This document shows, piece by piece, positions 1-38,364 of a stretch of DNA of 38,364 nucleotides. Both the position numbers and the translations under genes were made by a program. Under the pieces are notes generated by a model, which saw nothing but the letters and a program-made list of their open reading frames with translations, ran no database searches and had not been told where the DNA came from. The stretch covers positions 1-38,364 of the forward strand of contig JACZXL010000002.1 in assembly GCA_022571635.1 (NCBI GenBank), given 5' to 3'. Within the stretch, counting starts at the first letter, position 1, and each line of letters begins with the position of its first letter. The DNA comes from Planctomycetota bacterium (lineage in GTDB: Bacteria > Planctomycetota > Phycisphaerae > Phycisphaerales > SM1A02).

Positions 1-999
<999 letters not shown>

Positions 1000-1041
1000 G
1001 ATGATCTCCTTCATCTTCGCAACTGACCAAGCGTGGATTTG

Positions 1042-1959
1042 CTAGCTGACGAGAATGCGATCCATGCGCTCGGCGATCTCGCGCAGCCGTTCTTCGCCGC
1101 CGCCGGGCACTTCCGCGGACGCCCATCCACTGTAACCGATCTCATCCAGGGCCTTCATCACCGCCGGCCAATCGCAGTCGCCTTCAAGAAGCTTGACGTC
1201 AAAACCCTTCCAAAGCCCCTCATCGTCTCGCTTCTTCCGAGAAAACTCTTTGATGTCGAGCTTGAGAATGCGCCGCCCCAGCACATGAATCCAATGCTCG
1301 GGCCAACCGTAGTTGACGATGTTCCCGACGTCGAAGTACCAGCCGATCATCGGGTGATCAAAGTCATCGATGTAGCGTGCGGCTTCGAGTGGACTGAGCA
1401 GGAAGTTGTTCCACACGTTCTCAATCGCGATCTTGACGCCGAGCGTTTCGGCCAACGGCAGCACTTTGCGGATTTCAGTTTGTGATCGTTCGTAGGCGGC
1501 GTCGTATGGCACTTCTTTGTTGACGACCGCGGGAACGAGCAGAACGGTCGTGGCGCCATACGCCTTGGCATCGTGCAGTGCGATTTCTAGTGCGCGACGA
1601 CCTTCGGCTCGCACGTTGGGATCGGGATGTGACAACGGCTTGGACCAATGTTTGGAGTCGATGACCCCCGGAATGGCCAGGCGAGTCTCGTCCTTGGCGC
1701 GCAGCACTTCGTCACGATCAAGGTTGCTGGGGCTGTCCAGCTCGACGCCGTGGAAGCCGATCGCGCGCAGGAGCTTGAACTTCTCAAGGATCGTGCCCTC
1801 AACGTGCACCATGGGGAACTTCAGCGACTTCTTGATGGCCCGCGGCGCTGCGCTGGTCCTTTGCATCGAAGCGCTCGACATGGCGACGGGAGCGCTGATC
1901 GCCGCAGCGCTGATCGCCGCTGACTCCATAAACTCACGCCTGGAAAGTGAATCAACCAT
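1042..1959 (-). CDS. Sugar phosphate isomerase/epimerase-like TIM-barrel protein, exported
   Basis: This 305-residue protein belongs to the xylose-isomerase-like AP-endonuclease-2 TIM-barrel superfamily. Likely metal ligands include Glu180 (IAIENV), Asp210 (YFDVGN) and Glu283 (SAEVPGG). The N-terminus has a twin-Arg stretch (SRREFME, 6-12) followed by Ala/Ser-rich hydrophobic residues, so it is probably Tat-exported like its neighbours. The ATG at 1959 follows the upstream oxidoreductase stop by three bases, so the two genes are almost certainly cotranscribed. Members of this family isomerise or epimerise sugars, and some act on 3-keto-sugars or 3-keto-glycosides beside Gfo/Idh dehydrogenases. 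That role is an inference from context. The fold assignment is secure; the reaction is not. Confidence 0.9.
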   Translation of the reverse strand: MVDSLSRREFMESAAISAAAISAPVAMSSASMQRTSAAPRAIKKSLKFPMVHVEGTILEKFKLLRAIGFHGVELDSPSNLDRDEVLRAKDETRLAIPGVIDSKHWSKPLSHPDPNVRAEGRRALEIALHDAKAYGATTVLLVPAVVNKEVPYDAAYERSQTEIRKVLPLAETLGVKIAIENVWNNFLLSPLEAARYIDDFDHPMIGWYFDVGNIVNYGWPEHWIHVLGRRILKLDIKEFSRKKRDDEGLWKGFDVKLLEGDCDWPAVMKALDEIGYSGWASAEVPGGGEERLREIAERMDRILVS

Positions 1960-1962
1960 GGA

Positions 1963-3303
1963 TTAACCGCCTGATTCAATCAACATTGGCGCCTCACCAG
2001 GCAGGAACTCTGTTTCGCCTGGCATCGCCACGGGCCCCACCGCAATACCGCCGAACGCATACTCCGGAGGCGTGAGATCTTCCGGTGAGTACAACGCCTT
2101 TTCCCACGTGATAGTTTTCCCGGTATAGGCGGCCATGCGGCCCATGATCGCCATCATCGTGGAGTTGGCCATCCAAATGCCGTCGTTCATGGGTTGGCCG
2201 CTGCGAATCGAAGCGAACAGCTCGTTGTGCTCGACCTGATACATGTTGGGGGTTTCGCCTTCGTACCGCCAGGGAGATTCGCCGTCAATAACACAACTGG
2301 GCGTCCAGGGGTTGATCGTGCATCTTCCTTTGGTTCCCATGATGTACGAAGTGTTGTCGCCCGAGCAATTGGGCATTTGGCGGCAGGTATGGAAGCAGCG
2401 CGCGCCGTTTTCATATTCATAGATCACGGCAAAGTGGTCGTAGACGTTGCCGGACTCGGGGCCTTTGCGCACCTGCCGACCGCCCAGCGCCGTGGCACGA
2501 ATCGGCATGACCCCGTTCATCGCCCAATTGATCCAATCAATGCTGTGGCAAGCCTGCTCGACGATGTGATCGCCGGAGAGCCAAGTGAAATGCCACCAGT
2601 TGCGAAGTTGCCATTCCATGTCGGACCAATGATCCTGACGCAGTTGCTTGCCGAGGCTGTTGGTGTGATAGGTCGTGTGCATGCTCACAACATCACCGAT
2701 AGCGCCGTTGTGGATTTTGGCATATGAAGCGCGATTCGGAGCGCTGTAACGCCAGCAGAAACCCGAGACGAGCGAAACGCCCTTGCGCTTCGCTTGGGCG
2801 GCCGATTCGAGCACCGACCGTACGCCGGTTGCATCCACCGCCATGGGTTTTTCGCAGAACACGTGCTTGCCGGCGTCGATGGCGGCCTTGAGTTGCGCCG
2901 GTCGAAAATGCGGGGGCGTGGTCAGAATCACCACGTCAACATCACTCTCGATCACTTTGCGATACGCATCAAAACCGATAAAGCGCCGTTCCTCGGGAAC
3001 GTCCACGCGATCGCCGAACGTCGATCGCAAGTGTTCGTGGCTCGATGAAAGTCGATCTTCAAAGACATCGCCCATGGCCGTCAACACGACACCGGGATCA
3101 GCGCTAAGCGCCTGGCCGGCGGCGCCGGTTCCGCGCCCGCCGCAACCGATGAACCCCAGGCGAATCGTGTCGTCGCCGCGTGCGTACGCCCAAGTCGGTG
3201 CGATCAGCGCCCCCGCCGAGGCGACGGCCGCGGTCGTCCTGACGAAGTCACGGCGCGTGATATCACCGTTCCGTCCGGCGTCGTTTTCGTTGTCTTTGTT
3301 CAT
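1963..3303 (-). CDS. Gfo/Idh/MocA-family oxidoreductase with Tat signal
   Basis: The 446-residue protein has a Tat motif TRRDFVR (16-22), an Ala-rich hydrophobic region, a Rossmann loop GFIGCGGRGTG (50-60), EKP at 151-153 and the long C-terminal substrate domain typical of exported planctomycete Gfo/Idh proteins. The start at 3303 is preferred to an in-frame ATG at 3318 because AAGGAG sits six bases before it (3310-3315). This is the same arrangement seen at the paralogue starting at 999. The gene begins inside the 3' end of the SUMF1-domain gene, overlapping it by 41 bases, and ends three bases before the isomerase gene. It probably performs an NAD(P)-linked redox step on a sugar or glycoside in the periplasm or intracytoplasmic-membrane space. 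The substrate is unknown. Confidence 0.95.
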   Translation of the reverse strand: MNKDNENDAGRNGDITRRDFVRTTAAVASAGALIAPTWAYARGDDTIRLGFIGCGGRGTGAAGQALSADPGVVLTAMGDVFEDRLSSSHEHLRSTFGDRVDVPEERRFIGFDAYRKVIESDVDVVILTTPPHFRPAQLKAAIDAGKHVFCEKPMAVDATGVRSVLESAAQAKRKGVSLVSGFCWRYSAPNRASYAKIHNGAIGDVVSMHTTYHTNSLGKQLRQDHWSDMEWQLRNWWHFTWLSGDHIVEQACHSIDWINWAMNGVMPIRATALGGRQVRKGPESGNVYDHFAVIYEYENGARCFHTCRQMPNCSGDNTSYIMGTKGRCTINPWTPSCVIDGESPWRYEGETPNMYQVEHNELFASIRSGQPMNDGIWMANSTMMAIMGRMAAYTGKTITWEKALYSPEDLTPPEYAFGGIAVGPVAMPGETEFLPGEAPMLIESGG

Positions 3304-4213
3304 TGCTTGCTCCTTCATCTACCTGCGGAATACACACGATGCGGAAACCGACGAATCCACCGTCCGCCAGCCACCAGACGCTTTGGGGAATCTGCGGATC
3401 GCTGGCGTTCCACATGTCCGAAGGTTCCACGCGCCTTGTGCAGCCAATCTCCTGTGCAGAATCTCGATACGACCCGCCCATCGTAACAGGTTCGTCGTTC
3501 CCACCGCTACACCATTCCGAGGCGTTTCCGTACATATCGTGCAGACCCAGGAGATCGGGAGCCTTTGTCCCGACCGGATGGGTCTTGAAATCCGAGTTGC
3601 CTTTGTGCCAAGCGTGGTCGTCCAGAGCACCCGGCCGGATCTCGCCGAGAGCGCAGGCCACCCTCCACTCGGCCGCGGTCGGTAGGCGGTACGTTCGGCC
3701 GGTCTTCTTGGAGAGCCATTCACAGAACATCTTCGCGCCGTGATACGAAACGGAAATCACTGGATACCCCGCCTTGCCGAACCCGCGATCCATTGCGATG
3801 TACGGTTTGCTGGGGCGCGTGATCGCATCGACACCTGATTCGTCCGGCGCCTCGGGCTGGTCAAGTCCGAAGACGAAGGTGTCGTACAGATCCCAGGTCA
3901 TCTCGGTCTTGGCGATCCAAAACGGTGCTCGCCCGAGCTGTGGATCACTAAAACGATCGTTCGGCCTGACCACTGCTATCCATTCTGTTTCGACCGGCAT
4001 CATGTCGAATGAGATCGCCGTGCCGGGAACCGTCTGTGTAAAGGCCTCAAGGTCGGGTGCTCGTGTGCGCACACTGTCCAAAGCAGATTCGGCGCGCTGT
4101 GTGGAACGAGAGACGGCATCCGTGGACCGCCGGCTTGAAGCGCACCCTCCCACCATCAGCAAACTCAACGCAGCGGTTATGATCATGGCTATGACTGGTC
4201 GTATTGAACGCAT
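3263..4213 (-). CDS. SUMF1/FGE-sulfatase-domain lipoprotein lacking the FGE cysteine pair
   Basis: About 316 residues. The start at 4213 gives a short basic n-region (MRSIRP), a hydrophobic stretch and a lipobox ending LMVGGC, so it is a predicted lipoprotein. The remainder is an FGE-sulfatase (SUMF1) fold: EMTWDLYDTF, RLPTAAEWRVAC, HDMYGNASEWC, TMGGSYRDS and a C-terminal GGFVGFRIV. In true formylglycine-generating enzymes a Cys pair follows the GGSY segment; here the stretch is GGSYRDSAQEIGC with only one Cys, so sulfatase activation is unlikely. SUMF1-like lipoproteins often have unknown or binding roles. The gene heads the minus-strand operon, overlaps the next gene by 41 bases, and its start lies against the start of the divergent apbE-like gene. 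No convincing ribosome site was seen at 4213. Confidence 0.88.
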   Translation of the reverse strand: MRSIRPVIAMIITAALSLLMVGGCASSRRSTDAVSRSTQRAESALDSVRTRAPDLEAFTQTVPGTAISFDMMPVETEWIAVVRPNDRFSDPQLGRAPFWIAKTEMTWDLYDTFVFGLDQPEAPDESGVDAITRPSKPYIAMDRGFGKAGYPVISVSYHGAKMFCEWLSKKTGRTYRLPTAAEWRVACALGEIRPGALDDHAWHKGNSDFKTHPVGTKAPDLLGLHDMYGNASEWCSGGNDEPVTMGGSYRDSAQEIGCTRRVEPSDMWNASDPQIPQSVWWLADGGFVGFRIVCIPQVDEGASNEQRQRKRRRTER

Positions 4214-4217
4214 GGGT

Positions 4218-5249
4218 ATGAATCTGCCATCTCGTGATTGTGTGCGCATCGTCGTGCTGCTCATGTTTGCGACAGCCTGGTCCGGCTGCACGGGCTCGCG
4301 GCCGATCCTGAATCGCTACGAATATAGCGAGATCATCATGGGCGTTGAAGGGCGAATCGTCCTGTATGCCCAAGATGAGCCCCAGGCCCGCGCTGCGGCC
4401 CGCGCCGCGTTCGACCGCATGGCCCAGCTCGACGCGGTGCTGAGCGACTATCGAGCGGACAGCGAAGCGATGCGCCTGTCCGCGACCTCGGGCGGTCCGC
4501 CGGTGCGCGTCAGTGATGATCTGTTCCGGATCGTGTTGCGGGCCAAGGAAATCTCCAACGCCAGCGATGCGGCCTTTGACATCACCGTCGGTCCGTTGGT
4601 GCAGCTGTGGCGACGCGCTCGACAAACCGGGACGCGCCCCACTCAGCAGGACATTGACACAGCCAAGCTGGCGGTCGGAGCGCAGCACATCTTCCTCAAT
4701 GACGAGAGTCAAACGATCCAACTGCTAAGGCCGAAGATGCAACTGGACTTTGGGGGCATCGGCAAAGGGTTCGCCGCCGACGAGGCGCTCGTGACATTGG
4801 CGCACGCCGGCGTCACCCGCTGTCTTATCGACCTTGGCGGTGACATTCGAGTCGGCGACCCGCCGTGGGGCAAGTCCGCATGGTCTATCGCGCTTCCGCC
4901 TCGACTCCACGACGGACCCCCGACCATCGATCTCGTGCAGGCAGCCGTGGCGACGTCCGGCGATACCGAACAATACGTTCTAATCGACGGCCGGCGATAC
5001 TCGCACATCATCGATCCCCGCACCGGGATTGCCCTGACGAATCGTGTCATCGTGACCGTCGTCGCCCCCGACGCCACGACCGCCGATGCGCTCGCCTCGG
5101 CGGCAAGTGTGCTCGGGCCCGAATCCGCCATGGGGCTGGCCATCCGGTTCCCCGGCTCGCGCATCTGGATCGGGATTGCGTCGGAGACGAACCGGCGCGG
5201 CGGCATCGGACCGGACTCGACTCTCCCCTTCCCCGAGCCGGCGCGTTAG
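4218..5249 (+). CDS. apbE: FAD:protein FMN transferase (ApbE family), lipoprotein
   Basis: The 343-residue protein carries a lipoprotein signal with Cys24 (ATAWSGC) and the full set of ApbE motifs: FDITVGP (120-126), DFGGIGKG (177-184), LIDLGGDIR (203-211), HIIDPRTG (263-270) and TTADALA (287-293). ApbE uses FAD and Mg2+ to attach FMN covalently to Thr or Ser of target flavoproteins on the outer face of the cytoplasmic membrane. ATGs at 4212 and 4218 are both possible; 4218 gives the tidier signal peptide. No obvious Rnf, Nqr or FMN-binding target is encoded nearby, so the substrate protein must lie elsewhere. The gene ends 48 bases before the DUF1080-GH29 gene and probably shares its transcript. 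Confidence 0.93.
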   Translation: MNLPSRDCVRIVVLLMFATAWSGCTGSRPILNRYEYSEIIMGVEGRIVLYAQDEPQARAAARAAFDRMAQLDAVLSDYRADSEAMRLSATSGGPPVRVSDDLFRIVLRAKEISNASDAAFDITVGPLVQLWRRARQTGTRPTQQDIDTAKLAVGAQHIFLNDESQTIQLLRPKMQLDFGGIGKGFAADEALVTLAHAGVTRCLIDLGGDIRVGDPPWGKSAWSIALPPRLHDGPPTIDLVQAAVATSGDTEQYVLIDGRRYSHIIDPRTGIALTNRVIVTVVAPDATTADALASAASVLGPESAMGLAIRFPGSRIWIGIASETNRRGGIGPDSTLPFPEPAR

Positions 5250-5297
5250 GCTGGAGCACCACTTGCGGCAAGCCGCAAACCCTTGGAAAGGCGAGCC

Positions 5298-7271
5298 ATG
5301 ATTCGATACTGGCAATTGCTTGTTCTCGCGTCGGGATTGATCCTGTCCCGCTCCATTTCCGGGCAAGGACCGATGGAACCCAACACGCCGCCTGATGGTT
5401 TCGAGGCGCTATTCAACAACAGCGACCTGACCGGTTGGCGCGGTTCCATCGGCGGACCACCGCAGCGAGCCGGCATGTCGGCGCAAGAGCTGGCCGTCGC
5501 GCAGCGCCAAGCCGATGATCACATGCGCGCGCATTGGCGGGTCACCAGCGGCGTGCTGCACTTCGATGGTCAGGGATCGAGCATCGTCACTGATCGACCG
5601 TTTGGCGATTTTGAACTCCGGCTCGATTGGAAGATCGCGCCCGGCGGGGACAGCGGCATCTACCTGCGCGGCTCACCCCAAGTCCAGATTTGGGACAACC
5701 CCATCGGCTCGGGCGGGCTCTATAACAACCAGACGAATCCCTCGGAGCCCATGCTCGTTGCCGACCGCCCACCAGGCGAGTGGAACACGTTTCGCATCGT
5801 GATGATCGGGGAGCGCGTCAGCGTCTGGCTCAACGACATCATGGTCGTGGCGGACACGCCGTTGGAGAACTACTGGGAGCGCGACAAGCCGATCTATGCC
5901 CGCGGCCCGATTGAATTGCAAGCGCACGGCAACCCGCTGTGGTTCCGCAACATCTTCGTACGCGAGATCACGAACGCCGAGCAAGAGCGCGACCTGCTGC
6001 GCGACACACGCCTGGACTGGTGGCGCGAGGCGAAGTTCGGGTTGTTCATTCATTGGGGGTTGTACGCCATCCCGGCCGGACGTTGGAACGGCAAGGAAAT
6101 CGGCGGGACCGGCGAGTGGCTCATGCACAACGCCCGGATTCCCGTGGCCGACTACGAGCGGCTGGCGGGACAATTCAACCCGGTCAACTTCGACGCGGAT
6201 CAATGGGTGAAGATCGCCAAGTCCGCGGGCATGAAGTACATCGTCATCACCTCCAAACACCACGACGGGTTTGGTCTGTTCGATAGTGCAATGGGTGAGT
6301 ACGACATCATCGACGCCACGCCGTTTGGGCGCGACATCATGAAGGAGCTATCTGACGCCTGCCGCCGCGAGGGCATCAAGATCTGCTGGTATCACTCGAT
6401 CCTGGATTGGCATCATCCGGACGCTAAGGGCGAGCGGTTCGACGACTATGTGCCGTATCTGAAAGGTCAAGTGCGGGACCTGCTGACGAACTACGGTGAC
6501 ATCGGCGTGATGTGGTTTGACGGCGAATGGATCAAGGAATGGAACGCAGATCTCGGCCGCAAGCTCTATGCGATGTGTCGACAACTTCAGCCCGACGTGA
6601 TCGTGAACAACCGCGTCGGCAAAGGGCGCCAGGGCATGTCCAACTCGCGCACTTCAGCCGGCGACTTCTCAACGCCCGAGCAGGAAATCCCCGCCACCGG
6701 TATTCCCGGTTACGACTGGGAGACCTGCATGACCATGAACGACACCTGGGGGTTCAAGATCGACGATCAGAACTGGAAATCGCCTGAACAACTGATTCGT
6801 ATGCTCATCGACATCGTCAGTAAGGGCGGCAACTTCCTGCTCAACGTCGGGCCGACCGCGCTGGGCGAAATCCCGCCGCCGAGCGTCGAGCGCCTAAAAG
6901 CGATCGGCGATTGGATGCGCGTCAACGGCGAGAGCATCTACGGCGCGGGACCAAGTGTGTTTGGAGATCTGCAGTGGGGTCGCTGCACGACCAAGCCGGG
7001 CACGCTCTACTTGCACGTGTTCGACTGGCCGAGCGATGGCAAACTGCACCTGCCGGGGCTGAAGAACAAGGTCACGAACGCTCACATTCTCGGGTGGGCA
7101 AATAACACCGCAGTCAATCGGTCTCACAGTGGTGATGACTGGATCGTTCACCTGCCGAACGACGCGCCGGATCCGATTGCGACGGTTATCGTGCTTCAGA
7201 TCGACGGTGAGCCGATGGTCCAAGCGTCGTCCGGGTCTGTTCAGGAGAATGAGAATGCGGGTCAACGCTAG
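5298..7271 (+). CDS. Secreted DUF1080 (3-keto-disaccharide hydrolase-like) - GH29 alpha-L-fucosidase fusion
   Basis: The 657-residue protein starts with a signal peptide (about 1-23). Residues 34-224 are a DUF1080/3-keto-disaccharide hydrolase domain with a concanavalin-like fold (FEALFNNSDLTGW, then GGDSGIYLRG and WNTFRIVM). Residues 240 to about 560 are a GH29 alpha-L-fucosidase barrel: FGLFIHWG (248-255), TSKHHDGF (318-325) and VMWFDGEW, where Asp408 is the expected nucleophile. The start at 5298 is preferred over a TTG at 5283 because GAAAGG precedes it by six bases. The fusion suggests a binding or keto-glycoside-cleaving module tethered to a fucosidase. Its 3' end overlaps the GH127 gene by 17 bases. 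Fucosidase activity is likely but not certain, since GH29-like proteins vary in specificity. Confidence 0.93.
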   Translation: MIRYWQLLVLASGLILSRSISGQGPMEPNTPPDGFEALFNNSDLTGWRGSIGGPPQRAGMSAQELAVAQRQADDHMRAHWRVTSGVLHFDGQGSSIVTDRPFGDFELRLDWKIAPGGDSGIYLRGSPQVQIWDNPIGSGGLYNNQTNPSEPMLVADRPPGEWNTFRIVMIGERVSVWLNDIMVVADTPLENYWERDKPIYARGPIELQAHGNPLWFRNIFVREITNAEQERDLLRDTRLDWWREAKFGLFIHWGLYAIPAGRWNGKEIGGTGEWLMHNARIPVADYERLAGQFNPVNFDADQWVKIAKSAGMKYIVITSKHHDGFGLFDSAMGEYDIIDATPFGRDIMKELSDACRREGIKICWYHSILDWHHPDAKGERFDDYVPYLKGQVRDLLTNYGDIGVMWFDGEWIKEWNADLGRKLYAMCRQLQPDVIVNNRVGKGRQGMSNSRTSAGDFSTPEQEIPATGIPGYDWETCMTMNDTWGFKIDDQNWKSPEQLIRMLIDIVSKGGNFLLNVGPTALGEIPPPSVERLKAIGDWMRVNGESIYGAGPSVFGDLQWGRCTTKPGTLYLHVFDWPSDGKLHLPGLKNKVTNAHILGWANNTAVNRSHSGDDWIVHLPNDAPDPIATVIVLQIDGEPMVQASSGSVQENENAGQR

Positions 7272-9207
7272 GTTTATCGCGACGATATCGTTCGCCATGT
7301 TCGCCACGCAGCCCATTATTGCCGACGACGGCCGCAACACGCTCACCCCCGTGCCGTTTACAAATGTCCATCTCACGGACGAGTTCTGGGCGCCCCGCAT
7401 CGAGACGAATCGCCGAACGACGATTCCCTATTGCTTCACAAAGTGCCAAGAGACGGGGCGCATCGACAATTTCGCCAAGGCGGCGGGACTGATCGCCGGT
7501 GAGTTTCAAGGGATTTACTACAACGATTCGGATGTCTACAAGGTCATCGAAGGCGCTTCATATTCGTTGGCGGCCCGGCCGGACACGGAACTGGACGCCT
7601 ATCTTGACGATCTGATTGCGAAGATCGCCGCGGCCCAACAACCTGATGGGTATCTCAACACGTATCACACCCTCGTCGAGCCGGACAAGAAATGGTCGAA
7701 CATTCGCCGGATGCACGAGCTGTATTGTGCAGGCCATTTGATTGAGGCGGCGGTCGCGCATCATCAGGCGACCGGTAAGCGCACGTTGTTGAATGTTGCG
7801 ATCAACCTTGCGGATCACATTGAGTCGGTGTTTGGACCGGGCAAGCGCCACGATGTCCCCGGGCATCAGGAGATCGAGATCGGCTTGGTGAAGCTCGCGC
7901 GCGTTACGGGTGACAAGCGATATTTGAACCTGGCGAAGTTCTTCCTCGATCAACGAGGGCGGGCTGAGGACCGCGAATCGTACGGCCCATACTGCCAGGA
8001 CCACAAACCGGTCGTCGAACAGACCAAGCCGGTCGGCCATGCGGTCAGAGCGATGTATCAATATTGCGGCATGGCGGACGTGGCCGCGCTCACCGATGAT
8101 GAGCCGTACCTCAACGCGCTGGACAACCTCTGGCGAAACGAGGTCGAAACAAAGTTGTACATCACCGGCGGCGTGGGCGCGCGGCGCCGCGGCGAAGCCT
8201 TCGGCGGCGACTACGAATTGCCCAACGCCACCGCCTACAACGAAACGTGCGCCGCGATCGGCAACGCGATGTGGAACCATCGCATGAACCTGCTTCACGC
8301 AAACGCAAAGTACGCAGATGTGCTGGAGCGCATTATCTACAACGGGTTTCTTTCGGGTGTGTCGCTGAGCGGCGATCGATTTTTCTATCCCAATCCGCTC
8401 GAAAGCGACGGCGAATACCACCGCAGCGAATGGTTCAACACCTCGTGTTGCCCGGTCAACGTGGTGCGCTTCGTGCCGTCGATCGCGGGTTACGTCTTTG
8501 CGCATGACGATCACGATGTGTTCGTGAATCTGTACGTGGCGGGAAGCGCGACCCTCTCCTTGCCGAGCGCCGAAGTGAAAATCACACAGCAGACACAATA
8601 TCCCTGGGATGGTGACGTGCGACTCACCGTTGAGTTGCAAACGCCACGCGAGTTTGCGATCAACCTGCGGATCCCCGGCTGGGTGACCGATTCGCCGGTG
8701 CCCAGCGATCTGTATTCGTATGTTGATGATTCTCGCACAGACCATCAGCCTGTGACAATTCATGTGAATGGCGAGCCGGTTGATGATGTGCCGGTGCAAC
8801 TGGGTTATGCACGTCTTCATCGCATGTGGTCGTCAGGCGATGTGATCGAACTTCAGCTGCCGATGCCGATCAGACTTGTTCGATCGCATGAGAAGGTGGA
8901 GGCGAACCGCGGGCGAGTGGCGATTCAGCGCGGGCCGATGGTGTATTGCCTTGAGGCGATGGATGTCGATGCGCCGCTCGATCAAATCTTTGTCCCCGTG
9001 GATGTTGCATTGACCGCTGCCCATCGGCCGGACCTGCTCGGCGGCGTGACGGTGATCAGGGGCACAGCGTTGGTGGCGCCGGAAGCCGAAGAAGATCACG
9101 CGAGCGAACCGAAGCGCGTCGAGTTCACGGCCATCCCCTACTACGCCTGGGACCATCGCGATCCGGGCGCGATGATGGTGTGGATACCGACCGACGCGCC
9201 AGATTGA
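7255..9207 (+). CDS. GH127-family beta-L-arabinofuranosidase-like glycoside hydrolase, secreted
   Basis: The 650-residue protein has a signal peptide (about 1-23) followed by a GH127 (DUF1680) alpha/alpha-barrel. The zinc-thiolate centre that defines active GH127 enzymes is visible: Glu330 and Cys332 in YNETC, and the adjacent Cys398-Cys399 in NTSCC; by comparison with HypBA1, Cys398 is the expected nucleophile. The ATG at 7255 is selected because AGGAG lies seven bases upstream, inside the preceding gene; the 17-base overlap implies translational coupling. The usual reaction is release of beta-L-arabinofuranose from plant or algal glycans. Together with the fucosidase fusion it points to growth on complex plant or algal polysaccharide. 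The exact glycan is unknown. Confidence 0.94.
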   Translation: MRVNARFIATISFAMFATQPIIADDGRNTLTPVPFTNVHLTDEFWAPRIETNRRTTIPYCFTKCQETGRIDNFAKAAGLIAGEFQGIYYNDSDVYKVIEGASYSLAARPDTELDAYLDDLIAKIAAAQQPDGYLNTYHTLVEPDKKWSNIRRMHELYCAGHLIEAAVAHHQATGKRTLLNVAINLADHIESVFGPGKRHDVPGHQEIEIGLVKLARVTGDKRYLNLAKFFLDQRGRAEDRESYGPYCQDHKPVVEQTKPVGHAVRAMYQYCGMADVAALTDDEPYLNALDNLWRNEVETKLYITGGVGARRRGEAFGGDYELPNATAYNETCAAIGNAMWNHRMNLLHANAKYADVLERIIYNGFLSGVSLSGDRFFYPNPLESDGEYHRSEWFNTSCCPVNVVRFVPSIAGYVFAHDDHDVFVNLYVAGSATLSLPSAEVKITQQTQYPWDGDVRLTVELQTPREFAINLRIPGWVTDSPVPSDLYSYVDDSRTDHQPVTIHVNGEPVDDVPVQLGYARLHRMWSSGDVIELQLPMPIRLVRSHEKVEANRGRVAIQRGPMVYCLEAMDVDAPLDQIFVPVDVALTAAHRPDLLGGVTVIRGTALVAPEAEEDHASEPKRVEFTAIPYYAWDHRDPGAMMVWIPTDAPD

Positions 9208-9280
9208 CCAAAGCGGGGTCGGGAATACTCGTTCCGTCACAGTGGGGCAAGGCACACCTGCTGAATGAGCGATGCGACCG

Positions 9281-9418
9281 TCAGATGACCCTGAGTTCGC
9301 ATCCTGCGCATGTCGCCACTCTCACCACATCCTTGAACGCATCCTGTATCGCCGGGACGTGACCCTTGCGCCAAGCCCTATGCCTTGGCCTGTGTCGCTC
9401 GTAGAATGTTCTTGCCAT
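9281..9418 (-). CDS. Possible 45-residue basic protein
   Basis: A short frame starts at ATG 9418 with a strong ribosome site (AAGGAGG, six-base spacing) and ends with TGA at 9281. The product is 45 residues, rich in Arg and His at the N-terminus (MARTFYERHRPRHRAWRK), with two Cys near the C-terminus (TCAGCE). I recognise no family. It lies antisense, downstream of the GH127 gene, in a region with no other gene, and a 7-bp hairpin stands just upstream of its ribosome site. Only the good ribosome site supports it, so it may be spurious. Confidence 0.35.
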   Translation of the reverse strand: MARTFYERHRPRHRAWRKGHVPAIQDAFKDVVRVATCAGCELRVI

Positions 9419-9444
9419 GACCTGCCTCCTTCGGTTGTGGCCAC

Positions 9445-9486
9445 GCTCCCGGCTGCTGAACACAGTGCGGGAGCATTTTTCTTTTT
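9445..9486 (+). terminator. Rho-independent terminator, probably for the apbE-GH29-GH127 operon
   Basis: GCTCCCG (9445-9451) pairs with CGGGAGC (9468-9474) and is followed on the plus strand by ATTTTTCTTTTT. An inner CTG/CAG pairing can shorten the 16-base loop. It lies about 240 bases after the GH127 stop. On the minus strand the same hairpin would sit in the leader of the small ORF ending at 9281. Confidence 0.6.
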
Positions 9487-9571
9487 GGATGGCTCCACCG
9501 CGAAGTGAGGCTATTGCCATCCTCGGCTTCCCTGTGCAGGTCAATCCGGGCTGATATCTCACAAATGCCGC

Positions 9572-9598
9572 TTGGATGCAGCTCGCCTGTGGTACACT
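9572..9598 (+). promoter_or_regulatory. Candidate sigma-70-like promoter upstream of the secreted protein gene
   Basis: TTGGAT (9572-9577) and TACACT (9593-9598) are separated by 15 bases, which is short. The -10 matches the TACACT found at 12075-12080 ahead of the cytochrome c gene. Transcription would cover the beta-helix remnant and then the gene at 9831. Confidence 0.3.
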
Positions 9599-9687
9599 GT
9601 TCTCGACCGGTGGCAATGGGGGGCACGTGTGGCCACGGACGGCAGGCGCTACCACTGTACGGTCTCTACCTTCAGGGAGGTTCAGCC

Positions 9688-9810
9688 ATCTGGCCCAAGT
9701 CAAGCTTCACAACCCCGGCGGTCGCTGCGATTAGTTTCTGCCTCATTGGCGGGACAGTCCCCGCCGCGGCCGACAAACTCCACCTCCCAGGCGATTTCCC
9801 GACCATCCAG
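9688..9810 (+). pseudogene. Severed 5' end of a parallel beta-helix secreted protein gene
   Basis: A frame beginning at ATC (9688) reads as a signal peptide (SFTTPAVAAISFCLIGGTV, Ala-rich cleavage region) followed by ADKLHLPGDFPTIQ. The 'H-PGDFPTIQ' segment is the characteristic opening of secreted right-handed beta-helix proteins, normally continued by AAID-A and the coils. Here it breaks off at 9810. GGGAGG at 9675-9680 stands seven bases before the ATC, exactly where an ATG would be expected, so the start codon seems to be lost as well. The next gene begins 20 bases later. I read this as a remnant left by recombination, though use of ATC as a rare start cannot be excluded. Confidence 0.5.
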
Positions 9811-9830
9811 TTTGTACAGGAGAAACGACG

Positions 9831-11690
9831 ATGCGAAGCAAGAAAATAAGTCTGACGACGCTCGCGATAGCAAGCATCCTCCCGTGGGTTGCTGCATCTG
9901 TCAGCTCTGCGGACAAGGCCAAGGTTCTGCTTGATCCGCCACCTTTGCCCTCGGGCGGATCTGGTGTCGAGGTCGTGCCGGGCAGACCACGGTGGGTTGA
10001 GCTGGATGACTTCGTTCCCGGCGAAGCGCCGCCGCTGCGTCGGTCTGATCCCGGCCTACCGATCGCCACTCCTTTGACCATGACCACGCTGACGCCCAGC
10101 ATCGCGTTCGATGGGGTTATCGACGCAGGTGGTTTGATCCCACCGGACACACACCTTGCCGTAGGTCCGGGTTTGGCCACCGCCGGACGTGTCATTATGG
10201 TCACCAATCAACAGGTCCGCCTGTGGGACAAGACCGGAGGTCCCGTCGCTTCACGCGGTCTCAGTAGTATGTTTACAGGAGTTGGCCCTTTCGCTTTCGA
10301 CCCAAAGATTCTCTTCGATCAGCACTCCGGACGCTTCTTCATTGTGTGCCTCCGAGGCTTAAATAGCACGGAGAGTGAGATCCACATCGCCATTTCCTCT
10401 AGTGGTACGCCCAACAATCTTTCAACGGATTGGGCGTTCCTCGTCGGTTCCGGCCTCACGAATATCGGTGGGTTCGACACCTGGTCCGACTACCCCGGTA
10501 TCGGTGCCGATGCCCTGTCGCTGTTTACGACGGTCAACCTCTTCGACAGTACGAGTACGTTCCGAGGGATAAAGATTCGTATATTCGATAAGGCAGCGCT
10601 GCTTGCCGGAAGCTACACCTTTGTTGACAGAAATTACGATGACGATGTCACCAACGTCTCTACGACCCAACCGGCGCATGTTTATGGAGCCACCCCCAAC
10701 GGTGGCTTCTACCTGATTTCCCGGCTGGGCTCGAGCACCTATCGCCTGTTTCACATCACCGGCCACCCGGCGGCCCCCGTGGCGACCACCAACCCGTTCG
10801 CTTGGTCGGGGGGGACCTTCCCGTCCGATGGCGGTGCAGACCAATGCACCGTGGCGAATCCGGACGTCGCTACCCTGCGCTCTCGCATCCAGAATGCCAT
10901 CCACCGCAACGGTCATATCTGGTGTACCCTCGCCGCTGACCCGGATAACGACGGGCAAGTCGAGGTCGTCTGGCAGGACATCCTCGACAACAGCTATCCG
11001 ACCAACGCCCCGACGGTCTTTCAGTCCGGTTTCATCAACGGTACAGGCGCCAATCCCTGGACGTACATGCCCTCGATCAACGTCAACGCCACCGGGGACG
11101 CGGCGATCGTCTATACCCAGTCCTCCACCGTCGAATGCCCCAACATGTACTACGTCTCGCGCTTGAGTATTGATGCGCTGGGCACGTTCCAGGCGCCGGT
11201 GCTCGCGCGAACCAGCGCCGGATTCTACGACAGCTTTTCCCCGTCGGACCCGGACCGCTGGGGCGATTACTCGGCCGTGGTCATCGACCCCACAGACGAC
11301 TGCTTCTGGGTGGCCCAAGAATTTGTGTTCACCTCAGGGGTCGGCACCTCCCGCTGGGGCACACACATCGCAAGTTTCTGCCCGGAGCCGTACGGGGCTT
11401 GCTGCTTCGACGACCGTTCGTGCACCGTCGAGGTGCTGGATGATTGCAACACGCTCGGCGGAACCTATCAGGGCGACGGCACCGACTGCACGCCGAATCC
11501 GTGCCTCCTTCCCTGCCCGGCGGACCTCGTCGTGGACGGCGCCGTTGACGTGAAGGATCTGCTCTTCTTGCTCGGTGCCTGGGGGCCGTGCCCGAAGCAG
11601 GGAGATTGTCCTGCCGACTTCGACAACAGCAGCGCCGTTGACGTGAAGGACCTGCTCATCTTGCTGGGCGCCTGGGGGCCGTGTCCGTGA
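9831..11690 (+). CDS. Secreted protein with C-terminal dockerin-like repeat pair
   Basis: The 619-residue protein has a basic n-region and signal peptide (about 1-27). The central 450 residues are a probable beta-rich propeller-like domain (PPDTHLAVGPG, VTNQQVRLWDKTG, WGDYSAVVIDP) without recognisable catalytic residues. Near the C-terminus is a Cys-rich module (GACCFDDRSCTV, then CNTLGGTYQGDGT-C). It is followed by two dockerin-like segments, each CPAD---D--VDVKDLL-LLGAWGPC, where Asp residues could bind Ca2+. Such tails are widespread in Phycisphaerae secreted proteins and are thought to act in attachment or sorting. The start is supported by AGGAG eight bases upstream of ATG 9831. No partner cohesin is visible here. 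Confidence 0.9.
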   Translation: MRSKKISLTTLAIASILPWVAASVSSADKAKVLLDPPPLPSGGSGVEVVPGRPRWVELDDFVPGEAPPLRRSDPGLPIATPLTMTTLTPSIAFDGVIDAGGLIPPDTHLAVGPGLATAGRVIMVTNQQVRLWDKTGGPVASRGLSSMFTGVGPFAFDPKILFDQHSGRFFIVCLRGLNSTESEIHIAISSSGTPNNLSTDWAFLVGSGLTNIGGFDTWSDYPGIGADALSLFTTVNLFDSTSTFRGIKIRIFDKAALLAGSYTFVDRNYDDDVTNVSTTQPAHVYGATPNGGFYLISRLGSSTYRLFHITGHPAAPVATTNPFAWSGGTFPSDGGADQCTVANPDVATLRSRIQNAIHRNGHIWCTLAADPDNDGQVEVVWQDILDNSYPTNAPTVFQSGFINGTGANPWTYMPSINVNATGDAAIVYTQSSTVECPNMYYVSRLSIDALGTFQAPVLARTSAGFYDSFSPSDPDRWGDYSAVVIDPTDDCFWVAQEFVFTSGVGTSRWGTHIASFCPEPYGACCFDDRSCTVEVLDDCNTLGGTYQGDGTDCTPNPCLLPCPADLVVDGAVDVKDLLFLLGAWGPCPKQGDCPADFDNSSAVDVKDLLILLGAWGPCP

Positions 11691-11695
11691 AGAAA

Positions 11696-11757
11696 GGCAT
11701 CAAGGCATCAAGGCATCAAGGCATCAAGGCATCAAGGCATCGAGGCATCGAGGCATC
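11696..11757. repeat. 8-bp tandem repeat (GGCATCAA/GGCATCGA), eight copies, with degenerate copies downstream
   Basis: GGCATC recurs every 8 bases at 11696, 11704, 11712, 11720, 11728, 11736, 11744 and 11752, separated by AA or GA. Two more GGCATCGA units occur at 11821-11836, and a GGGGAGAAGAAGGC block follows both arrays (11761-11774 and 11839-11851). The array starts five bases after the stop of the preceding gene. The rest of 11758-12052 has no gene; it holds a small hairpin (GCCC-GAAA-GGGC, near 11969-11980) but no T-tract. The period is not a multiple of three and the region is not coding. Confidence 0.9.
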
Positions 11758-12052
11758 AAGGGGGGAGAAGAAGGCCCCGATGGAATCGGGATCTCCGCTA
11801 CGCTTCGACATCAGGAAGAAGGCATCGAGGCATCGAGAGGGGAGAAGAAGGCATTAGGCACTGGGCACTTGGAAGAGTAGGGATCAGGGGATCAAGGCAT
11901 CAGCAAGGCGCTGCCGCGTCCTGAGCGCGCGGGACTCGCTGTCGAGCTGGGACACCCGCACCGAAGCGGCCCGAAAGGGCTTCCAGGCCACCGTCTTGGG
12001 GCAGGACTCGCCCTGTCACCATTGATTCCGGTCAAAGCAAACGATAAGGAAC

Positions 12053-12080
12053 TTGGGTTTCCAGAGGGGCGCGTTACACT
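12053..12080 (+). promoter_or_regulatory. Candidate promoter for the cytochrome c / SCO operon
   Basis: TTGGGT (12053-12058), a 16-base spacer and TACACT (12075-12080) form a plausible sigma-70-type promoter about 100 bases before the cytochrome c start. The same -10 hexamer occurs at 9593-9598. Confidence 0.4.
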
Positions 12081-12178
12081 CGTGGTCGGAAAGCTCGGCG
12101 GTGGAGCCGGCGAAGGTCTAAACGGGGAAATGTCGGCTGGGGCGGTAGGTAACTGTGCCCAATGCGAAATCCGAGTCT

Positions 12179-12742
12179 ATGAACAAGACGAGACTCCGCG
12201 ATCTCGATCGTCGTGTCCGGGGAACAGTCGGCGCGCTGACCATGGCCGCGGTGGGACTCCTGGCCGGCGGTTGCGATGACGACGGGAGAAACCGCGTCAC
12301 CAAAGAGGGCGCCGAGGGCGTGGCGACCTCGGGTCTGGCCATCAGCGCCCCCGAAGAACCACTCGATCACGACAAGCGTCGTCGGCTGTTGCGTGAGAAG
12401 TTGCGGGCGGCATTGGGAGAACATTACGACGCGCCACTCCCGCAGGCCACCGAAGACGATCTGAAGAAGGGCGCTGAACTCTGGAGCGTGCTGTGCCTTG
12501 GTTGCCACGGCCACGATGCCGCCGGTCGGCGGACCCTCTCGCGAATGCTTCCCATCCAGCCCGGCAACCTGACCGATCCCGAGCGCGCCGCGTACTTCTC
12601 GGGCCAGGCGAAGCTCTGGATCGTCGCAGAAGGAAGCCCGGGAACGCCAATGTTCGGTTGGAAAGAAATCCTGACGGAGGAAGACATCCGGGCTGTGGTC
12701 GCCCATCTGGGAACCTTGATGCCCGCGAAACAAGAGCGCTGA
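12179..12742 (+). CDS. Lipoprotein mono-heme cytochrome c
   Basis: The 187-residue protein has a lipoprotein signal with Cys32 (LLAGGC), a charged helical linker and a class-I-like cytochrome c domain. The heme site is CLGCH (106-110) and the likely axial Met is Met158 in GTPMFGW. It would carry electrons at the outer face of the cytoplasmic membrane. A GTG at 12155 is an alternative start, but ATG 12179 gives the better lipoprotein n-region. Its TGA overlaps the ATG of the copper-chaperone gene, so the two are translated together. The pairing suggests a role in electron flow to, or assembly of, a copper-containing oxidase. Confidence 0.88.
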   Translation: MNKTRLRDLDRRVRGTVGALTMAAVGLLAGGCDDDGRNRVTKEGAEGVATSGLAISAPEEPLDHDKRRRLLREKLRAALGEHYDAPLPQATEDDLKKGAELWSVLCLGCHGHDAAGRRTLSRMLPIQPGNLTDPERAAYFSGQAKLWIVAEGSPGTPMFGWKEILTEEDIRAVVAHLGTLMPAKQER

Positions 12743-13818
12743 TGAGATATCAGATCCAAAGTCTGTCGTGCGCCCTTCCCCTGGCCATCGGCGTGCTCCT
12801 CCTTTACCCCGGCTGCCGGAATGCGGAGGAGCAACCGACCACGCGCGCTCAGGAACCGGAGACCGAGGATTCGTACAACGCTCAAAGAATCACCCCCGAT
12901 GGAAAGCTCGTCGCACATGACTTTACGCTCACGGATCAGCATGGCCGCCGCTTCCAGCTCAAGGACCAGCGCGGCCGGCCGGTGCTGCTGTTCTTCGGTT
13001 ACACGCACTGCCCCGACGTCTGTCCGATGGCACTTTCGAGCTGGGCCAAGATCGAGGATCTGCTCGGTGTTCGAGCGACAGAAGTGAGCTTCGCGTTCAT
13101 CACCGTCGATCCGGAGCGGGACACGCCTCAGCGTCTCGCCAAGCACATGGCCATCTTCAGTCCGCGTTTCCTTGGACTCAGCGGAACACCGGAAGAGCTC
13201 GGTAAGGTCTTCGAAGCCTACGGGATCAGCGCCGAAAAAGTCCCGGTGTCCGCTGGTGCGCTGGGCTACTTGGTCGACCACTCAACCCAGATGTTCCTGA
13301 TCGATCAAGACGGAGCGATCAGGAATCAGTTCGACTACCGCACGCTGCCGGACACGATCGCGAACAGACTCGAACGACTCCTGCGCAGCTCGGACCCCGT
13401 AACACTCGTCGTCCAAGATGCCTGGTCCCGGCCGACCGCACCCGGTCGGGCCGGCGCGACAGCGGCCCAAGCCGGCCACGAGATGGGTGATCAGGAGAAG
13501 CTCGGCCCAGGCGTCGTCTACCTATCGATCGTCAACCAGTCTGATCGTTCTGATCGTCTGCTCTCGGTGCATTCCTCCGTTTGCTCCGTGGCCGAGATGC
13601 ACAAGACCACCATGGACGGCAACCACATGCGGATGGTGTCGGTCCAAGGGGGCGTCGAGATTCCCGCCGGCGAGACGACCGAGTTTGCGCCCGGTGGTCT
13701 CCACATCATGCTCATCGATCTGCACTACGACCTCCTCGCCGGCGAGCGCTTCGAGCTCGTGCTCGTCTTCAAAGAAGCCGGCGAGATCATGGTCGACTGT
13801 GAAGTACGCGCTCCTTGA
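12742..13818 (+). CDS. SCO1/SenC - PCu(A)C fusion copper chaperone, lipoprotein
   Basis: The 358-residue protein has a lipobox ending at Cys25 (LLYPGC). Residues about 50-215 are a SCO1/SenC thioredoxin-like domain with the copper site Cys90 and Cys94 (THCPDVCP) and His180 (VDHSTQ). Residues about 222-355 are a PCu(A)C (DUF461) domain with its His/Met copper motif: Met286-His287, Met298 and His321-x-Met323. SCO proteins mature the CuA centre of cytochrome c oxidase, and PCu(A)C proteins deliver Cu(I) to SCO or the oxidase. Here donor and recipient functions are joined in one chain. The ATG overlaps the cytochrome c stop (ATGA). No oxidase subunits lie in the window. Confidence 0.94.
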   Translation: MRYQIQSLSCALPLAIGVLLLYPGCRNAEEQPTTRAQEPETEDSYNAQRITPDGKLVAHDFTLTDQHGRRFQLKDQRGRPVLLFFGYTHCPDVCPMALSSWAKIEDLLGVRATEVSFAFITVDPERDTPQRLAKHMAIFSPRFLGLSGTPEELGKVFEAYGISAEKVPVSAGALGYLVDHSTQMFLIDQDGAIRNQFDYRTLPDTIANRLERLLRSSDPVTLVVQDAWSRPTAPGRAGATAAQAGHEMGDQEKLGPGVVYLSIVNQSDRSDRLLSVHSSVCSVAEMHKTTMDGNHMRMVSVQGGVEIPAGETTEFAPGGLHIMLIDLHYDLLAGERFELVLVFKEAGEIMVDCEVRAP

Positions 13819-13832
13819 ATCCAATCCGCCAT

Positions 13833-14037
13833 TAGAGCAGTTTCAATGAAGACGTAGCGGCTGCATGCGCTGGTCGCCTGGCGCCACGATACATTTGCCG
13901 GCCCCGACGGATCATCGGCGCGACTCCGGTGGCACGGGCGAGGTTCCGATTGAATCGGGATACCATCGGTTTTGAGGCCGCGACGTGGTCCCGTTCCTGC
14001 CATGGCGTGACGCTACAGGATCATTGAAACCGCTCTA
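13833..14037. mobile_element. 205-bp inverted-repeat element, probable IS630/Tc1-mariner-type MITE
   Basis: The left end (13833-13849, TAGAGCAGTTTCAATGA) and right end (14021-14037, TCATTGAAACCGCTCTA) are inverted repeats of 17 bases with one mismatch. Weaker similarity (CGTAGCG against TGTAGCG) continues inward. Both outer ends are TA, the target duplicated by IS630/Tc1-mariner elements. The interior has no credible gene. It lies just after the SCO-PCu(A)C stop. The following 14038-14241 holds no recognisable gene. Confidence 0.6.
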
Positions 14038-14241
14038 GTAGCGCCGTTCCTGGGGAGGGCTCCATCCGGACATTGCGTCGGCGCCGGGAGACTGAACGCC
14101 TCGTTCGGGCGATGCGATTCGAGGCCCTGGATGCTCCGAGTTGCACTCGCCTCGCGCGCTGCGCCCGTGAGCGCTCACCACTGCTCTATCACGGGGGTGG
14201 TACGACGACCATTGGACAGTTGCACGCGCATTGATCCTCGA

Positions 14242-16470
14242 TCAGCCGGTCATATCGACGCGGACGAGCTGACGCTCGTCAAAAGCGTCCCGCCCCTCCG
14301 TCACCGTGATCCACGAGTCGAGCGGAACGTTCTCGAACACCTGGCGGGTGTTGGAGGTCGGCCACCATATCTCGAGCGACTCGATCGCGGTGGCGTCGCC
14401 GAGGCCGATCTCCTGGCGAGCCGGTGAGCCGCCGAAGCTGCTGACGGAGCCGACGGCGCGGTGGATTCGGCGAGGCCCGTCCGGCGTTTTGACGCGGACG
14501 TCGATGCGCGCGCCATAACCGGCGCGGTTCGTCTTCGTCCCGACAAGCGAAAGGTAGAGGTAGCGATGGCCGTGGCCGGGGTTCAGGAACAGGGCGTTAT
14601 GGAAATGGTCGCCGGGGTAGAAGCCGCCAAGCTGGTGGTAGATGTCCTGGTCGCCGTCGTTGTCGATGTCGGCGAACGCGACGCCGTGCCCCTTTTGGAG
14701 ATGTCCGAAACCGCCCGAGGTCGTCACGTTCTCAAAGCGCCGTCCGCCGTCGTTACGGAGCATGACGTTGGGCATGAGCGTCTCGTAGTTCGGATCACCG
14801 GTCGAGAGGTAGATATCGAGGAAGCCGTCGTTGTCCAGATCGCCGAAGTTCGCGCCCATGGGCAGCCACGCGTGATCAAGACCGACCTCCTCGGTGACAT
14901 CGACGAACGTGCCGTTGCCCCGGTTGCGATAGAGGGCTGGCGGGTGCGCTCGGAATGGCTGGCCGAGGTGATCCGCGGCCACGGCGGCGATCGAGGCGTC
15001 GGTGGTCGGCGAATAGTCATAGGAGGCCACGAACAGGTCGAGCCATCCGTCGTTGTCGTAGTCGAAGAACCATGTCGCGAAGCTCCAGCGGGGCCCGACG
15101 ACGCCGGCCAAGGCGGCGACATTGACGAAAGTTCCGTCACCGTTGTTTCGGTAAAGGCGGTTGGCGCCGAAGTTCGAGACGAAGATGTCGAGGTCGCCAT
15201 CGTTGTCGTAGTCGCCGACGGTGACCCCCTTCGCGTAGCGGTCGTTGGTGACCCCCGCGGCGACGGCAACATCGACGAACCGCCCGTCGCCTTCGTTCCG
15301 AAAGAGTTGTGAGGGGAAGTCGCCGCCGGAGGGGTCGAAGGGCCGCGACTCGTTCCCGACGTAAAGATCCAGATCACCATCACCGTCGAAGTCGCCCCAC
15401 GCGGCGGTCTGCGTCGGTGCCGCCGGCGTTGCGAGGCCCGCCTGACGGGTCACATCGGTGAAGGTGCCGTCGTCCTCCCGACGCAGCAGCGAGTTTCGGA
15501 TGCGCCCGTCATCGAGGAGCCACGCCCCGCGCAGGACGAGCACGTCGATGTCGCCATCTCCGTCGTAGTCGCCGCCGATGCAGTTCAGCCCGCCGAGTTG
15601 TTCGGTCGCCCTCGACGCCGCGGAACGGTCCTCAAAACCTCCGGCCCCGTCGTTGCGGTAGTACGTGAGCGGACCCTCCGGGTCGTAGGTCGATGTCACG
15701 ATGTCCAGGAAGCCGTCGCCGTCGAAGTCATCGACAATGACGCCGCCGCAGGCGTTGAAGGTGTCGATCCCGAGCCTTCCCGCCACCTCAGGGAAGCGGC
15801 CGATGTCTCGGTCGGAGGCAAACGCCAGCGGCGGGATGACGAGCCCCTCGGGCACCCCGTCCGGATAGATGCCCTCGGCCATCGCGGCGATGTTGAGCAG
15901 CCATCGCGCGCCGAGATCCTGCGGGAATCGCTCAAGGTAGGCCTCGTAGTCGCGACGCGCCTGCGCGGCCGGAGCCTTCTCCACGTGCACTCCGCCGCCC
16001 TGGAGAGGGAAGATGCAGCCCTCCGGGTTCCGGCGCGCGATGCAGTTCCTCACTTCGGCCTTGCGGAGGTAGGCGAGAGCGCGGTTGCGCAGGACGGCGG
16101 GGTACCGGTCGAGCGCGTCCTCCGCCTGGCACATGGCGACCGCCTCGTTGGCCAGGGTGACGGCTTCGTCGACGAGACCGAGCCGGAGAAGCTCGAGGAT
16201 CAGCGCGGCGCGGAGCCCGAGACGCCGCTTCAGCGACGCTTCCGGCGACCACTCGATCCGCTGGCGCAGCTCCTCGACTTTTCCCTCACCGAGATACTCG
16301 TTGGATCCCTCGCGCAGCTTGCGGGCAATGGCCTCAAACTCCGGTCGCTGGTTGGTCGGAGGCCCGTCGACGTCGGATCGCGGGGGCGGAACCGGCGCCT
16401 GAGCAGCCGCGGGAAGGGGCATGCCGGCGATGCCGATCAGCGGGACAAGCGTCGCAAGCATCCGCATCAT
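14242..16470 (-). CDS. CRTAC1-family protein: helical/TPR-like N-terminus, VCBS/FG-GAP propeller, ASPIC/UnbV domain
   Basis: The 742-residue protein begins with a signal peptide (about 1-24). Residues about 35-210 are helical and TPR-like (EAVTLANEAVAMC, AVLRNRALAYLRKAEV, ARRDYEAYLERFP). From about 230 to 640 are repeated VCBS/FG-GAP blades with the Ca2+-binding pattern D-DGDGDLD (for example DYDGDGDIDVLV, DFDGDGDLDLYV). The last 100 residues are an ASPIC/UnbV domain (GYGARIDVRV, QEIGLGDA, WWPTSNTRQVF). These proteins are extracellular and probably bind partners or carbohydrate; no enzymatic role is established. ATG 16470 is chosen over GTG 16473. It follows the CRTAC1 gene at 16540-18237 by 69 bases on the same strand. 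Confidence 0.92.
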   Translation of the reverse strand: MMRMLATLVPLIGIAGMPLPAAAQAPVPPPRSDVDGPPTNQRPEFEAIARKLREGSNEYLGEGKVEELRQRIEWSPEASLKRRLGLRAALILELLRLGLVDEAVTLANEAVAMCQAEDALDRYPAVLRNRALAYLRKAEVRNCIARRNPEGCIFPLQGGGVHVEKAPAAQARRDYEAYLERFPQDLGARWLLNIAAMAEGIYPDGVPEGLVIPPLAFASDRDIGRFPEVAGRLGIDTFNACGGVIVDDFDGDGFLDIVTSTYDPEGPLTYYRNDGAGGFEDRSAASRATEQLGGLNCIGGDYDGDGDIDVLVLRGAWLLDDGRIRNSLLRREDDGTFTDVTRQAGLATPAAPTQTAAWGDFDGDGDLDLYVGNESRPFDPSGGDFPSQLFRNEGDGRFVDVAVAAGVTNDRYAKGVTVGDYDNDGDLDIFVSNFGANRLYRNNGDGTFVNVAALAGVVGPRWSFATWFFDYDNDGWLDLFVASYDYSPTTDASIAAVAADHLGQPFRAHPPALYRNRGNGTFVDVTEEVGLDHAWLPMGANFGDLDNDGFLDIYLSTGDPNYETLMPNVMLRNDGGRRFENVTTSGGFGHLQKGHGVAFADIDNDGDQDIYHQLGGFYPGDHFHNALFLNPGHGHRYLYLSLVGTKTNRAGYGARIDVRVKTPDGPRRIHRAVGSVSSFGGSPARQEIGLGDATAIESLEIWWPTSNTRQVFENVPLDSWITVTEGRDAFDERQLVRVDMTG

Positions 16471-16539
16471 CACGAGCGAGTATAGGAACGCGCTGAAGCA
16501 CGATCCGCGATGCCGTCGGGCCGAATGTCGGGCCCGGCC

Positions 16540-18237
16540 TCATCGTGTCTCCGCCGGCGATGACCTGCTCTCGGCGGCATCTTGGAGTTCGTCGCCCTCG
16601 CCCCGGCGGAGGGTGTGAACCGCATCCGCAGGGAGGCCGCCGAAGCTTTCGCGCACACCGCCCACCCAGCGCACGACAACGTCCGTCACGCCGCCGGCCT
16701 CACCGAGCCCGACGTGGACCCGGGGATCGTTGGCCGCAAGATAGCTGTAGGCTGTGCGTACACCCCGAATGACCGATCGGTCACCGACGACCATGGTGAT
16801 GGTAGCGCCGATGGCGTCGCTGCCCCGCTCGTCGAGCACGCGGAACATGATCCAGTGTCCGCCCCGGCCCGCGCGATTGTGCAGCAGGTAGGGGGCCCCG
16901 TCGCGGTTGACGACGAGCACGTCCACGGCCCCGTCGTTGTCGATGTCGCCGAAAGCCGCCGCCCGACTCACGTCGATGAGCGTCTGGGCCGTCCCGCCGC
17001 GGGGCGTGACCTCCTCGAATCGCCCCTCCGCCGTGCCCCGAAAGAGCAGGTTGGGCTCGGCCATATCGATAATCGTCACCCGGCCATTGGCTTCGTACAG
17101 GTCGAGCCATCCATCGTTGTCGAAGTCGATCCACCCCAGGCCGAAACGCGTGAAGACCCGGCTCGTGACGGCCAGCCCCGCGTCGGCGGTGGCGTCGATG
17201 AACGCGCCGTCGCTATTACGGTAAAGCGAGTCCGATTCCGTCCGCCGGTTGCAGACCAGCAGGTCGAGGTCGCCGTCTGAGTCGTAATCGGCGGCGACGA
17301 CGCCCATGCCCGCCTTGGGGACGCCATTCTCGTCAACGGCACAGCCCAGCAGCACGCCCTGATCGGTGAAACGTCCGGCGCCGTCGTTGACCCACAGCCG
17401 GTCCATCATCCCGTCGTTGGCCACAAACACGTCGATGAAGCCATCGTTGGTGAAGTCGCCCGCGATCACGCCGAGCCCGGTACCCATCCCGTCGGCGATC
17501 CCCGTCACCTCGGAAACGTCGGTGAACGTCCCGTCGCCATTGTTCATATACAGCGTGTCGGCCGTGGGTGCGTTGTACGCCTCGGGGGGGCAGTAGTCCA
17601 GCTGCGCGATGCTCAGGTTGTAACATTCAAGCTCGGTGACGACGGACCAGTTGATGTAGTTCGTGACGAAGAGATCCAGGTCGCCGTCTGCATCGTAATC
17701 CAGGAACGCCGCACTGGCGCTCCAGCGGGATTCACCAACACTCGCCCTGTCCGTGACATCGGTGAAGTGCCCGTCACCGTCGTTGCGAAGCAGAACATTG
17801 GGACCGAGGTTGGTCACGTACAGGTCGAGGTCGCCGTCCCCGTCGTAGTCGCCGGTGGCGACACCCATGCCATAGCCGCGATCGGCGGATCCGCTGCCGG
17901 CAGTGACGTCGGTGAATGTTCCGTCGCCGTTGTTACGGAACAGTTGGTTGGGCGGTCGCTCCTCGGCGGGCCCCTCAGCCGGTCCGCCCTGGACGAAGTA
18001 TGCGTCCAAGTCGCCGTCGCCGTCCATATCGAAGAGCGCAACGCCGCCGCAGACGTTCTCCGGCATCAGAAACTGCACGCCGTGCCCGGACTCGTGGACA
18101 AAGTTCAGACCGGCGGCCGCCGCCTGCTCCTGAAACCAACCAACGGGCGTTTGCGGCGCGGCAGCGGGCGTGCCCGTCTCTCGATTGCAGGCAAGAAGGG
18201 TCAGACAGAAGCACAGCGCGCCGCGGAGTCGGGTCAC
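16540..18237 (-). CDS. CRTAC1-family lipoprotein (VCBS/FG-GAP propeller with ASPIC/UnbV domain)
   Basis: About 565 residues. A GTG start at 18237 gives a lipoprotein signal ending LTLLAC (Cys17). Residues about 45-450 contain successive VCBS/FG-GAP blades (DMDGDGDLDAYFV, DYDGDGDLDLYVTN, DYDADGDLDLFVTN and others). The ASPIC/UnbV domain follows (SDAIGATITMVV, SYLAANDPRVHVGLG, VVRWVGGVRESF). The GTG overlaps the TGA of the TPR gene (GTGA), so the two are translationally coupled. It is closely similar to the plus-strand protein at 21476-23236, sharing NYINWSV versus NYIVWSV segments and the D-CPPEAY versus DYCSPTAY segment. Location should be the outer face of a membrane. The function is unknown. 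Confidence 0.93.
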   Translation of the reverse strand: MTRLRGALCFCLTLLACNRETGTPAAAPQTPVGWFQEQAAAAGLNFVHESGHGVQFLMPENVCGGVALFDMDGDGDLDAYFVQGGPAEGPAEERPPNQLFRNNGDGTFTDVTAGSGSADRGYGMGVATGDYDGDGDLDLYVTNLGPNVLLRNDGDGHFTDVTDRASVGESRWSASAAFLDYDADGDLDLFVTNYINWSVVTELECYNLSIAQLDYCPPEAYNAPTADTLYMNNGDGTFTDVSEVTGIADGMGTGLGVIAGDFTNDGFIDVFVANDGMMDRLWVNDGAGRFTDQGVLLGCAVDENGVPKAGMGVVAADYDSDGDLDLLVCNRRTESDSLYRNSDGAFIDATADAGLAVTSRVFTRFGLGWIDFDNDGWLDLYEANGRVTIIDMAEPNLLFRGTAEGRFEEVTPRGGTAQTLIDVSRAAAFGDIDNDGAVDVLVVNRDGAPYLLHNRAGRGGHWIMFRVLDERGSDAIGATITMVVGDRSVIRGVRTAYSYLAANDPRVHVGLGEAGGVTDVVVRWVGGVRESFGGLPADAVHTLRRGEGDELQDAAESRSSPAETR

Positions 18238-19760
18238 GGCGCCCTCTTTCGCATCCCCAGCCGACGTAGCGCCGCCCGGGTCTGCGGGTCGCTGGGCGCC
18301 AATTCGAGAGCCCGCATCAACGCCGAGTCCGCGTCCTGGAGCCGATCCAGGTTCAAGTAGGCGATCCCGAGCTGACGGAACACCCTCGCCTCGCTCGGTG
18401 ACCGTTTCGTGATCACCTCCAAGTCGCCGGCCGCCACATCCCATCGCTCTAGCCGCATCTCGGTGAGCGCTGCCGCGTAGCGATACTGCACGACCGCGGG
18501 TTCACACCGCGCCGCCTCGTGGTAAGCCGCAGCGGCGTCGGCGAGCGCCCCTTGGCGAAGAAGCAGCTTTCCGCGCAGCGCGTGGGCGACGGCATAGGTC
18601 GAGTTCAGCTCAAGCGCCCGGTCGAGGTGCGCCAGTGCCTCTTCCGCTCGATCCTCCATCGCCGCCAGGGTTCGAGCCATCTCAAGATGCACCGAGTAGT
18701 ACGTCGGACGCTGAGATAACGCATCGGTCAGCACCGCCGCACTCTTGTCGAGCCGTCCGGCATTGCGGTAGGAAATCGCCATGGCTTTCAGCAGACCTAC
18801 CTCATCCGGCCGCTGTTCCCACAGCTCGTCGAGCAGGGCCGCGGCGTCATCGGGGCGGTGGCGCGCGAGCAGCCGGTTGGCTTCGGCGAGCGTCGGAAAG
18901 ACGAACATTCGAGACTGCTCCACCTCCCGACGCCAGGGTTCTTGGAGGTCGAGCCCCGCACCGACACCGCCCACGAAGGCCGCCGCGGCGTCCTCGTGGC
19001 GTCCCAGCCCGCGGTAGGCGCGGCCCAACAACTGGCGTGCATACCGGGCGTTGTTCTCGTCGCTAAACGCGATGGGCTCCAGTAACTCGACTGCGCGGTC
19101 CCACTGTTGGCGCCGCAGACTCACCCTGGCCAGGCCGATCCGGCCGACGGTGTCTTGCTCATCGATCGCCGCCGCTTGCTGGAACGCGGCTTCGGCGGCC
19201 TCGAGGTCGCCCAGCTCCAGTTGCCACAAGCCGACGCGGAAGTGGGCAGGGATAAGGTCTTCGTGCAGACTTCTCACGTGATCCATCGCCTCGCACGCCC
19301 CCTCCAGATCACCCAGCTCGCCGCGGACGCAGGCCAGCCCGTACCAACAGCGCGCCGCCGACTCATCGAGTTGGACCGCACGTTCGTAGACCTGTTCCGC
19401 CAACTCGTAGAGATGATGGGCGTCGTAGAGCACCGCCAGCTCGCGCCAGGCGGCCGCATCGTCTGGGCTTGCGTTCGCCTTGACCAACATGCGCCGGATC
19501 GTCGCGGCCATCCGGGGGCGGAAGTCGTCGAGATTGGGCGGGAGTAGGGGCTTCGGCGCTTTGACCACGAGATCGGTGAACGGAGTGTCCTGGGGCGGTT
19601 CGCGACGGCCAGCCCACCACCACGCGGCGCCGATCGACACCACGGCCGCCGCGGCGAGCGCTGCTCCGAACAACGCTCGTGGCGAGATCACACCCAATCG
19701 ACATCGACCGCGGAGGGCGTCAAGCGGATAGGGAAACGTGGAACGATAACTGCGCTGCAT
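18234..19760 (-). CDS. Membrane-anchored TPR protein
   Basis: The 508-residue protein has a short basic N-terminus, one membrane span at about 29-50 and then a long array of TPR units (for example YELAEQVYERAVQLDES, EAAEAAFQQAAAIDEQD, ADAAAAYHEAARCEPA, DADSALMRALELAPSD). TPR arrays are protein-protein scaffolds; here the array should face the periplasm side, where the coupled CRTAC1 lipoprotein also resides. The start at 19760 has AGAGG close upstream. It is the first gene of the minus-strand TPR-CRTAC1-CRTAC1 operon and diverges from a paralogous TPR gene across 209 bases. Confidence 0.92.
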   Translation of the reverse strand: MQRSYRSTFPYPLDALRGRCRLGVISPRALFGAALAAAAVVSIGAAWWWAGRREPPQDTPFTDLVVKAPKPLLPPNLDDFRPRMAATIRRMLVKANASPDDAAAWRELAVLYDAHHLYELAEQVYERAVQLDESAARCWYGLACVRGELGDLEGACEAMDHVRSLHEDLIPAHFRVGLWQLELGDLEAAEAAFQQAAAIDEQDTVGRIGLARVSLRRQQWDRAVELLEPIAFSDENNARYARQLLGRAYRGLGRHEDAAAAFVGGVGAGLDLQEPWRREVEQSRMFVFPTLAEANRLLARHRPDDAAALLDELWEQRPDEVGLLKAMAISYRNAGRLDKSAAVLTDALSQRPTYYSVHLEMARTLAAMEDRAEEALAHLDRALELNSTYAVAHALRGKLLLRQGALADAAAAYHEAARCEPAVVQYRYAAALTEMRLERWDVAAGDLEVITKRSPSEARVFRQLGIAYLNLDRLQDADSALMRALELAPSDPQTRAALRRLGMRKRAP

Positions 19761-19801
19761 ATGCCTCTTGCCTCCGGCCCGCCAGCAAACCGGTTCGAGA
19801 C

Positions 19802-19807
19802 ATTCTA
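19802..19807 (-). promoter_or_regulatory. Possible -10 element (TAGAAT) for the minus-strand TPR-CRTAC1 operon
   Basis: On the minus strand TAGAAT lies about 40 bases ahead of the start at 19760, in a G TAGAAT G context. The same GTAGAATG octamer occurs on the minus strand at 28871-28878 ahead of the sulfatase-like gene starting at 28820. No good -35 hexamer is seen, so the call is weak. Confidence 0.25.
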
Positions 19808-19842
19808 CGCCACGTCGAAGGGGCTTGGGCTGCTCCTGACTC

Positions 19843-19871
19843 TTGTAAACAAGGCGAGCAGTTCTTACGAT
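19843..19871 (+). promoter_or_regulatory. Promoter for the plus-strand TPR-CRTAC1 operon, with overlapping 12-bp palindrome
   Basis: TTGTAA (19843-19848), a 17-base spacer and TACGAT (19866-19871) make a good sigma-70-type promoter, predicting a start of transcription near 19878. A near-perfect palindrome CTTGTAAACAAG (19842-19853) covers the -35 element and could be an operator for a dimeric regulator. Confidence 0.5.
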
Positions 19872-19969
19872 GGAGTTGGGCTCGGGATGCCAATCGAGTC
19901 CTCGAATCTCCGCTCGTCTCTGTTCAGGGCGTGCGTGACATGGCCGCCGGCAAAATGGAGAATGCGCAG

Positions 19970-21466
19970 ATGACGTCGCGGGGCGGCGATGACGGCGGGG
20001 TGAGTGAGAACCAGGTCGCCCAACCCGCGGCCCGGGCGCATCGCTTCCGGGCCCGCCACGCAGCGGCCGCTGTCATCGGTCTTGCGATCGTCGGCCTCGT
20101 CACGCTGGGGATCTGGCGGCGGGACGGGCCGGCGCCGGTGTTGCCCGAGGAATTGGAGCGCCTCGATCCGGAGTTGGTTTCGATGATCGAGGATCTTGCT
20201 GCCGCCGTGCAGGCGAATCCTCAAGATCCAAATGCCCACGGCCGATTGGGGCTCGTCTATGAAGCCAACGGACTGTTCGACGAGGCGCGACGATGCTATG
20301 AGACCGTTGGGCAGCTGGCGGACAGCACACCGTGGTGGAGCTACCACCTGGCGATCGCGACGCGTCAGGCCGGGGATTTTGACGGCGCAATGCAGTTGCT
20401 GCGCTCGCTGGCCAGGAAGCATCCGAAGTTCGCTGCCCTCCACCATCGGCTGGGCGCGGCGCTGCTGGAAGCCGGCCACCTCGACGAGGCGGCAATTGCG
20501 TTTCAGCGCGCCCGTGGCTTGGCTCCATCAGCACCGGCGCCCATGGTCGGCTTGGCAGACGTCAAGCTGCGCCAGCGCGACCACGCTGGCGCCGCATCCC
20601 TGCTTCAGCGGGCGATCGAGATCGATCCCAACTACAAGGCGGCGCACTATTCACTGGGGCTCGCCTACCGCGGCCTGGGCCGGTCACAGGAGGCGGCGCG
20701 GGAGCTCGCGCGGGGACTCAATGCGCCGCCGCGATTCATGCCGGACCCACTTGCCAAACAGCTGCGGCAATACATGGTTTACCCTGCCGGGCGGGCCGAA
20801 CGCGCCGTGGAGCTGGCTGCGGCCGGGCAAACGGCCGAAGCGGCCGCGCTGCTCGAGAAAGGACTCGTCACCCGACCTCAAGACATCGGGATGATCAACG
20901 AGCTGTCGAAGATCTACGTTCAAATGAATCAATACGACAAGGCGCTGGAGCTGTTATCGCGCGCGAAGCGCGTCAATGAGCACGATTTCCGGACGTTCAT
21001 CAGTCTCGCACGCTGCTTTCTGGCGATGGGTCGTCACGCTGAGGCCCTGACCCACGCGGACCGCGCGGCGGACCTGGCGCCGACGAACGTGCGCACGCAT
21101 CTCAGCCGGGCGAGCGTATTGCGTGCCATGGGGCGGCATGACGAAGCGCTGCCGGCGCTCGAGGCGGCCGTTCAACTCGAGCCGCGCTCCGCCGAGCTTC
21201 ATGTTCGCCTCGCCCAGACCTGCCTCCGACTAGGGCGCGATGGCCAGGCCGAAGCGCACGCTCGGACGGCAATTGACCTGTCTCCGGAGTCGTTCCAAGC
21301 CCACGTCACGCTGTTTGCCGCCTCCATCAGGCAGGGACACCTGCAGGAGGCGGCTTCGACGCTATCGGTCGCTCGCCGGCTCGCGCCTGACGATCGGCGA
21401 ATCACCGCTATGCAACGTCGGTTGGCCGAGCGGCGGGCGAGCGAGCAGACGCCGGAGGAAGGCTAG
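19970..21466 (+). CDS. Membrane-anchored TPR protein (paralogue of the divergent TPR gene)
   Basis: About 498 residues: a polar basic N-terminus, one membrane span (about 31-49) and many TPR units to the end (DEARRCYETVGQLADS, DEAAIAFQRARGLAPS, AGAASLLQRAIEIDPN, DEALPALEAAVQLEPR). In-frame ATGs at 19940, 19955 and 19970 are all possible; 19970 is preferred because GGAG lies nine bases before it. The architecture matches the divergent TPR protein at 18234-19760, including a VVKA/PVLPEEL-type linker after the span, then a TPR array. Its stop is nine bases before the CRTAC1 gene, so they form one operon. The role is inferred to be scaffolding. Confidence 0.9.
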   Translation: MTSRGGDDGGVSENQVAQPAARAHRFRARHAAAAVIGLAIVGLVTLGIWRRDGPAPVLPEELERLDPELVSMIEDLAAAVQANPQDPNAHGRLGLVYEANGLFDEARRCYETVGQLADSTPWWSYHLAIATRQAGDFDGAMQLLRSLARKHPKFAALHHRLGAALLEAGHLDEAAIAFQRARGLAPSAPAPMVGLADVKLRQRDHAGAASLLQRAIEIDPNYKAAHYSLGLAYRGLGRSQEAARELARGLNAPPRFMPDPLAKQLRQYMVYPAGRAERAVELAAAGQTAEAAALLEKGLVTRPQDIGMINELSKIYVQMNQYDKALELLSRAKRVNEHDFRTFISLARCFLAMGRHAEALTHADRAADLAPTNVRTHLSRASVLRAMGRHDEALPALEAAVQLEPRSAELHVRLAQTCLRLGRDGQAEAHARTAIDLSPESFQAHVTLFAASIRQGHLQEAASTLSVARRLAPDDRRITAMQRRLAERRASEQTPEEG

Positions 21467-21475
21467 CATCCACGC

Positions 21476-23236
21476 GTGAATCGAGACGACACCGAAATGA
21501 CGATGCCGCAGCGCTTTGGCGGGCGAGGTTGGACGGTCGGCGTCGTGGTTGTCGGCGCGGCCGCGTTTGTCGCGGCCGGCGCATGGTGGTGGCTCGGCCG
21601 GGACGATCCGAACGCGGTGGAGCGCATGACTGCGGGCGACGCGACGACGGCGTGGTTTGAGGACGTGACGGATCGCTCCGGCATTGACTTCACCTACATG
21701 CGCGGGCTGGAGACGAACTACTGGTTGCCGGAGATCATGGGTGGCGGCGCGGCGTGGTTGGATTACGATGGCGATGGCGATCTCGATCTCTACCTGGTCC
21801 AAGGCGGGCAGATCGATGGCGACGCGGCAACCGTCCCCGGCAACCGCCTCTATCGCAACCATGGAGACGGCACGTTCGAGGATGTGACGGATGCGGCTGG
21901 CGTCGGAGACCGGCAATACGGCATGGGTTGTGCGTGCGGTGACTATGACAATGACGGCGACATCGATCTGTACGTGACCAACGTGGGGCCCAACGTCCTT
22001 TACCGCAACGACGGCGACGGAACCTTCACCGACGTGACGTTGGAGGCAGGGGTTGGGGATCCGGGATGGGGGACCAGCTCCGCCTTCGTGGATTACGACG
22101 CCGACGGTGACCTGGATCTGTTCGTCGTCAACTACATTGTGTGGTCCGTGGATCGTGAACAGAAGTGCTTCGCGCACGTTCAGGACTACTGCTCACCAAC
22201 CGCCTACGACGCCCCAGCGCCCGACACGTTGTACCGCAACGAAGGCGACGGCACCTTCGTCGATGTGAGCGAGTCGGTCGGTCTCAGAGCAGCGTTTGGA
22301 AACGGGCTGGGCATCGCCTGCGGTGACTTCAATCTGGACGGACACGTCGATATCTTCGTGGCGAATGACAAGACGGTCAACCAGCTATGGATCAACACCG
22401 GCGACGGGCAATTCAGGGACGAGGCGCTTATCGCCGGGTGCGCCGCCAACATGCACGGGGTGGCGGAGGCGGGCATGGGCGTAGCCGCGGTCGACGTGGA
22501 AGGCGATGGGGATCTGGATCTGTTCATGACGCACCTGCGCGACGAGTCGAACACCATGTACCTGAATCAGGGAGGTATGTTCGAAGACATAACGCCGACG
22601 ACGGGATTGTCAGCGCCGAGCATTCCCTTCACGGGCTTCGGCATGGGATTCGCGGATTTCGATCATGATGGCCGGCTCGATCTGTATGTGGCCAATGGGC
22701 GAGTGGGAAGGTATAAGCCGCTGTGGAGTCAGACGGACCCCTACGGCGAGCCGAACCAGTTGTTCCGCGGGGTCGGGGCCGGACTGTTCGAGGACGTCGC
22801 GCCGCGCGGCGGCGTCCTCCACGAACCGATCGGAGCCAGCAGAGCTGCGGCGTTCGGCGACTATGACAACGATGGCGACATCGACGTCGTTATCGTCAAT
22901 AGCGGCGCCAAAGTCCAGCTCCTGCGCAACGTGGCGGGCGGACGGGGCAACTGGATCATGTTTCGCCTGCTCGACAGGCGCCAGCGTGACGCGCATGGCG
23001 CCATGATCCGGATCGAAGCGGGCGGCGCGGTCCGATGGCGTTTGGCCGCTCCGACCTACAGCTACTGCGCCAGCAACGACCCGAGAGTCCACTTCGGTCT
23101 GGGAGACTCGTCGGTGGTCGATGAGGTCAGGGTCCGATGGCCGAGCGGTCGCATCGAGTCGTTCGGGTCAATGCCGGCAGGGAGGCTCCACGAACTGCGG
23201 GAGGGCTACGGACGTGCCGCGGCGATGGGCGGCTGA
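21476..23236 (+). CDS. Membrane-anchored CRTAC1-family protein (VCBS/FG-GAP propeller with ASPIC/UnbV domain)
   Basis: The 586-residue protein starts at GTG 21476 (ATG 21497 is an alternative). It has an N-terminal span at about 19-40 instead of the lipobox used by its minus-strand paralogue. Propeller blades with the D-D-DGD-D pattern occupy about 60-470 (DYDGDGDLDLYLV, DYDNDGDIDLYVTN, DYDADGDLDLFVVN). The ASPIC/UnbV domain closes the protein (SYCASNDPRVHFGLG, VRVRWPSGRIESF). It follows the TPR gene by nine bases. The next gene converges on it from the opposite strand with a 21-base gap, in which I see no terminator hairpin with a T-tract. Confidence 0.92.
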   Translation: MNRDDTEMTMPQRFGGRGWTVGVVVVGAAAFVAAGAWWWLGRDDPNAVERMTAGDATTAWFEDVTDRSGIDFTYMRGLETNYWLPEIMGGGAAWLDYDGDGDLDLYLVQGGQIDGDAATVPGNRLYRNHGDGTFEDVTDAAGVGDRQYGMGCACGDYDNDGDIDLYVTNVGPNVLYRNDGDGTFTDVTLEAGVGDPGWGTSSAFVDYDADGDLDLFVVNYIVWSVDREQKCFAHVQDYCSPTAYDAPAPDTLYRNEGDGTFVDVSESVGLRAAFGNGLGIACGDFNLDGHVDIFVANDKTVNQLWINTGDGQFRDEALIAGCAANMHGVAEAGMGVAAVDVEGDGDLDLFMTHLRDESNTMYLNQGGMFEDITPTTGLSAPSIPFTGFGMGFADFDHDGRLDLYVANGRVGRYKPLWSQTDPYGEPNQLFRGVGAGLFEDVAPRGGVLHEPIGASRAAAFGDYDNDGDIDVVIVNSGAKVQLLRNVAGGRGNWIMFRLLDRRQRDAHGAMIRIEAGGAVRWRLAAPTYSYCASNDPRVHFGLGDSSVVDEVRVRWPSGRIESFGSMPAGRLHELREGYGRAAAMGG

Positions 23237-23257
23237 CACAGGCGCGGCAGCGCTCGG

Positions 23258-26110
23258 CTACTCCTCGCGATACGGCTGTCTGGTTTCGTATCGGGCTCGC
23301 CGGGCGAGGATGAGATCAGCCAGTTGCGCATCGTCAGCGTGACGGGCCGCCTCGATCGCCCGATCGGCCACCGCCACCGCGTCCTCGAAGCGTCCCACTT
23401 CCGCGTAGGCGGCGGCGAGGGTGTCCAGGACGTTTGCGTCCTTTGCGTTGCTCAGTTCCGCCGCGTGCTCCGCCAGCACGAGTGCCTCAGGACCGTTTCG
23501 CAGGTCGCTTCTGGACGACGTGGCCAGGAGCCAGGCGAGCGTATTGGCCAGGTCGACGCGACTGGGAAGCTGCTCTTGTCCCCGGCGCAGCAGCTCGATG
23601 GCCCCGGCTCCGTCTTCAGTTCTTATGCGGAGCATGGCGGCCGGTATGTAGCCCGGGGCGTACCGCGGGGCAAGCTCGAGCAGCTCGTCGTAGGTACGGA
23701 CGGCTTCGGCCAGCTCACCTGCGGCTTGTAGTGCGTTCGCCAGATGATGCAGTGCGATGGGAAACTCAGGATTCAGCTCCAGCGCCTGGCGAAGTTGATC
23801 GACGGCTTCGCCGTAGTGTTCGCGCAGCAGGAAGTTGGTTCCGAGATGCCGGTGGGCGATCGCGCTTTCGGGGAGGAGCTCGACGACGCGTGCGAAGCTG
23901 GCCCCCGCATCCTCTTGGTTCTCGCCGTCAGTGTGGATTCGTCCCAGTTCGTTGTGAAGTAATGCCTCGTCCGGCTGATCCTGGATCGCCTGCTCAATGT
24001 GCTCGATCGCCCGTGTCGTCTGTCCGGTTCGCTTCAGGGCGGTGACCAGTGCCATGTGCGCCGGCACGAGCCGCGGACTCAGGCGCAGCGCCTCGGTCAA
24101 CGCCGGGATCGCCTTCTCGAATCGGCCCGCCGCGTTGAGGGTCCTCCCCTTGTGCAGGTGAATCCGCGGCAGCTCCGAGTCAATCTGCAGCGCCTCTTCA
24201 TAGAGGCCCAAGGCCGGATCGAAGCGCCGTTGGGCGGTCAGGAGTATGCCCAGATTGATGCGACTAACCACCTCCTTGGAGTTGTGATCGATGACCACGC
24301 GGTAGCGCTGCATCGCCTCGGCGTACTCACCGTTCAGGGCCAGCAGGTTTCCCAGCGTCCTGCGATGCTCGTAGCCGTCTGGCTTCAACTCTTCGACGAG
24401 ACGGAACATGGCGATCGCCTCGTCTGTGCGCTGCTGCGATATCAGGCACTTGCCGAGGAAGCTCGCGGCCAGCGCGCTCGCCGGCTCGAGCTCCAGGAAG
24501 CGACGGTAGAACTTCTCGGCCATCTCGAACCGGCCGGCGTTAAAAGCGCCAAGCCCGTTGGCCCAGCACTCGACCACCTCCATCCGATCCCTGGGACTGA
24601 TGCCTTCCGGCTCAAAATGATCGAGCTCGCTGGCTGAGCGATCGACGTAGTCGAGGTTCGTGCCCAGGTACCCCAGGGCGGCGAGCTGCCTCGCTTCATC
24701 CTCATCGAGTGCCCGCACCTCGCCGCGGCCAGCGACGGGCTCGGGTGATTGGGCGATGATCTCGCGCAGCTCCTGCTTCATCCGACCGGCGCGCTGGGCC
24801 TCGAGCTGGACGAGATTAAACACCTCCTTGCGGTCTTCCGCCACGTGGTACAGCTCGGATCGGGGCGACAGGATGTACTTCCACCCGTCCACACGCAGGG
24901 AGCGCAGAGGAGAGTAGTTCAGGGCGTTCTCTGGGACCATCGTGTCGGAATAGCACGGCAACCGCATGTCGAGGGTCGGATCGGCAAGGAACGGCAGCAG
25001 GCTCGTCCCCTGCATCTGATCCGTTCGCTCCAGTTCCACGAACTCCAGGATCGTTGGCGCGAGATCGACCAGCCGAACCTGCTCCTGGACGACCTGGCCG
25101 GCCGGGATCTGCCCAGGAGACCACATGATCAGCGGGACGTGCAGCGTGCTGTCGTAGAGGAACATGGAATGCGTGTCCTCGCCGTGCTCACGCCGCCCCT
25201 CGCCATGATCCGACGTCAGGATGACCAGCGTCCGGTCACTGAGTCCTAGGTCGCCAAGGGCGTCCATCAGCTCGCCGAACTGCTCGTCGAAGAAGGCGAT
25301 CTCGGCGAGATATCCGTCGGGGAGCTGGCTGGTGAATCGCTCGGGCGCCTCGTGCGGCCAGTGCGGGTCGAAATAGTGAAGGAACATGAAGAATCGCTCG
25401 TTGGCCTGGGCCTTGGCCCTGAGCAGCTCGATGCCGCGACGGGTAATCTCGTCCGCCTTGCGATCGGTCTCGCCCCTGGGGCGCTCCGGTTGGATGTCCG
25501 GCTCCGTCGATTCCTCAAGCACGTCTCGATCCCACAGCTTCGCGAACGGTTGTGTCCTGGGCGCCTCCGACTTGCGCTCCACGTCGCCGAAGGTGTCAAA
25601 GCCCTGTGCCAGTCCATACCTGCGATTGAGCACCATGGCCGCCACCTCGCCATGCGTCGCCCAGCCGGCTGCCTTGAAGATCTCGGCCAGCGTAATGTTC
25701 TCTTCGGCAAGGTTGAAGGCCCCGTTGTCTCTGGCTCCATGCACGAACGGGTAGCTGCCGGTGAGCATGGTGGCGTGCGACGGCAGGGTCAAAGGGGCCG
25801 AGGAGATGCACTGCGCGAAGCGCGTGCCCTGTGATGCGAACCGGTCGATATTCGGCGTCTTGGAGAGCGGATGGCCGTAGCACCCGAGGTAATCGGCTCG
25901 CGTCGTATCGACGGAAACCAGCAGCACGTTGAAGTCCGGCCCGCCGATGCTGGTGGACGCAGCCTCGCCCGACGCCCCGCCGACACCTCCGCTGGCCCGA
26001 TCGTCGTCCGGCGAGGTGCCGCCCTGACACCCCACGACGCCTAGGACCGCGATGCCAAGCACAAGCGCGGCCAGACCACGAAAACGAATCGAGAATTGAG
26101 CTCGCGGCAT
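23258..26110 (-). CDS. Sulfatase-fold (alkaline phosphatase superfamily) - TPR fusion lipoprotein, Thr at the nucleophile position
   Basis: About 950 residues. ATG 26110 gives a lipoprotein signal with Cys28 (LGVVGC) and GGAG eight bases upstream; ATG 26146 is possible. Residues 60 to about 460 are a sulfatase-like domain: NVLLVSVDTTRAD (metal Asp68), APLTLPSHATMLTG and TSDHGEGRREHGE with STLHVP. In formylglycine sulfatases the motif is C/S-x-P-S-R; here it is T-L-P-S-H, with Thr108 at the nucleophile place. Formylglycine chemistry is therefore excluded, and a Thr-based phosphoesterase-type or transferase reaction is more likely. Residues from about 500 onward are TPR units (EKFYRRFLELEPAS, AIPALTEALRLSP, EAVDQLRQALELNPE). 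It ends facing the CRTAC1 gene. The substrate is unknown. Confidence 0.92.
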   Translation of the reverse strand: MPRAQFSIRFRGLAALVLGIAVLGVVGCQGGTSPDDDRASGGVGGASGEAASTSIGGPDFNVLLVSVDTTRADYLGCYGHPLSKTPNIDRFASQGTRFAQCISSAPLTLPSHATMLTGSYPFVHGARDNGAFNLAEENITLAEIFKAAGWATHGEVAAMVLNRRYGLAQGFDTFGDVERKSEAPRTQPFAKLWDRDVLEESTEPDIQPERPRGETDRKADEITRRGIELLRAKAQANERFFMFLHYFDPHWPHEAPERFTSQLPDGYLAEIAFFDEQFGELMDALGDLGLSDRTLVILTSDHGEGRREHGEDTHSMFLYDSTLHVPLIMWSPGQIPAGQVVQEQVRLVDLAPTILEFVELERTDQMQGTSLLPFLADPTLDMRLPCYSDTMVPENALNYSPLRSLRVDGWKYILSPRSELYHVAEDRKEVFNLVQLEAQRAGRMKQELREIIAQSPEPVAGRGEVRALDEDEARQLAALGYLGTNLDYVDRSASELDHFEPEGISPRDRMEVVECWANGLGAFNAGRFEMAEKFYRRFLELEPASALAASFLGKCLISQQRTDEAIAMFRLVEELKPDGYEHRRTLGNLLALNGEYAEAMQRYRVVIDHNSKEVVSRINLGILLTAQRRFDPALGLYEEALQIDSELPRIHLHKGRTLNAAGRFEKAIPALTEALRLSPRLVPAHMALVTALKRTGQTTRAIEHIEQAIQDQPDEALLHNELGRIHTDGENQEDAGASFARVVELLPESAIAHRHLGTNFLLREHYGEAVDQLRQALELNPEFPIALHHLANALQAAGELAEAVRTYDELLELAPRYAPGYIPAAMLRIRTEDGAGAIELLRRGQEQLPSRVDLANTLAWLLATSSRSDLRNGPEALVLAEHAAELSNAKDANVLDTLAAAYAEVGRFEDAVAVADRAIEAARHADDAQLADLILARRARYETRQPYREE

Positions 26111-26327
26111 CAGCCCGGCTCCGGCGTGCGGTGGTACTGAGGCCATCCGTCCTTCCCCTGAAATCAGCCGCGGACTACGAATCGAGCGTCGATCGCGTGA
26201 TCTGACGACACGCGGCGTGCATTTGGAGCGATCGGAGTTTCCCTTTCCTCTCCGGGGAGCACGCGCCGGACGGCGCCAGTCCTGTGGCGGCATGCCGTGT
26301 GGTGTCGACACGGCTCTCATCGCCACC

Positions 26328-28820
26328 TCACCCATCGTCGTTCACCTGATCCTGCGTCTCGGCGCCCGCCCCGTCATCGCCGGCGGTTTCAGCATCCACG
26401 GGGGTCGCCTCGCCAGCCTCTTCAGCGTCCGGAGGCCGTGGAACGTACCGTATTAAGTCCAGCCCTTGCTCCTTCGCCTGCCGGTAGCTCTGCAGACTCA
26501 ACGCAATCCCCTGGACCAGCTGAGCGTCGTGGGGCTTTCCGGACGCTACGGCGATCTTGCGGGCCTTCTCGGCCACGAGGATGGCCTCGTCCAGGCGCAG
26601 CTTCCCCGAATACACCATGCTCAAGGTGTGAAGGTACCTTGGGTCCTGATACCCGGTCTCGAAGCAAACCCGCTCCATCATCGCAATCGCTTCCTGGTGC
26701 CGGCGCATCGACTCGTCCGGGACGGTGACCAGCAGAAAGGCCAGATTGTTGACGAGGCTCAGCTTTTCCGGCGCCCGCTGGATGCCCTCCCGGAGCACGA
26801 CCATGGCCTCGGCGTACCGATTCTTGATGGAGAACAAGCGCGACAGTGCATTGCGGATCATCGGCGCGTCCGGATGCTCCGCGAGCAGGCCCTGAAACAG
26901 CTCGAGAGCCTCGTCCGGCCGATTCAGAAGGAGCATGGCGTCAGCCACCATGTCGGGCAACGCCTCATCGCGCGGCCAGATCGCCAGGGCCTTGGTCAGC
27001 GTTTCAGTCCCTTCGTCAAACTCGCCGGTCTGGATCAGCAATCGGCCCAGCTCCTTGAGCACCAGGAAGTTCTCGGGGTACCGCTCGCCGGCGGCGCGGT
27101 AGAGCTCGATGGCCTCGGCCGTCTCGTTCTGACGGACCCGCAAGCTGGCCAGGGCCATCAGCGGCTCCCATCGTTCCGGGTCGAGCTCCAGCGACCGGGC
27201 GAACTCGGCCTCCGCCCGTTCCAGGTCGCCTGCCTTGCGGTACGCGCGCCCTAGGCTCAAATGGCCCGTGTACAAGTCGGGGTAATCGCGGACGACCTTC
27301 TCCAGCGCTCTCGTCGACTCGGCCAGTCCCTCGGTCTTCTCCAGCCCCAGCGCTGTCAACACGCGCTGCTGGATCGGCATCATGTCTATCGGGTGTGGTC
27401 GTTCGGCGGCTGTCCGCGCATTGACGCCGCCGCCTAGGTATCCCAGCGATTGGAGCCGGGCCAGGGCCGCCGGATCCAACTCGTGCGTCGGCTCGGCGAA
27501 GCCGGCCTGTTCCAGGTCCGCTCCGAAGAAGGCCATCAGTTGCCGCTTCATCCCAGCCGCAGCCTCTTCCCGGGATGCGATGAGGTTCGTTTCCTCGAAG
27601 GGGTCTTGGGAGAGGTCGTACAGCTCGTCTCTGGGCCCGTAGATGTACTTGGTCGATGCGTCGCGGACCCCCAGTAGAGCGGCCCACCCGTGATCCACCA
27701 GCCCTTGCAGCGTTTCGCTGAAGACCAGTCGCGAACCCTCTTCCGGGCGCGTCAGGTCGACCCCGTCGAGTCCGGCGGGCGCGTCGATCCCCAGCATGGC
27801 CAGGACCGTGGGCATCACGTCCACCAGACTCACCAGCCGGCCGACGTGGACGCCGCCGCCGAGCCGCTGCCCGCAACGCATGATCAATGGCACGTGCAAC
27901 GTCGATTCGTAGATCAGGCTCGAGTGCATCCACTCATCGTGCTGCCCCAGCCCCTCACCGTGGTCGCCCGCCACGACCACCAGGGTGTTGTTGGTCAGCC
28001 CCAGATCATCGATCAGCCCGATCAGTCGTCCCAGCTGGGCATCGGCGAGGGCGATCTCGGCGTCATAGGGATGGAGGTTCCCGCTCTCTGGCGCCTCGTA
28101 CGGCCAGTGCGGGTCGTAGAAGTGCACCCAAAGGAAGAACTTGTCGGCGGCGTGCTTGAGCAGCCAGTCCTCGGCCAGCGGGGCCGTCTCGTCCGCGGTC
28201 CGCTCGGCGATCTCCAACTCCTGCGACGTCATTTCATCGTCGTAGTCACCAAAGCCCTGGTCCAACCCGTACTGCGCCTCCAGGACCGCGGCCGACACCA
28301 GGGCCCCGGTGGCGTACCCCTCAGCGGCGAGGACCTCGGCCAGCGTCTGATATTCGTTGTCCAGCCGAAACAGACCATTGGCCCTCGCCCCGTGATGGTA
28401 TGGATACAGCCCGGTCAACAACGACGCGTGCGAGGGCAACGTCGACGGCGCCGGGGCGATCGCCTGGGAGAACAGCACCCCTTCGCGAGCCAGCTGATCC
28501 AGGGTGAATGTCCGGCCCCCGTCGTGGCCATAGCAGCCGATCCGATCGGCGCGGGTCGTGTCGAACGTCACCAGCAGCAGGTTGCAACCCGCCAGCTCAC
28601 CCGATGCCGCAGGGACGACCTCGCTGGCCTGCAAGTCGGCCGCCACGCGGATCGCCCGGGGCTCCACGGGGCGCAGGCTCGACCGCAGCCCGGGGATCGG
28701 AGCCCATCGCACAATCGCAAAGAACGCTGCTGTCACCAGCAAGCCGCCGCCCACCACCCACTGCCACCAGGCCCGCCGTGATCGGCGTGGACGGCTCGTC
28801 TTGGATGCCGTGTCGTTCAC
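26328..28820 (-). CDS. Membrane-anchored sulfatase-fold - TPR fusion, Thr at the nucleophile position
   Basis: About 830 residues. GTG 28820 is chosen because AAGGAG lies nine bases upstream. A basic N-terminus (SRPRRSRRA) precedes one membrane span (about 19-38). The sulfatase-like domain spans about 79-470: NLLLVTFDTTRAD (Asp87), APSTLPSHASLLTG (Thr127 where formylglycine would form) and VAGDHGEGLGQHDEW. TPR units follow (ERAEAEFARSLELDPE, EAIELYRAAGERYPE, EALELFQGLLAEHPD). The C-terminal 40 residues are acidic. It is a paralogue of the gene at 23258-26110, which lies 217 bases downstream on the same strand. The two differ in anchoring, one by lipid and the other by a transmembrane span. 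Confidence 0.92.
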   Translation of the reverse strand: MNDTASKTSRPRRSRRAWWQWVVGGGLLVTAAFFAIVRWAPIPGLRSSLRPVEPRAIRVAADLQASEVVPAASGELAGCNLLLVTFDTTRADRIGCYGHDGGRTFTLDQLAREGVLFSQAIAPAPSTLPSHASLLTGLYPYHHGARANGLFRLDNEYQTLAEVLAAEGYATGALVSAAVLEAQYGLDQGFGDYDDEMTSQELEIAERTADETAPLAEDWLLKHAADKFFLWVHFYDPHWPYEAPESGNLHPYDAEIALADAQLGRLIGLIDDLGLTNNTLVVVAGDHGEGLGQHDEWMHSSLIYESTLHVPLIMRCGQRLGGGVHVGRLVSLVDVMPTVLAMLGIDAPAGLDGVDLTRPEEGSRLVFSETLQGLVDHGWAALLGVRDASTKYIYGPRDELYDLSQDPFEETNLIASREEAAAGMKRQLMAFFGADLEQAGFAEPTHELDPAALARLQSLGYLGGGVNARTAAERPHPIDMMPIQQRVLTALGLEKTEGLAESTRALEKVVRDYPDLYTGHLSLGRAYRKAGDLERAEAEFARSLELDPERWEPLMALASLRVRQNETAEAIELYRAAGERYPENFLVLKELGRLLIQTGEFDEGTETLTKALAIWPRDEALPDMVADAMLLLNRPDEALELFQGLLAEHPDAPMIRNALSRLFSIKNRYAEAMVVLREGIQRAPEKLSLVNNLAFLLVTVPDESMRRHQEAIAMMERVCFETGYQDPRYLHTLSMVYSGKLRLDEAILVAEKARKIAVASGKPHDAQLVQGIALSLQSYRQAKEQGLDLIRYVPRPPDAEEAGEATPVDAETAGDDGAGAETQDQVNDDG

Positions 28821-28939
28821 CGGCGTGGTCTCCTTGTCAAAAACGAAGCGCGTAAGTGCAGCCTGATTCACATTCTACAACACACACCGGGGCCGTGCCG
28901 GACAAAGCGCGCTCCACATCGGATCGAATCGGCCGCTCA

Positions 28940-28982
28940 CCGCACAAAGCGACTGTGCGGCCCCGCAGCCCGGAAGGGCTGC
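28940..28982. repeat. Two consecutive perfect hairpins (REP-like)
   Basis: CCGCACA (28940-28946) pairs with TGTGCGG (28954-28960) across a 7-base loop. Four bases later GCAGCCC (28965-28971) pairs with GGGCTGC (28976-28982) across GGAA. The pair lies upstream of the sulfatase-like gene starting at 28820, between it and the terminator at 29101-29133. It may be a REP-type palindrome or leader structure. Confidence 0.6.
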
Positions 28983-29100
28983 TCAGCAAGCGCGGCATGG
29001 ATGCCGCGAGGCCGCTGCGGAGCGCTCGAAACTGCGCTGGAGCTGACCCAAGCCACCGGACGCCTGGCACCGAGCCAGGATCATCGTTCCCGGACCATCA

Positions 29101-29133
29101 ATGAGAAAACCCGGCCCGCGAACGGGCCGGGTT
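29101..29133 (-). terminator. Rho-independent terminator of the PEP-CTERM-like gene
   Basis: AACCCGGCCCG (29108-29118) and CGGGCCGGGTT (29123-29133) form a perfect 11-bp stem with a 4-base loop. Read on the minus strand it is followed by TTTTCTC. It stands 32 bases after the stop at 29165. Confidence 0.85.
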
Positions 29134-29164
29134 GGCTGACTAAGTTTAATGCGTCCCGACAGAG

Positions 29165-29932
29165 CTACTTCCGGCGGCGGCGAGACAGGGTCACCAGACC
29201 GCTCAGTCCCAGCAGGGCGATGACCGACGGTCCGGGAATCTTGAAGCCCGAGACCGTCACCGCGATGTTGCCTAACGGGTCACCCCCTAAGGGGAGGTTA
29301 ACTATGTAGAAGAAACCTCCGTCTAGATTAGAATAAAGGAGCGTATCGTGGCTGAAGCCGGTGTTCGGTGTACCACCGGTGAGCCAGAAGGTGCGCCCCG
29401 CGTTACCGGGACTCTCGTCCAATGTGATCCACACGGCATGCCCCGCCTGAATGCTCAGACCGGTTATCGACACGGTAAAGGCGCCGGTCCCGGCAAGAGA
29501 TGGGATGTTGATGATGCTCAGCACCGGAAGGGGGGCGATGGTGCCTGCCTTGTGCGACCCGCTCGCCGGATCCATCTCGTAGATTACTACGGTGTGCGTG
29601 ACGGTGAACTGGCCCTTGCCCTGGTTGAGGTAGGCGTAATTCAGTGCCGTGATGACCCAGCCCGCCGTATCATTGTCTTTGAAGTGGATGTCGTCGCCCC
29701 ACGCATAGTCCGGAGCGGTCCAGTCCCAGTTGCTTTGCGTGGCTGTGTTGCCGGTAACTTTGTTCTCGTAGATGACCTGGGAGCCGGCCAGGGCGCCGCC
29801 ATTGGGACTTCCGAGACCTCCGAATTGGGGGTTGAATGGAGTGTTCGTGACGCCGGCACCTGCCACGGTGACCACCATCGCCGAAGCCAGTGAGGCAACG
29901 GTCGCGATCGTTGCTTTTCTTCGTTTTCTCAT
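29165..29932 (-). CDS. Secreted surface protein with PEP-CTERM-like sorting tail
   Basis: About 255 residues. ATG 29932 gives a strongly basic n-region (MRKRRK) and signal peptide to about residue 27; GGAAGGAG lies about a dozen bases upstream. The body is beta-rich and Thr/Gly-rich with no recognised catalytic motif (DIHFKDNDTAGWVI, TVVIYEMDPASGSH). The last 24 residues form the tripartite tail: PGPS, a hydrophobic stretch ALLGLSGLVTL and RRRRK. This is the planctomycete variant of the PEP-CTERM exosortase-recognised signal. The protein is probably cleaved and attached to the surface or a matrix. No exosortase gene is in the window. It is flanked by its own terminator and a long upstream spacer, so it is likely monocistronic. 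Confidence 0.88.
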   Translation of the reverse strand: MRKRRKATIATVASLASAMVVTVAGAGVTNTPFNPQFGGLGSPNGGALAGSQVIYENKVTGNTATQSNWDWTAPDYAWGDDIHFKDNDTAGWVITALNYAYLNQGKGQFTVTHTVVIYEMDPASGSHKAGTIAPLPVLSIINIPSLAGTGAFTVSITGLSIQAGHAVWITLDESPGNAGRTFWLTGGTPNTGFSHDTLLYSNLDGGFFYIVNLPLGGDPLGNIAVTVSGFKIPGPSVIALLGLSGLVTLSRRRRK

Positions 29933-30661
29933 AGTAATGCGGTACTCCTTCCGGGACCCCTCCGAACCGAGGCCCAAAGACCTAATCCAATCGCCCAAGT
30001 CGCGCCACACAGCGCGGGACGACGGTCGACCTCTCTCTCTCATGCACAAACAAGCATTCCCGGACGAAGTTACAAATCCGTCCGACTCGCTCACGCGTGG
30101 ATGTGCCCCGCGCAAGCTTTCGTACGACCAGTCAGTAAAATAATCGCTCGCCCCTCGGGACGCAAGCTTTTTATCCTCAGATTCCGAAAAAAAAATTTCC
30201 GGCCCACCCGGCATCCAGACTACATATATAGAGCGTTACATTCATGAAGCTGCCAGCCATCCTGGGGCCAGAGCCGCTTGCGTCGCGCGAAAATGACGAA
30301 CATAGACAAGATAGACACCCCGGGAGGTCCAGGAGCCTGGGCTCTGTCTGATGGATCACCACGTTGCGCTCATTGCTTGGTGGGACGGGCTTCCAGCCCG
30401 TCCGTTTGACTGTTTCAGACGGGCAAGTCTCCATAGGCGACTCGCCGAGGCGAGATGCCCGTCCCACTATCCATCAGACAGACGCTGGTCCCGGTACGGG
30501 CTTGAGCGCCGCCCGCGCTGATCGTGCCCGACGAATTTCTGTTTTCCTCGCGCTCTGGACGGTTGCGATGTATTCGGCGGCCGCAGCATTCGTCTACTAC
30601 GCCGCAGAACCTTCGCAACTTCGCGACCGTTGCTGCCCGTCACCGCCAGTTCCATCGCCTC
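29933..30661. other. Long spacer between the PEP-CTERM gene and the three-span membrane protein gene
   Basis: This 729-base stretch shows no convincing gene. It holds the leader and presumably the promoter of the PEP-CTERM gene, an A9 tract near 30185-30193, an AT-rich patch (CTACATATATAG, near 30221-30232) and the palindromic element at 30343-30482. A hydrophobic plus-strand frame around 30535-30615 lacks a start with a ribosome site. Confidence 0.6.
30343..30482. repeat. 140-bp palindromic element with 14-bp perfect terminal inverted repeats and an internal hairpin
   Basis: TCTGTCTGATGGAT (30343-30356) is the exact inverse complement of 30469-30482. Inside, GGACGGGCT (30383-30391) and AGCCCGTCC (30395-30403) form a 9-bp hairpin, and a GTGGGACGGGC segment near 30380 is inverted around 30457-30467. 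The structure is typical of REP/BIME or small MITE-like elements. No gene lies inside it. Confidence 0.75.
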
Positions 30662-31495
30662 TCAAAACTGCACGCGGAGGAATGGGCGGACGACCAGGGC
30701 GGCGAGCATGGAGGCGATGATGAAGGTCGCCCACCAGGGAATGTCCAGGCCGAGGATCGGCGTGGAACGCGAGGGGTAGTGGATCTGGATCGCCCGGACC
30801 GGGTCGCCGTCGCCAAACCCCCGCTCGGCCGGGTACAGCAGACGATCCCACCATGCGGTCCCAGGTCGCCGGGGACTGACTTTGACCAGGTGGTTCGCGT
30901 CCTCGGCACAGACGATCGATTTCTGGACATCGGTCCCCCCCACGAACCAGTGCAGATTGTCGTCGACGGGGACGGTAGCGCTGATGCGCCAGGTGACGGT
31001 GTGGTCGCGGGCGTCTCGAAGACCGGGGGTCTCCGTGCGCACGCCGCTCGGTCCGTGCAGCGCGACATTGCGATTCGTCGCCCACGCCGGCTCGACCAGA
31101 TCGAGCACTACGACGGCCGACTCATGCACGGTGATCGGCTGCTTCTCGAAGCGGGTCGCGAGCTGGGCCAGGATAAATGCGAAGGGGATGATCATCACCA
31201 GCATAGGGGGCAGCGAGTACCACAGCCGTGCCCCGATGCCCTTGAGCACCTCCCGCTGACAACTCAGGGCGACACGGAAGTCGTCCTTGAACAGGCGCAT
31301 GCACATGAGCTGCGCCCGCGTCCGTTTCACCACGCGGCGCAGCGCCGCCTGCTTCGACGTCTTGCGGAAGACGAGCGTCATGAGCACCCCGCACACGATC
31401 GAGACGACAAGAAGCACCGCCCACGGCGGCAGGAACGACAGCAACCGGAAGATGAAGTCGCCGACGGCGGTGCAGACGGCGTTGGCCGTATTCAT
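30662..31495 (-). CDS. Three-span membrane protein of unknown function, EMC3/DUF106-like in layout
   Basis: The 277-residue protein has spans at about 18-43, 93-113 and 254-272. Between the first two is a strongly basic, helical, probably cytoplasmic loop (FRKTSKQAALRRVVKRTR) that ends in KGIGARLWYSLPPMLVMIIP. Residues 115-250 form a soluble extracytoplasmic domain. A first span, then a basic coiled-coil-prone loop, then a Pro-rich second span is the layout of the Oxa1-superfamily members EMC3, TMCO1 and DUF106. That resemblance is my inference from topology, not a proven match. ATG 31495 follows the small RHH-like gene by 28 bases, so it is the last gene of the operon starting at 36020. Confidence 0.85.
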   Translation of the reverse strand: MNTANAVCTAVGDFIFRLLSFLPPWAVLLVVSIVCGVLMTLVFRKTSKQAALRRVVKRTRAQLMCMRLFKDDFRVALSCQREVLKGIGARLWYSLPPMLVMIIPFAFILAQLATRFEKQPITVHESAVVVLDLVEPAWATNRNVALHGPSGVRTETPGLRDARDHTVTWRISATVPVDDNLHWFVGGTDVQKSIVCAEDANHLVKVSPRRPGTAWWDRLLYPAERGFGDGDPVRAIQIHYPSRSTPILGLDIPWWATFIIASMLAALVVRPFLRVQF

Positions 31496-31523
31496 GGCGC
31501 CGGCGCCTCACACCGGTATGCCG

Positions 31524-31709
31524 TCACTCGATGTACCCCAGTCCGCGGAGCTGCTTCTGAACCTCTTCGTCCGTGGCCGCGTCCTGGACGTCACTGGTGG
31601 CGCGCTCCAGAAGATGGGTGATGAACTCCTCCGTTGAGGCGTAGCCCGCGCGCTCCGCGACCAGCTTCAGCCGTTCGTACAACGCTTTATCGATCTTGAT
31701 CTTGGCCAT
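31524..31709 (-). CDS. 61-residue ribbon-helix-helix-like small protein
   Basis: The protein starts MAKIKIDKALYERLKLVAE. It has one predicted strand (KIKID), a helix (ALYERLKLVAERAGY), a turn and a second helix (TEEFITHLLERA), as in CopG/Arc-type ribbon-helix-helix proteins. The acidic tail ends EEVQKQLRGLGYIE. That tail resembles the 'L--LGYL' segment in the two sulfatase-like proteins of this window (ARLQSLGYLG and RQLAALGYLG). No toxin gene is beside it, so a toxin-antitoxin role is not supported. It sits between an alkaline-phosphatase-superfamily gene (58 bases before) and the membrane protein gene (28 bases after), and could regulate the operon or bind the enzymes. The ribosome site is weak. 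Confidence 0.75.
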   Translation of the reverse strand: MAKIKIDKALYERLKLVAERAGYASTEEFITHLLERATSDVQDAATDEEVQKQLRGLGYIE

Positions 31710-31767
31710 CTCGATTCGTTCCAACCGGTGCCAGTATACGAGCCGCGGGCGTCAGCAAACGGTTTGC

Positions 31768-33813
31768 TCACGGTGAGAGCAGGTTTCGGCCAGTCATCCG
31801 GTCCGGGGCGTCGATGCCGAACAGGGCCAGGATCGTCGGGGCCAGGTCGGAAAGAGTGGGATCGTCCATGGTGATCTTGCGGTTGGTGAGGAGGATGCCG
31901 GGCACGATGGAGGCGTCGATGCAATGGTCCCCGCTCCAACGATCGAAGTTGTCTTGGAACAGCTCTTGGGGCATGCCACCCTCCGCCGTAGCCCAACTGG
32001 CCCGGTAGGTGTCCGCGTAGCCGATCAGCAGGTCCGGCGCAATCGAGGGGTCGGCTTGGGGATAGGCATCCTCCACGATGAGGATGCTGTCGATCACGCG
32101 CGTGCCGTCAGCGTCGCGCACCTGAGTCAGCTCCGCGGCGAGGCGCTTCAGAAGGGCGCGCCGATCCTCGCCCGGCTGCACCATGCCGTTCTTCTCCCGC
32201 CCAGCCATGTTGAGGTACAGGGCGTTGAGGCCGAGTGCGTAGGCCTGTGTTGCCGACCAGTCGACGCCGGAAAGGTAAATCGACTGCGCCTGGCGATCGG
32301 GGTCGGTCAGCGTCAGGTAGCCGTTGGTCAGCAGCCACGTGTTGAGGTTGAAGCCACGGCGAAAGCTGGTGAAGCCGTGATCCGACATGACGATGAGCGT
32401 GTCGTCGTCGTCGAGGGCGGCGATCGCCTCACCGACCAGGCCGTCCATTTCGACGTAGGCGTCCTCGATGACGGTTCCATACTTCGCGGCCTCCGCGGGG
32501 TCGTGAGCGGGGTGTTGGGCGTCACGATCCCGCCAGAAGATGTGTGAGAGCTGGTCGATGTGCCCGAAGTAGAAAAACAGGCACCCGCGGTCGAACTGCT
32601 GGAGGGCGTAACGGTATTGGCGGAAGCGCTCCTCCACCAGCACGCGGACCTGTGAGATGAACTCGTCCTCGTTCAGCGCGCCGGACCGCAACGCCTTGGT
32701 GTCCTCGGGAATACCGGTCGTGTAATAAAGGCCGCAGGACTGCGCCACCTGCTCGGGGAAATCGGTAGGCGTGCCCACCGGGTTGATCTGCCGCGTGGGA
32801 TCGATGTTCAGCGGGGTGACGTACAGTTCCAGCCCAGGGTGCACCTGCTTGAGGTAGAAGCGCACTATCGCCGGCATCGAAGTGGGAAGCTGCATGGCCT
32901 CGAGGGCGAGCGAGCCGGGGATGCCCGTCTCGAAGTCGATCTGCACCCAGTCGCTCCACTCGCCTTCGTTGAGCAGAACCACCTCGTCGCCGATGGTGAT
33001 CTTGGCGACGGATTCGACCGGATCGCGGGCGATGTCGAAGTCGATTTTCAGCTCCTCGACGGCGCCTCGATCGTTGGGCGTGCGCAGGTAGTTGCCGGGA
33101 CCTTTCAATATGGCGGTGGCATGGTGATCGCGGAGACGCAGGCGCACGAAGCGGCCCCCGCCCACGAGGCGCCCACCGAACGGCGCGGTCGGCGTGAAGA
33201 ACGTGAACTCGCCGTAGGAGCCCATCAGATCGGGCGTGCCCATACCGCACATGCAAAGGAAGCGCCCGCTGCCGGCTGACTCCGGCGGCGGATAGTTGGC
33301 GGGCATGCGGTAGATGGTGCAATCGACGCCGTGAACCAGCAGGTCGTCCCAGAAGGCGCTGCCCTGACGAAGCAACCTGGTTTTCTCGCCGAACAGGGGG
33401 ACGCGCCATTTGCCGGCCGAAAGCGCCCAATCGCGCGAGGGCGGCTCGACCGTGGACGTGGAAAGGAAGGGCAGAATAGCCCCGCGATCGGGGGCCGGAT
33501 CGCGGTGAATGAAGTCGTACAGCTGATGCACGCCCGGGTCGGCGCCGCTGATGAAGTTGGACCACGCCACCGGGCTTTGGGGGGGCATGCTCGTACCCAA
33601 GGGGTGCAAGCTGCCGGAGGCGGCCAGCCGGGCGAAGTTGGGCATGCGGCCGCGCTCCATCAGCTCATCCAGAATCTTGGGGTCCATACCGTCGATGCCC
33701 AGGATCAGCACACGTTGCGAGGCAGTCGGATCGTTGTCTGATCGCCCACAGGACGGCAGGCTCGCAACGACAGCCCCAACGAGCACGAGCAGGACGCCAC
33801 TGCGACGTGTCAT
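31768..33813 (-). CDS. Alkaline phosphatase-superfamily (type I phosphodiesterase/NPP-like) lipoprotein
   Basis: The 681-residue protein has a lipoprotein signal with Cys22 (SLPSC). The catalytic domain carries LILGIDGMDP (metal Asp41), PPQSPVAWSNFISG with Ser80 at the nucleophile position, FGHIDQLSHIFW, IVMSDHGFTSF (metal Asp-His) and WSGDHCIDASIVPG (metal His). This set defines the phosphodiesterase/nucleotide pyrophosphatase branch of the superfamily. A long beta-rich insert (about 130-330) may select the substrate. Its ATG overlaps the TGA of the upstream paralogue (ATGA). It probably hydrolyses or transfers a phosphate diester or monoester at the cell surface. The substrate is unknown. 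Confidence 0.92.
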   Translation of the reverse strand: MTRRSGVLLVLVGAVVASLPSCGRSDNDPTASQRVLILGIDGMDPKILDELMERGRMPNFARLAASGSLHPLGTSMPPQSPVAWSNFISGADPGVHQLYDFIHRDPAPDRGAILPFLSTSTVEPPSRDWALSAGKWRVPLFGEKTRLLRQGSAFWDDLLVHGVDCTIYRMPANYPPPESAGSGRFLCMCGMGTPDLMGSYGEFTFFTPTAPFGGRLVGGGRFVRLRLRDHHATAILKGPGNYLRTPNDRGAVEELKIDFDIARDPVESVAKITIGDEVVLLNEGEWSDWVQIDFETGIPGSLALEAMQLPTSMPAIVRFYLKQVHPGLELYVTPLNIDPTRQINPVGTPTDFPEQVAQSCGLYYTTGIPEDTKALRSGALNEDEFISQVRVLVEERFRQYRYALQQFDRGCLFFYFGHIDQLSHIFWRDRDAQHPAHDPAEAAKYGTVIEDAYVEMDGLVGEAIAALDDDDTLIVMSDHGFTSFRRGFNLNTWLLTNGYLTLTDPDRQAQSIYLSGVDWSATQAYALGLNALYLNMAGREKNGMVQPGEDRRALLKRLAAELTQVRDADGTRVIDSILIVEDAYPQADPSIAPDLLIGYADTYRASWATAEGGMPQELFQDNFDRWSGDHCIDASIVPGILLTNRKITMDDPTLSDLAPTILALFGIDAPDRMTGRNLLSP

Positions 33814-36020
33814 GGCGACTCCGCGCACAGGAGCGACTTTCCTTCTATATAGGACGGTTTGGGGACGCCGAACAGATCGAGCACCGTGGGGGCGAGATCG
33901 ACGATGTTCGCGCCGCCGTTCGCCCCATTGAGTTTGTCGCTGCAAAACAGGACACCGGGGACCAGCGACGGATGGATGCAGTGATCGCCGCTCCACGCCT
34001 TACGGTTGTCGCTGAAGATCGCCTTTCCGCACTTGCCGATGACGGCATCCCAAGAGACCCGGTATCCGACGTTGTATCCGACGATGATTTCCGGGGCGGT
34101 CTCGACGTAGGGACCGGTGTAGACGGTCTCGCGGGGCATGGCCTCGTGAATGGCCACCTCGCCGAGCTCTGGATCGCGCAGGCCGGTGAGCTTGTCGCTG
34201 ATCTCACGGGCCAGCGGCCCCGCCTCCTCGGCCGGCACGATGCCCTGCGCCTTGTGGCCGACGCGGTTGAGGAAGATGCCGGCGAGTCCCACGGCGAACG
34301 CGCGGGTGCGGCTCCAGTCGATATCGCGCAGATACGCGCCGCTCGGGCGGTCGGCGCCCTCCTTCAGCGCCAGATAGCCATTCTCCGCCAGCCACGCGTT
34401 CAGATCCACGCCGCGCCGAAACGACTTGAAGCCGTGGTCCGACATCACAAACAGCACGGTGTCGCTGTCCAGCGACTCGACCGTTCGTCCCACGAGCTTG
34501 TCCATGCGGATGTACATGTCGCGGATGACGTCGCGGTGCGTGTCGCGATCCCCATTGCCCAGCGCCGGATGCTTATCGTCGATGAAGCGCCAGAACATGT
34601 GTTGGATGCGGTCGGGGCCGTCGAAGACGCACACGACGAGGCCTCGGCGAACCCGGCGCAGCGCATCGAAGAACATCCGCGTGCGCTCATCGTGGATGTT
34701 GTACGCCTGCTCCAGGAAGGCGTCCTCGTTCAGGCGATCCTCCGAAAGCGACCACGTATCCTCCGCCAGCCCAAGCGTCGCGTACGTTCCGTCCAGTCGC
34801 GCCAGGTAGGACGCGTAATTGCGAGGGTGCGAGATCGGCATCACCGGCTTCTCGGGGTCGAGCTGGATCGGCGTGCAGTACATCTCAAACGGCGCGTCGA
34901 ATCGCTTGAGGAAGAACCGGCACACGCCGTGGACCTTCACAAGTCCGCCGAGCACCTTGAATTGAACCGGCACCCATTCGCTGTGCTTATTGAGCACCAG
35001 ACGGATGCGCTGACCACTGACGCGGAGCGTGGCGGACCCGTCCCCGTTGGCGGCAACCTTGAAGCGGACGCGCAGGTCAGGGCGATCCGCGTGCAGCGTG
35101 TTCACCGGCCCGCGGAGGAAGCCTTCGACAGTGCCGTTGCGCCGCGTGACCCGAATGACATCGCCGCCCACCTCTCCTTCGCCCGCCACGCTTGCCTCGG
35201 ACTCATCGTCGTGCCCGTTTTTGGTTGCGCCGTTCTCGGTGAAGTAGGAGAACATGCCGTGCGTACCCCGCAGGTCGGGCACGCACATGGCCGAGAGCTG
35301 CACGCCGCGGAACTTATCGGGCGGGAAGGTGATCGGCACGCGCAGCACCGCGCTGAAGACGCCCGCCTCGCCCAGAACCGTCCAGAACGGCTTGCTGCGC
35401 CGCAAACCCTCAATCCGGGGCTTCGAAAGCGGGATGACCGCCTTGCCCAAACGCAGCGTACGACGGCTCTCACCGATGCGGACCGAGGACTGGGTCGGCT
35501 GATACGTGCGGTTGCAAGCGATGAAGTCGAAGATGTTGTGCTTGCCGGGATTGGTGCCCGTGGAGAACGACGACCACGCCACCGGCGACAGCGGCGGAGT
35601 GGTCGTGCCCAACCGCGTATAGCTGCCAGTCTCGCGCAGCCGGGAGAGGTTCGGCAGCAGTCCCTCGTCCATGAACTGCTCGGTGAGGCTCGGCTCCAGA
35701 CCGTCCAGACCCAGCACAACGACCCGCTTGGTCTTGGCCCGGCGGTACGCCCGGCCGCCGCGGAGCGCGCGCCACAGCATGCGGATGGGCCATGTGATGA
35801 GAAAGAGGAGGGAGGAGAGAACAGCGGAGAACACCGCGAAGAAAGACCCCAGCAACGCGATGCCGGCCCCGGGCCCGATGTAGGCGTACTGCTCGGACGA
35901 GGAGACCTCGCCCGGCCACAGCAACATCGCCGCCGCCAGCAGCAACCAAGGCGCTCGCGCCGCGTGGCGCCGCGCGCCGGCACGCAAGTCGCTCCCGATG
36001 TTGGCTTTGCCGCTCCCCAT
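33810..36020 (-). CDS. Alkaline phosphatase-superfamily (type I phosphodiesterase/NPP-like) membrane protein
   Basis: The 736-residue protein has an N-terminal signal or first span (about 24-40), the motif AYIGPGAG, a second span (about 56-85) and a basic stretch before the catalytic domain. Key motifs are VVLGLDGLEP (metal Asp106), PPLSPVAWSSFSTG (Ser145 as nucleophile), DGPDRIQHMFWRF, FVMSDHGFKSF and WSGDHCIHPSLVPG. It is a clear paralogue of the following gene, with which it overlaps by four bases, but it is anchored by two spans instead of lipid. It heads the operon of AP-like, AP-like, RHH-like and membrane-protein genes. No good ribosome site was seen at 36020. Confidence 0.92.
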   Translation of the reverse strand: MGSGKANIGSDLRAGARRHAARAPWLLLAAAMLLWPGEVSSSEQYAYIGPGAGIALLGSFFAVFSAVLSSLLFLITWPIRMLWRALRGGRAYRRAKTKRVVVLGLDGLEPSLTEQFMDEGLLPNLSRLRETGSYTRLGTTTPPLSPVAWSSFSTGTNPGKHNIFDFIACNRTYQPTQSSVRIGESRRTLRLGKAVIPLSKPRIEGLRRSKPFWTVLGEAGVFSAVLRVPITFPPDKFRGVQLSAMCVPDLRGTHGMFSYFTENGATKNGHDDESEASVAGEGEVGGDVIRVTRRNGTVEGFLRGPVNTLHADRPDLRVRFKVAANGDGSATLRVSGQRIRLVLNKHSEWVPVQFKVLGGLVKVHGVCRFFLKRFDAPFEMYCTPIQLDPEKPVMPISHPRNYASYLARLDGTYATLGLAEDTWSLSEDRLNEDAFLEQAYNIHDERTRMFFDALRRVRRGLVVCVFDGPDRIQHMFWRFIDDKHPALGNGDRDTHRDVIRDMYIRMDKLVGRTVESLDSDTVLFVMSDHGFKSFRRGVDLNAWLAENGYLALKEGADRPSGAYLRDIDWSRTRAFAVGLAGIFLNRVGHKAQGIVPAEEAGPLAREISDKLTGLRDPELGEVAIHEAMPRETVYTGPYVETAPEIIVGYNVGYRVSWDAVIGKCGKAIFSDNRKAWSGDHCIHPSLVPGVLFCSDKLNGANGGANIVDLAPTVLDLFGVPKPSYIEGKSLLCAESP

Positions 36021-36112
36021 GGGTAAGCGAACATCATAGTCGCCAGCGCTACGGCCGGCAGGTTCGGCTTACCGGACAACTTCCTCGACGATGTCGTTCC
36101 GGTGGCGCTCCG

Positions 36113-36143
36113 GGGGCGCTCCGGGGGCCGGGGGCCGGGGGGT
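36113..36143 (+). repeat. G-quadruplex-forming motif
   Basis: Four G-runs occur as G5-N6-G5-N2-G5-N2-G6, embedded in a short GCGCTCCGGGG duplication starting near 36106. It lies in the 137-base gap between the sulfotransferase stop and the phosphatase-like gene. The G-rich strand is the template for these minus-strand genes. Confidence 0.7.
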
Positions 36144-36157
36144 GTCGATGCCTTTGC

Positions 36158-36736
36158 CTACTTCCGCTGCCTGTACAACGACGGATCAACCACGGCCAGC
36201 ATCGCCTCACGATCAAGGCTCACCCCAAGGAACCCGATAACCACGTCCACCACGGGGGCGGGATCCGCGACGAGCGCGTTGTAGTCGACCATGTGTACTT
36301 GGATGTCAGGCTGTTGCGCCATCCAGCCCTGCACCTTGTCGAGCTGCTGTTGGTACGCCCTGACCAACTGCTCGGTGGTGAGATTGGCCCCGGTCGTTCC
36401 GCGCCGCTCGAGCATCACCGCCTGTGATCGGACGACCTCCGCGAGATTCCGCTGCATGAAGATGATGCGGTACGCTCGGTCCCCAGGCAGGTCGTACAGC
36501 AGCGCGTGAATGACCTTGACGGCATGCCCCGGCGCTTCATCCAGCCAGGACTGATCTCGCTTTGTGCGCTTGACCGCCTCCAGCTCGTAGTAGCCGCGCG
36601 GGTTGTCGTCATCATGCGCACGAATGTGATCCGTCAGCGGCGGAATGCCGCCCGCCTCGAGCATCTGCATCATCAGCGAGGTGCCGGAGCGAGGCAGACC
36701 CGAGACAATCGTAATAGCGGCGGTGTCGTACGGCAT
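36158..36736 (-). CDS. Sulfotransferase-family protein, cytosolic and short
   Basis: The 192-residue protein opens with the PAPS 5'-phosphosulfate loop ITIVSGLPRSGTS (9-20). The 3'-phosphate-binding region follows (RNLAEVVRSQAVML, from about 96, with Ser104). Arg60 to Trp64 (RDQSW) and a KVIHALL segment match sulfotransferase-fold strands. There is no signal peptide. ATG 36736 is chosen because the motif should lie near the N-terminus; a longer frame to 36928 adds a low-complexity Arg/Cys-rich stretch that looks spurious. It would transfer sulfate from PAPS to an unidentified acceptor, possibly a sugar or polymer precursor. It lies 137 bases upstream of the phosphatase-like operon on the same strand. 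Confidence 0.88.
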   Translation of the reverse strand: MPYDTAAITIVSGLPRSGTSLMMQMLEAGGIPPLTDHIRAHDDDNPRGYYELEAVKRTKRDQSWLDEAPGHAVKVIHALLYDLPGDRAYRIIFMQRNLAEVVRSQAVMLERRGTTGANLTTEQLVRAYQQQLDKVQGWMAQQPDIQVHMVDYNALVADPAPVVDVVIGFLGVSLDREAMLAVVDPSLYRQRK

Positions 36737-37066
36737 CGGTGCGGTCCGGCGGCATGGTATGCAACGCCTCAATGGGCCGCCCCGAATCGACCGGCCACAG
36801 CGAATCCCCAGACCAAGTGCGTCGGGCGGCAATTCGTGAACGGTGCAGCGACCCCGGAGGTCCGCGAACCACTCGTGTCCCGGCGCTAAGCTGCAAAAGT
36901 GTCCGGCCCGGCAACGTGGACAAGACAATTCACATTTCGCGCCCGGTGAACAAACCGGGGGTTAACCACAAACCACCACCCACCTCGACGGCCTGTCCAC
37001 GAACAACTCAAGTACTTTCAAACATGTGCCTTGCTGGTAGAGAGAGATTCGCAGCAAGACGGGGTC
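36737..37066. other. Non-coding stretch between the sulfotransferase and the repeat-rich membrane protein gene
   Basis: I see no credible gene here. CCCGGT (36942-36947) and ACCGGG (36954-36959) form a 6-bp hairpin followed by the palindrome GGTTAACC (36960-36967). On the minus strand there is no T-tract after the hairpin, so it is only a weak terminator candidate for the upstream gene. No convincing promoter was identified. Confidence 0.5.
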
Positions 37067-38364
37067 TCAATCTTTCCGCACAAGCCCCGAAAAGCCGAGC
37101 ACCGCAAGCGTGCTGAAGACCCAGCCGAGCGCAATCTGCGCGCGCATGAACCACCACACCCAACCCTCGAGCACGGTCCAGTCCTTCTCGACCTGAAGGT
37201 TGACCACCGGGACGAGCACATCAAGCGAGTACAGCGACGGGTGAAACGTGAGCGGCTGGGTGTCCGGGGCCGCGACGATCTGGCACTGCGCGTGGGCGTA
37301 ACTGAAGACGAGCCAGCCGAGGAGCCATAGAACCACAAGGACCCAGACGGCTCGCCCCGGCCGGTAGCCGTAGCCGATCGTGACGCCGAGGAGTCGCATC
37401 CAGCCCTTGAGCCACCACGGATCGGGGCCGCGTCGAGCGCGCGCCTTCTCCCTGGCCATGAGGATCTCGCTCGCTGCCCTTTCCCCTCCGTGGCTGCGGA
37501 GCACCGTTGCGAGCTGCGTGTAGGGCTGCGGCGCGAAGGGAGTGGCCGGCATTCTCCCGAGCCACTCGAGCCGTGTCTTTACGTCCGCCGGCTCGATTCG
37601 GTCGTAGTGAAACCCGTCAATATCGAGGCAACCGCTCGCAGGCCAGCTCTCTCGCTCGTCCCAAAGCGTAGCGACGCGGGCGCCAGTGAGACGCAGAGAG
37701 CCGTCGAAGATCGAGCCTGTGCACTCGAGGTCGCCGCCGATCGTGGCGCCGAGAAGCCGGACCTCCCCCTTTGCAGAGAAGCCGTCGCGGAGAAACACAG
37801 ACCCCTTGCACTCGAGGCGATCGGCGGAGAGCGCATCACCTTCAGGGTTCTCAAACGTCCCGCCTGTGCACTCGAGGTTGCCGCCGATCGTGGCGCCGAG
37901 AAGCCGGACCTCCCCCTTTGCAGAGAAGCCGTCTCGGAGAAACACGGCCCCCTTGCAATCGAGGCCATCGGCGGAGAGCGCATCACCTTCAGGGTTGTCA
38001 AACGTCCCGCCTGTGCACTCGAGGTTGCCGGCGATCGTGGCATTGAGAAGCCGGACCTCCCCCTTTGCACAGAAGCCGTTGTTGAGAACTACTTCCTTCG
38101 CATAAAGCCCATCTGCCCGAATCCCGTGCGTGTAGCTCCCGGTGAGGAATAACACAGGCAGACGAGCCCGTTCAAACCACATCGGCTCGCCGATGAAGCA
38201 GTGAAGGAGGTGCAGCGGCACCTGGAGCACGGCGTCCTGGAAGTCGAGCATCCCCTCGATCCGAGCGCCGCGGATGCGGACCCCCTTGGCATGAACCACC
38301 GAGCCACCGTGCGCTGAACAGCACAGGGCGTAGATCACGGAAGCGCGCACAACGCGCTCCGCGC
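37067..38364 (-). CDS. Repeat-rich membrane-associated protein (5' end cut by window edge)
   Basis: The frame is open to the right edge (four further codons before the GTG at 38350), so the true start is probably outside. The visible part has beta-strand repeats of 49 residues (GF-AKGEVRLL-ATI-GNLECTGGTF, then NPEGDALSAD, -CKG-VFLRD), like quadrilateral or solenoid repeats. A linker then leads into a membrane region with spans near the C-terminus (AVWVLVVLWLLGWLVF; WWFMRAQIALGWVFSTLAVLGF). The layout matches proteins often labelled 'membrane-associated oxidoreductase', a label without visible redox motifs here. No function can be assigned. Confidence 0.85.
   Translation of the reverse strand, partial: AERVVRASVIYALCCSAHGGSVVHAKGVRIRGARIEGMLDFQDAVLQVPLHLLHCFIGEPMWFERARLPVLFLTGSYTHGIRADGLYAKEVVLNNGFCAKGEVRLLNATIAGNLECTGGTFDNPEGDALSADGLDCKGAVFLRDGFSAKGEVRLLGATIGGNLECTGGTFENPEGDALSADRLECKGSVFLRDGFSAKGEVRLLGATIGGDLECTGSIFDGSLRLTGARVATLWDERESWPASGCLDIDGFHYDRIEPADVKTRLEWLGRMPATPFAPQPYTQLATVLRSHGGERAASEILMAREKARARRGPDPWWLKGWMRLLGVTIGYGYRPGRAVWVLVVLWLLGWLVFSYAHAQCQIVAAPDTQPLTFHPSLYSLDVLVPVVNLQVEKDWTVLEGWVWWFMRAQIALGWVFSTLAVLGFSGLVRKD
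37687..38077 (-). repeat. Three tandem 147-bp repeats inside the membrane protein gene
   Basis: Copy 1 is 38077-37931, copy 2 is 37930-37784 and copy 3 runs from 37783 to about 37687, where it degenerates. The period is exactly 49 codons and long stretches are identical at the DNA level, which suggests recent duplication. Confidence 0.9.

Follow-up and report, generated by a model that had tools for sequence, protein, structure and literature searches.

The window analysed here comprises positions 1-38,364 of contig JACZXL010000002.1 of a Planctomycetota bacterium (GCA_022571635.1), in which we studied the region 14242-36736. An earlier note had described twelve genes in this region, and all of them proved to be real open reading frames located where it had placed them. 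Its family labels agreed with Pfam scores far above cut-off for ten of the twelve, namely three UnbV_ASPIC/FG-GAP proteins, two TPR proteins, two Sulfatase+TPR fusions, two Phosphodiest (NPP) proteins, and one Sulfotransfer_3 protein. For the three-span protein and the RHH-like protein of the window, a single-sequence Pfam search gave nothing above cut-off; both are nevertheless real genes, since their order is conserved in dozens of other loci. The count of twelve was one too low, as a 13th gene for a secreted protein had been overlooked (29168-29932). The features are as follows.

14242..16473, minus strand: CRTAC1-like protein with signal peptide (Pfam), in the separate CRTAC1-TPR module
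16540..18240, minus strand: CRTAC1-like lipoprotein with FG-GAP and UnbV_ASPIC (Pfam), start placed near 18240
18234..19760, minus strand: TPR1, membrane-anchored (Pfam), coupled to the next CRTAC1 gene
19679..21466, plus strand: TPR2, membrane-anchored (Pfam), in the separate CRTAC1-TPR module
21476..23236, plus strand: CRTAC1-like, span-anchored (Pfam), starting 9 nt after TPR2
23258..26335, minus strand: STPR1, lipoprotein with Thr-type "sulfatase" fold, LGY motif and TPR, overlapping STPR2 by 8 nt
26328..28871, minus strand: STPR2, membrane-anchored AP-superfamily "sulfatase" fold (TLPSH), LGY motif and TPR
29168..29932, minus strand: secreted protein with PEP-CTERM-like tail (IPGPSVIALLGLSGLVTLSRRRRK; PEP_CTERM 14.6 bits, cut-off 16)
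30662..31495, minus strand: TM3, EMC3/TMCO1/DUF106-like three-span protein
31524..31709 (to 31724 in the longer reading), minus strand: RHH-like small protein (61-66 aa; 65 aa in the operon summary) with C-terminal LRGLGYIE tail
31768..33813, minus strand: NPP-A, paralogous periplasmic NPP with lipoprotein signal ending SLPSC (PF01663, 95.2 bits)
33810..36020, minus strand: NPP-B, AP-superfamily phosphodiesterase/pyrophosphatase (PF01663, 112.8 bits, cut-off 23)
36158..36736, minus strand: sulfotransferase, directly upstream of NPP-B (Sulfotransfer_3, 58.1 bits, cut-off 27)

The core unit is an operon of NPP-B, NPP-A, the RHH-like protein, and TM3, hereafter the cassette. We compared 120 cassette loci, 80 taken across phyla and 40 from the window's class, with 40 control regions. 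Gene order and strand were conserved in many of the 80 cross-phylum loci, which belonged to Planctomycetota, Omnitrophota, KSB1, Acidobacteriota, Nitrospirota, Gemmatimonadota, and other phyla. A near-complete TM3 was found in 57 of these, most loci compared had the RHH-like gene flanked by NPP-A and TM3, and NPP, RHH, and TM3 genes occurred together in 38 of the 40 class loci. In addition, the distances of NPP-B, NPP-A, and TM3 were correlated (r 0.81-0.85). A literature search among open-licence papers returned no published description of the cassette. This four-gene operon, undescribed in those papers, is present in many bacterial phyla and, as shown below, is found repeatedly beside activated-sulfate genes.

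The earlier note had combined the CRTAC1, TPR, sulfatase-TPR, NPP, RHH, EMC3-like, and sulfotransferase genes into one system remodelling a single surface polymer or glycoprotein. The physical adjacency of the genes in the window fits this idea, as does the occurrence of CRTAC1 by the cassette in 7 of the 80 cross-phylum loci (L043, L055, L065, L074, L079, L101, and L104) versus ~0.5 expected from the background within the class (~490 ASPIC matches in 298 genomes). However, three of these seven cases are related Omnitrophota loci, and when the co-localisation check that the note had proposed was run in 40 class genomes, no CRTAC1 gene was present in 717 kb around the cassette, versus one in 586 kb of control sequence. 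CRTAC1 was therefore rejected as a cassette partner in the window's class. Moreover, the window's genome has TPR>CRTAC1 pairs in other places: at 3 of its 4 other CRTAC1 loci there was an own upstream TPR gene while the rest of the island, cassette included, was absent. Since CRTAC1 is an occasional neighbour across phyla, a loose link with the cassette may exist in some lineages, but we regard a single twelve-gene system as very improbable. The 22 kb are at least two neighbouring modules. Module 1 (~14.2-23.2 kb) comprises two divergent TPR>CRTAC1 pairs and one further CRTAC1 gene. In module 2 (~23.3-36.7 kb), the core operon NPP-B > NPP-A > RHH-LGY > TM3 is preceded by the sulfotransferase gene and followed by Thr-type sulfatase-like genes. 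For these right-hand genes, the theme of building or modifying a surface polymer is supported, given the conserved operon and its Thr-type, sulfotransferase, and sulfate-activation neighbours.

Both the AP fold and the six metal ligands of the NPP family are present in NPP-A and NPP-B, and the ligands were invariant in the homologue alignments (57 homologues for NPP-B). The NPP-B model (pLDDT 89) resembled NPP/ENPP folds such as XacNPP and ENPP5-7 with a VIA Z of ~27 over 342-352 residues. The cassette enzymes differ from these relatives in that nearly all use a Ser instead of the Thr nucleophile (the window NPPs had correctly been called Ser-type), carry a large inserted domain, and, in the case of NPP-B, are tethered: an N-terminal span, a YIGPGAG motif, and a second span are followed by a strongly basic linker (mean 8.5 K/R versus 0.3 D/E in 29 parsed sequences) and then the catalytic domain. 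From the positive-inside rule alone this domain is predicted to be cytoplasmic, so that the description of all products except the sulfotransferase and the RHH-like protein as exported or anchored would need correcting for the catalytic part of this span-anchored twin. The start ATG of NPP-A overlaps the NPP-B stop, and NPP-A homologues have lipobox or Tat-type N-termini. The twins are probably placed on opposite sides of the inner membrane, with NPP-B cytoplasmic and NPP-A periplasmic.

For TM3, an EMC3-like fold is supported by a family profile that matched the archaeal YidC-like protein MJ0480 (5c8j) across 112 residues at E=8e-9, with the third span aligning weakly but co-linearly; the EMC3-like label accordingly holds for residues 7-118. 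The Pfam family EMC3_TMCO1 was matched by 13 of 57 TM3 members (best 5.5e-5), and the window protein alone scored 11.8 bits, below the 27.1 cut-off. In the TM3 model (pLDDT 96.3) and the span and charge profile we found a core of three spans, the first two joined by a cytoplasmic helical hairpin, as in EMC3, TMCO1, GET1, and archaeal DUF106 of the Oxa1 superfamily. TM3 differs from these proteins in being bacterial and in carrying an Ig/filamin-like domain of ~85 residues between the second and third spans (residues 119-205, Z ~6). Whole-model fold searches were filled mainly by Ig-like domains, so that the lack of YidC or EMC3 entries among their results carries no weight, and the EMC3-like assignment rests on the sequence profile. 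YidC-type insertases are described (PMC8920935) as having a conserved positive residue in a hydrophilic groove. Judged from 57 aligned sequences, this charged residue is absent from TM3, with 0% K/R at every position of the three span cores, a further difference from the EMC3 group, as is its place in a sulfation-linked operon.

We next turned to the cassette neighbours. Genes for ATP sulfurylase/APS kinase or CysDN lay within ~10 kb in 15 of the 120 loci (11/80 and 4/40) versus none of the 40 controls, and a sulfotransferase was near the cassette in 20 (19/80 and 1/40), again versus none. Three loci had unbroken same-strand runs, namely ATPS-NPP-APSK-NPP-NPPB-NPPA-RHH-TM3 (L090), SULF-NPPB-NPPA-RHH-TM3-ST-ATPS/APSK (L098), and APSK-CysD-CysN-NPPB-NPPA-RHH-TM3-SULF (L119), and a Pfam census of the neighbours agreed with this linkage. 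The link is uneven, because a sulfotransferase of the window's subfamily was nearby in only one of the 40 class loci, and CysDN in only four. No ATP sulfurylase, APS kinase, or CysDN gene was found on the window contig, and the window itself is tied to sulfation by its sulfotransferase only, which occupies the same position at L038 and L040. Genome-level co-occurrence says little, since APS kinase is present in 226 of the 298 genomes of the class. There is a precedent for the association in the published PAPS cluster of Pyrococcus yayanosii (PYCH_17520-17560), which contains CopG, ATP sulfurylase, a DHH pApase, a type I phosphodiesterase/NPP, and APS kinase; TauE lies nearby, and other archaea also have a sulfotransferase (PMC8268124). 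Its RHH/CopG and NPP genes are likewise clustered with ATP sulfurylase and APS kinase, and a bacterial counterpart is joined to the cassette at L074, L090, and L104; the cassette differs by adding TM3, Thr-type exoenzymes, and two large NPPs that contain a long insertion, and the window contig by the missing ATPS/APSK genes. The NPPs might simply clear PPi and pAp from PAPS synthesis as sulfate-assimilation housekeeping, with no surface glycan involved. This role was proposed for the archaeal NPP (PMC8268124), and short NPPs (430-460 aa) do separate the cassette from ATPS/APSK or CysN. Yet NPP-A is predicted to be a lipoprotein and to lie outside the cytoplasm, the neighbours include sulfotransferases, Thr-type exoenzymes, and heparinase-like and EPS genes, and most genomes with APS kinase have no cassette, so that we consider pure housekeeping quite unlikely.

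The Thr-type genes downstream share the PF00884 fold with type I (formylglycine) sulfatases. However, STPR1 and STPR2 are fused to TPR and both have TLPSH, as their Thr-type label implied, in place of the formylglycine motif C/S-X-P-X-R. With Thr replacing the convertible Cys/Ser, these two proteins are probably not sulfatases. In an alignment of sulfatase-like cassette neighbours the nucleophile was Thr in 50 of 55 and Cys in none. Such genes are enriched beside the cassette, with 15 in 10 of the 40 class loci versus none in the 40 control regions. The PEP-CTERM-like gene is no more than a candidate member of the system. In several Thr-type neighbours the AP domain follows 3-5 N-terminal spans. 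This is the arrangement of LtaS, and one could suppose that an envelope polymer is acted on by LtaS/EptA-like phospho-alcohol transferases or hydrolases, namely NPP-B, NPP-A, and the Thr-type proteins, the sulfation genes being mere frequent neighbours in glycan loci. The Ser/Thr nucleophiles with intact metal sites, the sugar-polymer gene clusters at KSB1 loci, and the resemblance to ENPP6/7, which cut choline phospholipids, are all consistent with this. However, the direct, operon-like association with genes for ATP sulfurylase, APS kinase, and CysDN (L090, L098, and L119) would be unexpected, as would the predicted cytoplasmic position of NPP-B, and we consider such phospho-decoration unlikely.

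The RHH-like family matched RHH_1 in 22 of 66 members (best 6e-5), with the window protein at 14.7 bits (cut-off 20.5). Its LGY tail ended exactly one residue before the stop in 136 of 139 sequences and is common to most nearby Thr-type sulfatases. The tail is also found at the end of APS kinase and CysD proteins encoded near the cassette. Since GY[IF] tails of this sort are common in both of these families, the idea of LGY as a universal tag of sulfation proteins was toned down; the sharing is strong only between the RHH-like protein and the Thr-type sulfatases.

Altogether, we favour the view, with a probability of roughly 0.58, that of the two modules the second supplies accessory functions when a glycan of the envelope, or one that is exported, is sulfated from PAPS. 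The operon, its spread and neighbours, the folds, and the intact NPP metal sites are observed, and the topology, substrates, complex formation, and regulation that we infer would be as follows. Cytoplasmic sulfotransferases would use PAPS, and the tethered NPP-B would cleave a phosphodiester or pyrophosphate bond on the same side, either in a by-product (PPi, PAPS/pAp) or in an intermediate linked to a nucleotide or a lipid. In the periplasm, phospho-substituents of the exported product would be the targets of NPP-A and of the Thr-type AP-superfamily proteins. TM3, as an EMC3-like scaffold with a cytoplasmic hairpin and a periplasmic Ig domain, may join both faces or aid insertion, and the RHH protein may repress or tune the operon, as proposed for CopG of the archaeal PAPS cluster. 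A far more speculative and improbable extension is a widespread, undescribed bacterial machine in which the sister NPPs on the two faces, bridged by the EMC3-like protein, would move a sulfate- or phospho-linked intermediate, in activated form, through the inner membrane, with glycans sulfated or capped outside and the parts marked or regulated through the shared C-terminal LGY tail.

The biosynthetic systems behind bacterial sulfated glycans, such as those of granular sludge with its unclear producer species (PMC7356697), are poorly defined. In Pontiella sulfatireligans, a member of the PVC superphylum, the putative sulfated-GAG exopolymer cluster is likewise a glycan locus that contains a PF13469 sulfotransferase; the text of PMC7356697 names no NPP gene for it. 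An operon that is conserved and linked to PAPS genes would help to recognise sulfating bacteria and would supply enzymes for testing. It would also give an EMC3-like protein, otherwise known mainly from archaea and the ER, a bacterial operon of its own, and it points to sister enzymes working on opposite sides of one membrane.

Analysis of ORFs and Pfam domains recovered all genes listed in the earlier note, with Pfam support for three FG-GAP/UnbV_ASPIC (CRTAC1-like) proteins, two TPR proteins, two Sulfatase-TPR fusions (STPR1 and STPR2), two NPPs and one sulfotransferase. The window is one entire contig of a 3.5 Mb planctomycete MAG that is 85% complete and, judging from its relatives, of Phycisphaerae type. 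One gene absent from that list sits between STPR2 and the gene for TM3, the three-span membrane protein:

29168-29932, minus strand: secreted protein with a PEP-CTERM-like tail (tail score slightly under the model cut-off)

The window also encodes a separate sugar-degradation neighbourhood (1-11690; Gfo/Idh, TIM-barrel isomerase, FGE-like protein, ApbE, GH127, and a protein joining GH29 to a 3-keto-disaccharide hydrolase domain), a PCu(A)C copper chaperone fused to a SCO1/SenC domain (12493-13818) with an adjoining cytochrome c gene, and, at the contig end, a pentapeptide-like repeat protein with C-terminal spans (37067-38362).

The two NPPs, the ribbon-helix-helix (RHH)-like protein and TM3 are encoded by a four-gene operon, referred to here as the cassette. 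Of 60 close relatives searched with NPP-B, only 3 have a true orthologue (71-73% identity); in each of these an NPP-A paralogue adjoins NPP-B, and their contigs keep the order NPP-B, NPP-A, RHH-like, TM3. Scanning 84,980 species genomes gave more than 500 stretches coding for NPP relatives, of which the best 80 loci formed our cross-phylum sample (records titled Planctomycetota, Omnitrophota, KSB1, Acidobacteriota, Nitrospirota, Gemmatimonadota, Deltaproteobacteria and others). The four-gene order was found again in most of these 80 that were uncut by a contig end. Within the class, TM3 was matched in 64 of 298 genomes, and NPP, RHH and TM3 occurred together in 38 of the 40 loci fetched. Pairwise distances among NPP-B, NPP-A and TM3 correlate (r 0.81-0.85), which shows only that the parts travel jointly, since shared descent alone would give the same correlation. 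One record titled Alphaproteobacteria (L070, JANQQE010000021.1), with a cassette resembling that of Phycisphaerae locus L069, is probably a mislabelled MAG.

For 40 class genomes, we compared the surroundings of the cassette (717 kb) with other regions of those genomes (586 kb). RHH genes (38 versus 0) and Thr-type sulfatase-like genes (15, in 10 loci, versus 0) were found near the cassette only, whereas TPR genes numbered 6 versus 3 and CRTAC1 genes 0 versus 1. In addition, at three of the four other CRTAC1 loci of this genome a TPR gene lies directly upstream on the same strand with no cassette gene; the two divergent TPR/CRTAC1 pairs in the window are arranged likewise. The CRTAC1 and TPR genes are therefore a module separate from the cassette, and the proposal that the left half belongs to a single system with it was not supported. 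An occasional association may exist, as 7 of the 80 cross-phylum loci carry a CRTAC1 gene versus ~0.5 expected from the class density.

The cassette has sulfation neighbours. In a Pfam census, the nearest upstream genes encoded Sulfatase (15 of 70), Sulfotransfer_3 (7), heparinase-like (4), PAPS_reduct/CysD (2) and TauE (2) proteins and the nearest downstream genes Sulfotransfer_3 (8 of 72), ATP-sulfurylase (4) and APS_kinase (3), with sulfate-activation counts high by up to two each because a few such proteins, bearing the LGY tail described below, were added by hand. HMM counts over whole loci are free of this selection. Among the 80 cross-phylum loci they found sulfate-activation genes in 11 and a sulfotransferase in 19; the 40 class loci gave 4 and 1, respectively, and the control regions neither. 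Some runs are plainly operon-like.

Gene runs at four cassette loci (ATPS, ATP sulfurylase; APSK, APS kinase; ST, sulfotransferase; SULF, sulfatase-like)
L090: ATPS-NPP-APSK-NPP-NPPB-NPPA-RHH-TM3 (gaps of a few bases)
L098: SULF-NPPB-NPPA-RHH-TM3-ST-ATPS/APSK
L119: APSK-CysD-CysN-NPPB-NPPA-RHH-TM3-SULF
L112: NPPB-NPPA-RHH-TM3-ST-SULF

At two further loci (L074, L104) a second RHH-LGY gene lies ahead of NPP and APS kinase. These loci match a published archaeal PAPS cluster comprising CopG, ATP sulfurylase, APS kinase and a type I phosphodiesterase/NPP, which has TauE beside it and, in other archaea, a sulfotransferase (PMC8268124); pyrophosphate degradation by that NPP was the authors' speculation (PMC8268124). 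Within the window the sulfation link is carried by the sulfotransferase only; the two APS kinase matches elsewhere in its genome are expected of most genomes.

The model of NPP-B (33810-36020) has an NPP/ENPP-like fold (Z ~27 over 342-352 residues), interrupted at model residues ~170-400 by a large insertion of mostly beta structure. Its active site is intact, with every metal ligand invariant across 57 homologues and Ser as the nucleophile. At the N-terminus a first span or signal peptide is followed by YIGPGAG (58/60 NPP-B versus 0/60 NPP-A), a second span and a very basic linker (averaging 8.5 basic against 0.3 acidic residues over 29 script-parsed sequences, the others similar by eye). By the positive-inside rule, NPP-B is predicted to be membrane-tethered with a cytoplasmic catalytic domain. 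Lipoprotein or Tat-type N-termini on many NPP-A homologues point to a periplasmic enzyme, and the twins probably lie on opposite sides of the membrane.

TM3, for which the model is confident (pLDDT 96.3), gave a profile match to the archaeal YidC-like MJ0480 (E=8e-9), with a weak co-linear extension to the last span; an Ig/filamin-like domain lies between its second and third spans. Because an alignment of homologues contained no charged residue within the span cores, we refrain from naming it an insertase and prefer the more cautious reading of a scaffold or assembly factor.

In alignments, Thr occupies the formylglycine position in STPR1, STPR2 and 50 of 55 'sulfatases' linked to the cassette, which makes phosphoryl-type chemistry likelier than desulfation. 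Five loci (L082, L085, L092, L112, L117) have Thr-type AP proteins whose N-terminus carries 3-5 spans in an LtaS-like layout; most of them end in an LGY tail, and in several cases they stand in tandem. In 136 of 139 cases the RHH-like protein itself ends in L..LGY[VIL]x, one residue before the stop (31524-31552 in the window), and the motif recurs in STPR1, STPR2 and loci L043-L192. Of the 55 Thr-type sulfatase neighbours, 44 contain L..LGY[VIL], at the extreme C-terminus in 24 and before the TPR in the fusions; among other ORFs it occurs in 19 of 7262. Similar ends are seen on cassette-proximal APS kinase and CysD. A DUF2061 membrane protein with an LGY-like tail was seen at L161:1540-1890, between CysD and CysN, and at L120:12928-13224. 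The tail may be a docking peptide. Since the RHH-like protein is presumably cytoplasmic and the sulfatases presumably exported, the two may also have converged on a helix-capping end.

The cassette was not found described in the open-licence literature searched. Since CopG and NPP genes already have a precedent in PAPS clusters, it is not categorically new. The data show the operon and its spread, the sulfation neighbours, the folds and the intact active sites. In our working model, to which we give a probability of roughly 0.6 and in which the topology, substrate, complex and regulation of the cassette proteins are ones that we infer, the cassette would be an accessory set for PAPS-dependent envelope sulfation.

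Follow-up and report, generated by a model that had tools for sequence, protein, structure and literature searches.

Two gene pairs, each consisting of a gene for a tetratricopeptide repeat (TPR) protein followed by a CRTAC1-family gene, diverge from a short intergenic region in the 38,364-nucleotide stretch of planctomycete DNA analysed here (the window). The two pairs belong to different branches of their family and are not derived from each other by local inverted duplication. The arrangement as a whole is likely to reflect independent, old modules in which a TPR gene would precede its CRTAC1 gene, often with a four-base overlap, the two genes would be inherited together, and the products presumably form a complex in the cell envelope. 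Gene pairs can mirror each other in architecture without being duplicates.

Table 1. Coordinates of the two TPR-CRTAC1 gene pairs and of adjoining features in the window.
Feature	Position	Strand	Description	Source
CRT3	14242..16473	-	Third CRTAC1-family gene, 743 aa	Pfam FG-GAP_3 and UnbV_ASPIC
CRTm	16540..18237	-	CRTAC1-family protein of 565 aa with GTG start and LLAC lipobox	
TPRm	18234..19760	-	TPR protein, 508 aa, membrane span at N-terminus	
Divergent intergenic region	19761..19954	.	194 bp (209 bp with TPRp start at 19970)	
TPRp	19955..21466	+	TPR protein, 503 aa, membrane span at N-terminus	
CRTp	21476..23236	+	CRTAC1-family protein, 586 aa, membrane span in place of lipobox	
SULF1	23258..26335	-	Alkaline-phosphatase/sulfatase-fold fused to TPRs; convergent with CRTp	Pfam
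SULF2	26328..28871	-	Another sulfatase-fold/TPR protein	Pfam

The positions of the open reading frames confirmed the initial annotation in placing the two pairs on opposite strands, diverging from approximately 19760-19955, and in describing each pair as tightly linked: the GTG start of CRTm and the TGA stop of TPRm overlap as GTGA, and nine bases separate TPRp from CRTp. The divergent gap of 209 bp that was given at the same time holds only if TPRp is translated from the ATG at 19970, as the ATG at 19955, which is in the same frame, yields 194 bp. A scan of positions 19600-20100 produced a single sigma-70-like match, on the forward strand, and no terminator. The CRT3 gene adjoins CRTm at a distance of 66 bp, to one side of both pairs, and its product forms part of a separate clade in the CRTAC1 tree. 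Thus, CRT3 stands beside the two pairs and is not a member of either. At the opposite end, SULF1 lies 21 bp past CRTp and is one of two sulfatase-fold/TPR genes located there; the initial annotation of the pairs names neither these genes nor CRT3.

Pfam searches assigned six FG-GAP_3 stretches (E = 7e-52 and 9e-54 in the two proteins) and a C-terminal UnbV_ASPIC domain (47.6 and 59.6 bits against a curated cut-off of 23.4) to both CRTm and CRTp, and identified multiple TPRs in TPRm and TPRp with TPR families above their curated cut-offs. The CRTAC1 proteins are 53% identical over 523 aa, and the TPR proteins merely 30% identical over 439 aa. DxDxDG motifs, relevant to the putative calcium binding, are seen in the CRTAC1 alignment. 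The contrast in anchoring that was noted initially, a lipobox in CRTm and a membrane span in CRTp, was upheld. The lipobox cysteine is kept in 24 of 25 aligned CRTAC1 homologues, the alignment comprising 25 of the 133 CRTAC1 rows in the tree; judged by this alignment, CRTp rather than CRTm is the protein that departs from the family. Lipobox counts obtained with a regular expression were set aside as the numbers were inconsistent and clear cases such as CRTm were missed. With respect to SusD-like nutrient receptors, no SusD family was present among the 18 Pfam families listed for TPRm or the best 25 of 31 for TPRp, and no gene for a TonB partner receptor was found among those window genes that were scanned.

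In the family, linkage of TPR and CRTAC1 genes is the norm, and it extends over the phylum as sampled. A same-strand TPR gene was located within 2.2 kb of 123 of 137 family CRTAC1 genes compared with 25 of 133 control genes. The TPR gene was upstream of CRTAC1 in 94 of the 137 cases and downstream only in 29, some of which may belong to the next pair. A same-strand TPR neighbour also was evident at 28 of 29 loci in a phylum-wide sample, and the genome that harbours the window possesses at least five TPR-CRTAC1 pairs. As 14 of the 137 genes, CRT3 included, showed no TPR neighbour (13 with both flanks in view and one with the downstream flank off the contig), the propeller is not always paired. 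Trees of the two partners were correlated with a Spearman coefficient of 0.80 over 87 pairs, indicative of co-descent, whereas shuffling of partners within genomes gave a mean of 0.39 and a maximum of 0.71, with none of 2000 shuffles reaching 0.80; both trees were computed with FastTree, and the TPR tree has some long branches. Moreover, a protein with TPR, FG-GAP and UnbV regions in one chain exists. The proposal that TPR and CRTAC1 constitute a functional unit is well supported, by adjacency relative to the control, by co-descent and by single-chain fusions, as well as by the joined-chain model described below.

Other candidate fusions were rejected. In the long reading frames at L137, L129, L135, L206, L172 and L149, the N-terminal extension looks out-of-frame, and the first two of these loci together with L149 have an upstream TPR gene in another frame. 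The possibility that CRT3 is itself a TPR fusion gained no support, as repeats were found neither by Pfam nor by a home-made HMM, which was built from 44 repeats that fit textbook TPR positions (shuffled sequences peaked at 4.3 bits); in the neighbour counts this HMM was applied at a threshold of 12 bits. A search of the genome contigs with a TPR query gave weak TPR matches only, with 18-33% identity. No third partner stands out as conserved in all clades; a nitrilase, a multiheme cytochrome and a TPR/FG-GAP protein of 1100 aa recur in some clades only.

The initial annotation suggested that the mirror-image arrangement arose when a TPR-CRTAC1 pair was duplicated in inverted orientation and the copies then diverged. 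The order and architecture shared by both strands and the similarity of the CRTAC1 proteins fit this history, and duplication as a pair does occur in the family: genome G042 carries three tandem pairs, two of which are sisters in both trees. However, local inverted duplication is not supported for the pairs in the window, because sisterhood fails in the trees and in the AU tests of both families, and we regard it as highly improbable. Under the models used, the AU test rejected sisterhood of CRTm and CRTp (p 0.00099) and of TPRm and TPRp (p 8.3e-7). In both trees the CRTp pair grouped with pairs at G000:C309, G001:C204 and in genus g55 (support 99/98 and 100/100), and CRTp shares 60-62% identity with proteins from a different genus and from a different contig, more than it shares with CRTm. 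The low identity of the TPR proteins also argues against duplication. TPRm grouped with G002:C169 (98/91). The initial annotation had itself named groupings of this kind as the refutation of its proposal. The nearest relative of the CRTm pair depended on the tree, being L075/L120 (85/65) with CRTAC1 and L074 (98/91) with TPR; the CRTAC1 data did not reject L074 as nearest relative of CRTm (p 0.27). The trees left out CRTAC1 reading frames of ≤500 aa or ≤300 bits, which retained 133 CRTAC1 rows and 87 pairs, as well as loci L085-L111 which repeat L112 and later loci; the careful trees comprised 40 of the 87 pairs, hand-picked for spread. Of the 17 instances in which CRTAC1 genes lie within 6 kb of each other, 13 are tandem; TPR genes in head-to-head orientation occur only in the window. 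This placement is probably incidental, having arisen by chance within a cluster of paralogues.

The AF2 model of CRTp (pTM 0.86) is a propeller with murine CRTAC1 as best PDB match (9etn_A, TMq 0.70 over 570 columns). The fold comparison, performed for CRTp, yielded Z 42.1 with 458 aligned residues and an rmsd of 2.2 against 9etn. Structure prediction of the complex, suggested at the outset, was carried out with the cognate TPRp and CRTp joined as one fused chain, using an alignment of 12 readable pairs, 23 single TPR rows and 21 single CRTAC1 rows. The joined chain attained a pTM of 0.82, compared to ~0.5-0.6 expected for unplaced domains; as this value is too high for two unplaced domains, the domains appear to be placed confidently in the model. 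Within it TPRp forms a helix at residues 31-50 and then a full, all-helical TPR superhelix at 72-498 that resembles the superhelix of OGT (Z 23.2). A membrane-anchored TPR superhelix and a lipid- or membrane-anchored calcium-blade propeller are thus predicted to assemble into a defined complex outside the cytoplasm, in which the TPR protein may act as a scaffold. The propeller face may bind a ligand that could be a glycan or a glycoprotein, the two grounds for this suggestion being the fold resemblance and the carbohydrate-gene neighbours, and different modules may bind different ligands. Most likely, each pair specifies an extracytoplasmic TPR/calcium-propeller complex that binds a ligand. 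A broader and tentative reading is that the pairs in the phylum might be diversified two-part envelope receptors, several per genome, with specificity between TPR protein and propeller and between propeller and ligand, that are gained, fused or lost as units.

Alternatively, the TPR protein might be devoted to chaperoning, exporting or anchoring the CRTAC1 lipoprotein rather than being a lasting partner, as with the Slam surface-lipoprotein assembly modulators in which a TPR protein gene also adjoins a lipoprotein gene. The placement of the TPR gene ahead of its cognate lipoprotein gene and the widely kept lipobox cysteine are consistent with such a role, and TPRp weakly matches the Slam TPR model of Pfam (30.9 bits, below the cut-off of 35.2). 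Slam proteins possess a C-terminal outer-membrane barrel, but TPRp has no barrel region beyond its TPRs: residues 1-498 contain no strands in the joined model, and no barrel family occurs among the Pfam matches shown. Single-chain TPR and FG-GAP proteins, with or without UnbV, suggest a lasting partnership, and the confident placement of domains in the predicted structure points in the same direction. A chaperone role is therefore considered rather unlikely. Shared transcription of two proteins that act in one process without contact would suffice to explain adjacency and co-descent. This reading is improbable in view of the one-chain fusions and the pTM predicted for the joined chain, which favour a co-inherited module whose products would interact.

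Acquisition of the whole block (12.6-28.6 kb) by the lineage as a horizontal island was weighed against loss from a relative. Among the genomes searched, neither pair has an orthologue that exceeds 62% identity, and both pairs are absent from the congener G002, as might be expected of an island. Nevertheless, congener G001 is syntenic, with DNA 95-97% identical as far as the point within CRT3 where its contig stops (CRT3 DNA is 95% identical in G001:C246 to the contig end), and G002 keeps a 5' remnant of SULF2 at the junction. Because this remnant marks the edge of a deletion, the evidence points to loss of the whole block in G002. Furthermore, G002 has a copy of the contig's ApbE gene with 85% identity, and G001 a partial one with 92%. 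Horizontal acquisition thus has little probability, and contamination of the metagenome-assembled genome by this contig was rejected on the basis of ApbE and the synteny in G001.

The ligands of mammalian CRTAC1 are debated, and the literature searched assigned no function to bacterial CRTAC1 proteins, for which a co-inherited, dedicated TPR partner supplies a testable biochemical context. The window proteins share with the CRTAC1/UnbV_ASPIC family the FG-GAP calcium-blade propeller, the UnbV_ASPIC domain and, for CRTp, the whole-length fold of murine CRTAC1, but unlike cartilage acidic protein 1 (the NCBI 'CRTAC1 family protein') they are bacterial, carry a lipobox or a membrane span as anchor, and have a TPR partner encoded alongside. 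Literature searches located no paper that joined CRTAC1 with tetratricopeptide in bacteria, and none that combined FG-GAP with tetratricopeptide, Planctomycet and sulfatase; nor was the TPR-CRTAC1 pair found described, including in passages of PMC3174227, PMC12758564 and PMC3123361. In Planctomycetota, CRTAC1 genes adjoin hydrazine-synthase-like genes according to a passage of PMC12758564. Those loci likewise place an FG-GAP CRTAC1-family gene in a conserved cluster, but the partners are enzyme subunits and that passage does not mention a TPR partner. TPR and CRTAC1 genes are side by side in two of three regions inspected on annotated Acidobacteriota plasmids: pACIX901 and pACPOL3 share adjacent, same-strand TPR and CRTAC1 genes with the window, but the gene order varies and TonB-dependent or carboxypeptidase-like receptor genes, none of which was seen by the window pairs, adjoin them.

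TPR and CRTAC1 genes are paired and have descended together. Within the window a TPR gene is followed by a CRTAC1 gene on each strand, as the initial annotation had described and as open reading frame coordinates and Pfam families confirmed. The sequence likewise bore out the tight linkage: the end of TPRm and the start of CRTm have the four bases GTGA in common, and nine bases lie between the end of TPRp and the start of CRTp. A third CRTAC1-family gene, CRT3, adjoins CRTm, 66 bp beyond it, and two sulfatase-fold/TPR genes, SULF1 and SULF2, are located beyond CRTp.

Minus-strand (m) and plus-strand (p) TPR-CRTAC1 pairs of the window
Gene	Position	Strand	Features
TPRm	18234-19760	-	TPR families above Pfam cut-off
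CRTm	16540-18237	-	GTG start; FG-GAP repeats and UnbV_ASPIC above Pfam cut-off
TPRp	19955 or 19970 to 21466	+	TPR families above Pfam cut-off
CRTp	21476-23236	+	FG-GAP repeats and UnbV_ASPIC above Pfam cut-off

In the family set, a same-strand TPR-coding stretch was present within ~2.2 kb upstream of 94 of 137 CRTAC1 genes and only downstream of 29, some of which may adjoin the TPR of the next pair; the upstream side was off the contig in five of the 29. The remaining 14 genes had no TPR neighbor on either side, the downstream side being off the contig in one. Among 133 control genes of at least 400 aa from the same regions, TPR stretches were upstream of five and downstream of 20, so that 25 had one on either side. 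A stricter partner HMM placed a TPR gene upstream of 89 of the 129 genes with enough upstream sequence, and a start in a four-base overlap is possible for 58 of these 89. In a phylum-wide sample (29 best loci, 10 families) the TPR was upstream in 26, downstream in two and absent in one. Annotated TPR and CRTAC1 genes are side by side in two of three Acidobacteriota plasmid regions, but not in the third.

Distances in the TPR and CRTAC1 trees were correlated (Spearman 0.80, n = 87 pairs). When the TPR partners were exchanged strictly within genomes (64 pairs in 25 genomes), the coefficient averaged 0.39 with a maximum of 0.71, and the observed value was reached in none of 2000 shuffles. Single chains also were found that carry TPR, FG-GAP and UnbV_ASPIC (L211:9795-13196) or TPR and FG-GAP (L160:980-4282), the latter belonging to a family with 15 members in six genera of the fetched regions.

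The predicted fold of CRTp alone (pLDDT 86.4, pTM 0.86) is matched along its length by murine CRTAC1 (9etn), and the TPR superhelix matches the OGT TPR domain (Z 23.2). TPRp and CRTp are in one frame with a single TAG between them; with the TAG taken as a residue, the joined chain of 1093 residues gave a pTM of 0.82. For two unplaced domains in such a chain we calculated, from how pTM is defined, that about 0.5-0.6 would be expected; the pTM of this one fused chain is therefore taken to predict an interface. The structure prediction proposed initially favors a complex, for the cognate plus-strand pair. Thus, adjacency relative to the control, co-descent, fusions and the joined-chain model all support the earlier proposal that TPR plus CRTAC1 is a functional unit. 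A third partner common to all clades was not found in the fetched regions, which fits a self-contained two-protein module.

In such a module, the TPR superhelix and the calcium-blade propeller would form a complex in which the TPR protein may act as membrane-bound scaffold and the propeller as ligand-binding face. A ligand of glycan type is a tentative suggestion, hinted at weakly by propeller lectins that bind GlcNAc and rank among the next-best fold matches of CRTp, by glycosidase genes in the window (an alpha-L-fucosidase with a 3-keto-disaccharide hydrolase domain, and GH127) and by the glycosidase and TonB genes that adjoin CRTAC1 in Granulicella. CRTAC1 homologues are known from cyanobacteria to man (Redruello 2010, cited in PMC3123361), and CRTAC1 genes have been noted in hydrazine-synthase-like clusters (PMC12758564). 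No description of the TPR-CRTAC1 pair was found in a literature search that covered few subscription journals and no bioRxiv preprints.

The mirror-image layout had been taken to suggest inverted duplication followed by divergence. Sequence identity is 53% between CRTm and CRTp, over 523 residues, and 30% between TPRm and TPRp, over 439. Relatives were fetched in 120 regions from the window's own genome, two congeners (G001, G002) and the GTDB family; first trees comprised 133 CRTAC1 proteins and 87 TPR partners, and careful IQ-TREE trees 40 hand-picked pairs. Both CRTp (99/98) and TPRp (100/100) cluster with the loci of G000:C309, G001:C204 and genus g55. TPRm clusters with G002:C169 (98/91, IQ-TREE); CRTm is placed apart with L075/L120 on weak support (85/65), and a constraint uniting it with G002:C169 was not rejected (p 0.27). 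Forcing CRTm and CRTp as sisters was 83 log-likelihood units worse (AU p 0.00099), and forcing TPRm and TPRp 96 units worse (AU p 8.3e-7). Thus, the halves group with loci elsewhere and not with each other, which rules out an inverted duplicate as far as trees can tell; the two halves are of independent origin. Because orthologues inside the genus are nearly alike (e.g., the C309 and C204 rows, IQ-TREE), the two pairs split long before the genus arose. Genuine duplication of a pair is seen, judging from both trees, in another genome (G042:C472; L126 6317-16503) where two of three tandem TPR-CRTAC1 pairs are sisters. Of 17 CRTAC1 genes neighboring another at 6 kb or less, 13 are arranged in tandem; in this set the divergent layout with head-to-head TPR genes was seen only in the window. 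The mirror arrangement is rated as ordinary.

The CRTAC1 anchors differ, as noted originally. In a 25-row alignment a lipobox cysteine is present in every row except CRTp, which has a hydrophobic span at this position and no cysteine. A lipoprotein is therefore the common form and presumably the earlier one, and CRTp has switched to a membrane span. Also invariant are two more cysteines (C231 and C239 of CRTp), which would fit an oxidizing, extracytoplasmic location.

The contig belongs to its genus: identity of the ApbE gene (3774-5249) is 85% to its counterpart in G002 and 92% to a fragment in G001, and DNA of G001:C246, which ends inside CRT3, is 95-97% identical across most of 5422 to 14838. 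In G002 (96% complete), at L083 (G002:C72), the left flank to 12571 is joined to a 5′ remnant of SULF2 (28305-28937). This genome therefore lacks about 15.7 kb (12571-28305), comprising the SCO1/PCuAC gene, CRT3, both pairs, SULF1 and the larger part of SULF2, and its best match to CRTp is 55%. The SULF2 remnant points to G002 having lost the block and not to its acquisition by the others.

Two other genera also have a CRT3-type gene adjoining a second CRTAC1 gene (L114 3709-8523, L165 4624-8588); the CRT3-type gene is convergent with the CRTp-type pair in genome G107 and divergent from it in G041. In several genera (L160, L155, L164, L148, L127, others) the pair is beside a nitrilase-family gene and a ~1100-aa TPR/FG-GAP protein, often with a multiheme cytochrome c gene in the neighborhood. 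The sulfatase formylglycine motif is C/S-x-P-x-R; SULF1 and SULF2 (23258-28871) instead have TLPSH at this position and so may be threonine-nucleophile enzymes of the alkaline-phosphatase superfamily rather than sulfatases. Two more proteins of type I phosphodiesterase/nucleotide-pyrophosphatase fold (Phosphodiest) are encoded side by side at 31768-36020, and the protein at 9831-11690 has a weak C-terminal match to a GC-type dockerin (20.8 bits, below the cut-off of 29).
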